From Methanospirillum hungatei JF-1 (GTDB lineage Archaea > Halobacteriota > Methanomicrobia > Methanomicrobiales > Methanospirillaceae): a stretch of DNA of 64,000 bases. The notes beneath the pieces were generated by a model. The model was not told the DNA's origin. It was given only the letters and a program-made list of their open reading frames with translations, and ran no database searches. The first letter of the stretch is position 1. Each line of letters begins with the position of its first letter. The stretch is from positions 2,640,936 through 2,704,935 of the forward strand of contig NC_007796.1 in the NCBI RefSeq assembly GCF_000013445.1, read 5' to 3'. Of the stretch, positions 1 to 64,000 are shown piece by piece. The position numbers were made by a program, and so were the translations under genes.

Positions 1-573
1 GGCAAGGTCACGGTACATTGAAGCAAGTTCATCAGGCATATTTTCTCCGGACTGTTCATACTGGCTGATGGCAACGGTCAAAGCATCCTTCGCGTTCTCA
101 TACTGGTTCAGGGCAAGATAGGATCTTCCCTTTCCGGCATTCGGACCCCAGCTTGATGCAGGCTTTTTCGAGTATGATACCGCCTTCGTATAGGCATCTA
201 TTGCAGAGAGATACCGTTTCTGATTTTCAAGAGCAAGACCCCTGCCATACCATGCCTCGGTGGATGTCCCGTTTATTTCAAGAGCCTTTTCAAAGGACTT
301 GAGAGCATCCTTATAATTTCCCCCTTCCAGGTACGCCCATCCTTCCTTGACAAGGTCCATTGCAGTCGGTTGAGTCGGGGTCGGCTCTACCAACTTGGTC
401 CCGAAATAATCCATCTTGCTCATCTCCCGCGATTCATCGTCAAACTGTTCCAAAAGCCAGTTTGGTGCAGAGAAGAGACTACCATGTGACCATCCGTCAT
501 CTGCTGCCAGCACCCCTGCCGGAATAAGAAGCCCGGTAAGAATGAGGGAGATATACAACACCTTCCGAATCAT
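1..573 (-). CDS. Secreted TPR-repeat protein (3' end outside window)
   Basis: Reading from an ATG at 573 gives 191 codons without a stop, so the C-terminus lies beyond the window edge. The first ~20 residues form a signal peptide (MIRKVLYIS, hydrophobic core, then VLAADD). From about residue 70 there are TPR-like helices (A-Y--G-Y--A-----A-; WYGRGLALE). It probably sits outside the membrane and mediates protein contacts. Several other TPR proteins lie in this window, which is usual for Methanospirillum-like genomes. Function unknown. It ends 60 bases before the stop of the acyl-CoA synthetase gene, which is upstream on the same strand. Confidence 0.8.
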   Translation of the reverse strand, partial: MIRKVLYISLILTGLLIPAGVLAADDGWSHGSLFSAPNWLLEQFDDESREMSKMDYFGTKLVEPTPTQPTAMDLVKEGWAYLEGGNYKDALKSFEKALEINGTSTEAWYGRGLALENQKRYLSAIDAYTKAVSYSKKPASSWGPNAGKGRSYLALNQYENAKDALTVAISQYEQSGENMPDELASMYRDLA

Positions 574-632
574 TCCTCAAAGGTTATGAAAAAAAGAATA
601 AAAACATGTCAGGTGGTTCAGATACTCATATC

Positions 633-2504
633 CTATGAATGATCACCGCGACCGTTCTTCTGTTCTTCTTCGAACCGTTTCATCTCCATCTCCCTGAGAT
701 CCTTTCGTTTGATCTTACCTGAAATGGTTTTTGGAAGTTCTTTTACAAATTCAATCTTTCGTGGATATTTATAGGGAGCCGTGATAGACTTGACGTACTC
801 CTGAATCTCCCGTGCCAGTTTTTCAGAGGGTTCATAACCGGCTTTCAGAACGATGAACGCTTTCACAACAAATCCCCGGATGATATCAGGTGACCCGACA
901 ACCGCAGCCTCTTGCACGGCCTGGTGCTCAATAATTGCACTTTCAACCTCAAATGGCCCGATACGATACCCTGACGCTTTGATGACATCATCATCACGGC
1001 CTACAAACCAGAAGTACCCATCACCATCCCTGACCGCCCGGTCACCGGTATAGTAAAACCCGTCTCTGAATGCATTTGCGTTTGCTTCTTCATTCCCCCA
1101 GTATTCCATGAAGAACCCGACCGGACGGGGATCGGTTTTGATTGCGATGGATCCTTCTTCCCCTGGCTTGACCGGTTTTCCGTCCTCATCATGAAGTTCG
1201 ATCACCCAGCCCGGAGAGGGTTTTCCCATCGACCCGTACTTCGGTTCCATGCATGGGAATGTCCCGACACACAAAACCGTCTCGGTCTGCCCATATCCTT
1301 CGTATATTTCAAGGCCGGTTGCATCTTTCCATGCCTTAATGACTTCAGGGTTGATGAGTTCCCCGGCACTTACACAATGCCTGAGCTCAGAAAAGTCATA
1401 CTTGCGGAGATCAGCCATAATCAGCATCCGGTAGATGGTCGGCGGTGCACAAAAAGTGGTTATCCCGTACTTTTCAATAAGCGGGAGAAGTTCGGTTGCA
1501 TTAAACTTGTTCCGGTAGTCATAAACAAAGATTGCAGCACCCTCAATCCACTGTCCGAACAGTTTCCCCCAAGCAGATTTTGCCCACCCGGTATCTGAAA
1601 CGGTAAAGTGCAGATCATTATTACGCACATCATGCCAGAACCGGGCGGTGACGATATGACCAAGCGGATATGCCTGAGAATGCAGCACCATCTTTGGTTC
1701 ACCGGTTGTGCCGGATGAGAAGAAAATAACCATCGGATCGGTCGCCTTTGTCTTTCTCATCCCCTTCAGGTTGATAATTCGTGAGGAAACCGGTGCAGGA
1801 TAGGTCAGTTCACGCGGATATGAAAGCCATCCATCACGTGCACCATCCACAACCATCTTTGTCTCAAGTGTCGGGCAAATACTGGCAATCTCCTCAACCT
1901 TATGGGCGTTCTCCATATCGGTGATGACCATCTTTGCCTCTGACGTTTTGATCCGGTATGCCAGATCCTTCGGGGTCAGCATGGTAGGAGCCGGGATGTA
2001 CACTGCACCGATCTTGATAAGGGCGATTACCATGAACCACCACTCAGGCACTCGGTGGAGCATGATAAGGACCCGGTCTCCCTTACCGATTTTGTACTTG
2101 ATCATCATGTTGACGATCTCGTTAGACCTGCGTGAGATGTCGCGGAATGTAAAGAACTTCTCTTCTCCCTCCTGGTTGGTCCAGACCATTGCTAATTTGT
2201 TCCGGTCCTTTTTTGCCCACGCATCGACGACATCAAACCCGAAGTTAAAATACTCCGGAACCTCTATCCGGAAATTCCGGTAGGTTTCATCATAGTTCTG
2301 CATATTATGCCGGTGCGGTGCCGGGGAGTCATCAATGATCGGGCTTGAATTCCCACACGGATATATACCATACCCGGAGAGCTTTCGAAGCTGCCGGGTA
2401 CATGCCTCATTGATCCAGTCAGAGCGGGAAACCTGCCTGACAACACATTCCTGATCAACCCGCCGGGTCAGATCATCATCCATGGTAATAGAGAACCGAA
2501 CCAT
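633..2504 (-). CDS. Acyl-CoA synthetase (AMP-forming) with N-terminal ribbon-helix-helix domain
   Basis: 623 residues. The body is an ANL-family acyl/acetyl-CoA synthetase: phosphate loop SSGTTGEPK, YGQTET, YTGDR, the hinge stretch GRDDDVIKASGYRIGPFEVE, and the C-terminal acylation lysine in PKTISGKIKR. It resembles medium-chain synthetases and would activate a carboxylic acid to acyl-CoA with ATP. Residues 1-43 look like a CopG/Arc-type RHH DNA-binding domain: a strand VRFSITMDDDL, then a helix, then SRSDWINEACTRQL. A ~25-residue linker follows. An internal Met at residue 68 (MQNYDE) could give a plain enzyme, but the in-frame RHH and the palindrome 8 bases upstream favour the long start. 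It lies downstream of the Por operon with its own TATA box. Substrate not determinable from sequence. Confidence 0.9.
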   Translation of the reverse strand: MVRFSITMDDDLTRRVDQECVVRQVSRSDWINEACTRQLRKLSGYGIYPCGNSSPIIDDSPAPHRHNMQNYDETYRNFRIEVPEYFNFGFDVVDAWAKKDRNKLAMVWTNQEGEEKFFTFRDISRRSNEIVNMMIKYKIGKGDRVLIMLHRVPEWWFMVIALIKIGAVYIPAPTMLTPKDLAYRIKTSEAKMVITDMENAHKVEEIASICPTLETKMVVDGARDGWLSYPRELTYPAPVSSRIINLKGMRKTKATDPMVIFFSSGTTGEPKMVLHSQAYPLGHIVTARFWHDVRNNDLHFTVSDTGWAKSAWGKLFGQWIEGAAIFVYDYRNKFNATELLPLIEKYGITTFCAPPTIYRMLIMADLRKYDFSELRHCVSAGELINPEVIKAWKDATGLEIYEGYGQTETVLCVGTFPCMEPKYGSMGKPSPGWVIELHDEDGKPVKPGEEGSIAIKTDPRPVGFFMEYWGNEEANANAFRDGFYYTGDRAVRDGDGYFWFVGRDDDVIKASGYRIGPFEVESAIIEHQAVQEAAVVGSPDIIRGFVVKAFIVLKAGYEPSEKLAREIQEYVKSITAPYKYPRKIEFVKELPKTISGKIKRKDLREMEMKRFEEEQKNGRGDHS

Positions 2505-2511
2505 CTGTACT

Positions 2512-2529
2512 AATCTGGTGCACCAGATT
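2512..2529. promoter_or_regulatory. Perfect 18-bp palindrome, candidate operator of RHH-acyl-CoA synthetase
   Basis: AATCTGGTGCACCAGATT is its own reverse complement. It ends 8 bases before the ATG of the acyl-CoA synthetase and would lie just after the transcription start predicted from the TATA box at 2558-2566. RHH proteins bind short symmetric sites as dimers of dimers, so an N-terminal RHH domain on the encoded enzyme suggests autoregulation. The palindrome is seen; the binding is inference. Confidence 0.6.
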
Positions 2530-2557
2530 GTAAAAGAGTTGTGAATGGGTGAACCAG

Positions 2558-2566
2558 TATTTATAG
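2558..2566 (-). promoter_or_regulatory. TATA box for acyl-CoA synthetase gene
   Basis: On the minus strand this reads CTATAAATA, a good archaeal TATA box, between the stop of the Por delta gene (2598) and the synthetase start (2504). Initiation about 25 bases downstream would be near 2535, immediately before the palindrome. This separates the synthetase from the Por transcription unit. Confidence 0.5.
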
Positions 2567-2597
2567 AAACTTTTGCACGTACTGGAGCTTCCGGATA

Positions 2598-2861
2598 TCA
2601 GGTACCGGTTGTATTCCCTTCACGCACCATGGTGATGGCCTTCTTCGGGCATTCAGCTGCACAGATACCACAGCCTTTACAGAATACCAGATCAATCTCA
2701 TATTCATCGTTAATGACCCCGTCAGGACAGTACATGGCACACATCCCGCATGCATTACATCTCTCCTTGTCCACAACCGGCCTGAAGACTCTCCAGGTTC
2801 CGGTATTGCCACAAGCACCCTCACGAGGCCGGGATATTGCAAGGCGCTCCCTCTTCTCCAT
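2598..2861 (-). CDS. porD: 2-oxoacid:ferredoxin oxidoreductase, delta (ferredoxin) subunit
   Basis: 87 residues with two 4Fe-4S motifs, CNACGMCAMYCP and CKGCGICAAECP, the standard layout of the PorD/VorD delta subunit that passes electrons from the catalytic core to external ferredoxin. Last gene of the four-gene unit beta-alpha-gamma-delta; its ATG directly abuts the gamma stop codon, implying translational coupling. The N-terminal ~30 residues (basic, then TGTWRVFRPVVD) match the usual PorD extension. Confidence 0.92.
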   Translation of the reverse strand: MEKRERLAISRPREGACGNTGTWRVFRPVVDKERCNACGMCAMYCPDGVINDEYEIDLVFCKGCGICAAECPKKAITMVREGNTTGT

Positions 2862-3389
2862 TCAGACCAACTCCTCATACGCCATCAGGGCAGCTTTCAG
2901 GTTCCGTTCATCCGAGAACATCTCTTTGATTGCAGCAGCAGCAGACTCCCGTGAAAACAGACCCATCTTTGCAAGGGCACCAATAACCGGCGTGTTCAGG
3001 ATGGGGCTTCCCGCAACAACCAGGTTTGTCTTCAGAGCAATTCCGGTCAGGTCCACATACCGAACCTGATACCCCTCTGCCTTCTTGGGAATATCAGGGG
3101 CATTAATAAGGACCTTTCCATCAGGTTTCAGCCCTTCAAACACATTGACCAGGTCAAGGATGGAAGGATCAAGAACCACGATTAAGTCAGGATTATGGAT
3201 CTGCGAATACACCTTGATGGGCTTATCATCTATCCTGATAAATGAGACAATCGGAGCACCACGCCGCTCTGCACCATAAAAAGGGGCTGCGGTTGCAAAC
3301 TTCCCATCCCTGAACGATGCTAGAGCCATCAGCTTTGCAGCGGTGACACCACCCTGACCACCACGAGAATGAAGCCGTATCTCATACAT
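2862..3389 (-). CDS. porC: 2-oxoacid:ferredoxin oxidoreductase, gamma subunit
   Basis: 175 residues. Begins MYEIRLHSRGGQGGVTAAK, the signature of the gamma (POR_N-associated) domain, followed by GAERRGAP and LDPSILD. It forms part of the CoA-dependent oxidoreductase heterotetramer. Stop and start overlap with the alpha gene (TGATG at 3387-3391). Assigned to pyruvate because the beta subunit resembles PorB more than VorB; the gamma subunit alone could not distinguish pyruvate from other 2-oxoacids. Confidence 0.9.
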   Translation of the reverse strand: MYEIRLHSRGGQGGVTAAKLMALASFRDGKFATAAPFYGAERRGAPIVSFIRIDDKPIKVYSQIHNPDLIVVLDPSILDLVNVFEGLKPDGKVLINAPDIPKKAEGYQVRYVDLTGIALKTNLVVAGSPILNTPVIGALAKMGLFSRESAAAAIKEMFSDERNLKAALMAYEELV

Positions 3390-4495
3390 CAGGCATCAAC
3401 TCCAAACCAGAACTCTTCCCCGATACGCCGATCTCTGACAAAGCCCGCAATATCATGATAGGTTACTTCCTGCCCGCCAAGACCTGCGATAACATTATAA
3501 CACTCCTTTCCGGTCTTTGCACGGATAGAGGTCGCCAGAATTCCTCCAAACCCAAATGAATAGTTCCGGTCAATAACAACCAGTTCGCGGTCACCAAGGT
3601 TCAATTCAGGGAAGGGACGGATCCACCTGACCCGCATGGAACCTGCCTTTACCCCTTCATTCCGGAGAATATCCACAGCAACTTCTGCTTCTTTCCCCAG
3701 GGTTCCCATTGCCAGGATAAGAACATCTGCATCCTCGCACCGGTACTCCTCAGTCCAGGAGTACTTCCGCCCGAAGGTCTGTGCAAATGCCTCTTCAGTC
3801 TCTTTGATCACCTGAACAGAATCCCGCATTGAGCGCTCGATATCATACCTGATCCTGAAATAATCAGCAGATGAAGTCATACATCCGTACCCTGCAGGTG
3901 CATCAGTCTGTATTGCATGATCAAGGACCAGCGGCGGAATGAAATCCCCGACCTCACTCTCCTCAAGCTGCTGTGAGATGTGAGAAAGGGCGAATCCGTC
4001 TAGATTTATCATAACCGGCAGGTAGACCCTTCTATCCTCAGCAATCCGGAATGCCATAAGCGTTGCATCATATGCCTCCTGGACTGTTGAGACATATACC
4101 TGGAGCCATCCGGTATCCCGTGTCTGGAGAGCATCCGTATGTTCAGCCCAGACATTCCAGCCAGGCCCGAGTGCCCGGTTCACATTTGCCATGACGATCG
4201 GAAGTCTTGCACCGGCAGCCCAGTTGACCATCTCATGCATATATAAAAGCCCATGAGAACTGGTGGCAGTAAAGGTCCTGACCCCGGTGATGCTTGCACC
4301 AATACAGGCTGCCATCGCCGAGTGTTCACTCTCAACCGGAATATATTTCGATTTGAGACTGCCGTTTGTCACATAATTGGCAATCTGCTCAACAATCTCG
4401 GTCTGGGGGGTGATGGGGTATGCTGCCACAACTGCTGGGTTTGCCTGTCTGACAGCTGCGGCGACCGCATTATTCCCGGTGGATACCGTCAGCAT
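3389..4495 (-). CDS. porA: Pyruvate:ferredoxin oxidoreductase, alpha subunit
   Basis: 368 residues. The N-terminal pyrimidine-binding domain shows AYPITPQTEIVE and the middle shows ESEHSAMAACIGAS and TSSHGLLYMHE, typical of PorA. The C-terminal transketolase-like domain includes the stretch GSMRVRWIRPFPE. Works with beta (TPP) and delta (FeS) to interconvert pyruvate and acetyl-CoA plus CO2, in a methanogen mainly in the carboxylating direction for biosynthesis. Its start overlaps the beta stop by 7 bases. Confidence 0.93.
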   Translation of the reverse strand: MLTVSTGNNAVAAAVRQANPAVVAAYPITPQTEIVEQIANYVTNGSLKSKYIPVESEHSAMAACIGASITGVRTFTATSSHGLLYMHEMVNWAAGARLPIVMANVNRALGPGWNVWAEHTDALQTRDTGWLQVYVSTVQEAYDATLMAFRIAEDRRVYLPVMINLDGFALSHISQQLEESEVGDFIPPLVLDHAIQTDAPAGYGCMTSSADYFRIRYDIERSMRDSVQVIKETEEAFAQTFGRKYSWTEEYRCEDADVLILAMGTLGKEAEVAVDILRNEGVKAGSMRVRWIRPFPELNLGDRELVVIDRNYSFGFGGILATSIRAKTGKECYNVIAGLGGQEVTYHDIAGFVRDRRIGEEFWFGVDA

Positions 4496-5370
4496 GTTCC
4501 CTCCGCCTCTGCCTTCAAAAGACGCAGATTTCGTTCAATCTCTCCGCGAATCACCCTGATAGCATCTTCACTAATACTGGAGAAACGCCCCTGCATCTTC
4601 AGATAATCCTCCAGTGGTGCCGGCTTTATCATAGCAGCCTTTGTGGGCCCACTCAAAGTCAGGGAATCGTACTCCCGTTCGTACATGGCCCATATACCGG
4701 TCTTTACCGCCATCTTTCCGACTTCAATCGTCTGTGATGCATCATACCGCCAGCCTGGGGGACAGGGGGCAAGAATATGCATGAACTTGGGGCCCTTGAT
4801 CGACAATGCCTTCTGCACTTTCTTCACCAGATCCTGAGGGTAGGCACTGCATGCGGTTGCCATATAGGGCAGATGATGTGCGGCAATTATCCGGTCAAGA
4901 TCCTTTTTTACATGGGTTTTCCCGCCAGGAGTCGTTGTTGTTCGTGCTCCGAGAGGAGTTGAACCTGACCGCTGCATACCGGTGTTTCCGTATGCCTCGT
5001 TGTCATAACAGATATAGAGGAAGTTGGTACCACGCTCAAGTGCTCCGGACAAGGCCTGAATACCAATATCTACCGTCCCGCCATCACCTGCATACGCGAT
5101 GACATTGGTGGTTCTCCCCATAGATTCAAACGCCGCAGCCATTCCTGATGCAACCGCCGCAGCCGCAGCAAACGCCACATTATACACCGGGATGTTAAAC
5201 GATGTATTCGGCCAGACCCCCTGCAGAACACTGGTGCAGCAGGCAGGAACTACCAGAACAGTATCTGGTCCGGCCGCCTTGAGCACGTGTCTGAGAATGA
5301 GGGACGAGCTGCACCCTGCACAGGCAGACGTACATTTCCATATATATTCGCTCGCAGAAGTCCCTGACAT
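4489..5370 (-). CDS. porB: Pyruvate:ferredoxin oxidoreductase, beta subunit
   Basis: Start taken at MSGTSASEY (5370). A longer frame to 5478 would run back into the YkgJ-type gene and pass through the TATA box. TPP/Mg site: GDGGTVDIGIQAL followed by NEAYGNTG. Conserved cysteines: CTSACAGC at the N-terminus (4Fe-4S ligands with a later Cys). Near the C-terminus HILAPCPPGWRY is PorB-like, supporting pyruvate as substrate. First gene of the operon porB-A-C-D. Confidence 0.93.
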   Translation of the reverse strand: MSGTSASEYIWKCTSACAGCSSSLILRHVLKAAGPDTVLVVPACCTSVLQGVWPNTSFNIPVYNVAFAAAAAVASGMAAAFESMGRTTNVIAYAGDGGTVDIGIQALSGALERGTNFLYICYDNEAYGNTGMQRSGSTPLGARTTTTPGGKTHVKKDLDRIIAAHHLPYMATACSAYPQDLVKKVQKALSIKGPKFMHILAPCPPGWRYDASQTIEVGKMAVKTGIWAMYEREYDSLTLSGPTKAAMIKPAPLEDYLKMQGRFSSISEDAIRVIRGEIERNLRLLKAEAEGTC

Positions 5371-5395
5371 GACAATCTGTACCCGTTTGTATGCA

Positions 5396-5408
5396 ATGAT
5401 AAATAATG
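5396..5408 (-). promoter_or_regulatory. TATA box of the Por operon
   Basis: Minus strand ATTATTTATCATT about 27-38 bases before the porB ATG. Initiation ~25 bases downstream of its centre would place the RNA start only a few bases from the start codon, so the porB message may be nearly leaderless. No Shine-Dalgarno is visible immediately before the ATG, which agrees. Confidence 0.45.
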
Positions 5409-5453
5409 ATAGTTTAATTGACAGGGTCATCCCACGCCCTGAAAAACCACAGG

Positions 5454-5741
5454 TTAGGCACAAAAAAATCTGCGGCAATGCTCTGGCCTGGATGAATAAA
5501 TAGTGCAGCAGAACCCCTCATTCTCACGAGGTCTCAAAAAGGGGCATGAATCAGGATACCGGCTCATCGATTCACGATCACGGAACCTGACCAGATCATC
5601 TCCCCCGATTTGTGCAAAAAACCGCTCCTTTGTCAGGGTGAAATGGCAGAAATGGTGTGACTCTCCAATACTCCGCTCGATAACCATATACCGCCTCATA
5701 TGCAGGCAGCATCTCCCGCACTGATTACAAGGCTCAGCCAT
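5454..5741 (-). CDS. YkgJ-type Cys-cluster protein
   Basis: 95 residues starting MAEPCNQCGRCCLHM; the CxxCxxCC cluster and later cysteines (SCPFL, CCTIY, HCRRFFC) match the YkgJ/CxxCxxCC putative zinc or Fe-S binding family. Biochemical role unknown. Its start overlaps the RecQ stop by 8 bases, so the two are probably cotranscribed. Confidence 0.85.
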   Translation of the reverse strand: MAEPCNQCGRCCLHMRRYMVIERSIGESHHFCHFTLTKERFFAQIGGDDLVRFRDRESMSRYPDSCPFLRPRENEGFCCTIYSSRPEHCRRFFCA

Positions 5742-7554
5742 TTACCCCCTCATACTCAGCGTAGGCGTTAATCGCCTCAAGGAATAGCTGCCCGTACTGC
5801 ATAAGCCTCCGTTCCCCGACCCCGTATATCGTCCGTAAATCCTCTGGACATCTCGGCCTTGCCTTAGCCATCTCACGCAATGTCCGGTTTGGAAAGATTC
5901 GGAAGGGGGGCATATCCAGTTCATCTGCAATGGTCTTTCTGACATCCCGTAAAATCTCATACAGGTTGTTCTCTGCCGGTGATCTCTGACCGTCATATGG
6001 CTCACCTGGTAACGCAGACTGAAATTCCGGCTCTCCAATCCTGACCGGTATCTTTCCTGCAAGGGCATCCTTTGTCCGTGGGTTCTTTCTCACCACCGGA
6101 TACCGTGACCCGTACCTGGAGAGGTACCCGCAGGCGATAAGCTCCCTGATCCAGTACACCCACACCCCTCTCCGGTGGGGATGCCCGGACCCAAAACAGG
6201 CAAGCGTATCATGGCCCCGTGCGATGACCTTCTCGTCTGCTGTCCCGGAGATGATATCTGCGAGATAGGAGACACCATAATCATCTTTCAGTTCATCAAT
6301 ACAGGCTGCAATGACCGCAAGGGTATCCCTCCCGTCCATGGTCTTCCGCCCTGAATGGCATGAATCACAGTTCCCGCATGACGGCTTATCCCATGATTCA
6401 CCAAAATATGTCAGGAGAACGGCACGCCTGCAGGCACGTGACTCACAATACCCGACCATCTCATGCAGCTTCCGGAGACTGACCTGCCGTTCGGTCCCTT
6501 CTGCCATCTGTTCAATCAGGTACTCAATCTTGCGAAAATCCCCTCGTGAATAGAGGAGCAGACATTCTGCAGGATCACCATCCCTCCCGGCCCGTCCTGT
6601 CTCCTGGTAATAATGCTCAAGGTTTTTCGGGAGGTCAAAATGCACCACGAACCTGACATCAGGCTTGTTAATCCCCATCCCAAATGCTACCGTCGCAACA
6701 ATAATCCGAACCTCATCCCTGAGAAACCGGTCCTGGGTCTCATGTCTGACCGACTTTGGCAGATCGGCATGGTAGGGAAGGGCGGAGAACCCGTTTTTCT
6801 GCAGTACTCTGGCAAGATCAGTAACCTGCCGTTTTGAAAAGCAGTATACAATCCCGGATTCATTCTGATGACTCTTCAGGAACTGAACCAGTTGCTGCTC
6901 ACCGTCTTCCTTCTTTACAATCCGGTAGATGAGGTTTTCACGATTGAATGAACCGACAAAAACCGCAGGGTTATGAAGGCTGAGCTCACTGATGATATCA
7001 CTCCTGACCGATGGTGTAGCGGTTGCCGTCAGTGCAATAATCGGAACATCGGCAAAGGTTCTTCTGATAATTGAGAGCTTCCGGTATTCAGGCCTGAACT
7101 CATGCCCCCACTGGGAGATGCAGTGGGCTTCGTCAATGGCAAAAAGGCTGATCCTGGTGGATTTTAAAAACTCAATAAATGACGGCTGTACCAGACGTTC
7201 CGGAGAGATATACAGAAGCTTGAGTGAGCCATCAAGGATAGATCCTTCAATGCTCCGTTTATCCTTCACATCCTGGGTACTGTTCAGAAATGCGGCTGGA
7301 ATCCCCGACTCTGCCAGACAGTCCACCTGATCTTTCATAAGAGCAATCAGGGGTGATATGACAATCCCGACCCCGTCCCTGATAAGAGCCGGTATCTGGT
7401 AACAGAGTGACTTTCCCCCGCCGGTTGCGATCACCGCAAGCACATCCCTCCCTTCAAGCACATGGGTGATGATCTCCTTCTGTCCTGGCCGATATGTTCG
7501 GTACCCAAACCACCTGTGCAGGACATCTTCCGGAAGAGGACCTTTCATTTGCAT
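5734..7554 (-). CDS. recQ: ATP-dependent DNA helicase RecQ
   Basis: 606 residues, the length of bacterial RecQ. Walker A TGGGKS (Lys48), DEAH box at 141-144 followed by CISQWGHEFRPEY (the RecQ aromatic loop), helicase motif VI QETGRAGRDG, a zinc-binding Cys set (CESRAC and CGNCDSC) and a C-terminal HRDC domain (~residues 525-600, ending GVGERRLMQYG). Unwinds recombination and repair intermediates 3' to 5'. RecQ is patchy in archaea and probably came from bacteria (inference). Alternative start MKGPLPED is 2 codons downstream. Confidence 0.95.
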   Translation of the reverse strand: MQMKGPLPEDVLHRWFGYRTYRPGQKEIITHVLEGRDVLAVIATGGGKSLCYQIPALIRDGVGIVISPLIALMKDQVDCLAESGIPAAFLNSTQDVKDKRSIEGSILDGSLKLLYISPERLVQPSFIEFLKSTRISLFAIDEAHCISQWGHEFRPEYRKLSIIRRTFADVPIIALTATATPSVRSDIISELSLHNPAVFVGSFNRENLIYRIVKKEDGEQQLVQFLKSHQNESGIVYCFSKRQVTDLARVLQKNGFSALPYHADLPKSVRHETQDRFLRDEVRIIVATVAFGMGINKPDVRFVVHFDLPKNLEHYYQETGRAGRDGDPAECLLLYSRGDFRKIEYLIEQMAEGTERQVSLRKLHEMVGYCESRACRRAVLLTYFGESWDKPSCGNCDSCHSGRKTMDGRDTLAVIAACIDELKDDYGVSYLADIISGTADEKVIARGHDTLACFGSGHPHRRGVWVYWIRELIACGYLSRYGSRYPVVRKNPRTKDALAGKIPVRIGEPEFQSALPGEPYDGQRSPAENNLYEILRDVRKTIADELDMPPFRIFPNRTLREMAKARPRCPEDLRTIYGVGERRLMQYGQLFLEAINAYAEYEGVNG

Positions 7555-7728
7555 ACAGGTTATATCGGATAAAAGAAAACTGCATCTTCTCAGGCCCCGG
7601 ATGAGGAACTCATTTCAGAAAAAAATTCATAAAATGAGCGAAAGATTCATGAGTATACATCCTGAAATGATGACTTACTCAGAAGTGCCGGCATGAGTGA
7701 GGAGGTGCCGGGGATAAGAGGATAAAAA

Positions 7729-8301
7729 ATGGGCACATTTCTTGTTGACTATCAGAATCAGGACACAGTTTCAGATACCGAACCCGTGATTACACAAAAA
7801 TCAATACAGGCCGCCAGGACCGCGACGAAAGGGAGTGGAAACCTTCAGGTTGTAGAATTCATTCTGGGAAATGAACTCTTCGCCATAGACCTGTTTGACA
7901 CGCGGGAAGTCATCAATACAACCGAAATTACCCCTCTTCCAAACACTCCCTCATTTATCAAGGGGATCATTGACTTACGGGGGATAATAACCACCATCAT
8001 CGATCTCAAAGATATGATGCATATAACCAGGGAGGCGGACGGAAAGAAGAGGTCACGTATCATCGTCCTTGATGCCGGTGTATCAGAGAAGATGATCGGG
8101 GTGCTGGTTGATGATGTACTGGCAGTCTCGACCTATACTCAGGATGAAATCGACCAGGACACCCATGCCTCAAAAAGGAGTGACCGGGACATCCTGGGTA
8201 TTATCAAGAAAAAAGTCCGAACTGCTGATCATGACAAAAATGAACTGATAATCTGGCTTGATATCAGGACCATGATCGACAAGGTCAAGCAGGATCTCTA
8301 A
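7729..8301 (+). CDS. cheW: CheW-like chemotaxis adaptor
   Basis: 190 residues. After a ~45-residue N-terminal tail, a CheW domain: VVEFILGNELFAID, the conserved LPNTPSFIKGIIDLRG, and later RIIVLD and MIGVLVDDV. Couples chemoreceptors to the CheA kinase that controls the archaellum. It stands alone, divergent from recQ and overlapping the 3' end of truA by 4 bases, so it is not in a che operon here. It could be an extra or specialised CheW. Confidence 0.93.
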   Translation: MGTFLVDYQNQDTVSDTEPVITQKSIQAARTATKGSGNLQVVEFILGNELFAIDLFDTREVINTTEITPLPNTPSFIKGIIDLRGIITTIIDLKDMMHITREADGKKRSRIIVLDAGVSEKMIGVLVDDVLAVSTYTQDEIDQDTHASKRSDRDILGIIKKKVRTADHDKNELIIWLDIRTMIDKVKQDL

Positions 8302-9128
8302 CCCTCCCGGCCGGGTAAAAGAAGCGAGTAAACCGTCCCTAAAAGATGCAGTTCTTCTGACTGGCGGGCAATTCTTTTTACTTTCAGCCCCGGAGCCGGG
8401 ATCTCATGCCAGTCAAGATCTGCCTGCACATCCCAGAGGATGAGACCTTCCGGTGGTGCAGGTTTTACCTTATTTTTACATTCCCCTTTAAGATACTGCG
8501 TGAGATCCCTGATGGCCATCTCCCCTTCAGATACCTGATATAAGGATCCGGCCATGCATCTGACCATGTGCCATAAAAAACTCTGTGCCGTGACTTCAAG
8601 CCGGCATCCGTTCTCATCAGATATTACTTCAATCCGGTCAATCGTCTTTACCGGGCTTTTCCCCGGCTCTATCCGTGCAAAGCAACGAAAATCATGTGTC
8701 CCCAAAAACAAACCGGCAGCATCTCTCATGGCGTTGATGTCTGACGGAGGCCTGCTGAAATAATACCGGTAGGTACGGATTATGACATCATACCTAGGGT
8801 AAAATGATTCTGGCGCATAAGCCCAGGCAGACACCCAGATATCAGGAGGTAATTGTCCGTTCAGAGCCCGAACCGCGAGATCAGGATTATGGGTTGAGAG
8901 CGCAAGAATCTGGCATTTTGCATGGACACCGCGATCGGTCCTGCCTGAAAGGGCAAGCCTTGATACCTGACGGCTGGTAATTATCCCTGCCCGTAAACAG
9001 GCAGCCTCTATCTCTCCTTCCACCGTCCGCTGATCCGGCTGGTATTGTGATCCAAAAAAAGAGGTCCCGATATACCCGATCCGAAAGGCCAGTCTTACCT
9101 GTGAAGTCTTCCCCGGATCTTCCGCCAT
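8298..9128 (-). CDS. truA: tRNA pseudouridine synthase A
   Basis: 276 residues. TruA hallmarks: FRIGYIGTSFFGSQYQP, the catalytic-Asp motif SGRTDRGVHA, GTHDFRCFAR and FLWHMVRCMAG. Isomerises uridines 38-40 in the tRNA anticodon arm. Its 5' end overlaps the PHP gene by 34 bases on the same strand, so the pair is cotranscribed. Confidence 0.95.
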   Translation of the reverse strand: MAEDPGKTSQVRLAFRIGYIGTSFFGSQYQPDQRTVEGEIEAACLRAGIITSRQVSRLALSGRTDRGVHAKCQILALSTHNPDLAVRALNGQLPPDIWVSAWAYAPESFYPRYDVIIRTYRYYFSRPPSDINAMRDAAGLFLGTHDFRCFARIEPGKSPVKTIDRIEVISDENGCRLEVTAQSFLWHMVRCMAGSLYQVSEGEMAIRDLTQYLKGECKNKVKPAPPEGLILWDVQADLDWHEIPAPGLKVKRIARQSEELHLLGTVYSLLLPGREG

Positions 9129-9760
9129 GAGTTACGCAATGACTGTTTGGTATAAATCCTGACCGGTGTTTTTCTCCCGGCAGGTTTTGTCTTTCCTTCT
9201 TGTATGGCGTTCAATACAGACCCGATGTTCCTATCAGCATCGATCAGGGTCCGTCCATACCCGATAAACCGGGCATTATGGGCATCACTCCCGGCAACAG
9301 CGGGCTTTCCCATCGTCCTGGCAAGACGCATCGCCCGATGGTTTGCATGAGGGATGACATACCGGCTGTTATACACCTCAATAGCATCAGCGGCACCAAA
9401 TGCCTCGGCACACTTCAGTGCGGCGCCATGCCGGTACCGGTGGAACGGGTGAGGAAGAATGGTAATCCCACCAGCCTGTCTCACTTCCTGTATGGTATCG
9501 AGAATCGGAAATCCGGGAAGGGGAGCTTTTTCAACACCGAGTGCGATCAGGTGTCCTTCCCTTGTTGAAACCTCCACACCGGGTATTATCAGGATATCGG
9601 CAGATATCTCACAGGCTATCCGGTACCCGTCCATCGTATCGTGATCTGTTATTGCTATAACATCCATCCCTGCCGTGACAGCAGCTGCAATCACCTGTGC
9701 GACCGTGCTCTCTCCGTCCTTTGAACAGGAAGTATGGATATGGAGATCGGCTTTGAGCAT
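9095..9760 (-). CDS. PHP-domain metal-dependent phosphoesterase
   Basis: 221 residues. PHP motifs: DLHIHTSCSKDG, AITDHDTMDG, ILPHPFHR and VAGSDAHN, giving the His/Asp metal ligands. The family includes nucleoside 3',5'-bisphosphate phosphatases and histidinol-phosphatase-like enzymes; the substrate cannot be set here. Overlaps truA. Confidence 0.88.
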   Translation of the reverse strand: MLKADLHIHTSCSKDGESTVAQVIAAAVTAGMDVIAITDHDTMDGYRIACEISADILIIPGVEVSTREGHLIALGVEKAPLPGFPILDTIQEVRQAGGITILPHPFHRYRHGAALKCAEAFGAADAIEVYNSRYVIPHANHRAMRLARTMGKPAVAGSDAHNARFIGYGRTLIDADRNIGSVLNAIQEGKTKPAGRKTPVRIYTKQSLRNSWRKIRGRLHR

Positions 9761-9804
9761 CCCTGACTACATTATTTTTTTATCTTCCCGGTATTAAGGA
9801 AAGG

Positions 9805-11223
9805 GTGATGAGGATCCTGCTGCCAACCGGAAAAGTTACGTATACCATCGTTCAGGAAGCTGCAAAAGGCTTTGACGCGGATGTGGTGGTGACCGGTGAA
9901 CTCGCTTCATTTCTGACTCCTGGTCAGGTACGCTCCCTTCTCAGCTCAGATGCATCCTATGATCTCGTCCTGGTGTCCGGGATGTGTACGGCATCATTTG
10001 CAGATGTGGAACAGGAGACCGGCATTCCAATTTACCGGGGACCTCGTCATGCAGCTGATATCGGCCTTGTGCTCCCGCTGATTGGAAAGATTGAACTCTC
10101 CAGGGACATTCCTGCCGATGAATTCCTGTCAGGTGAACGGAGAAAAGAGGCATTAGCCAGGATATCACGAAAAGAAGCAGAGAGGGCGCCGACATTTGCT
10201 CTGAGGGGAGTAAAGATCGGCGGTGGGACCAGGATAAAAGTACTGGCAGAGATCATGGACGCCCATAGAACCCCCGATTTACGCACAAAGGTTCTGAAAT
10301 TTTTTGAAGAGGGGGCAGATATCGTGGATCTCGGATTCGGGTTTGACGCAACACCGGACGATGTTCGCGCAGTATTCCGCCAGCTTGAGGGTATTGAAGG
10401 GCCGCTTGCCGTCGATACCCAGGACCCGGCACTTATCAAAGCCTCGCTCTTCCGGGCCGATCTCATCCTTTCCCTGCAGGAAGAGAACATCCCTCAGGTT
10501 GGAGAGAAGGTTGCAGAGGCAGGATGCGGAGCTGTTATCGTGCCCGGTGAGGCAGGACTCCTTGCTAACATCCGGCTGGCAGAAGCATCCGGGATCACCA
10601 GAGTCATTGCAGACCCGGTTCTCCAGCCCTGTGGTTCAGGACTGGTAGAGTCGCTTGCCGGGTTTACCGATCCAGAGTGCCCCCTCTTTTTTGGTGCAGG
10701 AAATGTCATCGAACTCTGTGATGCAGACTCGGTTGGTATGTGTGCCCTTCTTGCCGGTATGGCTTATGAAACCGGTGCATCAGTCATATTCTGCAGTGAG
10801 CACAGCGACAAGACAACCGGATGTATCGCAGAGATGCGGATCGCAACCGATATGATGGCTCTCATGGACGGACGGCCGTACCCGAAGGATCTTGGTATTG
10901 ACCTGTTTCGGATAAAGGAAAAGAGAAGACGAAGGGAACCGCCACTTGAATATACAGAGATGATTCAGGCCAGTCCGATGCCACGGGAGATAACCTATGA
11001 TCCCCGGGGGAATTACCGGATTGGTATCGAGGACGGATATATTGTTGCAGTCCGAAATGGAAAGGCAATAAAAGGTACCAAATGGCAGGATGTATTATTC
11101 ACCATTCTTCAGACAGACGGAGTATCGCTCTTTGACCATGCCGGGTACCTCGGTGCCGAGCTGTTCAAGGCAGAACTTGCAATCAGGTTCCAAAGAAGTT
11201 TTGAACAGGACGGGCCGTTCTGA
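9805..11223 (+). CDS. Dihydropteroate-synthase-like protein of methanogens
   Basis: 472 residues. Starts GTG at 9805 or ATG at 9808, the second having a GGAAAGGG stretch upstream. Residues ~160-390 form a pterin-binding TIM barrel (FEEGADIVDLGFGFDATPDDV, AVDTQDPALIKASL, VADPVLQPCG). The N-terminal ~150 residues resemble the archaeal DHPS-related family. Presumed to act in tetrahydromethanopterin-type C1 carrier synthesis, but the reaction is unproven. First gene of a run with the JAMM, RibL, Tsr3 and TPR genes, diverging from the PHP gene. Confidence 0.85.
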   Translation: MMRILLPTGKVTYTIVQEAAKGFDADVVVTGELASFLTPGQVRSLLSSDASYDLVLVSGMCTASFADVEQETGIPIYRGPRHAADIGLVLPLIGKIELSRDIPADEFLSGERRKEALARISRKEAERAPTFALRGVKIGGGTRIKVLAEIMDAHRTPDLRTKVLKFFEEGADIVDLGFGFDATPDDVRAVFRQLEGIEGPLAVDTQDPALIKASLFRADLILSLQEENIPQVGEKVAEAGCGAVIVPGEAGLLANIRLAEASGITRVIADPVLQPCGSGLVESLAGFTDPECPLFFGAGNVIELCDADSVGMCALLAGMAYETGASVIFCSEHSDKTTGCIAEMRIATDMMALMDGRPYPKDLGIDLFRIKEKRRRREPPLEYTEMIQASPMPREITYDPRGNYRIGIEDGYIVAVRNGKAIKGTKWQDVLFTILQTDGVSLFDHAGYLGAELFKAELAIRFQRSFEQDGPF

Positions 11224-11287
11224 ACACAATAGCCTTGTATCATCAGAACCGATGAATAGGAAGGATCATTGAGAGGCTACAGTGTAA

Positions 11288-11737
11288 ATGGAATATTTCA
11301 ATACCATAAGAAATTTTTTCCAAAGGATTTTACCCTATATCAGACGGAAAAGCCGCATTAAAACAGCGAATATCTTCGCAATCAAAAGGATCCAGCTGGA
11401 TCTCCTCCTTGCAATGGGCCGGGGATCACATCCCCGTGAATTTGCTGCACTCCTGTCAGCAGAATCCGGAATTATTTCTGACATCTATCAGATACCAGGG
11501 TCTATCGGGGGAGAGGCAAGTGCCCAGGTTCCGTTTGAGATGGTCCCCTTGAACCTGAATATCGTCGGAAGCGCCCATAGCCACCCGAACGGGGTATTAC
11601 GCCCATCAGATGCAGATATTCGCTTCTTCTCGGTCAGTGGCAGCCGTCATATCATCGTCGGAGACCCGTATGGCCCGGATGACTGGCGGTGTTTTTACCC
11701 GGACGGAACTCCTGTCACCCTTGAGGTGGTGCCATGA
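11288..11737 (+). CDS. JAMM (Mov34/MPN) metalloprotease-like protein
   Basis: 149 residues. A full JAMM motif is visible: Glu51, then His97-x-His99, seven residues, Ser107 and Asp110 (HSHPNGVLRPSDAD). Single-domain archaeal JAMM proteins cleave isopeptide bonds of small ubiquitin-like modifiers (SAMP) or process sulfur-carrier tails. Its TGA overlaps the RibL ATG (ATGA), and RibL's Shine-Dalgarno (GAGGTGGT) is inside this gene. Confidence 0.88.
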   Translation: MEYFNTIRNFFQRILPYIRRKSRIKTANIFAIKRIQLDLLLAMGRGSHPREFAALLSAESGIISDIYQIPGSIGGEASAQVPFEMVPLNLNIVGSAHSHPNGVLRPSDADIRFFSVSGSRHIIVGDPYGPDDWRCFYPDGTPVTLEVVP

Positions 11738-12204
11738 TCCGGGTTGTTGCAACCGGAACCTTTGACATCCTCCATCCCGGACATCTCTGGTACCTTGAGG
11801 AATCAGCAAAACTTGGCGATGAACTCTATGTGATCGTTGCCCGTGATGCAAATATCCGCCATAAACCAAGGCCGGTCATACCAGAAGAGCAGCGATTGGT
11901 GATGGTAGCAGCCTTAAAACCGGTCACCCATGCCGTGTTAGGGGATCTTGAAGATATGTTCCGTCCAATCCGTGAGATTAAACCAGATATCATCACCCTT
12001 GGCTGTAATCAGCACTTTGACCCAGAAACTCTGCAAAAGGCACTGGAAAAACAGAACATCAGGGCACAGGTTGTCAGGATATCAGAACATTCCAGTTCTC
12101 CTTTTACCAGTTCCCGGGACATTGTTAGAAAGATTGCTGAGCTGACGCATCAAAGGAGCCAGACCCGGGAGACAAAAGAGCAAAGAGAGTGTGGTGCCGT
12201 ATGA
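11734..12204 (+). CDS. ribL: FAD synthetase (archaeal RibL)
   Basis: 156 residues. Nucleotidyltransferase motif HPGH (His14-His17), GDELYVIVARD, and a C-terminal SSRDIV that matches the ISSTRIR-like motif. Transfers AMP (or CMP) to FMN to make FAD, as shown for the Methanocaldococcus homologue. Coupled by ATGA overlaps both to the JAMM gene before it and to tsr3 after it. Confidence 0.92.
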   Translation: MIRVVATGTFDILHPGHLWYLEESAKLGDELYVIVARDANIRHKPRPVIPEEQRLVMVAALKPVTHAVLGDLEDMFRPIREIKPDIITLGCNQHFDPETLQKALEKQNIRAQVVRISEHSSSPFTSSRDIVRKIAELTHQRSQTRETKEQRECGAV

Positions 12205-12695
12205 TCCCCCTGCTCGCATACCGGGATAATTCATGTGATCCCAGAAAATGCACGATGAAAAAACTTGAGCGTGCCGGGATGGTCAGACTCTTCTCCCGTC
12301 TTTCAGCCATTCCACGGACCAGCCTTATCCTTGACCCGACGGCAGAACAGGCCCTCTCACCGGCCGACCGGGAAAAAACACGTACCATCACCGCTCTTGA
12401 CTGTTCATGGGAGGTACTTGACACAGATCAGGTCCGTTCATGGAGATTTAAACGAGCCCTGCCATATCTGCTTGCTGCTAATCCGGTGAATTTCGGAAGG
12501 CCCTTTCGTCTCACCTCAATAGAGGCCATGGCTGCAGCACTGGTCATTCTGGGAGAGAAAAGTCAGGCAGAGGAGATTCTGGCAAAGGTCAGCTGGGGTA
12601 TCAGATTTTTACAACTGAACGAGGAACCGTTGGCTGCATATGCAGGAGCACAGGATAGTCAGGAGATCATCGCTATTCAGGGAGAATTCCTCTGA
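12201..12695 (+). CDS. tsr3: rRNA aminocarboxypropyltransferase Tsr3 (DUF367)
   Basis: Start set at MIPLLAYRDNSCDPRKCT because this ATG overlaps the RibL TGA. 164 residues. Tsr3 family features: DPRKCT near the N-terminus, LDPTAEQALSP, TALDCSW and RALPYLLAANPVNFGRP. Transfers the aminocarboxypropyl group of SAM to a hypermodified base of small-subunit rRNA. Confidence 0.92.
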   Translation: MIPLLAYRDNSCDPRKCTMKKLERAGMVRLFSRLSAIPRTSLILDPTAEQALSPADREKTRTITALDCSWEVLDTDQVRSWRFKRALPYLLAANPVNFGRPFRLTSIEAMAAALVILGEKSQAEEILAKVSWGIRFLQLNEEPLAAYAGAQDSQEIIAIQGEFL

Positions 12696-12738
12696 CAGAA
12701 TTTATCTACTGTGAAAATACCATACAAATGAGGAACTG

Positions 12739-14049
12739 ATGGGGATTCGAGACTGGATTGGGGGACAGGACGGGAGCCCGGCAACGCCATACTGTCAGAA
12801 AGGAGAGACACAACTTGTAAAGGAGAAGTATGAAGCGGCGGTTCAGACATTTAACCGGGGCATTGAACTGGACCGGAGCCATCCCGGATGCTGGGTCGGG
12901 ATGGGAAAAGCATTTCTCGGTCTGGGCAGGTATGACCGTGCGGATGACTGCTTTATCCGTGCCCTGGATATCGATCCGGAAAATCCTGAAGCCCTGACCA
13001 TGCGGGCATCTGTCCTCCGTCTCATCGCCCTTCAGAACCAGGATCCCATGCGGTGCCTGGAAGCAGTCGAGATATGCAACAAGACCCTGAAGATCCATCC
13101 TGAGTACGGGCCGGCCCTCCATGAGAAAGGGATGGCGCTCTGGACCCTGGGAAAACGCGACGAAGCAATGAGCCTGTTTGAGCAGGCGAAAAAGATACAT
13201 GCATCATACCCGTACCCCTGGGATCTGAAAGGGCGGTACCTGTTCGAAAAGAGGCAGTACCATGAGGCAATCGAGGCATATGAAGAGGCATTAGAGAAAA
13301 AACCCCAGGACCCGGATCTCCTTTTTTCCATGGGCCGGGCTCTCATGAAGATCGGGGGGTATCATTCCGCCATCCAGTTCTTTAAGAAATGCCTCAAGAT
13401 TCGTCCAGATTACACCGCTGCATGGCTGCTCCTTGGCAACTCCTACAAGGTCTTAAACCAGTTTGATGAGGCGATAGATGCCTACGAAGAAGCAATGGAA
13501 CTGGATCCGGGCAGCACCAAATATCGCAAGTATATAGCAGATGTCTACCTCGTCATGGGAAAAGAGGCCCTGTATAAGGAAGGAAAACCTCAGGAGGCCA
13601 TTGAATACTTTGATAAGACCATCCGGATGATCGCAAACCACATAACCGCCTGGTTCTCAAAGGGAGTGGCCTATAAAAAACTCGGGGCATACCGGAATGC
13701 AACGGCATGTTTTCTCAAAGTGGTGGAGATGGATCCCCAGAACGGGCATGCCTACTATGAGATGGCCCAGATCCTTGAGAAGACCGGGAATAATGAAGAA
13801 GCGATCCGGTGCTACCTTGAGACGATCCGGTGTGATCCATCCCATACCGATGCCATGTATAAGGTAGGAAACCTGCTCATGGAAGGCGGGGATTATAAAA
13901 ATGCCATAGCCTATTTTGACCGGGTTCTTGATAAGATTCCCGAGTCTTCAGTAGCCTGGTTTGCAAAAGGAAAAGCACTCCAAAGACGGGGACAGCAAAA
14001 AGATGCTGACCGGTGTTTTGAACGGGCTTCAAAACTCGCCACACGGTAG
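12739..14049 (+). CDS. Cytoplasmic TPR-repeat protein
   Basis: 436 residues, no signal peptide. About eleven TPR units of 34 residues follow one another (for example KYEAAVQTFNRGIELDRSHPG, WLLLGNSYKVLNQFDEAIDAYE). Shine-Dalgarno GAGGAAC precedes the ATG. A scaffold for protein assembly; partner unknown. Last gene of the run from 9805. It ends 1 base before the stop codon of the convergent DJ-1 gene. Confidence 0.9.
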   Translation: MGIRDWIGGQDGSPATPYCQKGETQLVKEKYEAAVQTFNRGIELDRSHPGCWVGMGKAFLGLGRYDRADDCFIRALDIDPENPEALTMRASVLRLIALQNQDPMRCLEAVEICNKTLKIHPEYGPALHEKGMALWTLGKRDEAMSLFEQAKKIHASYPYPWDLKGRYLFEKRQYHEAIEAYEEALEKKPQDPDLLFSMGRALMKIGGYHSAIQFFKKCLKIRPDYTAAWLLLGNSYKVLNQFDEAIDAYEEAMELDPGSTKYRKYIADVYLVMGKEALYKEGKPQEAIEYFDKTIRMIANHITAWFSKGVAYKKLGAYRNATACFLKVVEMDPQNGHAYYEMAQILEKTGNNEEAIRCYLETIRCDPSHTDAMYKVGNLLMEGGDYKNAIAYFDRVLDKIPESSVAWFAKGKALQRRGQQKDADRCFERASKLATR

Positions 14050-14050
14050 A

Positions 14051-14632
14051 TCAGATATCAAAACCAAGTTTATTCGGTGCAGGAACAACCTGAGGCCCGT
14101 TAAATTCCGGATTTCCATACAGATATTCAACGATCAGTTCGGCAAACCTTTTTGCATCTCCCGGGTCACGGGCGGTCACCAACCGGTCCAGGAAGACAAA
14201 CGGCTTGTCCTCAAACTTCACGTCCATCTTCATCATCTCCCTGATAGGAGCTCCGGATATGACCGTTGCAGGACGCTTTTTTAATATCCCTGCCCGTGCC
14301 ATAACCACCGGTGCTGTACTAATGGCCCCGATGACCTTGCGGTGAATCCGAAAGATCTTCACCAGTTCAAGAAGATCCGGGTTATTCCAGAAATGGGCCT
14401 GGGCTCCATGTCCCCCTAATATGGCAAGGGCGTCAAACTCATCCTCTCTGGTCAGGATGACCTCCTCAAAGCTTAAGGGTACATACACCCGGCCACCAAA
14501 CGTACCCTTGGCCTGCCCTTTTTCCCGTGACACAAACTCGTATGGAATCTTGTTCTGATCAAAAACCGCCATGACCTGTGCCAGTTCCTTGTCATGGTAC
14601 TGGGTTGGGGGGACTGCTATCAGGATTTTCAT
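14051..14632 (-). CDS. DJ-1/PfpI superfamily protein lacking the nucleophile Cys
   Basis: 193 residues. The flavodoxin-like fold is clear (MKILIAVPPT, FDALAILGGHGAQ, IGAISTAPVVMARAG, the C-terminal LVTARDPGDAKRFAE). At the nucleophile elbow the usual A-I-C-H is A-I-S-T (Ser105, Thr106), so the catalytic Cys and His of PfpI-type enzymes are absent. Probably not a PfpI-type protease or glyoxalase; it may bind a ligand or act structurally. Confidence 0.85.
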   Translation of the reverse strand: MKILIAVPPTQYHDKELAQVMAVFDQNKIPYEFVSREKGQAKGTFGGRVYVPLSFEEVILTREDEFDALAILGGHGAQAHFWNNPDLLELVKIFRIHRKVIGAISTAPVVMARAGILKKRPATVISGAPIREMMKMDVKFEDKPFVFLDRLVTARDPGDAKRFAELIVEYLYGNPEFNGPQVVPAPNKLGFDI

Positions 14633-14643
14633 AGAAAAAAAGA

Positions 14644-15786
14644 TCAGGTGCTGGATTCTGATGAACCGCCACTCAGGTAGTCAGCCATATCTGGTGTGAT
14701 ATATCCAAGTTCGCCCAGACCAAATGTTCCTTTCTCTACTTCACCAAACTTCGGGAAGTCAGGAAGCGTACTGTTGGTGTAATTCGGGATGATATCATCA
14801 AAGTATCCGATGGCTTTCTCAGCCTGATCATAATACTTCTTGGATTTCTCATAATTCTCCTCGCCATTTGAGACAGATGAGACATAGGTCCGGTCATTGA
14901 TATATGACTCATAAAAGTCCCGGGCCTGTGAGATCAGGTAGAAGAATGCATCAATGTAATTCGCCTTTGTATAGAAGTCTTCTGCGACATTCATGCCAAT
15001 GAGATCCATATACGTACTATCTGCCCATTCCAGTCCTTCACCAGTCAGGAACCGATGGCCCGGTGACTTTTCAGTCTTGTCATTTGTAGGATCATCATCA
15101 GGGAGCCGTGCCCGATCAACATAATCCTCAAACCAGCGGATAGTTGTGGTCTTGAACTTCTCGGTCTGGTCATCAGCAGATGGGTCAGGAGCCTTCTGGG
15201 TCATCGGAATGGCAATATCCAAACCTTCAAGGGTATCGCCCTGCTGCTCTGCTTTTTCTTCAGGCATTGGTTCCCCTGCCGGCGGGAGAGTGAACATGGT
15301 CATATTCGGATAGAGATCCTTGATCTTGTTCCAGAACTCGGCAGCGACCTGACGGTACTGATCTGCAACGGTATAATATTCAGATCCATCCGTTGTCTTT
15401 GAGACGGATTTTAAATATGCATGGTAATCAGTATAGGTCTCTCCCGCCTTGGAGGTATAGTAGAGATATGCCGCGATGTTATGTGCATTGGGGTAGAGAT
15501 CCGGACTGACATTCTCCATGATCAGCCGATAATAGGCGTCAGTCACCTCACTCAACTTTGCCCCGGTCGGGACAGAAGAGTTCGATATCTTTCCGATGAT
15601 CTTTTCAGCCTCGCTCTTGAATGCTTCGTCTTTATAGGGGTTCGCATCAGAAGGGGCCTTCATACTCAGGGGCATCAATTCAAATGTGGGTGCAAATCCG
15701 GCGCTACAGATGGATACACAGAGCACCAGTGCAGCGATGCCGGTCAATATAAGATATACGCTGCGTTTCATACCCTCAGTCATCAT
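14644..15786 (-). CDS. Secreted protein of unknown function
   Basis: 380 residues. Signal peptide MKRSVYLILTGIAALVLCV followed by ICSAG; the better start is probably the Met at 15771 rather than 15786. The mature part is rich in Asp, Glu, Tyr and Lys, helical, with tyrosine-spaced patterns (AYYRLIMENVS, YFYLISQARDFY) suggestive of TPR-like helices. I do not recognise the family; a Methanomicrobiales-specific surface protein is likely. Confidence 0.75.
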   Translation of the reverse strand: MMTEGMKRSVYLILTGIAALVLCVSICSAGFAPTFELMPLSMKAPSDANPYKDEAFKSEAEKIIGKISNSSVPTGAKLSEVTDAYYRLIMENVSPDLYPNAHNIAAYLYYTSKAGETYTDYHAYLKSVSKTTDGSEYYTVADQYRQVAAEFWNKIKDLYPNMTMFTLPPAGEPMPEEKAEQQGDTLEGLDIAIPMTQKAPDPSADDQTEKFKTTTIRWFEDYVDRARLPDDDPTNDKTEKSPGHRFLTGEGLEWADSTYMDLIGMNVAEDFYTKANYIDAFFYLISQARDFYESYINDRTYVSSVSNGEENYEKSKKYYDQAEKAIGYFDDIIPNYTNSTLPDFPKFGEVEKGTFGLGELGYITPDMADYLSGGSSESST

Positions 15787-15900
15787 ATAGGCAACTCAAA
15801 AAGGTTTCCTATTGTGATGGGAAGGACTGGTTGTGCTAGTTGCGCCTGACAACAGATATAGCCATACCAGTCTAACCATCAGAGATACAAGGTGGGCTCT

Positions 15901-16272
15901 GTGGCTGACGAAAAACAGGTTGAAGCAATAAAGGGAGGTGTCGCTTCATGGAATCAGTGGAAGGCAGAAAATCCAAGGAAAAGACCGGATCTCAGAGGTG
16001 CTCATCTGACAGGCCTCTCCCTAGATGGGATCAACCTGAACGGGGCACGATTATCTGAAACCGACTTTGAATTTTCCAGCTTAAGAAAAGCGAATTTTGC
16101 CGGGGCAGACCTCACCAGGGCAAACCTTTCCAATACTGACCTGACCGACGCGATATTCCTGAATGCAAATCTGCAGGGTGCCCGACTTACCGGGGCAACG
16201 GTCACCAGGGCAGATTTCCGGGGCGCAAATGTTGCCGGGGCAGATCTCAGGCAGATAAAGCGCGGGCTCTGA
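15901..16272 (+). CDS. Pentapeptide-repeat protein
   Basis: Start chosen as GTG 15901 because AAGGTGG ends 5 bases before it; the same frame also has a GTG at 15892. About 123 residues. From residue ~35 there are A(D/N)LXX repeats (LRGAHLTGLSLDGINLNGARL ... ADLTRANLSN), predicting a right-handed quadrilateral beta helix. No signal peptide. Function unknown. The stop ends where the convergent cofH stop begins. Confidence 0.85.
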   Translation: MADEKQVEAIKGGVASWNQWKAENPRKRPDLRGAHLTGLSLDGINLNGARLSETDFEFSSLRKANFAGADLTRANLSNTDLTDAIFLNANLQGARLTGATVTRADFRGANVAGADLRQIKRGL

Positions 16273-17358
16273 TCAAGAGACGATAGAATACAGGGTGGTC
16301 CGTTCTGCAAGAACCCTGCCAAGGTCCGCACAGATATGCTCCATCTCTTTTGGATCCAGGTATTCACCCATCCCGCCTCCCGCTTCCCCGGTGACATCAT
16401 CCAGGTACATCGTCCCGGCAAGGTCATCCGCACCGGCAAGCAAAGCCATCTGTGTCATTTTCACACCAAGTTTCGGCCATGACACCTGGATATGGTCAAA
16501 GTTATCCAGAAAGAGCCGGCAGACCGCGGTGGTCACCAGATCATCCCGTCCGGTCGGCCCGGACTGCACCAGGCCTTTCTCAAACAGGGGGGTCTTCTGA
16601 TGGATATACGTAAGAAGGACCATCTCGGTAAATCCACCGGTCTCATCCTGAATCTTCCTGATTCGGTCCAGGTGTTCTGCACGATCCCGGGGAGTCTCCG
16701 TAGATCCATACATAATAGTTGCCGTTGACCGAAGACCACGGCCGTGTGCTTCCCGTGTTATCCGCTCCCACACATCGGTCTTAACTTTCGCCGGACATAT
16801 CGTCTTTCTGACATCATCGACCAGGATCTCGGCAGCGGTCCCCTGAAGAGTGCCAAGACCCCCCTTCATAAGACGGTCAATAACATCTGATGTCGGAAGA
16901 TTCTCCTTTCGTGCGACAAAATCCACCTCATCAGGGGAGAACGCATGAATATGCACCGATGGATAGACCTCATGGACCCATCTCATGAACTGCAAGTACG
17001 TCTCCAGAGTAAAATCAGGATGCACCCCGGAGAGAAAACAGATCTCAGAGACTTTCCGCTCTTTTGCCGCCCGTACCTGCTCCTTTACTTCACTCTCGCC
17101 AAACAGGTATGCCCCCGGGCTGTTTTTTGTCCGGCCAAACCCGCAGAATCCACAGAGGTTCTTACAGATATTGGTGATATGAATGTTCTGGTTTCTGACA
17201 AAGGTCACCCGGTTACCGTTTTTTTGCCTGCAGAGCTCATCTGCTGCACGAAAGAGATCAAACACCTCCGGGCCCGTGACTGAAAACAGGAATGTTGCCT
17301 CATCCGGAGTGAGACGATGACCAGCAAGGGTGTCAGATAAGAGGGTCTGCAGATGCAT
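16273..17358 (-). CDS. cofH: F420 7,8-didemethyl-8-hydroxy-5-deazariboflavin synthase subunit CofH
   Basis: 361 residues. Radical-SAM cluster Cys65-x3-Cys69-x2-Cys72 (CKNLCGFCGF), then HAFSPDEVDF and GTAAEILVDDVR, which separate CofH (and its MqnC/MqnE relatives) from CofG. Joins a tyrosine-derived hydroxyphenyl group to 5-amino-6-ribitylaminouracil on the way to F420, needed for methanogenesis. Lies 3 bases downstream of the signal peptidase gene on the same strand. Confidence 0.9.
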   Translation of the reverse strand: MHLQTLLSDTLAGHRLTPDEATFLFSVTGPEVFDLFRAADELCRQKNGNRVTFVRNQNIHITNICKNLCGFCGFGRTKNSPGAYLFGESEVKEQVRAAKERKVSEICFLSGVHPDFTLETYLQFMRWVHEVYPSVHIHAFSPDEVDFVARKENLPTSDVIDRLMKGGLGTLQGTAAEILVDDVRKTICPAKVKTDVWERITREAHGRGLRSTATIMYGSTETPRDRAEHLDRIRKIQDETGGFTEMVLLTYIHQKTPLFEKGLVQSGPTGRDDLVTTAVCRLFLDNFDHIQVSWPKLGVKMTQMALLAGADDLAGTMYLDDVTGEAGGGMGEYLDPKEMEHICADLGRVLAERTTLYSIVS

Positions 17359-17361
17359 GGA

Positions 17362-18069
17362 TCAGACCTTCCTGCCCGATTTCATCTCCTCCTCCCGCTT
17401 TGCCCGGTTTCGGAGATAGAGTTCATGAAGGACCATGATAACGACCACAATGATGATAACCGGAACAATATTGAGGGGAAGGTATCCGACCAGGGGAACC
17501 TGATACATGGCTTTCCCGATGATCCACTCCTTCTTAACCGGTTCGATGGGTCCTCCCAGGTTCCGGTAATTTGACCATCCGACCTGATCGATCACCGGGT
17601 TATTATCACCTTTGGTAATATATCCTGCATGAGGAGCGGTATACGTCCCTGTTCTCTGGCCAGCAGTAACGACGATCTCCTCACCCTCTTCTACCCAGAA
17701 CATGGCACGGTGAATGATGGGATGGAGCTCGGTATTGCCATTCGGGCGGTAAATGATGACATCGCCGGGCATCCCGAACTTCTCATATCCAGAACTATTC
17801 CCCTCTTCCATGCTTTGCAGAGATCCGTACCGGTCCCCGGCGACCACCAGAACCAGATCCCCGACATTCATATGTGGGACCATGCTCTCTGACTCGATGG
17901 TCACGATCGCCGGCCAGGTTCCACAGATGATGAGCAGTACGGCAACCACTGCCCCGACGGTTACCAGAACTGATGCAATCTCCCTGACCGCTGACGGTAT
18001 CTGCTCCTCGCTCTTCCAGAACCTGATAATTTTATCCTGTATTGATTTCTTGGCCTTTTGATCTGCCAT
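17362..18069 (-). CDS. Signal peptidase I (archaeal SEC11 type)
   Basis: 235 residues. N-terminal membrane anchor (~30-50), catalytic Ser62 in ESESMVPHM, His120 in HPIIHRAMF in place of the bacterial Lys, then GDNNPVID with the two Asp. A second hydrophobic segment near the C-terminus (YLPLNIVPVIIIVVVIMVL). Cleaves Sec signal peptides outside the membrane, for instance those of the many secreted proteins here. Confidence 0.93.
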   Translation of the reverse strand: MADQKAKKSIQDKIIRFWKSEEQIPSAVREIASVLVTVGAVVAVLLIICGTWPAIVTIESESMVPHMNVGDLVLVVAGDRYGSLQSMEEGNSSGYEKFGMPGDVIIYRPNGNTELHPIIHRAMFWVEEGEEIVVTAGQRTGTYTAPHAGYITKGDNNPVIDQVGWSNYRNLGGPIEPVKKEWIIGKAMYQVPLVGYLPLNIVPVIIIVVVIMVLHELYLRNRAKREEEMKSGRKV

Positions 18070-18191
18070 GATGTCTGTATATGGTTTTTGAGCTGGCCTC
18101 TTAAGGGTTCACTTCACCGGTCAAAGTCATGCCATCAGGGCTCGCCCGTGTGTATGTATATTTCCCTCCATGCTGAAGGTACTAGTGCAGA

Positions 18192-19616
18192 ATGCTTGAC
18201 AGCTCCGTTATCGTGGAACGGTTTCTGGATACAAAACTTCAGGTCCATCCTGATGTGGTCAGATATATCTGTGAAAAGAAGGATGAGCGGCTGATTGACC
18301 AGATTATATCCGGCGTTCCTGATGACTGCCTGGTTGTCTCCTTAAAGCATATTCCCGGCATTATCCCGGCCCGTGACGGGATCCGGTTCCTCTCTGATGC
18401 AGAGATGGATATCATCTCCGGACGGATGGGGTCCGCACGGCCGGTAGCAAAAGTTGAAGATTATATCGCATATTTTGCTGACCGGTACAGCCGGCTCTCC
18501 GGTATGATCCGGGGGCGGTGCAACCCGGTTCCGATTGAAGCCCTCAAACGCAACACCCGGTATAAGCAGGAGGAGTTTTCGGTCTGCGGGATGGTCATGG
18601 ATGTCAGGAGCACCGGAAACGGGCACCGGATGGTGGAACTGGAGGACCCGACCGGTTCGGTGAATGTGTTATTTCATAAGGACCGTCCAGACTTTGCAGA
18701 AGCGGAACGGATCATCCCTGATGAGGTCATCGGGGTCAGGGGGTCCCTCTCAAATGAGGGAAATCTCATCTTTGCAGATCAGATCTTCAGACCTGACATC
18801 CCGTTCTCTCATGCTCCCTATACCAGTGACCGAAAAGGTGCGGCAGTTCTCATTTCTGACATCCATGTGGGGAGCGATACATTCCTAGAGGATGCATGGA
18901 ACCGGTTTGCAGACTGGCTCAGTGACAGTGAAGTCTCCTACCTGTTGGTCGCAGGAGATCTTGTAGATGGTATTGGTATATACCCTGACCAGGACAAGGA
19001 GCTGGTTATCACCAATATTTATGAGCAGTACGATGTTCTGGGAGAGATGTTAACCGATCTGCCCTCCCACATCAGGATTATTCTCTCTCCTGGGAACCAT
19101 GATGTGGTCAGGGGTGCAGAGCCTCAGCCGGCCATCCCTGAAAAGTTCAGAAGTGCATACCCGTCTTCATGTACCTTTGTTGAAAATCCGGCTCTGGTGA
19201 ACCTGCAGGGAGTTCGGTTTCTCATGTACCATGGCCGGTCATTTGATGATCTCATCGGCCTGATGCCGGGGGCAAGTTATGAAAAGGCACATGAGATCAT
19301 CCCAGAGATGCTGAAGAGAAGGCATCTTGCCCCCTGTTATGGGCGACGGACCCCGATTGCCGCAGATACCGTTGACCGGCTCATCATCGATCCCATCCCT
19401 GAAGTGGTACATACCGGTCATGTCCATATCTATGGGATCAGCAGGTACCGGAATGTCCTTGGAATAAACTCAGGGACCTGGCAGAGTCAGACCGCATTCC
19501 AGAAGCAGATGAACATCCAGCCGACACCTGCAGTCGCAATCGCACTGGACCTGAAGACATTACAACCGCGACTGTTCGATTTTATGAATGGCTCTCCTGA
19601 ACCACTCGTTTTATAA
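18192..19616 (+). CDS. polB: DNA polymerase D small subunit DP1 (3'-5' exonuclease)
   Basis: 474 residues. An OB domain precedes a calcineurin-like phosphoesterase with its metal motifs SDIHVGS, AGDLVDG, SPGNHDVVRG, YHGRSFDD and HTGHVHIYG, so the proofreading nuclease looks intact. Partner of DP2 at 56514-60374. Its 3' end overlaps the convergent TPR gene by 35 bases. Confidence 0.95.
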   Translation: MLDSSVIVERFLDTKLQVHPDVVRYICEKKDERLIDQIISGVPDDCLVVSLKHIPGIIPARDGIRFLSDAEMDIISGRMGSARPVAKVEDYIAYFADRYSRLSGMIRGRCNPVPIEALKRNTRYKQEEFSVCGMVMDVRSTGNGHRMVELEDPTGSVNVLFHKDRPDFAEAERIIPDEVIGVRGSLSNEGNLIFADQIFRPDIPFSHAPYTSDRKGAAVLISDIHVGSDTFLEDAWNRFADWLSDSEVSYLLVAGDLVDGIGIYPDQDKELVITNIYEQYDVLGEMLTDLPSHIRIILSPGNHDVVRGAEPQPAIPEKFRSAYPSSCTFVENPALVNLQGVRFLMYHGRSFDDLIGLMPGASYEKAHEIIPEMLKRRHLAPCYGRRTPIAADTVDRLIIDPIPEVVHTGHVHIYGISRYRNVLGINSGTWQSQTAFQKQMNIQPTPAVAIALDLKTLQPRLFDFMNGSPEPLVL

Positions 19617-20529
19617 TCGGGGGACGATAAGCCTCCTGTTCCTGCCGGATGTACCACGACAGCAGGATATCATCAATCTCCTGCTCCCAGGAGATGAGAT
19701 CCGAATCGCCAGGCATTAATCGGAGTGCAGCCCGTATCGCCTTTCCCGCTTCAGCATACCGCTTCAGATCCATCAGAACACGGGCATACTCCTTCTGCCC
19801 CTCCCCAAAGGCAGGATCTATCCGGACTGCCCGTTGGTATACGTCCTGGGCATCGGCTGTTCTTCCGGATTTATATAGGATCATCCCCAGGTGTGCCAGA
19901 ACCTCTGCATCATCGGGCATGAGGGCGTGTGCCTTTCTGCAGGCTTTTTCTGCATCAGCATACCTCCCCTCTGCAGCAAGAATAGTGCCCCAGGTATCAA
20001 GAAAGGGACCATACCCCGGAACCTGCATAATAACCGGTTCCATGATCCGTCGTGCATCAGCTGGTGATCCGGCCATACAGAGCACATATGCCCGGGCATT
20101 ATCAAGTTTCAGATCATCGGGGTACTGGACCTGAAGGCTGACAATATGATTCAGGGCAGCATCAAGGTTCTGCATCCTGGTATAGAGAAAGGCAAGAAGA
20201 AGGCTGCTGTCATATCCTCTGACCTCCGGAGGTATACTTAAGAGGACAGATTCCGCTCTCTCATAATCTCCCCGGTTTATAAGACCCAGGGCCAGTTTCC
20301 GGTAGAGCAGGTCCTGGTGTTCCATCAGAGTACTGGCATTGATATCAGGAAAGGTCCCGTTCTCGAACTGATCAAGCACCAGGATCGGATCCCGGGCCAG
20401 GATCCCAGTAATATTCTCCTCCGCATTAAAAAGACCGGTTGCCGCGACTCCCGGTGTACTCCAGAGCAAGGCCAGAAGGATGATGAGAATATATAAAGGG
20501 CTCATGATCAGCGATGAAGGATCTATCAA
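19582..20529 (-). CDS. Secreted TPR-repeat protein
   Basis: 315 residues. A hydrophobic leader (MSPLYILIILLALLWST then PGVAA); the start may be the internal Met at 20508 rather than 20529. TPR repeats follow (ALGLINRGDYERAESVLLS, LGMILYKSGRTADAQDVYQ). Extracytoplasmic scaffold of unknown partner. Divergent from the pyrophosphatase gene across a region with a TATA box. Confidence 0.85.
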   Translation of the reverse strand: MIDPSSLIMSPLYILIILLALLWSTPGVAATGLFNAEENITGILARDPILVLDQFENGTFPDINASTLMEHQDLLYRKLALGLINRGDYERAESVLLSIPPEVRGYDSSLLLAFLYTRMQNLDAALNHIVSLQVQYPDDLKLDNARAYVLCMAGSPADARRIMEPVIMQVPGYGPFLDTWGTILAAEGRYADAEKACRKAHALMPDDAEVLAHLGMILYKSGRTADAQDVYQRAVRIDPAFGEGQKEYARVLMDLKRYAEAGKAIRAALRLMPGDSDLISWEQEIDDILLSWYIRQEQEAYRPPIIKRVVQESHS

Positions 20530-20568
20530 TTATACCGCGATTTTCTGACTGGATGGATGGCTCCTGGT

Positions 20569-20578
20569 TCGGATATAT
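20569..20578 (+). promoter_or_regulatory. TATA box between divergent TPR and pyrophosphatase genes
   Basis: GGATATATAAATG on the plus strand ~100 bases before the pyrophosphatase start; the minus strand reads TTTATATATCC and could serve the TPR gene about 50 bases away. Nearly symmetric, so both directions may use it. Confidence 0.45.
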
Positions 20579-20676
20579 AAATGCCCCGGTGCCAATTCGT
20601 ATCGTTATTTACGTATAATCATCGAATGATAACAGATCACCGTCTCAATTCACAGTTTCGACTGGACGTGATACGA

Positions 20677-22695
20677 ATGGATATGTTATATATTGTACCG
20701 GTTTGTGCCCTTATCGGGCTTATCTTTGCTGGTCTCAGCTATGCCCGGATGAAGAAGGAATCTCCGGGTGATGAACTGATGCAGAAGATAGCCGCAGCCA
20801 TTCATCTTGGTGCAATGACCTACCTCAAACGGCAGTATACTGCCATTGCGGTATTTGTCGTTGTATTGGCGGTTATTCTTACGCTTGTAATCAACCCCTT
20901 GACTGCTATCTGTTACGTAGTCGGTGCTGGTCTTTCTGCACTTGCAGGATTTATCGGTATGTACTCCGCAACAAAGGCAAATGTCAGGACGGCAAATGCA
21001 GCACGGCAGGGAATGGCATCGGCCTTTAAGGTCTCCTTCTCTGCAGGTATGGTCATGGGTCTGACCGTGGTCGGCCTTGGTATGCTCGGTCTTTCCCTGA
21101 TGTTCTTTGTGCTGACCGGTATCACCGGAGCCGCGGATCTTGACACTATCAGTATCCTGTCCGGATTCTCCCTTGGTGCATCATCAATTGCTCTGTTTGC
21201 CCGTGTCGGTGGCGGTATCTTTACGAAGGCAGCCGATGTTGGTGCAGACCTTGTCGGTAAGGTTGAGGCAGGTATTCCTGAGGATGATCCCCGTAATCCG
21301 GCCGTTATCGCGGACAATGTTGGTGACAACGTCGGTGATATCGCCGGAATGGGTGCTGACCTCTATGAGTCATATGTTGGTGCAGTTATTGCAACGATGC
21401 TTATCGGGGCAACTGCCGGTATGGCAAGCCAGTTCCAGGGCGTTCCGACCATGAACCTGATCGCTCTTCCGATGATGATCGCCGCTCTTGGTATCATTGC
21501 ATCCGTGATTGGGTCATTCTTTGTCCGGACCAACAAGAACGAGGCTCATGCAATTCACAAGGCATTCAACTCAGGAACCTTCGCAGGCCTTCTCCTGACC
21601 GTTGTTGCCGTATACGGCCTTGTTCAGGTCCTGGCTCCAGGGCAGCTTGGAATCCTCTATGCAACCGTTGCAGGTCTTGTCGGCGGGTTCCTCATCGGAC
21701 TTGTGACTGAGTACTACACGTCCTATGATCACAAGCCGACCCGGTCCATAGTCAAGGCATCAGAGACCGGAGCAGCAACCGATATCATCGCCGGTATCGC
21801 TGTCGGTATGGAGTCTACCTTCATCCCGGTCATCATCGTCGCCGTTGCAATTCTGATTGCAAACTACTTTGGCGGAATTTATGGTGTGGCTCTTGCCGGT
21901 GTCGGTATGCTTGCAACCCTTGGTATCACCCTCTCAGTTGATGCATACGGACCGATTGCAGACAATGCCGGTGGTATTGCAGAGATGAGCCACCAGGGTC
22001 CCGGAGTTCGTGCCATCACCGATACCCTTGACTCTGTCGGAAACACAACCGCAGCAATCGGAAAGGGATTTGCAATCGGTGGTGCAGCTCTGACCGCCCT
22101 CGGTCTCTTTGCTGCATACACTCAGGCTGTCAAACTTGATATGGTCAACATGCTTGAACCGGTCGTCTTTGTCGGTATTCTTGTCGGTGCCATGCTCCCG
22201 TTCCTGTTCTCCTCCTTTGCCATGAAGGCCGTCGGAAGGGCAGCAGGGTTTATCGTGGAGGAAGTCCGCCGCCAGTTCAAGGAGATTCCAGGACTTATGG
22301 AAGGAAAGACTGATCCTGACTATGCATCCTGTATCACCATCTCTACAAACGCAGCACTTCGTGAGATGATCCTTCCGGGGATGATGGCAATTGCCGCACC
22401 AATTATCGTCGGTGTTGCTCTCGGTTCCCATGCTCTTGCAGGACTTCTTGTCGGTTCCATATCTGCCGGTTTCCTCGTTGCTATCATGATGGCAAACGCC
22501 GGGGGAGCCTGGGACAACACCAAGAAGTACATCGAACAGGGACACTCTGGAGGAAAAGGATCTTTTGCTCACAAGGCAGCGGTTACCGGTGACACCGTTG
22601 GTGACCCGTTCAAGGATACGGCAGGACCAGCTCTGAACATTCTGCTCAAATTAATGGCAATTGTTGCAGTGGTCTTTGCACCTATCTTCATGTAA
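20677..22695 (+). CDS. hppA: Membrane-bound ion-pumping pyrophosphatase (K+-dependent type)
   Basis: Start set at [12 protein letters not shown] (20677); the frame extends upstream without membrane-protein character. About 672 residues, ~16 membrane segments. PPi-site motifs [20 protein letters not shown] and [11 protein letters not shown] are present. The segment [15 protein letters not shown] carries Ala where K+-independent pumps have Lys, so it should be K+-dependent. Whether it pumps Na+ or H+ cannot be decided here. Saves energy from biosynthetic pyrophosphate. A T-run follows the stop. Confidence 0.93.
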
Positions 22696-22706
22696 TCCTT
22701 TTTTTG
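22696..22706 (+). terminator. T-run terminator after pyrophosphatase
   Basis: TCCTTTTTTTG directly after the stop codon; archaeal transcripts commonly end at such U-runs. No hairpin is seen. Confidence 0.35.
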
Positions 22707-22739
22707 AGATACTCGCATATAGAAGAAATTTTTAAAAAA

Positions 22740-24413
22740 TTACGGGGTTCTGATGATTCCGGATACACAGCACTCATCCGGCTCTGCATCAGGAATACCG
22801 GACTTTAACCAGCATCGTGCTTTTTCACTTTGAAACCCGGGTTTCACATACGAATATGCCATGCACTTCTCATCTTCCCTGCAGGCGTTCGCACAAGCCT
22901 CGGGATCAGGTGAGGAAAGGTCAAACACGGTATAATCTTCTCCCGGCCGATTGGTGTCTGGTTCCATATCAGTCTTCGACGGAGTCAGGGCGATATCCTC
23001 CGGCCCGATAGGAACCATTTCGGGTATATTCATATCCATAGGGTCCAGGGTCTGAATTGCAGCAATAAAAGGCGTTGCAATCATCTGGATGACCGCAGGA
23101 GAGAATGCTGCCCGTGAACAACTGCATTTCGCTTTTCCAACAACCGGTGAATCATGAGGATCACTCTCCCCGTCACGGTCGAGATCCAGCTGGGTAATGT
23201 ATGCTCCCTCAAAGCACCAATCCTGTTTCTGATGACTTTTTTCAGGACCGACATCCATCCAGTAGGTTGAGCCCCATAATCCGTTTCCGGATGGCTTTGA
23301 GCACTGAACCGCCCCGATGACCGGTGAATCAAGAGGATCGCATCCAGAACATGAGTCAAGATCTATCCCGGTGATATAGGACCCCTGCGGGCACCAGGAA
23401 CCGCTCATACTATGACTAGAAAGGCCTTTCTGCTCAACCGGAACCCATTGACTCTCCGCCCATTTCTCCTGCTCTTTTCCCTCTATCCTGCAGCATCGTG
23501 CCTGGCCTATAAGAGGAGTATCAAAGTCGCTGACGGATTGATCACCATCCAGGTCAAGAGCGGTCAGATAACTCCCGTCCGGGCAGATCTGGACTTTTTC
23601 ATGGCTGTTCTTACCGCCTGTTTCAACCGGAACCCATTCACATAATCTCCACTTTGGAGTGCCGATACCAAAAATCCAGTTGTAGGCATATGAAGTCGGA
23701 CGGTAAACGCTCACCTGATTGTCACCCCATGATGCCACGCCAACCACGTGACCTGCTTTATTGAGAATCGGCCCGCCTGAGTCACCTGGACAGGAATATA
23801 ACCGGTTGTTCTTAAAGCTGATACCGCCCCATCCGCTTTCGTCTACCGGAAGAGCTATCTTCATCTTTCCCTGTCCTGGTAATGCGCACTTGTCTCCAGT
23901 CATTCCAAATCCGACAAGTGTGAGGGTTTCACCGACAAGGGGAATATTCCAGGGATCTTCAACCGGTATGGGGGTTACCAGTACCTGTGAGGATGCTGGG
24001 GAATTGAGTTCAAGAACTCCATAGTCTTCCCGTTGCCATCCCCGATCTTCATACTCCGGAAATATTCTTACTTTTCCGGTGAAGGTAACATTTCTGCGGT
24101 TATTGGGATCTGCTACTGTCCGGACATTCCGGAGGATGAACTGCCCCTGATTCACACAATTACTCTTTCCATTACAGAAGCAATGTGCTGCAGAAAGGAC
24201 GAGATTGTCTGCAATGAGTGTCCCGGTACATCCTCCTGATCCAATAACCTCACCAACTGCTTCGAGTTCTCCATCCTGTACTGCAGTCCCGTGTGAGAGG
24301 GCTGATTGCTTGATCCCGATGGCTGGATCATCTGATGATCCAAATCCAATCAAGAGCATGACCAATACCAGAAGAAAGAGGTATTTTTTTTCGATATGTT
24401 TGCTTTTATTCAT
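22740..24413 (-). CDS. Secreted chymotrypsin-fold serine protease with three repeats and a PAN domain
   Basis: 557 residues. Leader YLFLLVLVMLLIGFG. Protease domain ~40-260 with complete triad: His77 (SAAHC), Asp130 (EDYGVLEL), Ser212 (CPGDSGGP). The residue at the S1 pocket base (chymotrypsin 189) is Tyr206, so it is not trypsin-like in preference. Residues ~265-440 hold three similar ~55-residue units, each W-hydrophobic-V ... SH ... CPxGSYxTxxDLD ... DSPVxGxxxC, with paired Cys and Asp-rich turns. A PAN/apple-like domain ends the protein (EACANACREDEKCMAYSYV). Such architecture is rare in archaea; acquisition from bacteria is likely (inference). Confidence 0.88.
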   Translation of the reverse strand: MNKSKHIEKKYLFLLVLVMLLIGFGSSDDPAIGIKQSALSHGTAVQDGELEAVGEVIGSGGCTGTLIADNLVLSAAHCFCNGKSNCVNQGQFILRNVRTVADPNNRRNVTFTGKVRIFPEYEDRGWQREDYGVLELNSPASSQVLVTPIPVEDPWNIPLVGETLTLVGFGMTGDKCALPGQGKMKIALPVDESGWGGISFKNNRLYSCPGDSGGPILNKAGHVVGVASWGDNQVSVYRPTSYAYNWIFGIGTPKWRLCEWVPVETGGKNSHEKVQICPDGSYLTALDLDGDQSVSDFDTPLIGQARCCRIEGKEQEKWAESQWVPVEQKGLSSHSMSGSWCPQGSYITGIDLDSCSGCDPLDSPVIGAVQCSKPSGNGLWGSTYWMDVGPEKSHQKQDWCFEGAYITQLDLDRDGESDPHDSPVVGKAKCSCSRAAFSPAVIQMIATPFIAAIQTLDPMDMNIPEMVPIGPEDIALTPSKTDMEPDTNRPGEDYTVFDLSSPDPEACANACREDEKCMAYSYVKPGFQSEKARCWLKSGIPDAEPDECCVSGIIRTP

Positions 24414-24784
24414 CTATATCATTTCCATTATATCCATCAACACACGAACCTCCACCAGTTTTCCTATGGATGTCGTACTAGAAAAGATGATGTGTCGTGA
24501 TCAGATTTTTTTAAAAAAAAGAATTGTTTGGTGGAATTTTTATTAAATTGTATAAATAGAGGGAATGTGTGCTTTTGTGTTTTGAACCCCGGACCAAAAT
24601 GACGAATACGTCCCCATTTCAGGGGGAAAAATTCTTCTTTCAGGCTGGATAATTCACTATGTCTGATGAATTCAGGAGAATACCCCAAAACAGAGCCCTG
24701 CTGATAAGAGGTAAAGATGAATATTCACATAATTCATCATGCCTTCTCATAGACTTTTAATGTCATGGATACAAAAAAACACAG
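24414..24784. other. AT-rich intergenic region
   Basis: 371 bases between the protease gene and the 3' end of the pilin-PKD gene, both on the minus strand. It holds several TATA-like runs (for example around 24549-24560) that could drive the protease. No supported gene or RNA. Confidence 0.5.
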
Positions 24785-25672
24785 TCACCCGACCATTATC
24801 CATCTGGTCAGCGTACAGGTACAGGGACTGTTGTTCCTCTTAACGGTCAGGGTTATCTGATATGATCCAGGTGCAGGAAACGTATGATCAATCAGTTCGC
24901 CACTTGCAGAGCCCCCATCACCAAAGGTCCAGGCACGGGTATTGGGCTGGGGTGATGAATCATCCTTGAACCGGATAGTGAGCAGCCCTCTGACCTGGGT
25001 GGTAAATGAGACCGTAAATCCTTCTCCTGGTCCACAATTGTAACAATTCTGAACCGGTACCGGGGTCGGAGTTGGCGGGATGGTTGTGGGCTCTGTGGTA
25101 GGTTCTGTTGTCGGTGTACTGGTGGGTTCAGATCCGATGGATCCTGCCCCCTCATATGCAATCAGTTGAGAATGAGTATTATCTATGATACGGATGGCTA
25201 TTGGACCGGAAGGAAGAGGAATTGCCCCTGAAATGAGAGCAGGATCATTGGCAAGGTAATACCCGTCAGCTTTTCTGAATATAATGACCCGATCTCCTGG
25301 TGACCAGGTTGTATCTGATGAGAGATAGGTAGGATCGGTGATGACGACTGAACTCTCTTCACTGGTATCTACCATGAACCTGACTTCATATTGGGCATCC
25401 CGACTCTGGTTCTCGTAATACATGGTATCCCCATTCCGGTGGACTACCTCAATTCCATCAATATTTGGAGCAATAGGTATAATTTTTGCGCCGGTCACCA
25501 CATAGGCGGTTTTCTCAACTGACGAGACCAGACCGAAGATGAGAGCATAGATGATTCCGGCCATAGCCACTACCAGGAAGATGATCAAGATGAGTCCTAC
25601 CAACGTGCTGACCGCTTTGTTATTCAAATCATGGGGAGTCATATTAGTCCCTGAATTATTCATCCCTGCCAT
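24785..25672 (-). CDS. Pilin-leader surface protein with C-terminal PKD domain
   Basis: 295 residues. Archaeal class III (Pilin_N) leader: NNKAVSTLVGLILIIFLVVA, so it is probably cleaved by PibD-type peptidase before the hydrophobic stretch. A ~120-residue beta domain, then a Thr/Pro-rich linker (PTSTPTTEPTTEPTTIP), then a PKD domain (RAWTFGDGGSASGELIDHTF) with Cys pairs. A surface or pilus-associated adhesin. A relic of its 3' end is found at ~33.1 kb. Confidence 0.85.
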   Translation of the reverse strand: MAGMNNSGTNMTPHDLNNKAVSTLVGLILIIFLVVAMAGIIYALIFGLVSSVEKTAYVVTGAKIIPIAPNIDGIEVVHRNGDTMYYENQSRDAQYEVRFMVDTSEESSVVITDPTYLSSDTTWSPGDRVIIFRKADGYYLANDPALISGAIPLPSGPIAIRIIDNTHSQLIAYEGAGSIGSEPTSTPTTEPTTEPTTIPPTPTPVPVQNCYNCGPGEGFTVSFTTQVRGLLTIRFKDDSSPQPNTRAWTFGDGGSASGELIDHTFPAPGSYQITLTVKRNNSPCTCTLTRWIMVG

Positions 25673-25694
25673 TGGATTACGCCATTATCGGGAG

Positions 25695-26063
25695 TTATTC
25701 TTTATTATTCGGAGTATATTCACAGTTTTTCTGATTCAAACTGGAAAGAGCACATTTTCTGCAGATCGGATCAATGGATCTCCGGTATCGGCAGGTGCAG
25801 GCGAGATCTGACATGGAGAATTCTTTATTCTCAAGCAGACAGATGAAACCGATAACCAGGAGTCCTGCACAGATGAGGGCAAGTGACGCAGCCAGGATGT
25901 GAGTTATTCCTCCGTTCAGGACGCAGCATTCAAATAAAACGATAAGGGAGGTGAGGATGACTCCTGTGCAGGCCCCAATGTAGAGGCCATGGTGCATACC
26001 AAGACGAATAGACAGGTTATCAAGGGTCATATGATCATATCCAATGATGATAGATAGGTACAA
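25695..26063 (-). CDS. Small membrane protein with C-terminal cysteines
   Basis: 122 residues, perhaps starting at the internal Met of MTLDNLS. Two membrane segments (GACTGVILTSLIVLFECCV and ILAASLALICAGLLVIGFI), then a short tail with Cys residues (CTCRYRRSIDPICRKC) that may bind a metal. Not recognised. It precedes the pilin-PKD gene by 22 bases on the same strand and may be its operon partner. Confidence 0.6.
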   Translation of the reverse strand: MYLSIIIGYDHMTLDNLSIRLGMHHGLYIGACTGVILTSLIVLFECCVLNGGITHILAASLALICAGLLVIGFICLLENKEFSMSDLACTCRYRRSIDPICRKCALSSLNQKNCEYTPNNKE

Positions 26064-26288
26064 GGAAGAGAAATAGGTATTGTATTGGGTAGAAACATGG
26101 AATTCAGAATACTTCAGGATAACTTCAGTAATCTCATGAAGTGATTTTCCCGGTTATCGAAGATATTCCAATCTACCAGATTCCGGGGTTACTTGGGCTT
26201 GATCTTGTTTTTATTGCCGTATAGCCAGCATATTGAAAGCCACGAACTGAAATACTGCAATTTATTGAGATTTTCTAATTCTACTCGC

Positions 26289-26336
26289 ATGTAGCAGTTG
26301 TAACAGGTGTAGCACTTCTATGAAAAAGAGACCTTC
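26289..26336 (+). repeat. Left arm of ~48-bp inverted repeat
   Basis: Begins ATGTAGCAGTTGTAACAG and continues to ACCTTCA. The reverse complement of 32936-32983 matches it with only a few mismatches. The arms enclose 6.6 kb holding the duplicated Rpn/TPR cassettes and the MntA/HepT pair. Confidence 0.75.
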
Positions 26337-26499
26337 ACAATTTTTTTGGTATTGGAAGCGATCTATTCATTGATCCCTTCAGATCCATATACAACCATAA
26401 TAAACCACATTCGGTGAGTTTGTTTATAGAATCGGTTGATATCCATTCAGGTGAATATATGTGATACGTTCAATTGATTGAATGAGAATTTCAGGTGGA

Positions 26500-26692
26500 G
26501 AAAGACAGGCTCATAGGTTTCATTCCGGTCGAAGGATTCAAAACATCTGCTCTCTTCTCTGCTCGGTTTAACGACAGGTAAACCGAATCCAGATAGAACG
26601 CTTAAGGACCCATTTCTTTTACGTAATTATTCACATGAAAGATAATAATCCGAACATTAAACTGCTGTCGGAAATGGATTATCAATTCCCTT
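26500..26692 (+). pseudogene. Decayed Rpn-family gene fragment
   Basis: Aligns by eye with the Rpn genes at 28130-28320 and 31540-31730: CTGCTCTCTTCTCTGCT is shared, and spaced matches continue through ACCCATTTCTTTTACG (versus ACCCGTTCCTCTTACG) to AAATGGATTATCAATTC (versus GAATGGAGATCAGTTC). Frameshifted and stop-ridden. An older copy of the same family. Confidence 0.65.
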
Positions 26693-26752
26693 TTCCAGGT
26701 GCACAGGAATCGTCCCTATAACCCGGCCCCGAATAAGGGTTATTTCACATTT

Positions 26753-27751
26753 CTACAAACGAATACTCTTATTAACTGGCTCTATTGTTCTGATGGCAGA
26801 GTTGGTTTCTCCACATGCATTCCGGATGGTTAAATTGACTTCATAGGCAGCAGAAAGCCCAAGTGGACCTAAATTTTGCGCTGTTCCAGTTCCATTCGTC
26901 CGGGATCCAAAGTCCCATACCATCTCGACCGGTACAGAGGGAGTTCCATTATCAGTCAGGTAGAATCGGACCTGATACGGATTAATGCTGATGACTTCAT
27001 ATTCAAAGGAGGCATCGGGTTTTGTGCATTGTATTCTGGATGAATCAGAGGGGTTACGTTCATTTCCAGGATCTGGCATTGCAGCAGGTATCTGATGAGA
27101 AGTCTGGACAGCCGGTGCGGGCATGTACGGAGTTATGAGAGGTGATGGTTGCATTTTTTGAAGGTTTGCAGGTGCAGTGGCTGGTCCAGGTCCGGGAAAG
27201 GTGACGAGCAGTATCATGAGGCACACCATACTTGCACATACAATAAAGATTGCGAAGAGATGTGTGGTTTTCACGCCCATCCGGGTGAGATACTTCAGGA
27301 GTGATGTATCAAGATAGAAAAGGATGAAGATGAGTCCACATACCCCGATTATATGAAGGGCGGGGTAGATAACTGCCATATCCAGAAGGAGGAGTGAAGC
27401 ATACATGATGAGGAGTATGCAACCGATACACAGGCAGGCAGCATTCCTTATAAAACGGAGAATATCATTTCGATTAATTCTGCCAGTTACCGGGACAGGG
27501 GACTCTGTTTTCCGGTCATCGTCATTCAGATAGGTAACCATCAGTTCATGGAGGTTTTTCAGATAGATCTGATTGTCAGGGTCAAACCGGATTGCATTCA
27601 GAAAATTTGCATGTGCCTCGTGATAGTCATGCAGACGGACCTGACACATTCCCAGACCATTCCAGGCTCTTGCGTCTGTTTTGTCATAATCGATGAGTTG
27701 TCGAAATTTCATGGTGGCCCGTTGGTAATCCCCCTGATGAAAGAGTTTCAT
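26753..27751 (-). CDS. TPR / four-TM / PKD-like protein
   Basis: 332 residues. Residues 1-75 are two TPR units (MKLFHQGDYQRATMKFRQL, ARAWNGLGMCQVRLHDYHEA). About 105-190 contain four hydrophobic segments. A Pro-rich linker leads to a C-terminal PKD-like beta domain (MVWDFGSRTNGTGTAQNLG). The TPR would face the cytoplasm and the PKD-like domain the outside. Its 5' end is duplicated as the truncated gene at 30897-31160. Divergent from the Rpn gene at 27925. Function unknown. Confidence 0.7.
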   Translation of the reverse strand: MKLFHQGDYQRATMKFRQLIDYDKTDARAWNGLGMCQVRLHDYHEAHANFLNAIRFDPDNQIYLKNLHELMVTYLNDDDRKTESPVPVTGRINRNDILRFIRNAACLCIGCILLIMYASLLLLDMAVIYPALHIIGVCGLIFILFYLDTSLLKYLTRMGVKTTHLFAIFIVCASMVCLMILLVTFPGPGPATAPANLQKMQPSPLITPYMPAPAVQTSHQIPAAMPDPGNERNPSDSSRIQCTKPDASFEYEVISINPYQVRFYLTDNGTPSVPVEMVWDFGSRTNGTGTAQNLGPLGLSAAYEVNLTIRNACGETNSAIRTIEPVNKSIRL

Positions 27752-29150
27752 CGCAGACTCAAACAGGTCAGTAATTATGTCTCACTCCTTTCTTGTTCTG
27801 AAGGGTTCCCCTATCAGAATGATTCATGGGGATATGTGAAGGATAAGTATTTAGCTGTTTTGTCGGTCAATTCGGGGGATAGTTATGTATATATTGCAGG
27901 TTATTTTTCAAAAAACAGGGCCGGTTGGAGATAATCCCGGTGGATATGATGCAGGGAATGGTATCCTGTACAGAGAGGATGAGTGAGGTGACCTGTAACA
28001 GAAGGTGGTACTCATGGATGCCTTACCGGAATAATTCGCAAGATATATCCGCAATTCTATCACACAAATCAGGACTCTTGGCAGAGATTATCACCCGTGA
28101 TGACCGGTTCCTTATGTCCCCTCAAAACGACTTTGCATTTAAGGTGTTATTCGGATCGGAAGAGTCAAAAGATCTGCTCTCTTCTCTGCTAAGTTCAATT
28201 ACAGGTGTATCATGCACGGACATCACGCTGAAGAACCCGTTCCTCTTACGGAATTATCCGCTAGAGAAGGAGGGTTTTCTGGATATGAAACTGACCACGG
28301 GGAATGGAGATCAGTTCTTTATTGAGATGCAGGCAGAACGGCAACAGGCGACTCATAATCGAATGCTCTTTTACTGGGCACGGCTGCATGGATCACAACC
28401 GATTAAGGGGAAAGATTATGGATCCCTGAGCCGGACGACTAGTATCTGTATCCTTGGTCATCCTTGGTTTCAGGGCGATGAGCCGATATTTTGTTTTCAT
28501 GCATTGGAAAGGGAGAGTTTTGAACAGGTTTGTGATGACTTTTCCCTCATGTTTATGCAGGTGGGATACTCTAATAGTGATAAAGGAGTTTCGTATAAAA
28601 ACGATCTCTGGGCATGGAGAATATCACGGGGATCAAACCCTGAAACTATATTCTGCACGTCCGGTATAATTGCCGGGCTTTCATTGAATTTTTGTGCAGA
28701 TCATTATATGAAAAGTCTGAATAAACGCTCTTTGCCACTGAGTGTCATTCCATGACGTGTATGCCATGTCCTGGAAATCGTATCACATTCCAGATACTAT
28801 GATTATCTAAACCTCTTTCAGGGCATATTGAAGGTTTTCAGGCATTCAATAGAGGTTTATATACAAGGGGATTGTAGTGGGGCATACAGCTCCAGGAATG
28901 GGGATCAGACCATCGGAATACCGGGGGGATAATGAAATCCGGTCAGAAAAATTTATTTTCATGTTTCAAAATCATGGCTGGATACTGTTTTTCAGTAATC
29001 CAAACCAGAGGGAGGGAAACTGGGTGGATTTTTTAATTCTCTATTCTGATGATGAATATGTTTTATTAGATTATCACCCTGGAAAACGAGAATACGTAAA
29101 AAAATTGATTTTAAAGGATCTTTTCATCTCTCCTGAAGCGGATGTTTATA
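27541..29150. repeat. Segmental duplication, copy 1
   Basis: Near-identical to 30951-32930 over its first ~1.1 kb (5' part of the TPR gene, the divergent promoter region, most of the Rpn gene), then weaker. Relative to copy 2 it lacks ~350 bases near 28625, removing the Rpn C-terminus. The offset of 3409-3410 bases in the conserved part shows direct orientation. Confidence 0.9.
27925..28755 (+). pseudogene. Rpn-family nuclease/transposase gene, C-terminus lost
   Basis: The 276-residue frame contains the PD-(D/E)XK transposase-like domain from [14 protein letters not shown] (likely true start Met64, at 28114). Core residues Asp120 and Glu134-x-Gln136 (FLDMK ... FIEMQAE) are intact. After [12 protein letters not shown] the sequence jumps, by deletion, into DNA that in copy 2 is downstream of the gene, so the last ~40 residues are fortuitous and the charged oligomerisation tail is missing. 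Probably nonfunctional, or an unregulated nuclease fragment. Confidence 0.75.
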
Positions 29151-29714
29151 TCAGAATTCTATAATGGAAAAGAACCCTGGAAGGTGCCAGGGGATATCAG
29201 GGATATTATTGCCGCACCAGAACAGGTTAAGAGATTTGTTCCTTCTGTTCCGTATCTGTTGATCGATGAACTCAGGCTGTCAGTGCATCATCTGCTCGAG
29301 GTCAGAAACCTCTCTGCATGTTTATTCAGACTTGAACAATCCGCAGGGCCTGTGGAACTCATAGAGCTTGGATTAAGACTGAACCAGTGGATGGAGACAG
29401 ATGAAGGGATGGCTGATATGAGGAAGGATTTCTCCTTGTTCTTTGATAATACATTAATGAGAGATCAGGATATACCGATACCAAACCCGTTTCTTGGAGG
29501 GACCATGTTAGCTGAAAAAGTAGACAAGTGTATTGCAGCTTATAAAGCGGAAGGAAAGGAAGAAGGAAAAGCAGAAGGGAGAGCAGAGGGGAAAGCTGAA
29601 GGCAGAAGAGAAGGTATGGCTACTATACTCCGTCGGATGAAGGAGGCAGGGATGTCAATTGTTGATATTGCACAGATTACCGGGATGCCGGAAGAAGTCA
29701 GACACCTGATATAG
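29142..29714 (+). CDS. C-terminal part of a YhgA/Rpn-like (Transposase_31) protein
   Basis: 190 residues. Begins within the domain (FYNGKEPWKVPGDIRDII, then VPYLLIDEL), so the N-terminal nuclease part is missing. The tail has Glu-Gly-Lys-Ala repeats (EGKEEGKAEGRAEGKAEG) and ends in a small helical domain (SIVDIAQITGMPEEVRHLI). An internal ATG at 29505 is preceded by GGAGGGACC and would make a 69-residue short form. The frame starts where the segmental duplication ends, suggesting truncation by rearrangement. Confidence 0.65.
   Translation: MFISEFYNGKEPWKVPGDIRDIIAAPEQVKRFVPSVPYLLIDELRLSVHHLLEVRNLSACLFRLEQSAGPVELIELGLRLNQWMETDEGMADMRKDFSLFFDNTLMRDQDIPIPNPFLGGTMLAEKVDKCIAAYKAEGKEEGKAEGRAEGKAEGRREGMATILRRMKEAGMSIVDIAQITGMPEEVRHLI
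29505..29714 (+). other. Candidate intragenic short ORF of the YhgA-like gene
   Basis: GGAGG at 29496-29500 lies 4 bases before the in-frame ATG at 29505. The product would be the 69-residue charged C-terminal tail. Comparable sites occur in the other Rpn-type genes of the window. Confidence 0.4.
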
Positions 29715-30109
29715 TCCAGGCTCAACAGCTAACAACTTTTATTCTCACCTGATATTCTATTATCCCGGTGCAGTTATTACCCCGCTAATATCAACCCTTC
29801 TCTTCTGTCGGTCTGGTTACATGAAGCGATGGGGGGTATCGAAAAAACTTTTGATAAGCCAGGAGACACCGATGCACTATACTTCATTTGTTTCCTGCAT
29901 AACCTCTTCAAAGTATGATCTTGGATCCTGAATGTACATATTACAGATATCTAACCGAAGAGTATAGCTTAATTCATGGAGAACATGATTCCTCACTCTC
30001 TCTGTTCTATCCATTAAAAATTATTTAATTCTCATCCCGATGGATTATTGAATCAGAAAGACCTACCCATTTAGTATCTGATATGAATACTTCAATGGAG
30101 AGAGGTTCA
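29715..30109. other. Intergenic region before the MntA/HepT pair
   Basis: 395 bases. Apart from a 45-codon minus-strand frame at 29877-30014 nothing gene-like is seen; the stretch is AT-rich and contains the promoter of the toxin-antitoxin pair (candidate TATA within 30015-30030). Confidence 0.4.
29877..30014 (-). CDS. Possible small protein or gene fragment
   Basis: 45 codons starting MDRTERVRNHVLHELSYTL and ending EEVMQETNEV. Amino-acid composition is protein-like and the frame is free of rare combinations, but there is no clear Shine-Dalgarno. It may be a broken piece of a larger gene. Not recognised. Confidence 0.25.
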   Translation of the reverse strand: MDRTERVRNHVLHELSYTLRLDICNMYIQDPRSYFEEVMQETNEV

Positions 30110-30412
30110 ATGCTCCCTATGAAACGACAGGAAATTATTATAAAACTAAAAATGGAAATGCCAGTTATTCGGGAGCGATATGGTATTATTAAGATGGGGC
30201 TTTTTGGCTCATTTGCTCGGGATGATGCCGGACCAATGAGTGACATAGACCTTATTGTATTATTTGAAGAGGGCAAAGAACAATTTCGTCCCTTTATGCA
30301 ATGTATTTTTTATTTAGAACAGATTTTTGGGAGAAGAGTAGAGTTGATTGCTGAACACTCTCTTGACAAAAGAATTCGGCAGGATGTACTCCGTGAGGTT
30401 ATCTGGGTATGA
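30110..30412 (+). CDS. mntA: MntA-type nucleotidyltransferase antitoxin
   Basis: Start at 30110 (MLPMKRQEI) because GAGAGAGG lies just upstream; a further ATG is at 30083. 100 residues. The complete minimal nucleotidyltransferase signature GSX10DXD is present (GSFARDDAGPMSDID). In HEPN/MNT pairs this enzyme neutralises HepT by AMP addition to its Tyr. ATGA overlap with the next gene. Confidence 0.9.
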   Translation: MLPMKRQEIIIKLKMEMPVIRERYGIIKMGLFGSFARDDAGPMSDIDLIVLFEEGKEQFRPFMQCIFYLEQIFGRRVELIAEHSLDKRIRQDVLREVIWV

Positions 30413-30750
30413 AAAGGGATTCTGTGTTCATTGAGCATATCCTTCATGAAATTGGATATATTGAGGAGAAATGTCAGCAAAAAACTCTTGATGATTTGTA
30501 TTCAGATGTGGATCTTCAACATATTGTGTCGCGTGCTTTGGAGATTATCGGTGAAGCTTCACGAAATGTTTCCATGGCAATAAAAGACAGATATCCAGAT
30601 ATTCCATGGAAAGAGATGATTGGCGTCAGGGACAGAATAATTCACAGTTATTTTTCCATAAACTGGGTGATAGTATGGGATATTGTAACCAATGAACTCT
30701 TTACACTCAAGAACCAATTAGAAGATGTCCTTTCTGAAATTGAGGAGTGA
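30409..30750 (+). CDS. hepT: HepT-type HEPN RNase toxin
   Basis: 113 residues, all-helical DUF86 family. The RX4HXY motif is complete: Arg74, His79, Tyr81 in RDRIIHSYF, giving the RNase site and the tyrosine modified by MntA. Translated from an ATG overlapping the mntA stop, with GAGGTTATC as ribosome site. Both motifs are intact, so the pair should be functional. Confidence 0.92.
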   Translation: MKRDSVFIEHILHEIGYIEEKCQQKTLDDLYSDVDLQHIVSRALEIIGEASRNVSMAIKDRYPDIPWKEMIGVRDRIIHSYFSINWVIVWDIVTNELFTLKNQLEDVLSEIEE

Positions 30751-30896
30751 TTCCAGCCTAATGCGACTAATCTTATGCGAACTCGCTATATATATCTACA
30801 ATTCCATAATATGGGCCTAGATTAGGGAACCCTGAAACGGCCAAATGGTATATGGAATCATGGTCATAGATATTTTCAGAATATTATTTTTTATTC

Positions 30897-31160
30897 TCAC
30901 AGTGACCAGTAGTTCTGTCCTATGTTCAGGGTCTTTCTGACATTTTTCGTCATTTCATGGAGATTTTTCAGATAGATCTGATTATCAGGGTCAAACCGGA
31001 TTGCATTCAGAAAACTTGCATGTGCCTCATGATAGTCATGCAGACGGACCTGACACATTCCCAGACCATTCCAGGCTCTTGCGTCTGTTTTGTCATAATC
31101 GATGAGGTGTCGAAATTTCAGGGTGGCCCGTTGGTAATCACCCTGATGAAAGAGCTTCAT
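30897..31160 (-). pseudogene. Truncated copy of the TPR/TM protein gene
   Basis: 87 residues almost identical to the first ~70 of the protein at 26753-27751 (MKLFHQGDYQRATLKFRHL), then diverging at the duplication edge (TKNVRKTLNIGQNYWSL). It lacks the membrane and PKD-like parts. Produced by the segmental duplication. Confidence 0.75.
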
Positions 31161-31333
31161 CGCAGACTCAAACAGGTCAGTAATTATGTCTCACTCCTTT
31201 CTTGTTCTGAAGGGGTCCCCTATCAGAATGATTCATGGGGATATGTGAAGGATAAGTATTTAGCTGTTTTGTCGGTCAATTCGGGGGATAGTTATGTATA
31301 TATTGCAGGTTATTTTTCAAAAAACAGGGCCGG

Positions 31334-32257
31334 ATGGAGATAATCCCGGTGGATATGATGCAGGGAATGGTATCCAGTACAGAGAGGATGAGTGAGGGGA
31401 CCAGTAACAGAAGGTGGTACTCATGGATGCCTTACCGGAATAATTCGCAAGATATATCCGCAATTCTATCATACAAATCAGGACTCATGGCAGAGATTAT
31501 CGCCCGTGATGACCGGTTCCTCATGTCCCCTCAAAACGACTTTGCATTCAAGGTGTTATTCGGATCGGAAGAGTCAAAAGATCTGCTCTCTTCTCTGCTA
31601 AGTTCAATTACAGGTGTATCATGCACGGACATCACGCTGAAGAACCCGTTCCTCTTACGGAATTATCCGCTAGAGAAGGAGGGTATTCTGGATATTAAAC
31701 TGACCACGGGGAATGGAGATCAGTTCTTTATTGAGATGCAGGCAGAACGGCAACGGGCGATTCATAAGCGAATGCTCTTTTACTGGGCACGGCTGCATGG
31801 ATCACAACCGATAAAAGGGAACAATTCTGGATCCCTGAGCCGGACGACTAGTATCTGTATCCTTGGTCATCCTTGGTTTCAGGGCGATGAGCCGGTATTT
31901 TGTTTTCATGCATTGGAAAGGGAGTGTTTTGAACAGGTTTGTGATGACTTTTCCCTCATGTTTATGCAGGTGGGAAACTCTAATAGTGATAAAGGAGTTT
32001 CGTATAAAAACGATCTCTGGGCATGGAGAATATTTCTGGGAGCAAATACTGAAGAGGAGATGATCATGGCAGCACAGGCAAGTGAAGCGGTGAATGAGGC
32101 ATATAACAGGTTGATAGTAAAGAGCCAGGAGCCGGAACTGAGAGAGTATTATGAAGCACGAGAGATGTGGATAATAGATCAGGCAATTCGGGAGAATGAA
32201 GCGAGAAAGGAAGGGAGAGAGGAAGGAAAAGAGGGAAGAAAGGAAACACTCAATTGA
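31334..32257 (+). CDS. Rpn-family PD-(D/E)XK nuclease/transposase-like protein (frameshifted tail)
   Basis: 307 residues as read; true start probably Met52 (31487) or Met64 (31523, [14 protein letters not shown]). Active-site residues Asp120 and Glu134-x-Gln136 are kept. After [10 protein letters not shown] the helical C-terminal region begins; within the purine-rich tail ([12 protein letters not shown]) the frame ends at 32257, while the +1 frame continues to 32378 with a sensible C-terminus (MNESGISPDSIVSISGLSPEE), so a slippage-type frameshift has occurred there. Internal ATG at 32066 has GAGGAG 6 bases upstream. Family knowledge: Rpn proteins are DNA nucleases that promote recombination. 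Confidence 0.8.
32066..32257 (+). other. Candidate intragenic short ORF of Rpn copy 2
   Basis: ATG at 32066 with GAGGAG at 32054-32059. Short product of 63 residues, or ~103 if the frameshift is reversed. Not a separate gene; a proposed alternative translation start. Confidence 0.4.
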
Positions 32258-32935
32258 GATTGTTCTCCATATGAATGAATCAGGTATTTCGCCCGATTCT
32301 ATTGTATCAATATCCGGTCTGTCACCAGAAGAAGTCAGGAAGATAATTTCTGATTGTCGCTCATCTCCTCGGTCATAATTTCTTCTGACACCCGATGGGT
32401 AAATAATCCTGATTTATGTTCTGCAGTTCCGGTATAGGTACCGGGGTTTCATTGAATTTTTGGGTAGATCATTGTATGAAAAGTCTGAATGACCACTCTT
32501 TGCCACGGAGGATCATGTCATGAAGTACAGGTCGTGTCCTGGAAATACTATCACATTCCAGATATAATGTTTATTTAAACCTCTTTCTGGGCATAATGAA
32601 GGTTTTCAGGGATATCCCATATAGTTTCATATTCAACCGGATTGTGGTTGCGTATACAGTTCCTGGAATGGAGATCAGACCATCAGAACTCTGGGGTGAT
32701 AATGAAAACCGGTCAGACTAATTCAATTTCATGTTTCAAAAATCAGGGTCGAATTCAGTTTGTCAGTACTGGAGATACGTGGGAGGTAACCGGGGTGGGG
32801 TTCCCTGATACTCTCCCCTGAAGATGTATATGTTTGATTGGATTATCACCCAAGAAAGCGATAAAACCGTATAAATTAATTTAATCGGCTCTTTTCATCT
32901 CTCCGAAAGTGGGATTTTTTTATCGGTAATTTTTT

Positions 32936-32983
32936 TGAGGGTCTCTTTTCCATAGAAGTGCTACAACTGTTACAACTGCTACA
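32936..32983 (-). repeat. Right arm of ~48-bp inverted repeat
   Basis: On the minus strand reads ATGTAGCAGTTGTAACAG..., matching 26289-26336. Could be the remains of mobile-element ends or a recombination site. Confidence 0.75.
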
Positions 32984-33059
32984 TCGTGCCATTTTGTGAT
33001 TTTGTCGAATATATACTGATATTTTATTGTTTCAGATAATCAGAAGACATAGATTGGTC

Positions 33060-33150
33060 AGGGGACTGATATCCATCGGTCATTATGTGGGTGCAGGGAC
33101 CGGTATTCCTCCTGACGCTCAGGGTAATCCGGGGTGACCCTGCCATGGTT
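33060..33150 (-). pseudogene. Relic of the 3' end of a pilin-PKD gene
   Basis: Minus-strand translation gives AGSPRITLSVRRNTGPCT, matching PGSYQITLTVKRNNSPCT at the end of the PKD protein at 24785-25672. No frame extends to a leader. A remnant of a duplicated copy. Confidence 0.55.
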
Positions 33151-33480
33151 ATTATGGATCCATGAGATTTTCATGTGTAGAATTGGCAAAACCCACTCTC
33201 CATCTTCATGTAGTGAGGTTTGATGATGCATTATAACTAGAAACCAGATGGGTGATCCTCTGACTAGGGTAGTAGATTATAGCATAAACATGATTTTTTT
33301 CTATGGGAGCAAAAAATTCACGGATATTGCATCAATACCAGAATAACAGAGGATTATGCATAATTAAATTGACGTTTTAACACGATTAAATTCTCCATTC
33401 AATTGAGATTAAAAGAGTTTAAAAATTTTTTCCCCGAAAAGTATTAATTGGTTTAGAGTTTTGTAACAGCCTTAAAAAAA

Positions 33481-36400
33481 TTAAAACGTTCCATACCAAT
33501 CCAAATACCGATCACATTTACTTCCGGGGTTGAATTGAATTCTCCATCTCCATGGTCCATTGAAATCCGGATTCGGATCATCATAAAGATAGGAACGGAT
33601 TGTTTGCCACGGAGGAGAATTATTTCCGATATATGCATCATATCTTTGGGCTGCATTTGCAATGACATTCGGAATAATGTATGAGCCATCTGATGCAGTA
33701 TACGTATACCAGAGGAATTCATTTGGTGTTGCATTGCGGTAAAATTCTATTCTTATGTTCTCAATTGGCAATCCAGTTGTTTCATTTCTCACAACACCCT
33801 TCAGGAAGTAACATTTAGGTCCATAATATGCAACAATGGTGTGATCTTCCTGAACATTTGTAAACACATATGGATTAATTGCACTTGAAAATCTCCCATC
33901 AATCAATAATTCAGCAAATAAATAGGTTTCTTTTCCGATTATAAAGGATGGCTCCATTGAATAACTCTGTGAATTGCCACACTGAACCGAAGTAACCCCT
34001 TCCGGATCGATCATGCCGGTAATTGGTATTGGTGTGTAACTACCCACATCAAGATATACTGCCGAAGCTGTGATATTATACGGCCCTCTTGGCACAAACG
34101 ATGCACTGATATTATGTGGTTCAGTCACATTCGTAAACGTATAACTTCTGATTGGACCCATCGAAGTCCCGTCAACCCGAACGTCAGAAATATTCCAACA
34201 CGTGAGATTGGTAATGCTAAAAGATTGATCATATCCACAATTGACCATGACTATCCCATTTGGTGTAATATTCCCACCAAAACCGGCAGTCGCATTTATT
34301 GGAAATGTCTTCAGAGCAAACACTGCATGAATTGATTGATCTGAAGTTACATTCGTAAATGTATAGGTAAAGGGACTTACCTGAGGACCAAGGTGCTGTG
34401 TCCCGTTGATGATTACATCGGTGATATTAAAGCAGAATGCCGCTGTAATAGTATAACTCTGATCTGAACCACAATCAACCACAGTTATTCCCAGTGGATC
34501 AATCGTTCCTCCCGCATCTGCAGATGAGGCGATCTGGAACTGTTTTAGATCAAAGTATGCATCAATGGTCTGATCGTACTGCACATTGATGAAGGTGTAA
34601 CTCTCAACCGGTCCAAGATGCAGTGCATTCGGTTGATTCTCATCAATTACCACATCTCTGATCGTATGACAGAGATCCGGCGTAATATTGAACTGCTGGC
34701 TCCATTCACAGGGGACGGTGACATTCCCTGACGGATTGATAAACCCACCCTCATGAGCTGTGGCAACAATAGTTAGCGGCAGGCATCCAATCGGCAGATA
34801 CATGGAATTCGTAGATTCACTTCCACATGAGTTCTTAATGGTAAGGATTACCTGGTAGTCATCACGGATGTAATAGGTATGGACCGGGTGCTGCTCTTTT
34901 GAGGAGGATCCATCGCCAAAGTACCAGTTCCACTCTACTATGTCATATCCGGTGGAGAGATCGGTAAACTGAACAGTCAGGGGATCCTCATTAACAATGG
35001 TATAATTGAATAATGCTTCAACCGGCGGGCAATAGACATGTATCTGTTCACTATGGGTTTCATTCCCTCCACACGGGCTGGTTGCATGGAGTGTTGCTGA
35101 ATAATTCCCACCTGTTTTGTAGGTATAGACTGGGTTTCTGAATGAAGAGACGCCTCCATCACCAAAGGTCCATCCCCAGGATTGCGGCGTTCCAATTGTC
35201 CTGTCAGTAAAGTATACAGTCAGGGGAGCGGTGCCATTTACAGGTTCCATTCTATAGGTGAAATTGGCATATACCGGGCAACAAACGAGTTTGTCAAATG
35301 TGTCCCTAGCTCCGCATTCGTTTGTTACTGTGAGTGAAACCAGATACTCTCCACATCCAGCTGCGTAGGTATGGTCAGGGGGATTCTGTCCAGTGTAATA
35401 AGTTCCATCACCAAAACTCCAGTTCCAATGGGTGATCGTTTCCGGTTTTTGGGATGAATCGCGAATTCTGACAGTAAAGGGTTCACCGGAGATTATCTCG
35501 GTTGAGAAGTTCGCAACTGGCGGGGTGCAGAAGCAGGGGGTGGATATGCTCTCCCGATAGCTGTTCTTCGCTCCGCATGTGGTAGTAACAGAGAGATTTA
35601 CCTGCCATGTTCCGTTTCTTATGTATGTATGCTGTGGGTTTTGAAGGATAGATGAATTTCCATCTCCAAACTCCCATAACCAGTCAGAGATATCATCTCC
35701 GGATGTCTTTGTGGTGTCAGAGAAGTCCACCGTCAATCCATCAGGATTACAGGCATAGGTAAATCCGGGAACCGGCATCTCACAACAGGGGACGGTGACG
35801 AATCTGGTCCATCTGGCTGATGAGTTACATGTTGTAAAGACCGTGAGATTTACCGGATATGTGCCGGGATTATCATATTTATGGTTCGGGTTTTGTAATC
35901 CGGAGGTGTTATCCGGCCTTAGATCTCCAAACTCCCAATACCAGGCATTAATTCCACCGCCAATCGCACGGGAGAGGTCGGTGAAGCTGACGTTTGTCGG
36001 CCCGGTACAGGTGTAGTCAAAGTCAGGTTTTGGTGGTGGACAGCCACAGATCGCGTCCTGAATGACATCGTCTGATGAACCACAATCGGTTGTGACCTTC
36101 AGGCGGACGGTGAACTGACCACAGGCTGCATACCGGTGAGTCGGGGTCTGCTCTGTTGAATTCGTGCCATCTCCGAACTCCCATAATACTGCAGTGATTG
36201 GCCGTTCAGAAACGGATTCATTGATGAACCTGAATTCCTGTGGATCGGTTGTTGGTTCAATACGGAATCTCGCTTCTGGGAGTGGACAACCACAGATAGC
36301 ATCCTGAATGACATCGTCTATGGAGCCACAGTCGGTCGTAACCTTCAGGCGGACCGTGAAATGGCTACAGGTTGAATACCGGTGAGTCGGGTTTTCCTCG

Positions 36401-38952
36401 GTTGAGTTTGTTCCATCACCAAACTCCCAAAATAATCCGGTGATCGGACGGGTAGATAACGACTCATTGATGAAACGGAACTCTAATGGATCAGCAGTGG
36501 TCTCGATCCTGAATTGTGCTTCAGGAGCTGGACAACCACAGATAGCATCCTGAATGACATCGTCTGAGGAGCCACAGTCGGTCGTAACCTTCAGGCGGAT
36601 CGTGAAATGGCCACAGGTTGCATACCGGTGAGTCGGGGTCTGCTCTGTTGAATTTGTGCCATCTCCGAATTCCCAGAATAATCCAGTGATTGGATGTTCA
36701 GAAACGGATTCATTGATGAACCTGAATTCCTGAGGATCGGTTGTTGGTTCAATGCGGAATCTCGCTTCTGGGAGTGGACAACCACATACAGCCGGCTTTA
36801 CTACCTCATCCCAAGAACCACAATCGGTCATGACTTTGAGACGTACTGGATGCTGACCGCAGGTTGCATACTCCTTATCAGGCGGGTTCTTTCCTGAATA
36901 AGATGTTCCGTCACCAAAGTCCCAGAGATAGTTCGCAGCTAAACCAGTTGGTATGATACTGGTATCAGTAAAACGGAACGTTCGGGGATTAGCAATTACA
37001 TTGGTGATTGTGAAATTTGCGTCAGGTTGTGGGCAGGTGAGAGAGATATCCCTGATCGTATCACCAAAGCAACCATCCTGATCCCATACCCGCAGCTTTA
37101 CCGTATAATTGCCATATGTTGCGTATTCGTGGGTCACGTTTTGGGTGATATATCGGGTGCCATCTCCCATATCCCACTGCCATCGCTGAATGGTTCCCTC
37201 GGGTTTGGAGGTATCTGTATACTTCACAGTTTTTCCGGTTGGTACATAAACAAAACTGGCGTTCGGTATTCCAGGGATACAGATGTCTCCACCGCAGGTA
37301 GCTTTGCGGATGGTGTCATCCCAGCATCCCTGCGTATCAAATACCGTCAGGAGTATGGAATACTCTCCGCATCGTGGATATGAATAGGTAAAGGTCCCAG
37401 GAGGGCTTGTATTATTGAAAACTACTCCATCTCCCATATCCCAGATCCATTGCACGAGACCTGTTGATGACTTTGAATGGGTGGAATTGTCGGTTATGGA
37501 GATAACAAAAGGAGTTCCAATCTGTTCTTTTGCTACTGAAAAGTTGGCAATCGGGTTTTCATAGCAGATACACGGTAAGGACACTGTTTTTGTTGCGGAG
37601 TAACTGCCACAATCCTTCGTATTTACCGTCAGAGTTGCGCTGTAATCTTTACATTGATTATAATGAGAATAACCATGTTGGATTGAGCCAGTCCAATCAA
37701 GATGAGAAATTTGAGTCCTATTTCCATCGCCAAAATCCCAGATGAGTACATAGGGTTTGCCAAACAGATAGGTCCCAGCGTTCCATAAGAAATTCACATC
37801 CCAAGTATCTGGAGATCTCCCTTCATATATCCAATTAAAATCTGCATTCGCTGAACAATTAATGGAAACCTGTTTGGTTGTGCTGCAATATATACGGTTT
37901 CCACACTGGTTTTTCCCAATGGTCAGAGTGACTCTGTACGACGGAATCGTTAAAGATGAATATTCATGAATTGGGTTTGATTCAGATTTTGTGTGGCCAT
38001 CGCCAAAGTTCCATCGCCATTCATCAGCTCCTTCTGACCGATCTCTAAAACTAATATTGAACCGATTATACGGATCACTTTCATAAATGAAATTCGCATA
38101 ACAAGTATCAGAACAGCCATACACTGTTACTGATTGCGAAGATGATTTTGAGCAGACAGGATAGTAACTATCCTTCTGAATAACTGTGTGAATAACCTGA
38201 TATGTCCTGTCTGTTGTCAGATTCGGGAATGTAATCGACGCATCTCTTCCATTCATTGTTTTGGAAAAACCTTGCCCCAATATTGTGTATGAATGTGTGC
38301 CATTTCCCAAACTCGAAAGAAGGTAGGTAGGAGGATTGGATCCTGTATGAGTGATAGAAAAGAGAGCATCTGATTCGGTGAGCGTACAATTCACATCTGG
38401 ATACGGAGTAGGAGTCGGCGTTGTTGGAATGGGGAGAATAGTTGTTGCACCAGGTTTCCCGAATTCACGATAGAGATGTTCTCCACCTGACTTATTGAGA
38501 AGGATTTGATATGACAGATTTGTTCCGCTTGCAGGAACACGTAGACTATATCCAAACCCAAGATCTGAACCTGATGTGCTCCAATTTGTAGCATTTCCAT
38601 CAGGTCTGATTAAGTGTATCGTATGCTGATCATATTCTTTTTTAAAGGTTCCATTAAAAACACGTATTCTGATCGAGTCTGGTGAGAGGTTATCTCCCCC
38701 GCTATGAGTAAAAAAGGCATATCCAGAGCTGTTCGTATATTCAATCTCGGTATGAGGGAGGGTTGTCTTCGGATACTGACCGGTTGAGTAAGAGAGTATT
38801 ATACCGGTTGCAATAACAAGAACCACAATCAGAGATAACGACGATACTATCTCGGATAGAGCATCTTCACAATACCTTTTCTTTACATGGCCTGATCGTT
38901 TCCGAAAAATAATATCTCCCCCCATCTTCTCATCCTGAAAATATAAATTCAT
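33481..38952 (-). CDS. Giant Cys-rich PKD surface protein with pilin-like leader
   Basis: 1823 residues. N-terminus: CEDALSEIVSSLSLIVVL, an archaeal pilin-type leader/anchor. I count about 13 PKD domains (W-x-FGDG core), most ending DCGS ... CGCP with paired Cys. Domains 6-8 are ~82-residue near-identical repeats. Then four ~70-residue InlB-like beta repeats (for example GGNITPNGIVMVNCG, SYTFTNVTE) and a carboxypeptidase-regulatory/Cna-B-like domain (LKGVVRNETTGLPIENIRI). No C-terminal anchor. Third gene of the operon; ATGA overlap with the gene before it. Likely an adhesin or cell-sheath component (inference). Confidence 0.88.
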   Translation of the reverse strand: MNLYFQDEKMGGDIIFRKRSGHVKKRYCEDALSEIVSSLSLIVVLVIATGIILSYSTGQYPKTTLPHTEIEYTNSSGYAFFTHSGGDNLSPDSIRIRVFNGTFKKEYDQHTIHLIRPDGNATNWSTSGSDLGFGYSLRVPASGTNLSYQILLNKSGGEHLYREFGKPGATTILPIPTTPTPTPYPDVNCTLTESDALFSITHTGSNPPTYLLSSLGNGTHSYTILGQGFSKTMNGRDASITFPNLTTDRTYQVIHTVIQKDSYYPVCSKSSSQSVTVYGCSDTCYANFIYESDPYNRFNISFRDRSEGADEWRWNFGDGHTKSESNPIHEYSSLTIPSYRVTLTIGKNQCGNRIYCSTTKQVSINCSANADFNWIYEGRSPDTWDVNFLWNAGTYLFGKPYVLIWDFGDGNRTQISHLDWTGSIQHGYSHYNQCKDYSATLTVNTKDCGSYSATKTVSLPCICYENPIANFSVAKEQIGTPFVISITDNSTHSKSSTGLVQWIWDMGDGVVFNNTSPPGTFTYSYPRCGEYSILLTVFDTQGCWDDTIRKATCGGDICIPGIPNASFVYVPTGKTVKYTDTSKPEGTIQRWQWDMGDGTRYITQNVTHEYATYGNYTVKLRVWDQDGCFGDTIRDISLTCPQPDANFTITNVIANPRTFRFTDTSIIPTGLAANYLWDFGDGTSYSGKNPPDKEYATCGQHPVRLKVMTDCGSWDEVVKPAVCGCPLPEARFRIEPTTDPQEFRFINESVSEHPITGLFWEFGDGTNSTEQTPTHRYATCGHFTIRLKVTTDCGSSDDVIQDAICGCPAPEAQFRIETTADPLEFRFINESLSTRPITGLFWEFGDGTNSTEENPTHRYSTCSHFTVRLKVTTDCGSIDDVIQDAICGCPLPEARFRIEPTTDPQEFRFINESVSERPITAVLWEFGDGTNSTEQTPTHRYAACGQFTVRLKVTTDCGSSDDVIQDAICGCPPPKPDFDYTCTGPTNVSFTDLSRAIGGGINAWYWEFGDLRPDNTSGLQNPNHKYDNPGTYPVNLTVFTTCNSSARWTRFVTVPCCEMPVPGFTYACNPDGLTVDFSDTTKTSGDDISDWLWEFGDGNSSILQNPQHTYIRNGTWQVNLSVTTTCGAKNSYRESISTPCFCTPPVANFSTEIISGEPFTVRIRDSSQKPETITHWNWSFGDGTYYTGQNPPDHTYAAGCGEYLVSLTVTNECGARDTFDKLVCCPVYANFTYRMEPVNGTAPLTVYFTDRTIGTPQSWGWTFGDGGVSSFRNPVYTYKTGGNYSATLHATSPCGGNETHSEQIHVYCPPVEALFNYTIVNEDPLTVQFTDLSTGYDIVEWNWYFGDGSSSKEQHPVHTYYIRDDYQVILTIKNSCGSESTNSMYLPIGCLPLTIVATAHEGGFINPSGNVTVPCEWSQQFNITPDLCHTIRDVVIDENQPNALHLGPVESYTFINVQYDQTIDAYFDLKQFQIASSADAGGTIDPLGITVVDCGSDQSYTITAAFCFNITDVIINGTQHLGPQVSPFTYTFTNVTSDQSIHAVFALKTFPINATAGFGGNITPNGIVMVNCGYDQSFSITNLTCWNISDVRVDGTSMGPIRSYTFTNVTEPHNISASFVPRGPYNITASAVYLDVGSYTPIPITGMIDPEGVTSVQCGNSQSYSMEPSFIIGKETYLFAELLIDGRFSSAINPYVFTNVQEDHTIVAYYGPKCYFLKGVVRNETTGLPIENIRIEFYRNATPNEFLWYTYTASDGSYIIPNVIANAAQRYDAYIGNNSPPWQTIRSYLYDDPNPDFNGPWRWRIQFNPGSKCDRYLDWYGTF
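36040..36780 (-). repeat. Tandem ~246-bp PKD-coding repeats (3 units)
   Basis: The phrase GGACAACCACAGATAGCATC recurs at ~36283 and ~36529, 246 bases apart, each 82 codons coding one PKD domain (EARFRIEPTTDPQEFRF). High DNA identity implies recent duplication or gene conversion. Confidence 0.8.
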
Positions 38953-41900
38953 GAATAAAGCCGGTATGATGAAGCACGACCGTCAAAGTAGATATTTCCA
39001 GGCTCGAGTGACAACTCCATGATCTTATCCGTAGACGGCATTAATTCCGAAATTTCAAGGTTCTGATAATTCTGGACCGATATTGGGACACCATTCCAGA
39101 CTAAATTAATCCAGGCATTGGTCTGTCGGTATGCAGTAATTTTGAGATTTGAGTGATAATTCTCGAAATCATTTATTTTTATCGCACTGCAAACACCAGT
39201 ATCTACAGGGTTCCCATTAATGGAGAGTATTACACTGGTAACATTGAATGCATTTATCTCTCCCACTATTCTGATATTTGCACGAGTCTGGGCAACTCCA
39301 ATATCCAACCTGACCCGGTCTCCATTATTGAGTGTGTACTCCGTTCCATTCACGGTAATTGTAGATCCGCTTCCTCTGACGAGCCAGCTTGCATACCCTG
39401 GATGCAGGTACCCGTTCCTGTTTGTCAGAAGGCTGACGGTGTTTAATACTCCAGTGGTATTAATGTATTTACTGATGGTGCTTGACTGACCTGTGACATT
39501 TGTTACCTGTAGGGAGACTGAATAATTACCAGGATTTTGGAAGATATGAATTGGGTTTTGTAGAGTGGATGTATATCCGTCATTAAAGTTCCAGGTCCAT
39601 GACGCAGGGCCGCCAGTGGAGGTATCGGTAAAGGAAACCTCGAGAGGTGCAGGCCCTTCCCAGGGATCAGCAGTAAAGTTTGCCAGTATGGGCTCTTCGC
39701 TTCCCACTCTTAACCATACTGGACTTGAATCACGAAATGTTCCTTTTCCTGGGAGAGGATAAGCCCGTGTTACCACAGAGATGGTCTTTCCGGCATATGA
39801 TTCAACATTCACCTGTAGGTTAAACCTATTATTCAGTGCATCAAAGACCATCTGGCCAGCATTCTGATCATCGATCAATAACCATACATCACTCGTATTA
39901 CGGTTTTTTCCACCTACTGTCGCAGTAAAAGTCGTCAATCCCTTTACCACAGAATTATTTACCGGTGATATAATAACAGGCGTAACAGGCTCAAAATCAA
40001 CAGAGACATTTCGATAGGTGGTAACTGTAGCTCCATTCGTGAGAAGATTTCTCGCTACGAGAGTAATGTACTGACCCTCCCATTTCGTATTATTCCAATA
40101 ACCGGTATTATACCCAAGATATCCAATATAAGGAAGATTCACAATCATCCCATCTGGAAGATGGAGTTTACAATTCGTATTTCCATTCGCCTGATTCTCA
40201 TTTGGCCCGACATAATGGACTTCAACATATGAACTCGTATTATAAGGAATAAGCTCATTCTCTCGTGGGTAGTAAAATTCAAAAAATGTCGAATAGTTAC
40301 GGAGATAGAAGAGATCAATATCTGAATATCGATATATCGTGTTATCCGGTACTGAACAATTAAATCCCGTGTTAAATACGGAGCCATTTGCTCTCCAATG
40401 CCACGTGGTTAGCCAATACCATGCAGATCCCGTTTTATAATAAAGGTTGTAAAATCCAGGATGCAAAATAAAACTACTATCCCCCCAATTTTCATATCGA
40501 ATATAGGGGATAAATGCCCCATTACCCGTTCCATCCTGTGGCCATGACTTCATAGGTGTTGAATCAAATGATGTTGTATAATCAAATGGCCAATTTTTCG
40601 GATAATTACCCCGTGATCCCGGATAGCTGGACCCATATCTCCATCGTGACGGAATCTGTATCTCAGAAACTCTCCATTGTGCATTTCCAAAATGAACCTC
40701 ATTGTATTGCCGTTGTGTGGAGATTACCAGGGCCGATGAGTACGTTTCTGCCCCTGAACCATAGGAATACGTTACTTTCCAGTTAGCAGGTAACACTTCA
40801 CGTATTCTGAACGTTCCATAGGTCACATCAGGAAGATTAAATGTATAATCTCCATTTATATCTGTAGAATTTGACTGCCGATCTACCCAATTTCCTGCCA
40901 CCCGCTCTTGTAGATAAACCTGCCAGTTCGAAAGCCCCTGTTCTTCAGGATCCCGGACACCGTTCAAATTCTTATCATTCCAGAGATACCCACTGATACT
41001 TGCAGGGTTTGTGACATTCACCGTTTTTACCGTGCTATACGGATTACCACACTCGTTCTTAACCTGAAGTGTCACATAATACGTCCCAATCTTGGAATAG
41101 GTATGGTTTGGCGGGTTTCTGGAGGGGGGGCTGGTCGTATAATAACTGGTTCCATCTCCAAAGAACCAAAGCCAGCTCATGATCTTATCCATTGGTGTTG
41201 AGTTGTCCGTGAACTTCACCTCAAGAGGACTCATTCCGGACGAAGGAGTGAGATTAAAATCTGCGGTCAGGTTCGGGCAGTCAAAGGCAATACGCCGCCA
41301 TATCTGTGCAGTATTACCACAACTATTCTTTACAATCAGACCAACGTTGTAATTCTCTCTTCCGGCATAGAGGTGGTAGGGATGCTGCTCTTTTGATGTC
41401 GTCCCGTCACCAAAGAACCAGGTCCAGTCTACAATCTCACCACCATAGGAGAGATCCCTGAATGAGACATTGAACGGATCCTCTGAGATGATGGTATAAC
41501 TAAAGTCTGCAACGACTTCCGGACATCCAAAGGTTAAGATTTTACTATGTGTTTCATTCCCGCCACAGGGACTGGTTGCATGGAGAGTGACGGTGTAATT
41601 CCCTCCTTCATTGTAGATATGTACCGGGTTTTGGAGATATGACGTTTTCCCGTCTCCAAAGTCCCAGTGCCATGCATTCGGCTCTCCCTCTGTCAGATCA
41701 GTGAAATAGGCCGTTACCGGAGCATCTCCGTCAGGGGGATCCAGCTGGTAGGTAAAGTTTGCAAATACCGGGCAGCATACGAGCTGATCCACGTCATCGT
41801 ACTGACCACAGTCATTCGTTACCCGGAGATTTACCAGATACTCACCACAGGAATTATAGGTCTTTTCCGGGGGATTCTGACCGGAGTAAGTTGTACCATC

Positions 41901-44900
41901 ACCAAATGACCAGTTCCATGATGTGATTGAATTGCTGTTCGGAACCGACTGATCGGTAAATCTCATGGTGAAGGGCTTTGAGGAGACCATCTCCTTCGTG
42001 AAGTTAGCAATTGGCGGGGAACAGAGACAGGGGACGGTAATATTATGAATCCATGAGTTTTGAGCACCACATGTCGTCGTTATGGTGAGGTTAACCAGGT
42101 AGGTTCCTGGCTGGTTGTACCGATAGACGGGGTTCTTGTCTGACGATATGCCCGCATTATCACCAAAGTCCCATCTCCAACGGGTTATTGCATCTCCGAA
42201 TACCTTCGAGGTATCATTGAACTGGATGGTATTCCCATCCTCAAGACAGGTGTAGGTAAAGTCAGGAACTGGCATCTGGCAGCAGGGGACGGTTACCTCT
42301 CGTGTCCACCGGGCTGATGAATTGCAGGTGGTGAATACCGTTAAATTGACCGGATAGGTCCCCGGATTGTCATACTCATGCGTTGGGTTTTGTAGTCCGG
42401 ATATATTGTCTTGCCTCAAATCTCCAAACTCCCAGTACCAAGCCCTAATTCCATTGCCCATTCCTCTGGATAGGTCGGTAAAGTTGACAGTTCGTTCTCC
42501 AATGCATTTGTAATCAAAGTCAGGAACCGGGGGCGGACATCCACAGACGATATCCTGTATGGTGTCATTACTACTTCCACAATCAGCGGTCACCTTCAGT
42601 CGGACTGTATATTGGCTGCAACTTGGGTAGGTGTGGGTCGGGTTCTGCTCTGTTGAGGTTGTACCATCTCCAAACTCCCACAACCACGATAGATTCACAT
42701 GAGGAACATGGGTGGAACGATCTATGAACACAAACTCCTGAGGATTGGCCGAAGTAGTATACTCAAAGGCTGCTTTCGGGGACGGACAGCCGCATATGAC
42801 ATTCTGAATCGTCTCATTACTACTCCCGCAATCAGCCGTCACCTTCAGTCGAACTGTATATTGGCTGCAACTTGGGTATATGTGAGTGGGGTTCTGCTCC
42901 GTTGAGGTTGTACCATCTCCAAACTCCCACAGCCACGATAGATTCACAGAAGGATCATGGGTGGAACGATCTATGAACACAAATTCCTGAGGATTTGCCG
43001 AAGTAGTATACTCAAAGGCTGCTTTCGGGGACGGACAGCCGCATATGACATTCTGAATCGTCTCATTACTACTCCCGCAATCAGCCGTCACCTTCAGTCG
43101 AACTGTATATTGGCTGCAACTTGGGAAGGTGTGGGTGGGGTTCTGCTCTGTTGAGTTTGTGCCATCTCCAAACTCCCACAACCATGATATATTCACAAAC
43201 GGTTCATGGGTAGAACGATCGGTGAACACAAACTGCTGGGGATTGGTTGTATTATTATACTCAAAGGCTGCTTTCGGGGACGGACAGCCAGTTGTGATAT
43301 CCTGGAAGGTGTGATCCCATGATCCACAATTCGTTGTTACTCGTAACCTGACCGTGTAGGTTCCTGGACTAGTATACCGATGAGTAACGCTGGAGCCTGT
43401 CGAAGTAACACCATCACCAAAGTCCCATTCCCAGTCTGTGATTGTGACTGAAGGATCATGGGTTGATGTACTGGTGAACCTGAACTCACGGGGGTTGGAC
43501 ATAGATTCGACGGTGAATTGTGCAATCGGTTTTGGGCAATTACAAGAGACTTCCTTAATGACGTCATCCCAGCAGCCGATATCATCCCATACCCTGAGTT
43601 TTACCGGGAATGAGCCACATTTGTCATACTCAATCCAGAATGTTCCTGGTGGAGAGGTATTTATCGCAGATGTCCCATCACCAAAGTCCCATTCCCAACG
43701 GGTCAGCGTGTTATTGTTTGAATAAGACGAGTCAATGAAGTTGAACCGTTTCGGGTTATTTGGAGCGGCAGTTGCAGAAAATTCAGCCCGTATATCGTCG
43801 GGTTCACAATTACCTCCACCGCACGAGATGGTCCGGGTAGTTTCAGCCCAGCATCCCATAGCATCATGGACGATGAGTTTGATGACATAACTTCCACATG
43901 ATGAATAGGTATGTGTAAATATGAAAGGATCTGGTTTTGTCGTGGTGTTGAAATTTATGGGTGTCGTGCCATCTCCAAAGTCATATGTCCATTGAATAAT
44001 GTCCGATGGTGTAGAGGTATCATTGATGATCGTGGTCGTATTATTTGACTTTATTTCTGTGGCAGTAAATACCGGAGTTGGGTTTTCTTCTTCTGTGCAG
44101 ATACAGGGGAGATTAACTGTTTTTGTACAGGTGTAGTAGATACCACCATGGAGATCGATGACATCCATTTTTACACTGTAATCGCGACACTCGGTGTAAG
44201 AATGAGAGATCCGATTAGAATCTGGCCATTTAGTTATTCCTGCAAATCCGTCTTTTGAATAGGTTTCTGAGTTACTGCCATCACCAAAGTCAAACTTTAC
44301 TTTCCAGTCCTTGTTATCCAGACCTTTACATACATCTGGATGATTCCATGTAAATTCAACATTCCATGGGTTTCGTGTGGATGGATCATAGTTATCTATG
44401 AAACACCCGCACACAATCGATTCTGTTGTGACCTTCTGTGTCACCGAACAGGTGAAATCCTGGTCACATCGATTTATCTTTTTCGTTAATGTTACCGAAT
44501 GAATTGATTTATTATCCAGGTAGGTGTGCTCTACTTTTGTATTATTTATTATCGTTTTATTTTGCCCATCTCCATATTCCCAAGAAAAAAACCCCTTATC
44601 TGGGCCATCAGCGGTAAATTGAACAGTTTTCCCATCAACAAGATAACTAAACCCGGCAACACAGGGGGCATGTGAACAGGGAGGGACAGTTACATACTGA
44701 ATAGAAGAATCACTGCAGATGGGGGTTGAATTATACACCGTATGCTGAATGAAATAACCCTGACTGTTTGTATCGTAGGGAATAGGGAGGGTATAATCAA
44801 AACTCCATTCTTTAGTTGAAATAGATACTGGTAGAAAATTTTTACCTGATATTGTCCATTTGTGAGTTAGATTATCTGCATGAGCGGATGCAATACAGGT

Positions 44901-45479
44901 AAGATTATTTCGATAATCGCCGACAGTATCTGCAGTAAACGCTGCAGATGGGGTATCATTACAAAAGCCAGGAATGGGAACAATGGTTGGAACTGCCGTA
45001 ACGTTTGGGATTTCAATCGGTCTGCTGTGTCCAGTTCCGAACTCTTTTATCAGGTAATTCCCTGTAGATACATTATGGTGTATCTGATATCCATCATTAA
45101 TTTCAGTAATATTTACAACCGATGAATAATTCCATTCCAGGTCAGGATGATCTTTCCACCTGACTTCATAATCCTTTTCTCCTGACGTGACATTCCACTT
45201 AACAAGATAGACATTATTCAGATCTATTGGGTTTCCTTTCTCATCTGTAAATGTGGTTGCGTAAAACCTCAGTGAATCGCCACCACCATGGTAAAAAGAT
45301 GCATTTGCACCTGATGTATCTTCATCTTTGGGTATCATCTGCACGGATACTTTCGGGATATCCTCCGGTGGCGGGCCTGATGTCAACATCACTGACACGA
45401 TGGATATACCTATGATAACAAGACTGATGAGGAGGATCGCTGCAACGACTTCCGAGACAGCTCTATCTTTAGAATTCAT
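38949..45479 (-). CDS. Giant Cys-rich PKD surface protein with pilin-like leader and SdrD-like domain
   Basis: Start set at MNSKDRAVSEVVAAILLIS (45479), 4 bases after the previous stop; a longer frame begins at 45506. About 2176 residues. The leader is a pilin type (DRAVSEVVAAILLISLVIIG). About 14 PKD domains follow, then an SdrD-B-like domain (ISGYLWNDKNLNGVRDPEE), a ~350-residue beta-rich region with WRYGSSYPGSRGNYP, one more PKD, and a final unfamiliar domain (NRNGYLHPGYASWLVRG). PKD 9-13 match PKD 9-13 of the downstream gene in order, so the two genes are paralogues. Confidence 0.87.
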   Translation of the reverse strand: MNSKDRAVSEVVAAILLISLVIIGISIVSVMLTSGPPPEDIPKVSVQMIPKDEDTSGANASFYHGGGDSLRFYATTFTDEKGNPIDLNNVYLVKWNVTSGEKDYEVRWKDHPDLEWNYSSVVNITEINDGYQIHHNVSTGNYLIKEFGTGHSRPIEIPNVTAVPTIVPIPGFCNDTPSAAFTADTVGDYRNNLTCIASAHADNLTHKWTISGKNFLPVSISTKEWSFDYTLPIPYDTNSQGYFIQHTVYNSTPICSDSSIQYVTVPPCSHAPCVAGFSYLVDGKTVQFTADGPDKGFFSWEYGDGQNKTIINNTKVEHTYLDNKSIHSVTLTKKINRCDQDFTCSVTQKVTTESIVCGCFIDNYDPSTRNPWNVEFTWNHPDVCKGLDNKDWKVKFDFGDGSNSETYSKDGFAGITKWPDSNRISHSYTECRDYSVKMDVIDLHGGIYYTCTKTVNLPCICTEEENPTPVFTATEIKSNNTTTIINDTSTPSDIIQWTYDFGDGTTPINFNTTTKPDPFIFTHTYSSCGSYVIKLIVHDAMGCWAETTRTISCGGGNCEPDDIRAEFSATAAPNNPKRFNFIDSSYSNNNTLTRWEWDFGDGTSAINTSPPGTFWIEYDKCGSFPVKLRVWDDIGCWDDVIKEVSCNCPKPIAQFTVESMSNPREFRFTSTSTHDPSVTITDWEWDFGDGVTSTGSSVTHRYTSPGTYTVRLRVTTNCGSWDHTFQDITTGCPSPKAAFEYNNTTNPQQFVFTDRSTHEPFVNISWLWEFGDGTNSTEQNPTHTFPSCSQYTVRLKVTADCGSSNETIQNVICGCPSPKAAFEYTTSANPQEFVFIDRSTHDPSVNLSWLWEFGDGTTSTEQNPTHIYPSCSQYTVRLKVTADCGSSNETIQNVICGCPSPKAAFEYTTSANPQEFVFIDRSTHVPHVNLSWLWEFGDGTTSTEQNPTHTYPSCSQYTVRLKVTADCGSSNDTIQDIVCGCPPPVPDFDYKCIGERTVNFTDLSRGMGNGIRAWYWEFGDLRQDNISGLQNPTHEYDNPGTYPVNLTVFTTCNSSARWTREVTVPCCQMPVPDFTYTCLEDGNTIQFNDTSKVFGDAITRWRWDFGDNAGISSDKNPVYRYNQPGTYLVNLTITTTCGAQNSWIHNITVPCLCSPPIANFTKEMVSSKPFTMRFTDQSVPNSNSITSWNWSFGDGTTYSGQNPPEKTYNSCGEYLVNLRVTNDCGQYDDVDQLVCCPVFANFTYQLDPPDGDAPVTAYFTDLTEGEPNAWHWDFGDGKTSYLQNPVHIYNEGGNYTVTLHATSPCGGNETHSKILTFGCPEVVADFSYTIISEDPFNVSFRDLSYGGEIVDWTWFFGDGTTSKEQHPYHLYAGRENYNVGLIVKNSCGNTAQIWRRIAFDCPNLTADFNLTPSSGMSPLEVKFTDNSTPMDKIMSWLWFFGDGTSYYTTSPPSRNPPNHTYSKIGTYYVTLQVKNECGNPYSTVKTVNVTNPASISGYLWNDKNLNGVRDPEEQGLSNWQVYLQERVAGNWVDRQSNSTDINGDYTFNLPDVTYGTFRIREVLPANWKVTYSYGSGAETYSSALVISTQRQYNEVHFGNAQWRVSEIQIPSRWRYGSSYPGSRGNYPKNWPFDYTTSFDSTPMKSWPQDGTGNGAFIPYIRYENWGDSSFILHPGFYNLYYKTGSAWYWLTTWHWRANGSVFNTGFNCSVPDNTIYRYSDIDLFYLRNYSTFFEFYYPRENELIPYNTSSYVEVHYVGPNENQANGNTNCKLHLPDGMIVNLPYIGYLGYNTGYWNNTKWEGQYITLVARNLLTNGATVTTYRNVSVDFEPVTPVIISPVNNSVVKGLTTFTATVGGKNRNTSDVWLLIDDQNAGQMVFDALNNRFNLQVNVESYAGKTISVVTRAYPLPGKGTFRDSSPVWLRVGSEEPILANFTADPWEGPAPLEVSFTDTSTGGPASWTWNFNDGYTSTLQNPIHIFQNPGNYSVSLQVTNVTGQSSTISKYINTTGVLNTVSLLTNRNGYLHPGYASWLVRGSGSTITVNGTEYTLNNGDRVRLDIGVAQTRANIRIVGEINAFNVTSVILSINGNPVDTGVCSAIKINDFENYHSNLKITAYRQTNAWINLVWNGVPISVQNYQNLEISELMPSTDKIMELSLEPGNIYFDGRASSYRLYS
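42530..43275 (-). repeat. Tandem 249-bp PKD-coding repeats (3 units)
   Basis: TTCGGGGACGGACAGCC occurs at 42775, 43024 and 43273, exactly 249 bases apart (83 codons, one PKD each starting KAAFEY). Two of the three units differ by only a few bases. Confidence 0.9.
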
Positions 45480-45483
45480 TGTT

Positions 45484-47001
45484 TTACCCATATACCCGAG
45501 AGTCAATTTTCATTTCGACCAATGCATGGTTGAGAGTAAGGTGAAGATTGTAATTATTTTTAGGTGTCACATTAACATTAACGGTTTTTCCATGCTGTCC
45601 TGATTCTACAGTTAATCCATCACTTTTTAGTAAACTATCGATAGATTTTTTATAGTATCTCGCTTCATCTTCATCAGAAGCGGTTATCTGTATCAAAAAC
45701 CCTTTTGCATTTTCAATAATCCCTTCTTTCAACTTATACCAGTTATCCCCACTGTTGATGATATTGTGTCTTACTCCTTTTAGAGTCGAGGTAATCTGAA
45801 CCTCATCATGACCGCCGACCAATGCATCTCCAAAGAGAGAGATGAGGTTGATATGAACATTACAGATATTTCCTGCAGGAGATACCTGGATCCAGTTGGA
45901 AGATATTTTTGGTTGGATGATTCCATTCTGCTTAAGTTGCACCTCTCCACATTGGTAAATATATTCCTGATTGATCCAATAGGGGTTTTGTGATGAATAA
46001 TTAAATGTCCCAATAGGTGTTGTGTCCATAGTGATATTTGCCGTAATATAATCAAGATCACCAGTGCTCGAACTATTACCATAATAGGTGATATACTCGA
46101 ATAGATCACTTGGATTTTTTGGAATTAGGGGAGGGGAACCATCACTTCGGGTATATACATAACTTAAATTTGATCTGATCAACTGATCGTTCGATAGTCC
46201 GTATGCCTCTTCCATGAGATTAACTCGGATAGTTTCATTCCAGGTATATGGTGACACAAGCCCCCGATAGATGACCTCATCTTCAATGGTTTTCATTCCA
46301 TTCTTTATCACAGAGAGCGTTACTTCTTTTACCGGATAATTGAGAATTTCAAGGTGTGAGACCTCCCTGGTTTCAGGATGTTCTGTCCAGTTTAATACAT
46401 GATACAGATCCTCCTGGCGGAGTGTGGCGTTCTTTACTTCAAGGACTGCCACCCAGTCAACAAGTTCCCATGGATTAATCAATCTACTTGAGGTGATATT
46501 TGTTGGATAAATTGTAAGAGTATGGGGATCAAAGGGAGGCATTTGATTTGGATAAATATTTGTTGAGTAATTTACAAAAATCGCAGAATAATCCTCTTTA
46601 ATATCACCTGCATCTGAACCGGTAATATTTATGAAGGTGCCATTGATTATTGTCAAACTCAAATTAGGCATTTGAGTTATTGCAACTTTTCCGCTGGATG
46701 CCACCGGTTGCATCACTGGGAAAATGCTGAATGCCCCTCCTGATGTTTGTCCTCCAGTTCCAAGAGAAAGTTGCTGATTGAATGATACACCCTCTTGGTT
46801 GTTATACCATAGCGAATCGATATTCATCTTGAAATCGGTAAAAAATTTCTCGACGTTTTGCATATGCTGGATCTCTGCATCCCTCCCCTGTGAAGGAACC
46901 ACATAGGTCATATAGAGAGATCCAAGAATAACAATGATAGCGATAATTAAGATAAACCCGATGACCTCTGATAACCCGTCATCCGTAACCCGACCAGACA
47001 T
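45484..47001 (-). CDS. Pilin-leader surface protein, first gene of the PKD operon
   Basis: 505 residues. Leader DDGLSEVIGFILIIAIIVILG. The rest is beta-rich, Asn/Thr-rich, with potential N-glycosylation sites (NGTFINITGS, NATLRQ) and no PKD. It resembles large pilin-fold proteins that carry an archaeal Pilin_N segment. Its ATG follows AGGAG lying inside a 14-bp palindrome (47003-47016). Promoter and 5' codons are repeated in two further copies (48446, 49880). Probably the filament or anchor subunit to which the PKD proteins relate; inference. Confidence 0.8.
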   Translation of the reverse strand: MSGRVTDDGLSEVIGFILIIAIIVILGSLYMTYVVPSQGRDAEIQHMQNVEKFFTDFKMNIDSLWYNNQEGVSFNQQLSLGTGGQTSGGAFSIFPVMQPVASSGKVAITQMPNLSLTIINGTFINITGSDAGDIKEDYSAIFVNYSTNIYPNQMPPFDPHTLTIYPTNITSSRLINPWELVDWVAVLEVKNATLRQEDLYHVLNWTEHPETREVSHLEILNYPVKEVTLSVIKNGMKTIEDEVIYRGLVSPYTWNETIRVNLMEEAYGLSNDQLIRSNLSYVYTRSDGSPPLIPKNPSDLFEYITYYGNSSSTGDLDYITANITMDTTPIGTFNYSSQNPYWINQEYIYQCGEVQLKQNGIIQPKISSNWIQVSPAGNICNVHINLISLFGDALVGGHDEVQITSTLKGVRHNIINSGDNWYKLKEGIIENAKGFLIQITASDEDEARYYKKSIDSLLKSDGLTVESGQHGKTVNVNVTPKNNYNLHLTLNHALVEMKIDSRVYG

Positions 47002-47475
47002 GACTCCTGCAGGAGTTATCTACCGGTCACCAGATATACATTTCATATGGTTAACCCACACCGGATATAGGCTGCCCACAAAAAACCGGTGATTATCACG
47101 TATCACGACCTGCAAATCACCGAACCTCTCCGAAAAGAGGGAAGAAGCATACACAAAATCGAAACTTCGCGATAGATGGGGCTTTTAGGACTATTCAGGC
47201 AGGTAATTTCGGCTCATGAACCGGACCTGGGAACGATGGAATTGGTGTTTATTGAGGGCAGGAGAGGTCCAATACGATAGATTCCGGGGAGTGAACGAAT
47301 CCAGAGCGGAGGGAATGGGTGGGAGATAGTAATTGAAAAACAGGGGGGCGGGTTTTCATAGGGAACCGGAGTTTATCGTTGGGAATGGAAAATAGGAGAG
47401 GAGGGTTATTGGGTCGGGAGGGAGAGGGATTTTTTGAGTTTATCGATGATTGATTGATCAAGACCGGTTGCTTTC
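46960..47475. repeat. Rpn-array repeat, copy A
   Basis: About 515 bases: the first ~40 bases of the pilin-leader gene, its upstream region, and the 3' end of an Rpn gene. Shares TTCATATGGTTAACCCA, AACTTCGCGATAGATGGGG and CTCATGAACCGGACCTG with copies B and C. Confidence 0.9.
47003..47016. promoter_or_regulatory. 14-bp palindrome containing the ribosome site of the PKD operon
   Basis: ACTCCTGCAGGAGT is perfectly symmetric and ends 1 base before the ATG. In RNA it can fold with AGGAG paired to CTCCT, hiding the Shine-Dalgarno. It could be an operator or a translational switch. Absent from the two promoter copies near 48.5 and 49.9 kb. Confidence 0.5.
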
Positions 47476-47729
47476 TTGATAAACTCATCGTCCATACCAA
47501 GGGAGAGGAGGTTTTTCACGAACCCTTCTCTTTCTTCTTCCCTTCCTTCTTCCCTTCCTTTCTTCATCCCCTCTTCCAGTCCCTCCTCTTTCGCTTCATA
47601 CATACGTGTAGCCTGATCATGAAGAAACATCTCTCTTGCTTCATAGAGCCGTCGGGTCTCTTCATCAAGACTCATAATCTGAAGATTGTTATATGCTTTT
47701 TGTATTGCGGGTTTGCCTTCAGCTGCCAT
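47406..47729 (-). other. Candidate intragenic short ORF of Rpn A
   Basis: 107 residues from ATG 47729 (MAAEGKPAIQK). GGAGGAGGAG lies 6 bases before it (47736-47745), one of the strongest ribosome sites in the window. In bacterial Rpn genes a comparable internal start makes an inhibitor of the nuclease. Proposed, not shown. Confidence 0.5.
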
Positions 47730-48326
47730 AATTATCTCCTCCTCCGTATATGCATTTAAAAATGTAAGCCACGATAGGAGATCTGTACCTTTATATGGTA
47801 CCCTGCACCTATGAACCTTTGGGAGCTCCAGAAAATGAATTTCAAAGACATCACTCATGAGGATATCATGGGTTTTATCATATGCCTGAAAGCAGGTATG
47901 AAGATCTTCTACAGGCATCAGCATATAATCCAGGATATTTATCACGATGGTGCGTTTCAGCTCATGATAACTATGACCTCTATTGAGTTGGTCAAGATAC
48001 ATTTTTGCCCAGTAGAAGAGACTCCGTTTCTCCATTGATTTTAGATCGAGCACCTGCATCTCAATGTCAACATAAACTCCGGAATCTGATAATACCTTGA
48101 TGTCCAGAATGCACTCCTTTTTCGTATCAGGTATGAGCAGATGTGGATCGGTGCACACAACACTCTGAAAATGATCCGGAAGGATAGCATTCAGAAGATC
48201 AAGGAGGATGTCAGAGTTATTCGGATCTCCAAAGAGTAACCGGAAAGCAAAATCATTCCGGGGGGACATGAGGAATTCGCCGGTATATGTCGTTATTGAT
48301 CTCATGATGGAATAATTCGCCTTCAT
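47406..48326 (-). CDS. Rpn-family PD-(D/E)XK nuclease/transposase-like protein
   Basis: 306 residues, apparently complete. Domain begins GEFLMSPRNDFAFRLLFGD; active-site Asp75 (ILDIK) and Glu89-x-Gln91 (DIEMQV) are intact. Helical C-terminal part ends with a charged tail (EEGLEEGMKKGREEGREEE) and a conserved cap (MDDEFIKKATGLDQSIIDK). In-frame ATG at 47729 has GGAGGAGGAG 6 bases upstream. Upstream of the PKD operon on the same strand, 404 bases away. Probably a recombination-promoting or antiphage nuclease. Confidence 0.88.
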   Translation of the reverse strand: MKANYSIMRSITTYTGEFLMSPRNDFAFRLLFGDPNNSDILLDLLNAILPDHFQSVVCTDPHLLIPDTKKECILDIKVLSDSGVYVDIEMQVLDLKSMEKRSLFYWAKMYLDQLNRGHSYHELKRTIVINILDYMLMPVEDLHTCFQAYDKTHDILMSDVFEIHFLELPKVHRCRVPYKGTDLLSWLTFLNAYTEEEIIMAAEGKPAIQKAYNNLQIMSLDEETRRLYEAREMFLHDQATRMYEAKEEGLEEGMKKGREEGREEEREGFVKNLLSLGMDDEFIKKATGLDQSIIDKLKKSLSLPTQ

Positions 48327-48890
48327 GAATTGGGCTTCATTTTATACATGAGTTGCTCTTTCTGATGGTGAATAAAAGAAAACCGCATTACGGTAGATTT
48401 TCTTAAAAGGAAGGGAGACGAGATTAGAGTGAGAATAAATATCGGGATGACCTCTGATAACCCGTCATCGAAAGCCCGACCCGATATCTATTGCGGATAA
48501 TTTTGGGCACCTGATATACATTTCATATGGTTAACCCAACCCGGATATAGGCTGCCCACAAAAAACCAGTGATTATCACATATCTCGACCTTCAATTCGT
48601 TGAACCTCTCCAAAAAGAGGAAAGAAGCATACACAAAAATCGAAACTTCGCGATAGATGGGGCTTTCAGAGTTATTCAGAGAGGAGAGTTCGGCTCATGA
48701 ACCGGACCTGGACCCAATGGGGTTGGTGTTGATAGAGGGCAGGAGATGTCCAAAACGATTGATTCCGGGGGGTGAACGAATCCCAAACGGAGGGAATGGG
48801 TGGGAGATAGGAATTGAAAAACAGGGGGTCGGGTATTCATAGGGAACCGGAGTTTATCGCTGATGTGGAAATACGAAAAGAGAGGAGGGG
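48327..48890. other. Intergenic region with repeat copy B
   Basis: 564 bases between Rpn A and Rpn B. The first ~120 bases hold the Rpn A promoter; the rest is copy B of the ~500-bp repeat, including a start-less piece of the pilin-leader gene. Confidence 0.6.
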
Positions 48891-48960
48891 TTATTGGGTC
48901 GGCAGGGAGAGGGATTTTTTGAGTTTATCGATGATTGATTGATCAAGACCGGTTGCTTTG
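48446..48960. repeat. Rpn-array repeat, copy B
   Basis: About 515 bases similar to copy A, in direct orientation 1486 bases further. Carries GACCTCTGATAACCCGTC (the pilin 5' codons) but not the pilin ATG, which is changed. Confidence 0.9.
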
Positions 48961-49124
48961 ATTATCAGTTCATCCTCTATACCCAGGGAGAGCATGTTTT
49001 TGGCGACGGTTTCTCTCTCCTGTTTTTTTCCTTTTTCCATACCTTTTTTTATACCTTTTTCTAAGCCTTTCTCTAAGCCTTTTTCCATTCCCTTCTCTTC
49101 AGCATACTTTACAACTTTAAACAT
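48891..49124 (-). other. Candidate intragenic short ORF of Rpn B
   Basis: 77 residues from ATG 49124 (MFKVVKYAEEKGMEKG). GGAGG lies 8 bases upstream (49133-49137). The codons forming this ribosome site (TGG GAG GAA) differ from those in Rpn A, so the feature is not merely shared sequence. Confidence 0.45.
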
Positions 49125-49766
49125 ACGTAATTCCTCCCATAATTCATCAAGTATTTTTTGGTCAACAATCTTATCCGCTAATATTAAGGTTAATTCCCGG
49201 ACTTTATTTCGAAGATCCTTTTCTGGAAGTTCTTTTTCAAGGTCAATCGTTCTCCTGAGCAGTTCAATTTTTGTGAGTTTGCTCTTCATAAGAGGTAAAA
49301 AGATAAGTTCCAGTTCGTTTACCGGTTCACCTTTTTCCAGAGCAGCCCGCATCTGGGAGAGCAGGGCATCACCATCACGATCAGACAGAACGATTTGTAG
49401 TACGTTATACTGTAGACTGCCAATATCTAATACTTTTGTTCCGCTCGAACTATCAGCAGGAGTAAGGACTACCGTATGGACCGGGGCATCATAATATCGG
49501 AAAAGACGGAGATCATAATGAGCAAACCTGATGAGATCTCTTTTTGAAAGATTCATTTCCTCTTCAAGGTGAAGGATAGATCCATCCTCAAGACGAAAGT
49601 TCAGATCCATCATGTCATCAGTTGTCTCAACTTCAGGGATCTCCGTCACCAGGAATGAGATTATTGGTGGTAGATCAATACCCAGAAATGCCAGTGATCT
49701 ATTGTCAAAAATCGAGAAGGCTTCTTTGAAAACCAGATCGTAATTTTTTTTGCTTATCTTTCTCAT
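48891..49766 (-). CDS. Rpn-family protein with a different nuclease domain but shared tail
   Basis: 291 residues. Residues 1-215 are unlike the neighbours (MRKISKKNYDLVFKEAFSI, with Asp54 and Glu68-x-Glu70 as candidate PD-(D/E)XK residues). From ~245 the tail (GMEKGKKQERETVAKNMLS, then the cap DELIIKATGLDQSIIDK) matches Rpn A and C. So a different catalytic module sits on the same C-terminal tail. Internal ATG at 49124 has GGGAGGAA upstream. Confidence 0.8.
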   Translation of the reverse strand: MRKISKKNYDLVFKEAFSIFDNRSLAFLGIDLPPIISFLVTEIPEVETTDDMMDLNFRLEDGSILHLEEEMNLSKRDLIRFAHYDLRLFRYYDAPVHTVVLTPADSSSGTKVLDIGSLQYNVLQIVLSDRDGDALLSQMRAALEKGEPVNELELIFLPLMKSKLTKIELLRRTIDLEKELPEKDLRNKVRELTLILADKIVDQKILDELWEELRMFKVVKYAEEKGMEKGLEKGLEKGIKKGMEKGKKQERETVAKNMLSLGIEDELIIKATGLDQSIIDKLKKSLSLPTQ

Positions 49767-50265
49767 GTGGGGGTAAAAACTCTGGTGCGAATAAGATTAG
49801 AATTATTCGGTTTTATGTTGGAGAATGCACTACCGGGGGAACATCTCCGATGCAGGAAGAAAGAGAATGAAATGAAGAGATGGCCTCTGATAACCCGTCA
49901 TCGAAAACCCGACCAGATATCTCTTGTGGATAATTTTGGGCACCAGATATACATTTCATATGGTTAACCCAACCCGGATATAGGCTGCCCACAAAAAACC
50001 TGTGATTATCACATATCACGACCTCCAAAACCCCGAACCCCTCTAAAAAGAGGAAAGAAGCATACACAAAATCGAAACTTCGCGATAGATGGGGCTTTTA
50101 GGACTATTCAGGCAGGTAATTTCGGCTCATGAACCGGACCTGTACTCTATGGAGTTGGTGCAGATACCGGGCAGCAGATGTTGAATACGATTGATTTGGG
50201 GGGGTGAACGAATCCAGAGCGGAGGGGGGGTTATCAGGGATCCTGAAAAACAGGGAGAGGAGAGG
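49767..50265. other. Intergenic region with repeat copy C
   Basis: 499 bases between Rpn B and Rpn C holding the Rpn B promoter and most of repeat copy C. Confidence 0.6.
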
Positions 50266-50335
50266 TTATTGGGTCGGGAGGGAGAGGGATTTTTTAAGTT
50301 TATCGATGATTGACTGGTCCAGTCCGGTTGTTTCC
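49880..50335. repeat. Rpn-array repeat, copy C
   Basis: About 456 bases similar to copies A and B; internal deletion near 50215. Includes the same conserved block at ~50060-50150. Confidence 0.9.
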
Positions 50336-50577
50336 ATTACGAACTCATCATCCATGCCCTTGGAAAGGAGGTTTTTTGCTACTTCTTTTCTTTCTTCCTC
50401 CCTTCCCTTCTTCATGCCCTCTTCCAGTCCCTCCTCTTTCGCTTCATACATACGTGTAGCCTGATCATGAAGAAACATCTCTCTTGCTTCATAGAGCCGT
50501 CGGGTCTCTTCATCAAGGCTCATAATCTGAAGATTATTATACGCTTTTTGTATTGCGGGTTTGCCTTCAGTCACCAT
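50266..50577 (-). other. Candidate intragenic short ORF of Rpn C
   Basis: 103 residues from ATG 50577 (MVTEGKPAIQK) with GGAGGAGGAG 6 bases upstream (50584-50593). It may still be made although the nuclease part is damaged. Confidence 0.45.
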
Positions 50578-51045
50578 AATTATCTCCTCCTCCGTATATG
50601 CATTTAAAAATGTAAGCCACGATAGGAGATCTGTACCTTCATATGGTACCCTGCACCTATGAACCTTTGGGAGCTCAAGGAAATGAATTTCAAAGACGTC
50701 ACTCATGAGGATATCATGGGTTTTGTCATATGCCTGAAAGCAGGTATGAAGATCTTCAACAGGCATCAGCATATAATCCAGGATATTTATCACGATGGTG
50801 CGTTTTTCCATTGATTTTAGATCGAGCACCTGCATCTCAATATCAACATGAACTTTGGAATCTGCTAATGCCTTGATGTCCAGGATGCACTCCTTTTTTG
50901 TATCAGGTAAGAGCAGATGTGGATCGGTGCACACACCACTCTGAAAATGATCCGGAAGGATAGCATTCAGAAGATCAAGGAGGATGTCAGAGTTATTCGG
51001 ATCTCCAAAGAGTAACCGGAAAGTAAAATCATATCGGGGTGACAT
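50266..51045 (-). CDS. Rpn-family protein with internal deletion (copy C)
   Basis: 259 residues, closely matching Rpn A but lacking 24 residues directly after EMQVLDLKSMEKR (in A: SLFYWAKMYLDQLNRGHSY and the next five), an in-frame 72-base deletion between CGTTT repeats. The upstream start codon of Rpn A is out of frame here through a 4-base loss, so translation would begin at MSPRYDFTF. Asp and Glu of the active site remain but helices of the fold are gone, so nuclease activity is doubtful. The tail and the internal ATG (50577) are intact. Confidence 0.75.
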   Translation of the reverse strand: MSPRYDFTFRLLFGDPNNSDILLDLLNAILPDHFQSGVCTDPHLLLPDTKKECILDIKALADSKVHVDIEMQVLDLKSMEKRTIVINILDYMLMPVEDLHTCFQAYDKTHDILMSDVFEIHFLELPKVHRCRVPYEGTDLLSWLTFLNAYTEEEIIMVTEGKPAIQKAYNNLQIMSLDEETRRLYEAREMFLHDQATRMYEAKEEGLEEGMKKGREEERKEVAKNLLSKGMDDEFVMETTGLDQSIIDKLKKSLSLPTQ

Positions 51046-51119
51046 GAGGAATTCGCCGGAATATGTAATGATCTCATTGAAATACCGAATCGGTCATAGA
51101 TGGGAACAGGGAATATTTA

Positions 51120-51134
51120 TCTCCCTGAAGGAGA
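51120..51134. promoter_or_regulatory. Inverted repeat in katG promoter
   Basis: TCTCCCTGAAGGAGA (5-bp arms, 5-bp spacer) starts at the end of the TATA-like AATATTTAT (51112-51120) and precedes the likely RNA start. A possible operator for an oxidative-stress regulator; inference. Confidence 0.35.
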
Positions 51135-51152
51135 GAGTTCAGACAATCGTAG

Positions 51153-53360
<2,208 letters not shown>

Positions 53361-53363
<3 letters not shown>

Positions 53364-53394
53364 TCACCACCACCATGAGAATGATGGTGGATCA
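53361..53394 (+). terminator. Hairpin overlapping the katG stop
   Basis: TGATCACCACCACCAT and ATGATGGTGGATCA can pair (one bulge) around a short loop, beginning at the TGA stop. No long T-run follows; it may also stabilise the 3' end. Confidence 0.45.
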
Positions 53395-53719
53395 CTATCC
53401 AATATCTTCCAAGTTCATATTAAAATGAAAAGCTGGGAACAGATGAAAGGGGATCCCGGAAGCCCCTGGAAGTAGCTCAAACTCTCCATGATGTTGGATA
53501 TATCGAAGATGTCCCGGGTATGGAAACAAAGGCAAGGCAGACCGGGAACCATGTGATCATGGTGAAACATGGCTTGGATGTCACGCTGTCCATCACCTGC
53601 TATCGCTTGGCGAGCCTGAACTCGTCAGACCTTAAGAAAGTGAATATGAGCACTTAAAAAATCTTTTTCTACCTGAAAATGATGAATATTCAAACCATCA
53701 GACCGGAGAAAGAGGTATA
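53395..53719. other. Intergenic region after katG
   Basis: 325 bases without a supported gene. A plus-strand frame without a good start runs 53418-53656 (contains VAQTLHDVGYIEDVPGME); it may be a gene remnant. Otherwise nothing seen. Confidence 0.4.
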
Positions 53720-53802
53720 TGCGGGGAAAGGGAGTCGAACCCCTGAACTCCTACGAGAAACGCTCTTGAGGCGTTCGCCTTTGACCACTTGGCTATCCCC
53801 GC
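53720..53802 (-). tRNA. tRNA-Leu (anticodon CAA)
   Basis: Minus strand folds as a class II tRNA: acceptor GCGGGGA/TCCCCGC, D-arm GCC...GGC, anticodon stem AACGC/GCGTT around CTCAAGA (anticodon CAA), a long variable arm, T-arm with GTTCGACTC. No CCA encoded. Its 3' end points toward the accessory region at lower coordinates. Confidence 0.95.
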
Positions 53803-53992
53803 ACAATAAGAAGAAGAGATGGTATGGAAGAGATCCACACCAAGCTGACGTACTTAGGTTGGTGAGGATCCTATTTGTATATTTTTGATATGATTTCACA
53901 TCCGGACACCCACATATAAACCTTCTATAAATTACTGACCGGTCATCATAGATCGATACTTACTTTAGTCCACACATAATAGGTTCAAGAGA

Positions 53993-56521
53993 ATGGACAG
54001 GTCCCCCACCATCCACACAATACTCCGGCTTTTCGCACTGCTGGTCATGGCTCTTCTTCTTTCAAAAAGCATTGGAGCCGCATCCAATCAGGACAACGGG
54101 CAGTTCATCCTGGTCCTGCATTCCTATAACCCAACTCTGACCTGGACGGCAAATATATCCCAGGGTATCCTGGCAGGAATGGGGCCATTGCCGGCAAATA
54201 CCTCCATCTCATTTGAATACCTGAACTGGAAGAACTACCCAACTGAAGAGAACCTGAACCTTGTCGAAGACCTTCTACGATACCGATACAAAAACCTACC
54301 GGTGGATCTCCTCATAACCACCGACGATGCCGCACTCATCTTTGGGCTGAAGCACCGTACCGAAATCTTTTCAGATGCACCGATAATCTTCACCGCGCTG
54401 AATGGATTTGATGAGATACGGCCAGACACATACCCAAAAACTACCGGTGTTATCGAAGCAATAAACCCGGAAGATACCATTGACAGCATTTTCCGCCTTT
54501 TTCCAGATACAAAGCATATCCTGGTACTCTGTGAATATACAGAATCCGGAAAAGGAATTGCAGAGATCATCAGGAAAGCCAGCCGAAACTATCAGAATCG
54601 GGCAGTGTTCACCTACATCGGTGATATCACAACCGGGGAAGTATATGAGGAGATCCGAAACCAGACACCAGGAACGGCCATCCTGATTGGTTCATGGTCG
54701 GTGGATAAAACCGGTGCCATCGTAGACATCGGTCAGTTTGCAGAGAAAGTAGCAGCAATAAGCCCGGTTCCGGTTTTCAACCTCTATGATTTTAATACCG
54801 GACGGGGAACCGTTGGAGGGAGTATCCTTTCCGGATACAGGCAGGGATATATTGCCGGTCAGATGGCCTCGGAGATACTGTCAGGAAAAGAGATATCTCA
54901 AATTCCGATTGTGGGAACTGATGCAACCCAGTTGATATTTGATTATGCCGTTCTGGAACGATTTAAGGTGCCAAAGGAGCGTATCCCTCCGGGAAGCATC
55001 CTCCTGCATACGCCACCGGCATTCATTGAGCAGTATTACGGGTTTATCATGGCTGCCCTGCTTGTTATCATAATCCTGGCTGCTGCTCTTATTACCCTCC
55101 TTTCCATTATGCTTGTTCGGAGAAGAACTGAAAAGTTAATGATGACCCTTCTTGATGCACTTCCCGGATATGCTTTTTTGAAAGACAGGAATGGAGTATA
55201 CCAGTATGCAAACCAGACCTTGTGTGATACGATAGGTCTGAGGGCAGATGAGATAAAGGGAAAGACCGATTATGACCTGTTCCCTCATGAAATCGCAACC
55301 AGATACCAGGAGCAGGATGACACTGTCATTGCATCAGGAAAGCCGCTCTTTATCCCGGAAGAGACTATCCCTGAAAAATCTGGAACAAAGATACCGCTCA
55401 CCGTGAGAAAAGTGCCTATTACCGATGCAAAAGGATCTGTCACCGGAGTAATCGGGCTTGCATTTGACATCACCGAGCAGAAGGCAGCACGGGAAGAACT
55501 TCTGGAGAGCCACGAGAAATACTATAACCTCTTTGAACTTGGAAAAGAGGCAATTTTCCTCATTGATCAAAGCACCGGAGAGATACTAGAAGCAAACCTC
55601 TTTGCCGTCGAGATGTATGGATACCAGAAGAGTGAACTCATCGGGATGAATATCACCTCATTATCTGCAGAGCCAGATACTACCAGAATACTTTCATCAG
55701 AAGTCCGGACCGGAACATTTGCCATTCCCCTGCGATATCATCAGAAAAAATCAGGCGTACGGTTTCCAGTGGAGATTATCGGCCGGGTCTTTGATTGGAA
55801 AGGAAAGATATGGATTGTTGCTGCCATTCGGGATATATCAGAACGGCTGCGGACTGAGAATGCAATCAGAAAAGCCACGGAGAAACTCAATCTCTTCAAT
55901 TATCTCACCCGCACCACCATGAACAACCAGCTCTTCATTCTTCGGGGGTATCTTGACTTTGCTGCTGATATCGTCCGGGATTCTGATGCTGAAAAATACC
56001 TTGAACGGAGCCGGAGTGCTGTCCGATCCATCGACCGTCTCGTCCTCTTCATGAAAAATTACCAGGATATGGGATTAAAACCGGCAGTCTGGCAGAATGT
56101 TGAGGAAGTATTCATCTATGCCATATCTCACCTGAGTATGGGAGGAATTACCAGGGAGATTTTCGTGAAAGGGCTCTTCATCTATGCTGATCCATTCCTG
56201 GAAAAGGTGTTTCTGCACCTTGTCGAAAACTCCATCACACATGGTGAACGGGTAACAATAATCGGCATCAGGACAGAACAGGACGGAGAGGATCTGCTGC
56301 TCATATACGAAGATAACGGGATTGGGGTTCCTTCAGACTACAAGGAGCAGATCTTATCCCTGAACCTTGAAGGAAAAGCAGGAATAGGGCTCATACTGGT
56401 CAGGGAGATCCTCGCAATAACCGGAATTTCCATAACCGAAACAGGAGAGTATGGAACCGGTGCCAGGTTTGTGATGCGGGTTCCCAAAGGAAATTACCGG
56501 TTTGAGAGCGGCATTACATGA
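53993..56521 (+). CDS. Membrane sensor kinase-like protein without acceptor His
   Basis: 842 residues. Signal/anchor at the N-terminus, an ABC-type periplasmic-binding-like (ABC_sub_bind) domain (~37-340), membrane segment ~350-375, two PAS domains (~385-495 and ~507-620), then a HisKA-like helix and an HATPase. In related archaeal kinases the acceptor box reads TRHDxxNQ; here it is TRTTMNNQ (Thr641-Thr642), so the phospho-accepting His is missing. The N-box HLVENS (Asn746) and DNGIGVP (Asp774) and GKAGIGL are intact. Overlaps the DP2 3' end by 8 bases, convergently. Confidence 0.88.
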
Positions 56522-59500
56522 AATCTGCAAGGCCCATCTGTTCAACCTTTTCTTCTCCGAATGTGGACTCGATATTCATGTCTATTACTTCTATCCGCTG
56601 ACGGGTATATTCGGTAATATTGTACTCTTCACATATCTGCCTGGACATCTGCAGATATTTCTTCACCGACCCTTCATGCACAGTTGGAATAATATTTCCG
56701 CCGCATTTGCATTTTCCGGCAAGAGGCATCCGGCGGTAACTGGTATTACACTTGGTGCACCGGAATTTCTGTTTTGAAAAGGCAGAGAGGTTTCCCTGCA
56801 GATCGCGAATAAAATGGGTCTTCAGGACACGTTCTGCAACATCGTGTTCATCTACGGCTCGAATCCGCTTTGCAAGGGAGAGTTCACAGTCAAGCTTGTC
56901 CAGCATCGACTGAAGCTGGGTATACATCGTCTCCAGGGGGCCGGCAGAAATATCTGATGTGTCATGAGTAAAGAAGAATCCCTCGATCTGTGCAGGAGTA
57001 TTCAGCCGGCGCTCAACCCGGTCAACCAGACTCTCCACATCCTTGGCATTCCCGTACCGGAGAGCGGTCTCATACACCTCAATCGGGTACGTCGCACAGA
57101 CATCCAGATTATGACTCTCCTTGTCAATCTCAGTCGGATCAATTCTGCTCGTCAGGACCAGAGGAGCATCCATCGAGCCACCCCGTGTTACCGGGAGAAA
57201 TGAACGGGAGAAGTTAATCAGACCATCCAGCAGCAGCATGACACAGTCCTCATCACCGTCACACTGGCCGGTGAAGATCCCGTTTCCAACTACATTATGA
57301 TCCCTATCAACCGTAAGGCAGTACACCCGCTCATCCTCACAGGGAACATAATCGATGGATACAATCCGGTCACTGATTACCACGCCAGATTCCCATACAG
57401 GAACTGCATCGCCTATTTTCACCTCAAGAGCCCTTATTTTCCGTAAATATGAGACGTCCCAGACAAGCATGGCATGGTCAGGGGTTACCAGGAGATTCTT
57501 TCCCCGTGAGGTTGAGAACTGAATCAGGTTTGCTGGTGCCTTGTGCACGGAGACCGATGTTATCTTTCGGAGATGCGGGATTCCACCAGTGTCAACACTT
57601 CTGACATGGGCCGGCCGAACCGGGTCGGCATAGAATGTCCCCAGAGCGTCCACTCCAGCCTGTGAGAGATCCAAGTGTTCCAGAACAAAACGTCTGATCG
57701 GAATCTCCTCCAGGATCCCGTCCGCATAAATCTCGATAAGGGTGTCTCCATGAAAACAGTTCCTCCGTTTCGCAGCATGGAAGAACGGATGTCCATATCC
57801 CACATTTGCTTTTGAAAATCCGATGATCCGGGCAAGGACACCGGCACTGGTGTGGGGAGCAAGACCGATGACCAGGTGGCCGACGAGATCACTCCGCGTT
57901 TCAAGGTTGTAAAAGGGAGGAAGGCCATAGACCTTCTCGAGCAGTGTGTCAATAAACCGGGTGCAGGAGAAGAGGTAGTCCCCACAGCCCTCCGGTACAA
58001 GAATATCCTGGGGGGGCAGTTCAAGAACCTGGTCAGGATTCTGCAGGGGAACTCCATATATATCCTGCAGATACCCTAATTCCCGCAGTCTCTCAACCGA
58101 AACACCAATCTCTCTGGGCCTGAAGTGGGTGAGCGGCATATCAATGATATCAAACCTGACTGTCCCGTCTTTGAAGACAAAGAGCTTGTTTGCAGCCCGG
58201 ATCACCCCTTTTTCTATGAGCTCGACCGGCTTATTACGTGATACAAGTCCTTTGACACCTTTCACCAGTTCAACATCCCGATCCCGCATGCCAAGGTCAG
58301 CAAAAGCCTGCTGCAACATCTGCCGGACATTGACGGTGTACTGCCTGACTGATGTGGGCTCCATGCCACACTGGGGGCATACCGGTCCCTGGACCTCAAT
58401 TCCGCATCGTGAACATGACAAGACCGGTTCAGTATGGGTTCCACATGAGCACCGGTTTTTGTATGACTCAGTCCCACAGGCAGGACATCGCCTGACACCC
58501 ATCTCAAGCTGCAGGTTCCCCCCTTCGGTATTTGCCTGGTAGGAGAATTTGGAGGCTTCCTGCACTGACCGCCGGGACCCTCCTGCTTCCCCGACCGGAA
58601 AGAGTACATGGGGGGCAGGTTTCATCTCCCGGGGCTTTGATTTCCCTGGTCTTCCCATTCGTCCCCCGATCCTGGTCCCTGCCTTTGATCTCATCTTCAT
58701 TCCGGAGAGAAACTGCACGAGATCCAACGCGGACTCAGGGAGTTCCTTCTCCCAGGAATCGGAGAGAGCAAGGGAGCTGTCAAGCCCCAGACATTTGAGA
58801 ACTATCCTGCATGGGGTGATACGGATCATACCTTCCCTCACCTGGTGTTCACAGAGCACACGCTCCAGATACTCCTTTATCGTGGGATCAAGCGGGAGAA
58901 TGAGGGTTTTATCAGCGAGCGTGCCATGCTTGTGAATAAACTCAGCAAGGCTCCTAATCTCGGCAGGTTTGAGATCATCCCAGAGGTAGAGGTAATCAGG
59001 ATGGAGGTATAATCCGGACTCACATTGGAGAATAGCCTCATCTTCATCTGCCGGACGGGTGGTGCCTCCTTCAAGACGCCACCAGGACTCACAGTACGCA
59101 GACGGGACAAGCACATGATTGTTCTCCATGAACTCGCCATAACTGATGAGTATTTCACCAACATCGATGATATGACTGACCTGGGATGAGAGTTCCCTGG
59201 CTCGTTTTGCATCATGGATCCTGACCACATCACCATTGATGAGTCTGACCGTCGGGCCCTGAATGCTGTCAACCGGGGAGATTCCGGCAGCTTTTCCCGG
59301 CCTTTCTATCTTCATCTGGGTTCCGACGGCGAGAAAATCCCCAAGAATATGCAGGGTTGCAGGATTCAGACCCGCTGCAGCAAGGCCGGTATTCCGTGAG
59401 CGGCCATATACCAGCCTGAATCCCCCCTCCCGCATCGGGTATGAAAAGACGGGTCTTCCTCCGATTAAATCCCTGAGAAATTTATCTTTCGGGTGAATGC

Positions 59501-60374
59501 CCACCTCCTTTTCTTCTGATGATGAGCTTCCGGCAGTGGCCTGGATCATCTCTTCAAGCCAGTCCCAGCCGTCCATCTTCATTTTTCTGACGTTTTTTAG
59601 GACTTTTGGTGCTTTTAAGGCAAGACCTTCGGCGATGACAAGGGCCATTCCTCCCCGGACGGTGTTTGTCTCAACCCGTTCCAGATTCCGATGACCTGAT
59701 ACCTCTTCCTTTTCAGTCGGTTCACCATCAATACAGACTGGACAGTTACTGATGATAAGCCGGATCTCGCGTTCGGATGGGAGATACTGCAGACTCATGA
59801 TGGAGTTATACTGCCTGATCTCCTCGATATACCGTTCAATCTCCTCTTCCCGTGGCATGTATCGTGACATGCCCAGAATTCTCCGGACATAATCACCGAC
59901 CAGGACGGAAAGAGCCTGTGCCGTTCCTCCGGCACTCCGGATGGGACCTGCATAGTAAATAGCAAGGTATTCAGATCCGTCATCATTTTTCTTCACCGCA
60001 ACCTTGGCAATTCCTTCTATGGGTGCAGAAACGACCCCTTCGGTGAGGAGAGCCATGGCAGTCCGGATTGCATGATCCAGGATCTCTTCTTTTGTCGTCT
60101 CTCCAAACTTCTTTTCTGCAAAATAATCGCCAATATGAAGGGACGCCTCTTCTCGGGACATGACCGCTTCAAGTTCACGGATCATCTGGGCCACACCGGG
60201 GATACCCACCTGGGCCTCAACCCGGTCTGCCAGATCATTTGCAATTGGGATCTCGACAACCGTCTCAGGGTCGAGTCCAGTCTTCCTGGCGGTCTTCGCA
60301 ACCTCCATCGCCTGTGCAAGACCTGCATTCAGCCGGTCATAATATTCCTGCATCCGGGGTGATATGTCTGCCAT
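56514..60374 (-). CDS. polC: DNA polymerase D large subunit DP2 with intein
   Basis: 1286 residues, ~1121 after removal of the intein. The exteins carry two cysteine-rich zinc sites ([33 protein letters not shown]) and the catalytic NCDGDED, split by the intein (RRN, then CDGDED). A further zinc ribbon, [19 protein letters not shown], lies near the C-terminus. Polymerising subunit of PolD with DP1 (18192-19616); synthesises most of the chromosome. Start at [15 protein letters not shown] is usual for the family. Confidence 0.95.
57264..57758 (-). other. Mini-intein in DP2, C-terminal Gln
   Basis: 165 residues. Block [12 protein letters not shown], block [11 protein letters not shown], block [14 protein letters not shown], ending GNGIFTGQ followed by Cys+1 (CDGDED). 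No endonuclease domain. The usual His-Asn ends are Gly-Gln. The Pyrococcus abyssi PolII intein also ends in Gln and splices, which makes activity plausible. Confidence 0.9.
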
Positions 60375-60451
60375 GATGAGATGTGAGTATTATGTTTGTC
60401 GTATGAGTGGATAATGTGCTGATTCTCTGAAAAAAACGGGAGTGATGAGAT

Positions 60452-61363
60452 TCATGCTCCCTTCAGTCCGCCTTTCAACCGGGCCTGATCAAGGAGGGTC
60501 TGAATGGCAGAATCACCTGGTCGCATCTCCAATGATTTCTTCAGATAGGGAACTGATTCTTCTGTTCTTCCAAGGGCAAAGAGTGATTTGCCAATCCCTG
60601 ACAGAACCTGAACATCTTCAGGGAAAGAAGGATATGCCTGGTTGAATGATCGGATCGCGGACTGATAATAAGGTTCAGCCTGGGTCCCGAATCCTCTGTC
60701 AGACAACTCCTCGGCCTTCCTTATCTCTGCAAGACCCTTGGCCCGCCAGGCATCTGAAAACCCGGGGAGCCTTTCGACCGCACTCCCATAACTCTCAATC
60801 GCTTTCTGATACTCCTCTTCATTCATCCACCGGTTCCCGGCCTCAAATAGTGATCTCGCTTCAGATGCTGCTATTCCGTTCATCCAGGGAAGGAGGAAGA
60901 GCTGGACCAGAATGATAATGGCCATAAACAGGGTTGCATAAAAGAGAACAACCTGCAGGATTCGGGGGATAGATGATCTCCGGGCTTTAGGGGTTTCCTG
61001 ATCAGGTGATGAGCGGGGCGGATGATAGGACTGGTGAAGATGGGCATAGTACCAGGTCCGGGGATCCCGGTACCGCCTCCCTCCGCTGTAATACCGCCCA
61101 TAGTCTGATCCTTCCGCTTCCAGGAGGGAGATATCATATGCTTCCCGTTTCTTCTGATCTTTTAAGACCTGGTACGCCTCATTCACGACCTTGAATAACT
61201 CTTCAGCCTCTGGACTACCGCATACATCAGGATGAAGCACCTTTGCCAGCTTTCTATACGATGCCGTAATCTCTTCGGGTGAGGCATCCCGCCTGACATT
61301 TAATAGCTCGTAATATGACTCCCCGGGATCAGGCATCAGTTGCTTCTCAGTATCAGGATACAA
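60452..61363 (-). CDS. J-domain / TM / TPR membrane protein
   Basis: 303 residues; Met10 (MPDPGES, 61336) is an alternative start. J domain with HPD at 44-46 (YYELLNVRRDASPEEITASY), linker, membrane segment ~142-168 (LFYATLFMAIIILVQLFLL), then TPR repeats. It should recruit Hsp70 at the membrane. 34 bases downstream of acnX on the same strand. Confidence 0.85.
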   Translation of the reverse strand: MYPDTEKQLMPDPGESYYELLNVRRDASPEEITASYRKLAKVLHPDVCGSPEAEELFKVVNEAYQVLKDQKKREAYDISLLEAEGSDYGRYYSGGRRYRDPRTWYYAHLHQSYHPPRSSPDQETPKARRSSIPRILQVVLFYATLFMAIIILVQLFLLPWMNGIAASEARSLFEAGNRWMNEEEYQKAIESYGSAVERLPGFSDAWRAKGLAEIRKAEELSDRGFGTQAEPYYQSAIRSFNQAYPSFPEDVQVLSGIGKSLFALGRTEESVPYLKKSLEMRPGDSAIQTLLDQARLKGGLKGA

Positions 61364-61397
61364 CTACGTTAAACTATCCTGCCATCCATGATCATCA

Positions 61398-62567
61398 TCA
61401 CTCAGGGGTGCAGGCTACCCGGATACAATCCTCCGTTGACCCGATGACAGCCCCGGCTCCACACATGGTCGGAACATAGGAGAGTGCCTTCCCGCTGTTT
61501 ACCATGATCCGATCATACCGTTCAAGGGCTGGGGAGACGACCATACAGGTATCGGCATACACTCTGGCTCCGGAACGCTCTATCCTTCTGATCTGCTCAC
61601 TCTCACGTTCGATGACATCCCGTGCAGCAAAGATGTATACCGGTTTTGTAACCGAACATCCTTCCAGGAGGGATGCAAGGTATATGAGTTCATCAGGAGA
61701 GCAATGCGGACATCCGATAGCCACTGCATCCACCTGCTCGCCGGTAAAGAGGGATGCCACCTCATCAGCGTTGATGACGAACTGCTCTAGCCCTTCGGTA
61801 CTATAGGAGAAGACCCGTGCTTCAGGGGTGATACCCTGCACATGATACAGGGCAACAGCCCCGGTTGCCGCCATCGCTGCCCCGAGATTTTTCAGCTGAT
61901 CCCTGCCCGGTCGGATTCCTGAAAAGAGTGGAATCCGATTCCCGCTGATTTTACCGGCCAGATACCCGAGTGCCCCGTACCAGGATGCATCGGCTTGCTT
62001 TGGTTCACCTTCAACCTGAATATGAATACCGGGTTTTCTGTTCTCCACCAGGTGAAGTCCGTATTTTGGTGTTTTCCCGATTATCGCTGCTGCAAGAGCT
62101 GACGGGCCACCCTCCCGGTTGGTTCTGGCACCGATGACCGAGTTTGCATAACTGACCGCTGAGGACTCTGACCATGCCAGATGGTCCCCATACTCGGTGA
62201 TGTTCAGGTAGTACGGAGTACATGTGCATTCAAGCCTGATGCCAAGACGCTCATAGGCTGAGATGACCTCAAGTTGTTTTTTTGCAAATCCGGGATCTAT
62301 TCCCATCTCCTCCCACCTGATCCGATCCATCCCGACCGGGTTGAGGACTGCCGGAACCGCAGCATGGGCATCAAGACTTGCCAGCCATTTCAGCCCCCAT
62401 TCACCGATGGTCTTGTATGACGCTCCGGAGACCTGGGCACTCCTGATCGGTACCATCTCCTCAGCACCAAAGACCTTTCCGACTCCGACCAGGATCTCCA
62501 GGAGCTGCTGTTTTGTCTCCCCTTCCTCTCCATTGAGAATGGCCTCTTCCTCTGCAGTCAGGTGCAT
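61398..62567 (-). CDS. Phosphomevalonate dehydratase large subunit (aconitase X type)
   Basis: Start set at MHLTAEEEAILNGEEG (62567) because GGGAGG lies upstream; a longer frame from 62597 would overlap UbiD. 389 residues. AcnX features: CTCTPYY, SSAVSYANSVIGARTNREGG, IGCPHCSPDEL and ADTCMVVSP with Fe-S and substrate Cys. Dehydrates phosphomevalonate to anhydromevalonate phosphate in the archaeal pathway to isoprenoid lipids. Cotranscribed with ubiD (4 bases). Confidence 0.9.
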   Translation of the reverse strand: MHLTAEEEAILNGEEGETKQQLLEILVGVGKVFGAEEMVPIRSAQVSGASYKTIGEWGLKWLASLDAHAAVPAVLNPVGMDRIRWEEMGIDPGFAKKQLEVISAYERLGIRLECTCTPYYLNITEYGDHLAWSESSAVSYANSVIGARTNREGGPSALAAAIIGKTPKYGLHLVENRKPGIHIQVEGEPKQADASWYGALGYLAGKISGNRIPLFSGIRPGRDQLKNLGAAMAATGAVALYHVQGITPEARVFSYSTEGLEQFVINADEVASLFTGEQVDAVAIGCPHCSPDELIYLASLLEGCSVTKPVYIFAARDVIERESEQIRRIERSGARVYADTCMVVSPALERYDRIMVNSGKALSYVPTMCGAGAVIGSTEDCIRVACTPE

Positions 62568-62571
62568 ATGA

Positions 62572-63828
62572 TCAGTCCTCCCAGACCGCTCTGACAAACT
62601 CCTCTTCCTTTCCTAACTCCATGGTTGCATCAATACCCATCTTGACATTGAGCCCGTCCCCGATCCTGGATGGATCAAGCGATGAACCACGGACACCGGG
62701 AATAATGAGGGTGTCACGGTCTGCACGAACCCGTGTTGCAATGGCAAACTCTACGTCAGATGGATTGCCGGGATTGATATCACCATCAACAATGACCACA
62801 TGCTTAAGTGACGTATGTGCAGCAAATGCAGCCATGATGGCATTTTTCCCATCTCCCTCGGTTCGTTTTTTAATCTGGACAACGCCATGCAGGTACCCGC
62901 ATCCGCCCTTGGTCAGGACCACATCGGTAACCCCGGTCACTCCGGCAACTGACCGGTAGATGAGCGGCTCATAGGGTGCTCCCATCAGGAGTTTATGCTC
63001 ATCCCCTGCATTTACAAGTCCGTGGTAGATAAAGTCAGGTTTCGTATACATCCCGGTCAGCTCAATCACCGGTTGTACCCGTTCAGGATCATAGGTCCTG
63101 GTGATATCCACATATGGGCCTTCAACAGCCGTCTCATTTCCAATGTACCCTTCAAGGATGATCTCAGCGTCAGGAACCCTGACCCCGTTCGAAAGGGTAT
63201 ATACCGGCATCTCACCACCAAGGAGTTCAGCGGCAAAGGGCAGTTCCATGCTCTCCGGGACTCTGCTGCAACTGGCAAAGAGGACAAGCGGGTGCATACC
63301 GATGACGATTGCAACCGGGAGTCGCTCTCCATTGGCCAGGGCTTTCTTATGAAGGGTATGCGTATGTCTGCCTTCCACCAGACGGGCAACAAGTCTGTCT
63401 TTTCCCGCTTTGAGCATCCGGTGAACAGAGGCATTCTCAACCCCTTCGTACCGGGAGAACACTACACCCGAGTTTAAATATCTCCCGGCCTCTCCGGGAT
63501 AATTTTCCATGATGGGAATTTCATCAAGGTTTACCGGCCTCATGGGAAGGGATCCTGCATCGAGGAGTTTTCCGTCATACCGGCAGGAAGCAAGCCGGGG
63601 AACCAGAATTTCGGGAGCAACACCGAGGGCCACAGCCAGGGATTCCCTGGTTGCGACAAGGTTCATAACCGCTTTTCTGCCATCAAGATTATGAAAGAAC
63701 AAAAGCCGGTCTGTACTGAATGCACGCTTTGGTGCGTCATATCGTGAGGAAACCGGATCATGCACATCAGTGACAAGACCCCTGGTTCTCATCTGTTCAA
63801 TAAATGTCCTCATGGATATCCACTCCAT
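62572..63828 (-). CDS. UbiD-family anhydromevalonate phosphate decarboxylase
   Basis: 418 residues; the ATG at 63813, overlapping the UbiX stop, is a good alternative start. UbiD features: IPIMENYPGEAGRYLNSGV, the EGYIGNETAVEGPYVDIT segment, and VVIDGDINPGNPSDVEFA. Uses prenylated FMN from UbiX. In this context it decarboxylates anhydromevalonate phosphate to isopentenyl phosphate rather than making menaquinone. Confidence 0.9.
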   Translation of the reverse strand: MEWISMRTFIEQMRTRGLVTDVHDPVSSRYDAPKRAFSTDRLLFFHNLDGRKAVMNLVATRESLAVALGVAPEILVPRLASCRYDGKLLDAGSLPMRPVNLDEIPIMENYPGEAGRYLNSGVVFSRYEGVENASVHRMLKAGKDRLVARLVEGRHTHTLHKKALANGERLPVAIVIGMHPLVLFASCSRVPESMELPFAAELLGGEMPVYTLSNGVRVPDAEIILEGYIGNETAVEGPYVDITRTYDPERVQPVIELTGMYTKPDFIYHGLVNAGDEHKLLMGAPYEPLIYRSVAGVTGVTDVVLTKGGCGYLHGVVQIKKRTEGDGKNAIMAAFAAHTSLKHVVIVDGDINPGNPSDVEFAIATRVRADRDTLIIPGVRGSSLDPSRIGDGLNVKMGIDATMELGKEEEFVRAVWED

Positions 63829-64000
63829 CTTCCGCCTATTGAGTGTGTGATATTCAGATGATCCAGTATCCGTGCAATAACCGCATCCACAAGCCCGGTG
63901 ATATCATCAGGCCGGTGATAAAAGGGAGGGCTCGCCGTCATGATGAGTGCTCCGGCATCATGGGCACGAAGCATATTTTCAATATGAATACGTGAGAGGG
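63810..64000 (-). CDS. ubiX: Flavin prenyltransferase UbiX (C-terminal part)
   Basis: Runs off the window. The readable part (HIENMLRAHDAGALIMTASPP, then FYHRPDDITGLVDAVIARI) matches the C-terminus of UbiX/Pad1. Its TGA overlaps the UbiD start region. Makes prenyl-FMN for the adjacent UbiD. Confidence 0.9.
   Translation of the reverse strand, partial: LSRIHIENMLRAHDAGALIMTASPPFYHRPDDITGLVDAVIARILDHLNITHSIGGRWSGYP

Follow-up and report, generated by a model that had tools for sequence, protein, structure and literature searches.

Predicted internal starts at the nuclease/tail boundary of Rpn-type genes in the archaeon Methanospirillum hungatei

Results

Rpn-type genes in the window

The window analysed here is a stretch of 64,000 nucleotides (2640936-2704935) of the single-contig M. 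hungatei genome (3,544,738 bp). It carries two groups of Rpn-type genes (Table 1), here named by their first coordinate and separated by two very large genes at 33481-45506 with many PKD-like repeats, recognised by eye, which are likely surface proteins. A sequence-only reading had described five of the Rpn genes as keeping a charged tail, with a Shine-Dalgarno (SD) sequence and an in-frame ATG just upstream of it. On sequence comparison, these five genes represent three types of site and not five independent ones. Type A comprises 31334, 47406 and 50266, with one homologous site common to all three. Type B is 48891, a PD-(D/E)XK-like gene without a family name, which gave no match to Pfam and a weak TIGR01784 match over its C-terminal half. 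Type C is 29142, similar to E. coli RpnA and with PF04754 relatives. Profile matches thus assign an Rpn-type nuclease domain to the three type A genes (PF12784/TIGR01784) and to full-length relatives of 29142 (PF04754, E=1.1e-27 for one of them), which are present in the same genome.

Table 1. Coordinates, strand and character of the Rpn-type genes, predicted short forms and internal SD sites. dG, duplex energy with the anti-SD in kcal/mol; background, share of background internal ATGs matching the site.
Coordinates	Strand	Feature	Remarks
27925..28755	+	Copy of the 31334 gene (97% identity) that has lost the short-form part	Toxin-only remnant
29142..29714	+	RpnA-like gene (PF04754 type)	N-terminal nuclease half absent
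29496..29501	+	Internal SD GGAGGG of 29142	
29505..29714	+	Predicted short form, 69 aa	ATG ~17 aa ahead of 4-aa repeats; dG -9.8; background 1.3%
31334..32257	+	PF12784 gene	Frameshift in tail near 32240
32051..32059	+	Internal SD GAAGAGGAG of 31334	
32066..32257	+	Predicted short form, 63 aa, truncated by frameshift	dG -7.5; background 3.5%; synonymous p=0.61; the weakest site
47406..48326	-	PF12784/TIGR01784 Rpn nuclease, 306 aa, RpnL-like	PF12784 E=8.8e-56; TIGR01784 169 bits
47406..47729	-	Predicted short form, 107 aa, ATG 47729	dG -11.8; background 0.05%; synonymous p=0.016; aligned site kept in relatives
47736..47745	-	Internal SD GGAGGAGGAG of 47406	
48891..49766	-	Type B Rpn-like gene	
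48891..49124	-	Predicted short form, 77 aa	ATG ~10 aa ahead of 4-aa repeats; dG -9.9; background 1.3%
49132..49138	-	Internal SD GGGAGGA of 48891	From Trp-Glu-Glu codons
50266..51045	-	Duplicate of 47406 (PF12784)	~25 aa of nuclease core gone in frame; tail intact
50266..50577	-	Predicted short form, 103 aa	Shorter than the 47406 short form by a single 4-aa repeat; dG -11.8; background 0.05%
50584..50593	-	Internal SD GGAGGAGGAG of 50266	

The array is partly decayed, and only 47406 and 48891 look intact in the window; 29142, 31334 and 50266 are not intact. Compared with its relatives, whose open frames span 295-344 aa, 29142 begins only near residue 130, and the rest of the HTH-like end of 31334 sits in another frame, to about 32378. 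As for the five tails that had been taken as preserved, that of 50266 is intact and that of 31334 is frameshifted. The 27925 copy lacks 361 bp, equivalent to 32054-32414, a stretch that takes in internal start, tail and part of the 3' flank; its breakpoint (28644) lies inside the internal SD, 13 nt 5' of the expected position of the internal ATG. What is left at 27925-28755 is the nuclease portion, with the short form gone. 47406, 48891 and 50266 form three tandem Rpn units (47406-51045), with flanks repeated among them. The type B gene 48891 has a type A-like 3' tail, which suggests exchange of tails between different nucleases.

Since 29142, 31334, 50266 and 27925 are all damaged, the window genes could be decaying remnants whose internal starts survive only as vestiges of an ancestral fusion or a past function. 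We regard this as unlikely, given that 47406 and 48891 look intact and that the same sites are kept both in a second PF12784 array of this genome, near 2968717-2972474, and in intact copies in related genomes. The PF12784 family was found in 11 of 232 genomes of the class, and sampling 393 genomes across the phylum yielded no further case beyond the class; the viral contigs searched contained no relatives of these genes.

Strength of the internal SD sites

Sequence and duplex energies confirm that each of the five ATGs is in frame with an SD ahead of it, and the predicted short forms do fall within the 63-107 residues first proposed. The anti-SD GGATCACCTCCT is present in the genome, and SD sequences of its genes peak at -13 to -8 (28% vs 3-5% farther upstream). 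Duplex energies with the anti-SD AUCACCUCCU were compared with a background of 2,087 in-frame internal ATGs from 286 other genes in 400 kb of the same genome, among which 2.7% reach -8, 1.3% reach -10 and 0.05% reach -11.8 kcal/mol. Four of the sites rank in the top ~1% of internal ATGs and one in the top 3.5%. The SD+ATG site is by far the strongest within 47406, 48891 and 50266; in 29142 and 31334, some other internal ATG scores equally well or better. On the same energy measure, the proven internal start of E. coli rpnA reaches only -7.1. The internal SD beats every plausible SD at the full-length start in 15 of 18 archaeal genes.

The suggestion that the sites did not arise by simple copying holds only in part: there are three kinds of site, but 31334, 47406 and 50266 have one homologous site in common and 47406 and 50266 are duplicates.

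Codon choice and conservation of the site

Synonymous codons were shuffled 500 times inside each gene, and non-redundant genes were combined per family (Fisher). The combined p value was 1e-4 for type A, in a set that is mostly archaeal, 0.17 for type B and 0.91 for type C; the representatives share less than ~80-85% protein identity, so that synonymous sites should be near saturation, and they are not fully independent. We also counted any strong SD with a start within -2 to +4 codons of the aligned site. Archaeal-centred type A has such a pair in 13 of 18 non-redundant genes, with 3.0 expected from synonymous shuffling, and the archaeal-only set in 7 of 12 (2.0 expected). Bacterial type A genes have it in 31 of 56, against 5.4 expected from shuffling and 0.3 from the frequency in other parts of these genes, two of these 56 rows (L210, L220) being genes close to those of M. 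hungatei on a contig binned as Cloacimonadota that may be misbinned. Counts were 8 of 12 for type B (3.2 expected) and 6 of 14 for type C (5.5 expected). For those bacterial genes that have a start codon there, synonymous codon choice gave a combined p of 1e-7. Type B evidence is intermediate at the sequence level, with 0.17 from shuffling (Fisher) and 13/20000 for an SD+start near the aligned site. Shuffling and counts together place type A clearly above its synonymously shuffled versions, type B at the borderline and type C at the shuffled frequency, the outcome that the sequence-only reading had named as speaking against internal initiation.

The PF12784 SD is spelled by differing residues (EEE, KEEL, REEL, KEVL, KEGF, KEAF, KGVI, WEDV). 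Bacterial sites include AAGGAGGTGCTTGAAATG (KEVLE-M), AAGGAGGGATTTGAGATG (KEGFE-M), AAAGGGGTGATCGAGATG (KGVIE-M) and TGGGAGGATGTTTGCATG (WEDVC-M), as well as AAAGGAGGTGATGGAGGTG and AAAGGAGGGGATGAAATTG, with non-ATG starts. Two genes with a strong SD carry GTG or TTG in place of the Met codon, and where the start is shifted by 1-4 codons from its aligned place the SD shifts along with it. Both SD and start are missing from the aligned site in some PF12784 clades. Among bacterial genes, a strong SD occurs in 18 of 22 with a start at the aligned codon and in 0 of 22 without a start within two codons; however, the SD+start trait falls into clusters of the tree (7 changes over 93 rows), and this contrast is therefore not independent evidence. 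An independent-pairs sign test for SD/start coupling on the tree had too few independent pairs and no power. Consequently, the case rests on codon choice and on retention of the site through amino-acid change. Glu-Glu coding alone was tried as the cause of the PF12784 sites and rejected, on the SD codon bias and the SD being kept through residue change.

Coincidence in coding would mean that an SD is spelled by chance by Glu-Glu, Trp-Glu or Gly-Gly codons ahead of a conserved Met, and that no initiation takes place there. Single-gene synonymous tests, mostly non-significant (p 0.01-0.6), agree with it, and it wholly accounts for type C, since the Gly-Gly-Thr residues of 29142 alone yield its SD. 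For PF12784, however, codon choice leans to the SD in archaea and bacteria alike, the SD stays while residues vary, GTG or TTG stands in for the Met codon in some genes, and tail-only genes start at this point. As an explanation for the genes as a whole, we find coincidence quite unlikely.

Standalone tails and repeats

Standalone tail copies, found in the window's genome, in G120, G121, G129, G142 and G202 and on contig L169, have their start at the site or slightly upstream of it; one of them has a different SD. In G120, a full gene is followed by three tandem tail-only copies, each with a TATA-like sequence upstream. In these copies AAGGAGGAGTTAAAGATG is the sole SD-preceded start, and they vary in the count of exact ATTGAGAAAGGA repeats, a 12-nt unit (4 aa). 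Two fused tail copies in the window's genome open with MTHNITSKANPVI, the parent having M(A/V)SEANPVI. The number of four-residue tail repeats varies among close copies, as between 47406 and 50266, among L037 paralogues and among the standalone copies of G120. Breakpoints on the 5' side of type A copies lie mostly at -35 to +2 residues from the site, many of them being tandem copies, and breakpoints of 3'-side loss showed no clear clustering except for the 27925 case.

The distance from the ATG to the repeats at 29505 and 49124 is within the published RpnS range of 8-20 residues. At 32066, 47729 and 50577 it is ~45 residues or more, outside that range. Either the published rule leaves out the PF12784 branch or a second, shorter form exists.

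Tail-only genes of L040 (7250-8760, minus strand) differ by exact 12-nt repeats, the parent having few and one copy up to six. L169 is a 4.9-kb contig binned as Candidatus Cloacimonadota, and possibly misbinned, whose Rpn genes and tail copies are very like those of M. hungatei.

Structure models and remote similarity

In the AlphaFold model of 47406 (pLDDT 80.5), the nuclease core extends to about residue 190 and Met200 lies at the nuclease/tail boundary. Met200 is followed by helices 206-220, 222-275, 280-287 and 291-300, and the modelled tail is a long helix with two short HTH-like ones. The model of the short form, of low confidence (pTM 0.31), likewise has one long and two short helices (7-76, 81-88 and 92-102). 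Foldseek searches with the full-length and short-form models gave nothing significant (all E>0.001); the best matches at that level included PD-(D/E)XK enzymes for the full-length model and were largely HTH proteins for the short form. The RpnA-S structure 7TH0 is a weak sequence match (E 0.41-0.44) and the top PDB match for the 29142 short form (E=0.44); it was not among the Foldseek matches listed. The type C profile matches RpnA over its whole length, with E=1.7e-22 against RpnA alone, and the alignment of their two internal Mets is ambiguous.

Discussion

RpnS is made from an internal start in E. coli and C. difficile genes, and in E. coli it inhibits RpnL with a specificity set by repeat number (PMC10327210). 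Rpn has been recorded in two archaeal phyla, with none assayed (PMC10327210, Zhong et al. 2023), and our literature search found no paper on archaeal Rpn short forms. Internal in-frame translation has a precedent in archaea, Cas11b being described as its first known product there (PMC11899642), and most euryarchaea studied use SD-led mRNAs (PMC7531240). In the light of these reports, the genes described here are probably archaeal members of the Rpn gene-within-gene RpnL/RpnS toxin-antitoxin system, with the short form produced by internal initiation.

An internal start giving an RpnS-like short form is well supported at the sequence level for PF12784-type genes, by codon choice, by an SD+start kept through amino-acid change and by free-standing tails that start there. 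For the types of 29142 and 48891, position and standalone copies agree with such a start, and codon choice adds nothing and little, respectively. The sites, the codon-level conservation in PF12784, the standalone tails and the variation in repeat number are read directly from the sequences; from them we infer translation of the short form in the cell, binding, inhibition and an anti-virus role. By analogy with E. coli, the archaeal short form would act as an antitoxin.

According to this mechanism, the full frame would encode a PD-(D/E)XK nuclease that ends in a helical tail (RpnL), and the SD and start at the nuclease/tail boundary would allow ribosomes to make the tail alone as well (RpnS). 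As in E. coli, the free tail may bind its counterpart in the full-length protein by way of the long helix that carries the repeats, leaving the nuclease inactive. Specificity would depend on how many four-residue repeats the tails have, and the nuclease would be released on infection.

The closest known counterparts are E. coli RpnA-E (PF04754), which share the PD-(D/E)XK nuclease, the internal SD+ATG before a helical C-terminal tail, tail repeats of four residues in variable number, and standalone-tail and tail-less copies nearby. Type C 29142 is a sequence homologue of RpnA, and the archaeal standalone tails resemble the separate rpnS genes of E. coli (PMC10327210). Unlike the E. coli genes, those described here have an archaeal host, and their predicted short forms of PF12784 type begin ~45 residues ahead of the repeats and not 8-20. 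Clostridial and other bacterial PF12784/TIGR01784 Rpn genes have an internal SD+start at the same aligned position; they differ in that their SD is often AAGGAGGTG-like, from Lys-Glu-Val codons, and in that certain clades are without the site. The Haloferax cas8b gene is similar in producing a C-terminal protein, Cas11b, by internal in-frame translation of an archaeal defence gene (PMC11899642), although Cas11b is a CRISPR Cascade subunit from a family unrelated to Rpn.

That precedent, together with the stable 2:2 complex formed by E. coli RpnL and RpnS (PMC10327210), raises the question of whether the short form is made but serves as a structural partner or activity-promoting subunit, as Cas11 does for Cas10d/Cas8b, and not as an antitoxin. 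However, the bacterial RpnS proteins tested for inhibition do inhibit their RpnL (PMC10327210), and we consider such a role improbable. It is very improbable that the internal SD only slows ribosomes at the domain boundary to aid nuclease folding: it is indeed located at the nuclease/tail boundary of the model, but a pause would not require a start codon at the distance used for initiation, the SD shifts along with the start, and standalone tail genes begin at this very point.

If the short forms of the RpnL/RpnS reading are made, they would be, within the literature searched, the first archaeal gene-within-gene toxin-antitoxin pair and only the second archaeal protein known from internal in-frame initiation. 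The analysis pins the predicted start of the short form to a definite codon across the whole PF12784 Rpn branch, bacteria included, and predicts a conserved small protein missed by annotations. More tentatively, the PF12784 internal start might be ancient, common to bacteria and archaea, and might also act as a joint for gain, loss and exchange of tails. Toxin-only copies, tail-only copies with varied repeats and tail-swapped copies would then constitute a recombining nuclease-antidote repertoire based on internal initiation, a possibility towards which we lean less than halfway.

Between the Rpn copies of the window there is also a nucleotidyltransferase gene (PF01909, 30083-30412) and a HepT-like gene (PF01934, 30409-30750), an MNT-HEPN toxin-antitoxin pair.

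Follow-up and report, generated by a model that had tools for sequence, protein, structure and literature searches.

Proteins that carry a large module on a pilin N-terminus have been described in bacteria. The modular type IV pilins PilB and PilC of Streptococcus sanguinis are built in this way and are thought to sit at the pilus tip (PMC8179133). The KilLMN tip complexes of the Myxococcus Kil/Tad pilus are encoded by a minor-pilin cluster in which one protein is small or plain and the others are large and modular, with interchangeable tips (PMC12075869). In euryarchaeal PilB3/PilB4-type systems, the minor pilin arCOG02911 has a FlaFind-type leader, is variable in length (~250-550 aa), is prone to duplication and is encoded with PilB/TadC (PMC4858521). 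PKD domains are found on the archaeal cell surface in surface and S-layer proteins (e.g. PDB 1l0q). The genome paper of Methanospirillum hungatei counts 31 genes for PKD proteins and ~11 paralogous pilins, which are not linked to each other in the available part of that paper (PMC4704411). A Methylococcus secretome study considered as a precedent for archaeal PKD type IV pilins was off topic, as far as its available part goes. Here, we describe an operon of M. hungatei JF1 that we consider fairly likely to encode a minor or modular pilin set of an archaeal type IV filament displaying two long adhesins.

The window analyzed is a 64-kb stretch (C1:2640936-2704935) of the single-contig genome of 3,544,738 bp (Table 1). 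A preliminary description of this DNA had reported three adjacent genes of 505, ~2176 and 1823 aa with a combined coding length of 13.5 kb. This layout is borne out: all three ORFs lie on the minus strand and are open throughout, their junctions overlap or abut, and the operon spans 13,521 bp. Genes 2 and 3 share 4 nt (ATGA). The frame of gene 2 opens at TTG 45506, and the distance from gene 1 depends on the start chosen, being an 8-nt overlap for ATG 45491, which gives 2180 aa, or a 4-nt gap for ATG 45479. The junctions are consistent with the proposed translational coupling of the trio; their geometry fits, and coupling itself would be a reading of that geometry. Upstream of gene 1, at a distance of ~400 bp, is a gene for an Rpn-family nuclease. 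Elsewhere in the window, a 557-aa protein (22740-24413, minus strand) combines a trypsin domain with a C-terminal PAN domain, which is unusual for an archaeon. The large subunit DP2 of DNA polymerase II (56514-60374, minus strand) matches its catalytic domain in two stretches and has a weak intein-splicing match below the cut-off, pointing to a probable intein.

Table 1. Features of the operon, with positions in the window (slashes mark predicted cleavage sites)
Feature	Position	Strand	Description
Gene 1, 505-aa lead pilin-like protein	45484..47001	-	Leader MSGRVTDDG/LSEV, long N-terminal helix, beta-rich head
Gene 1 long alpha-1 helix, residues 8-66	46804..46980	-	AlphaFold2, block pLDDT 85-94 over most
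Gene 2, 2176-aa giant pilin-leader protein	38949..45479	-	Length counted from ATG 45479
Pilin_N match, gene 2 residues 6-72	45264..45464	-	42.7 bits
PKD shaft, gene 2 ~residues 260-1400	41280..44702	-	PKD_4; homologous to gene 3 shaft
Tip A, gene 2 residues 1490-2176	38952..41012	-	SdrD_B, further beta domains, last PKD, C-terminal domain
Gene 3, 1823-aa giant pilin-leader protein	33481..38952	-	Leader ...CEDA/LSEI
Pilin_N match, gene 3 residues 30-98	38659..38865	-	28.7 bits
PKD shaft, gene 3 ~residues 264-1394	34771..38163	-	PKD_4; homologous to gene 2 shaft
Tip B, gene 3 residues 1395-1823	33484..34770	-	~70-residue repeats and CarboxypepD_reg-like end (below cut-off)
T7 run	33474..33480	-	Directly 3' of gene 3; plausible archaeal terminator, presumed function

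Archaeal prepilins have G, A or S at position -1 and a charged residue at -2 of the cleavage site (PMC4371748). Genes 1, 2 and 3 all follow this rule directly before a hydrophobic domain, with predicted sites DDG/LSEV, DRA/VSEV and EDA/LSEI, respectively. The pattern is rare by chance, occurring in 6 of 469 background ORFs taken from the minus strand of the same loci. The Pfam family Pilin_N (PF07790; cut-off 25.2 bits) recognizes both giants, and gene 1 scores 20.5 bits. The helix of gene 2 stops at PPP, 28 residues past the cleavage site; the leader of gene 3 is 31 residues long when counted from the first ATG; and the leader of gene 1 is invariant across its own family at L10, S11, E12, V13, G15 and F16. 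The claims that each gene begins with a pilin-type leader and that the giants lack a C-terminal anchor are thus confirmed, the leader being the sole hydrophobic segment detected in each of the three proteins. A prepilin peptidase of family A24 with an Arc_PepC_II domain is encoded in the genome, and from their sequences all three proteins would be exported by Sec and cleaved by PibD. Other PKD proteins are encoded nearby. A 295-aa protein ~8 kb from the operon (24785-25672, minus strand) has both a Pilin_N match of 28.0 bits and a PKD domain, and just beyond the window end is a cluster of three genes for large PKD proteins whose signal peptides look ordinary (L061:774-9924, C1:2705673-2714823).

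By its profile matches and gene order, the operon is a member of a conserved family found across the order Methanomicrobiales, a point absent from the preliminary description. A single-sequence search of genome contigs with gene 1 gave no matches, and its relatives there were found with a family-alignment profile. Relatives of gene 1 occur in 50 of 61 related genomes, and the profile matches 148 of 296 genomes of the phylum, more weakly outside the order. A profile scan of named genomes yielded 80 loci, all in records of Methanomicrobiales or unclassified Euryarchaeota MAGs, and the genera with the operon type include Methanoculleus, Methanoregula, Methanocalculus and Methanogenium. These loci hold 83 copies of gene 1, 76 of which have a same-strand gene directly behind them. 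Among these 76, a pilin-leader protein is encoded downstream in 71 (as the very next gene in 65) and PKD in 45, with leader and PKD within one protein in 32; these counts include some cut contigs and split genes. The helix of the downstream pilins runs 28-29 residues from cleavage site to proline break (interquartile range, n = 88), and position +3 is acidic in 112 of 121. Small and giant subunits therefore share one design. Gene 1 itself has Glu at +3 in 81 of 81 sequences. In most PilA-like pilins of M. hungatei, position +3 is Pro and the helix is longer, that of genes 2 and 3 being ~6-10 residues shorter than in PilA-type pilins of the same genome. The genome holds two pilin classes, a PilA-like class mostly with Pro at +3 (L145-L147, L042 and L059) and the class of the gene-1 operons with Glu at +3 and a shorter helix. 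A second operon of the same type (L039:7941-13112, C1:2973940-2979111) is led by a 596-aa gene-1 paralogue, followed by pilin-leader proteins of 217, 288 and 147 aa and a DUF4114 protein, and contains no PKD. Reduced copies of gene 1 also occur: G001 has a remnant with a 72-aa frame and a stop (C1:2270805-2270951), and G060, from which PilB1331 is also absent, has a short copy with a 105-aa frame (C5:56362-56577).

The AlphaFold2 model of gene 1 (mean pLDDT 71.8) has a 59-residue alpha-1 followed by beta strands. Comparison of the model with the PDB using Foldseek and VIA-align gave no convincing match; Top7-like designs were rejected as fold relatives because their matches were at chance level (Z at most 7.0). 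Gene 1 scores 19.6 bits against DUF7289 (PF23960), under the curated cut-off of 27, and 19 of 30 members of the gene-1 family match DUF7289 at E<=0.01, so distant kinship is likely. Our search found no literature on DUF7289.

Genes 2 and 3 are, by alignment, collinear paralogues that end in two different tips, a relationship absent from the preliminary description. They are 45% identical over 1433 columns, leader included, and differ at their C-termini. Pfam finds PKD_4 in 14 stretches of gene 2 and 12-13 stretches of gene 3, and the modules accompanying Pilin_N in the giants are PKD, SdrD_B and CarboxypepD_reg-like. In another Methanospirillum genome (G007), gene 1 is followed in the same order by giants of 2166 and 1708 aa, with a 230-aa protein encoded between them. 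The shafts are more similar within a genome (52.6% identity for genes 2 and 3, 62.6% for the G007 pair) than between genomes (31-37%), whereas the tips are more similar between genomes, at 40.6% for gene 2 and the 2166-aa giant and 51.5% for gene 3 and the 1708-aa giant, compared to 22-27% for other pairings. Informative sites in the shafts pair the copies within a genome at 163 positions, the presumed orthologues at 7 and the crosswise copies at 4. The simplest reading of these sequences is that both tip types are older than the split of the two species and that gene conversion or repeated duplication subsequently homogenised the shafts. Tip A is shared by other Methanospirillum, M. stamsii among them (44%), and occurs in L083 and L087; M. 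stamsii and L083 also have repeats resembling tip B. The AlphaFold2 model of tip A is an all-beta chain of domains with a mean pLDDT of 84.8. Foldseek matched it to many tandem Ig-like proteins, including the GhpA grappling hook, an RTX adhesin and an archaeal YVTN/PKD S-layer protein; we rejected these matches as a guide to function, as they indicate only stacked Ig-like folds. In three of the PKD domains of gene 2 and in four of those of gene 3 (33481-45479, minus strand), the cysteines follow the regular pattern C-x12-C-x11-C-x-C, which suggests disulfide-locked PKD domains. The G007 counterparts lack this regular 13-12-2 spacing, and it is thus not essential to the type; several relatives are low in cysteine altogether.

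In addition to the archaellum, M. hungatei has three sets of PilB and PilC. A diverged 308-aa paralogue of gene 1 (E 3e-11 to the family model) lies in an operon of this genome with a Pilin_N protein, T2SSF (PilC) and T2SSE (PilB). In 48 genomes that are at least 90% complete, we compared the presence of gene 1 with that of an orthologue of each of the three PilBs, with presence cut-offs chosen after the E-values were seen to be bimodal. Gene 1 and PilB1331 were both present in 36 genomes and both absent from 9, with gene 1 alone in one (G060) and PilB1331 alone in two (Fisher p 3e-7); this test concerns gene 1 and treats genomes that are not independent. Reduced to one row per genus and state, the corresponding counts were 18, 7, 1 and 2 (p 2e-4). 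PilB3465 and PilB352 were rejected as cognate motors, as neither tracked gene 1 (p 0.56 and 1.0, respectively). At one locus (L091) the operon lies ~6 kb from the orthologues of PilB1331 and PilC1333, and at two others (L056 and L057) the gene-1 operon is close to PilB3465-type genes. The correlation with PilB1331 supports a putative pilus function for the operon type of gene 1.

The reading that we favor, a pilus set, draws on the prepilin rule, the conservation of the operon, the co-occurrence with one PilB, the shared helix design and the conserved separate tips. After Sec export and cleavage by PibD, gene 1, a pilin with a long helix, would nucleate or adapt the set, and genes 2 and 3 would be giant modular pilins, each with a pilin N-terminus, ~13-14 disulfide-prone PKD domains and a different tip module. 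Their mature helices would join gene 1 and a filament platform driven, as the co-occurrence suggests, by the PilB encoded at C1:1330877 and the neighbouring PilC. On these shafts, two different binding tips would be presented well away from the pilus body, probably at a pole of the cell, where the tips may adhere to partner cells or surfaces. In the available part of a cryo-ET study, the pili of M. hungatei thread the end plugs (PMC11641113). We can also envisage, tentatively and with considerable doubt, that the giants, larger than any other known pilin, are a matched pair forming a two-pronged pilus tip that reaches past S-layer and sheath with a dedicated PilB-PilC motor, the shafts being alike from working side by side and the tips serving as separate binding heads.

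The preliminary description had suggested that the leaders serve for tethering or for assembly into a filament or the sheath. The first two of these options gain support from the order-wide operon, the paralogue in a PilB-PilC operon and the co-occurrence with one PilB. Tethering could also operate without a filament: the helices of PibD-processed proteins would stay in the membrane and the PKD shafts would protrude through the S-layer, a situation for which the Sulfolobus bindosome proteins are a parallel in principle. A 28-residue helix followed by PPP just spans a membrane, a helix shorter than that of PilA-type pilins also suits a plain tether, and no PilB or PilC genes lie within the 64-kb window. 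PKD domains, like Ig-like folds in general, are roughly 4 nm long, and ~14 of them would exceed 50 nm. In M. hungatei the distance from membrane to sheath is ~25 nm (12 + 9.5 + 4 nm), according to the part of the cryo-ET study available (PMC11641113). PibD in other archaea also processes non-pilus proteins (PMC4371748). Against plain membrane tethers, besides this excess length, stand the tracking of one PilB by the lead gene and its 59-residue alpha-1, and we regard them as an unlikely alternative, albeit the one to be taken most seriously.

A structural role specific to Methanospirillum, in sheath, S-layer or end plug, appears quite improbable. A 2018 study raises the possibility, in its available part, that PKD proteins listed without names in its Table S1 act as plug proteins (PMC6242892). 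The sheath needs DTT to dissolve, and the PKD repeats described here are cysteine-rich. The low cysteine content of several relatives speaks against this role, and the accessible portions of the sheath studies name SH/MspA (Mhun_2271) and S-layer paralogues (PMC6242892, PMC11641113). Searches of the trio by Pfam and hydrophobicity found none of the Methanospirillum S-layer features, namely DUF3821 and a C-terminal PGF-CTERM anchor as in Mhun_2263. The operon type is present in unsheathed Methanomicrobiales; to our knowledge, Methanoculleus, Methanoregula, Methanocalculus and Methanogenium have no such sheath. Because of this distribution, and because the sheath studies name other proteins, the suggested assembly into the sheath is not supported. 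That these are unexpressed or decaying PKD genes with no set function is hardly credible. The genome paper, in its available part, calls significant expression of PKD proteins unknown (PMC4704411), and gene-1 remnants exist in relatives, but 13.5 kb are free of stops, the tips are 41-52% identical between species and the operon is order-wide.

If the operon encodes a pilus set, archaea would share the bacterial trick of mounting adhesive modules on pilins, and the gene set with its likely motor would provide candidates for cell contact by the sheathed, syntrophy-dependent Methanospirillum. We know of no pilin leader on archaeal PKD surface or S-layer proteins, in contrast to which the trio would be anchored through a PibD-type leader. 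No Pfam match to the C-terminal beta-propeller of PilY1/PilC tip adhesins was found in the trio. By description, gene 1 may be related to arCOG02911, which possibly overlaps with DUF7289; however, the main text of the arCOG02911 study mentions neither PKD nor Methanospirillum (PMC4858521), and the DUF7289 score of gene 1 is below cut-off. The likeness to KilLMN is likewise one of description, as that system is bacterial and of the Tad type, and PKD arrays are not mentioned in the text (PMC12075869). Compared to the modular type IV pilins, the trio is archaeal, has no Pfam match to the bacterial N-methylation motif (IPR012902) and includes two paralogous shafts with different tips. Its giants, at 2176 and 1823 aa, are more than twice as large as the bacterial extreme of 860 aa in a survey from 2021 (PMC8179133). 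Modular pilins were thus already known in bacteria, and what appears to be new is the giant archaeal PKD form.
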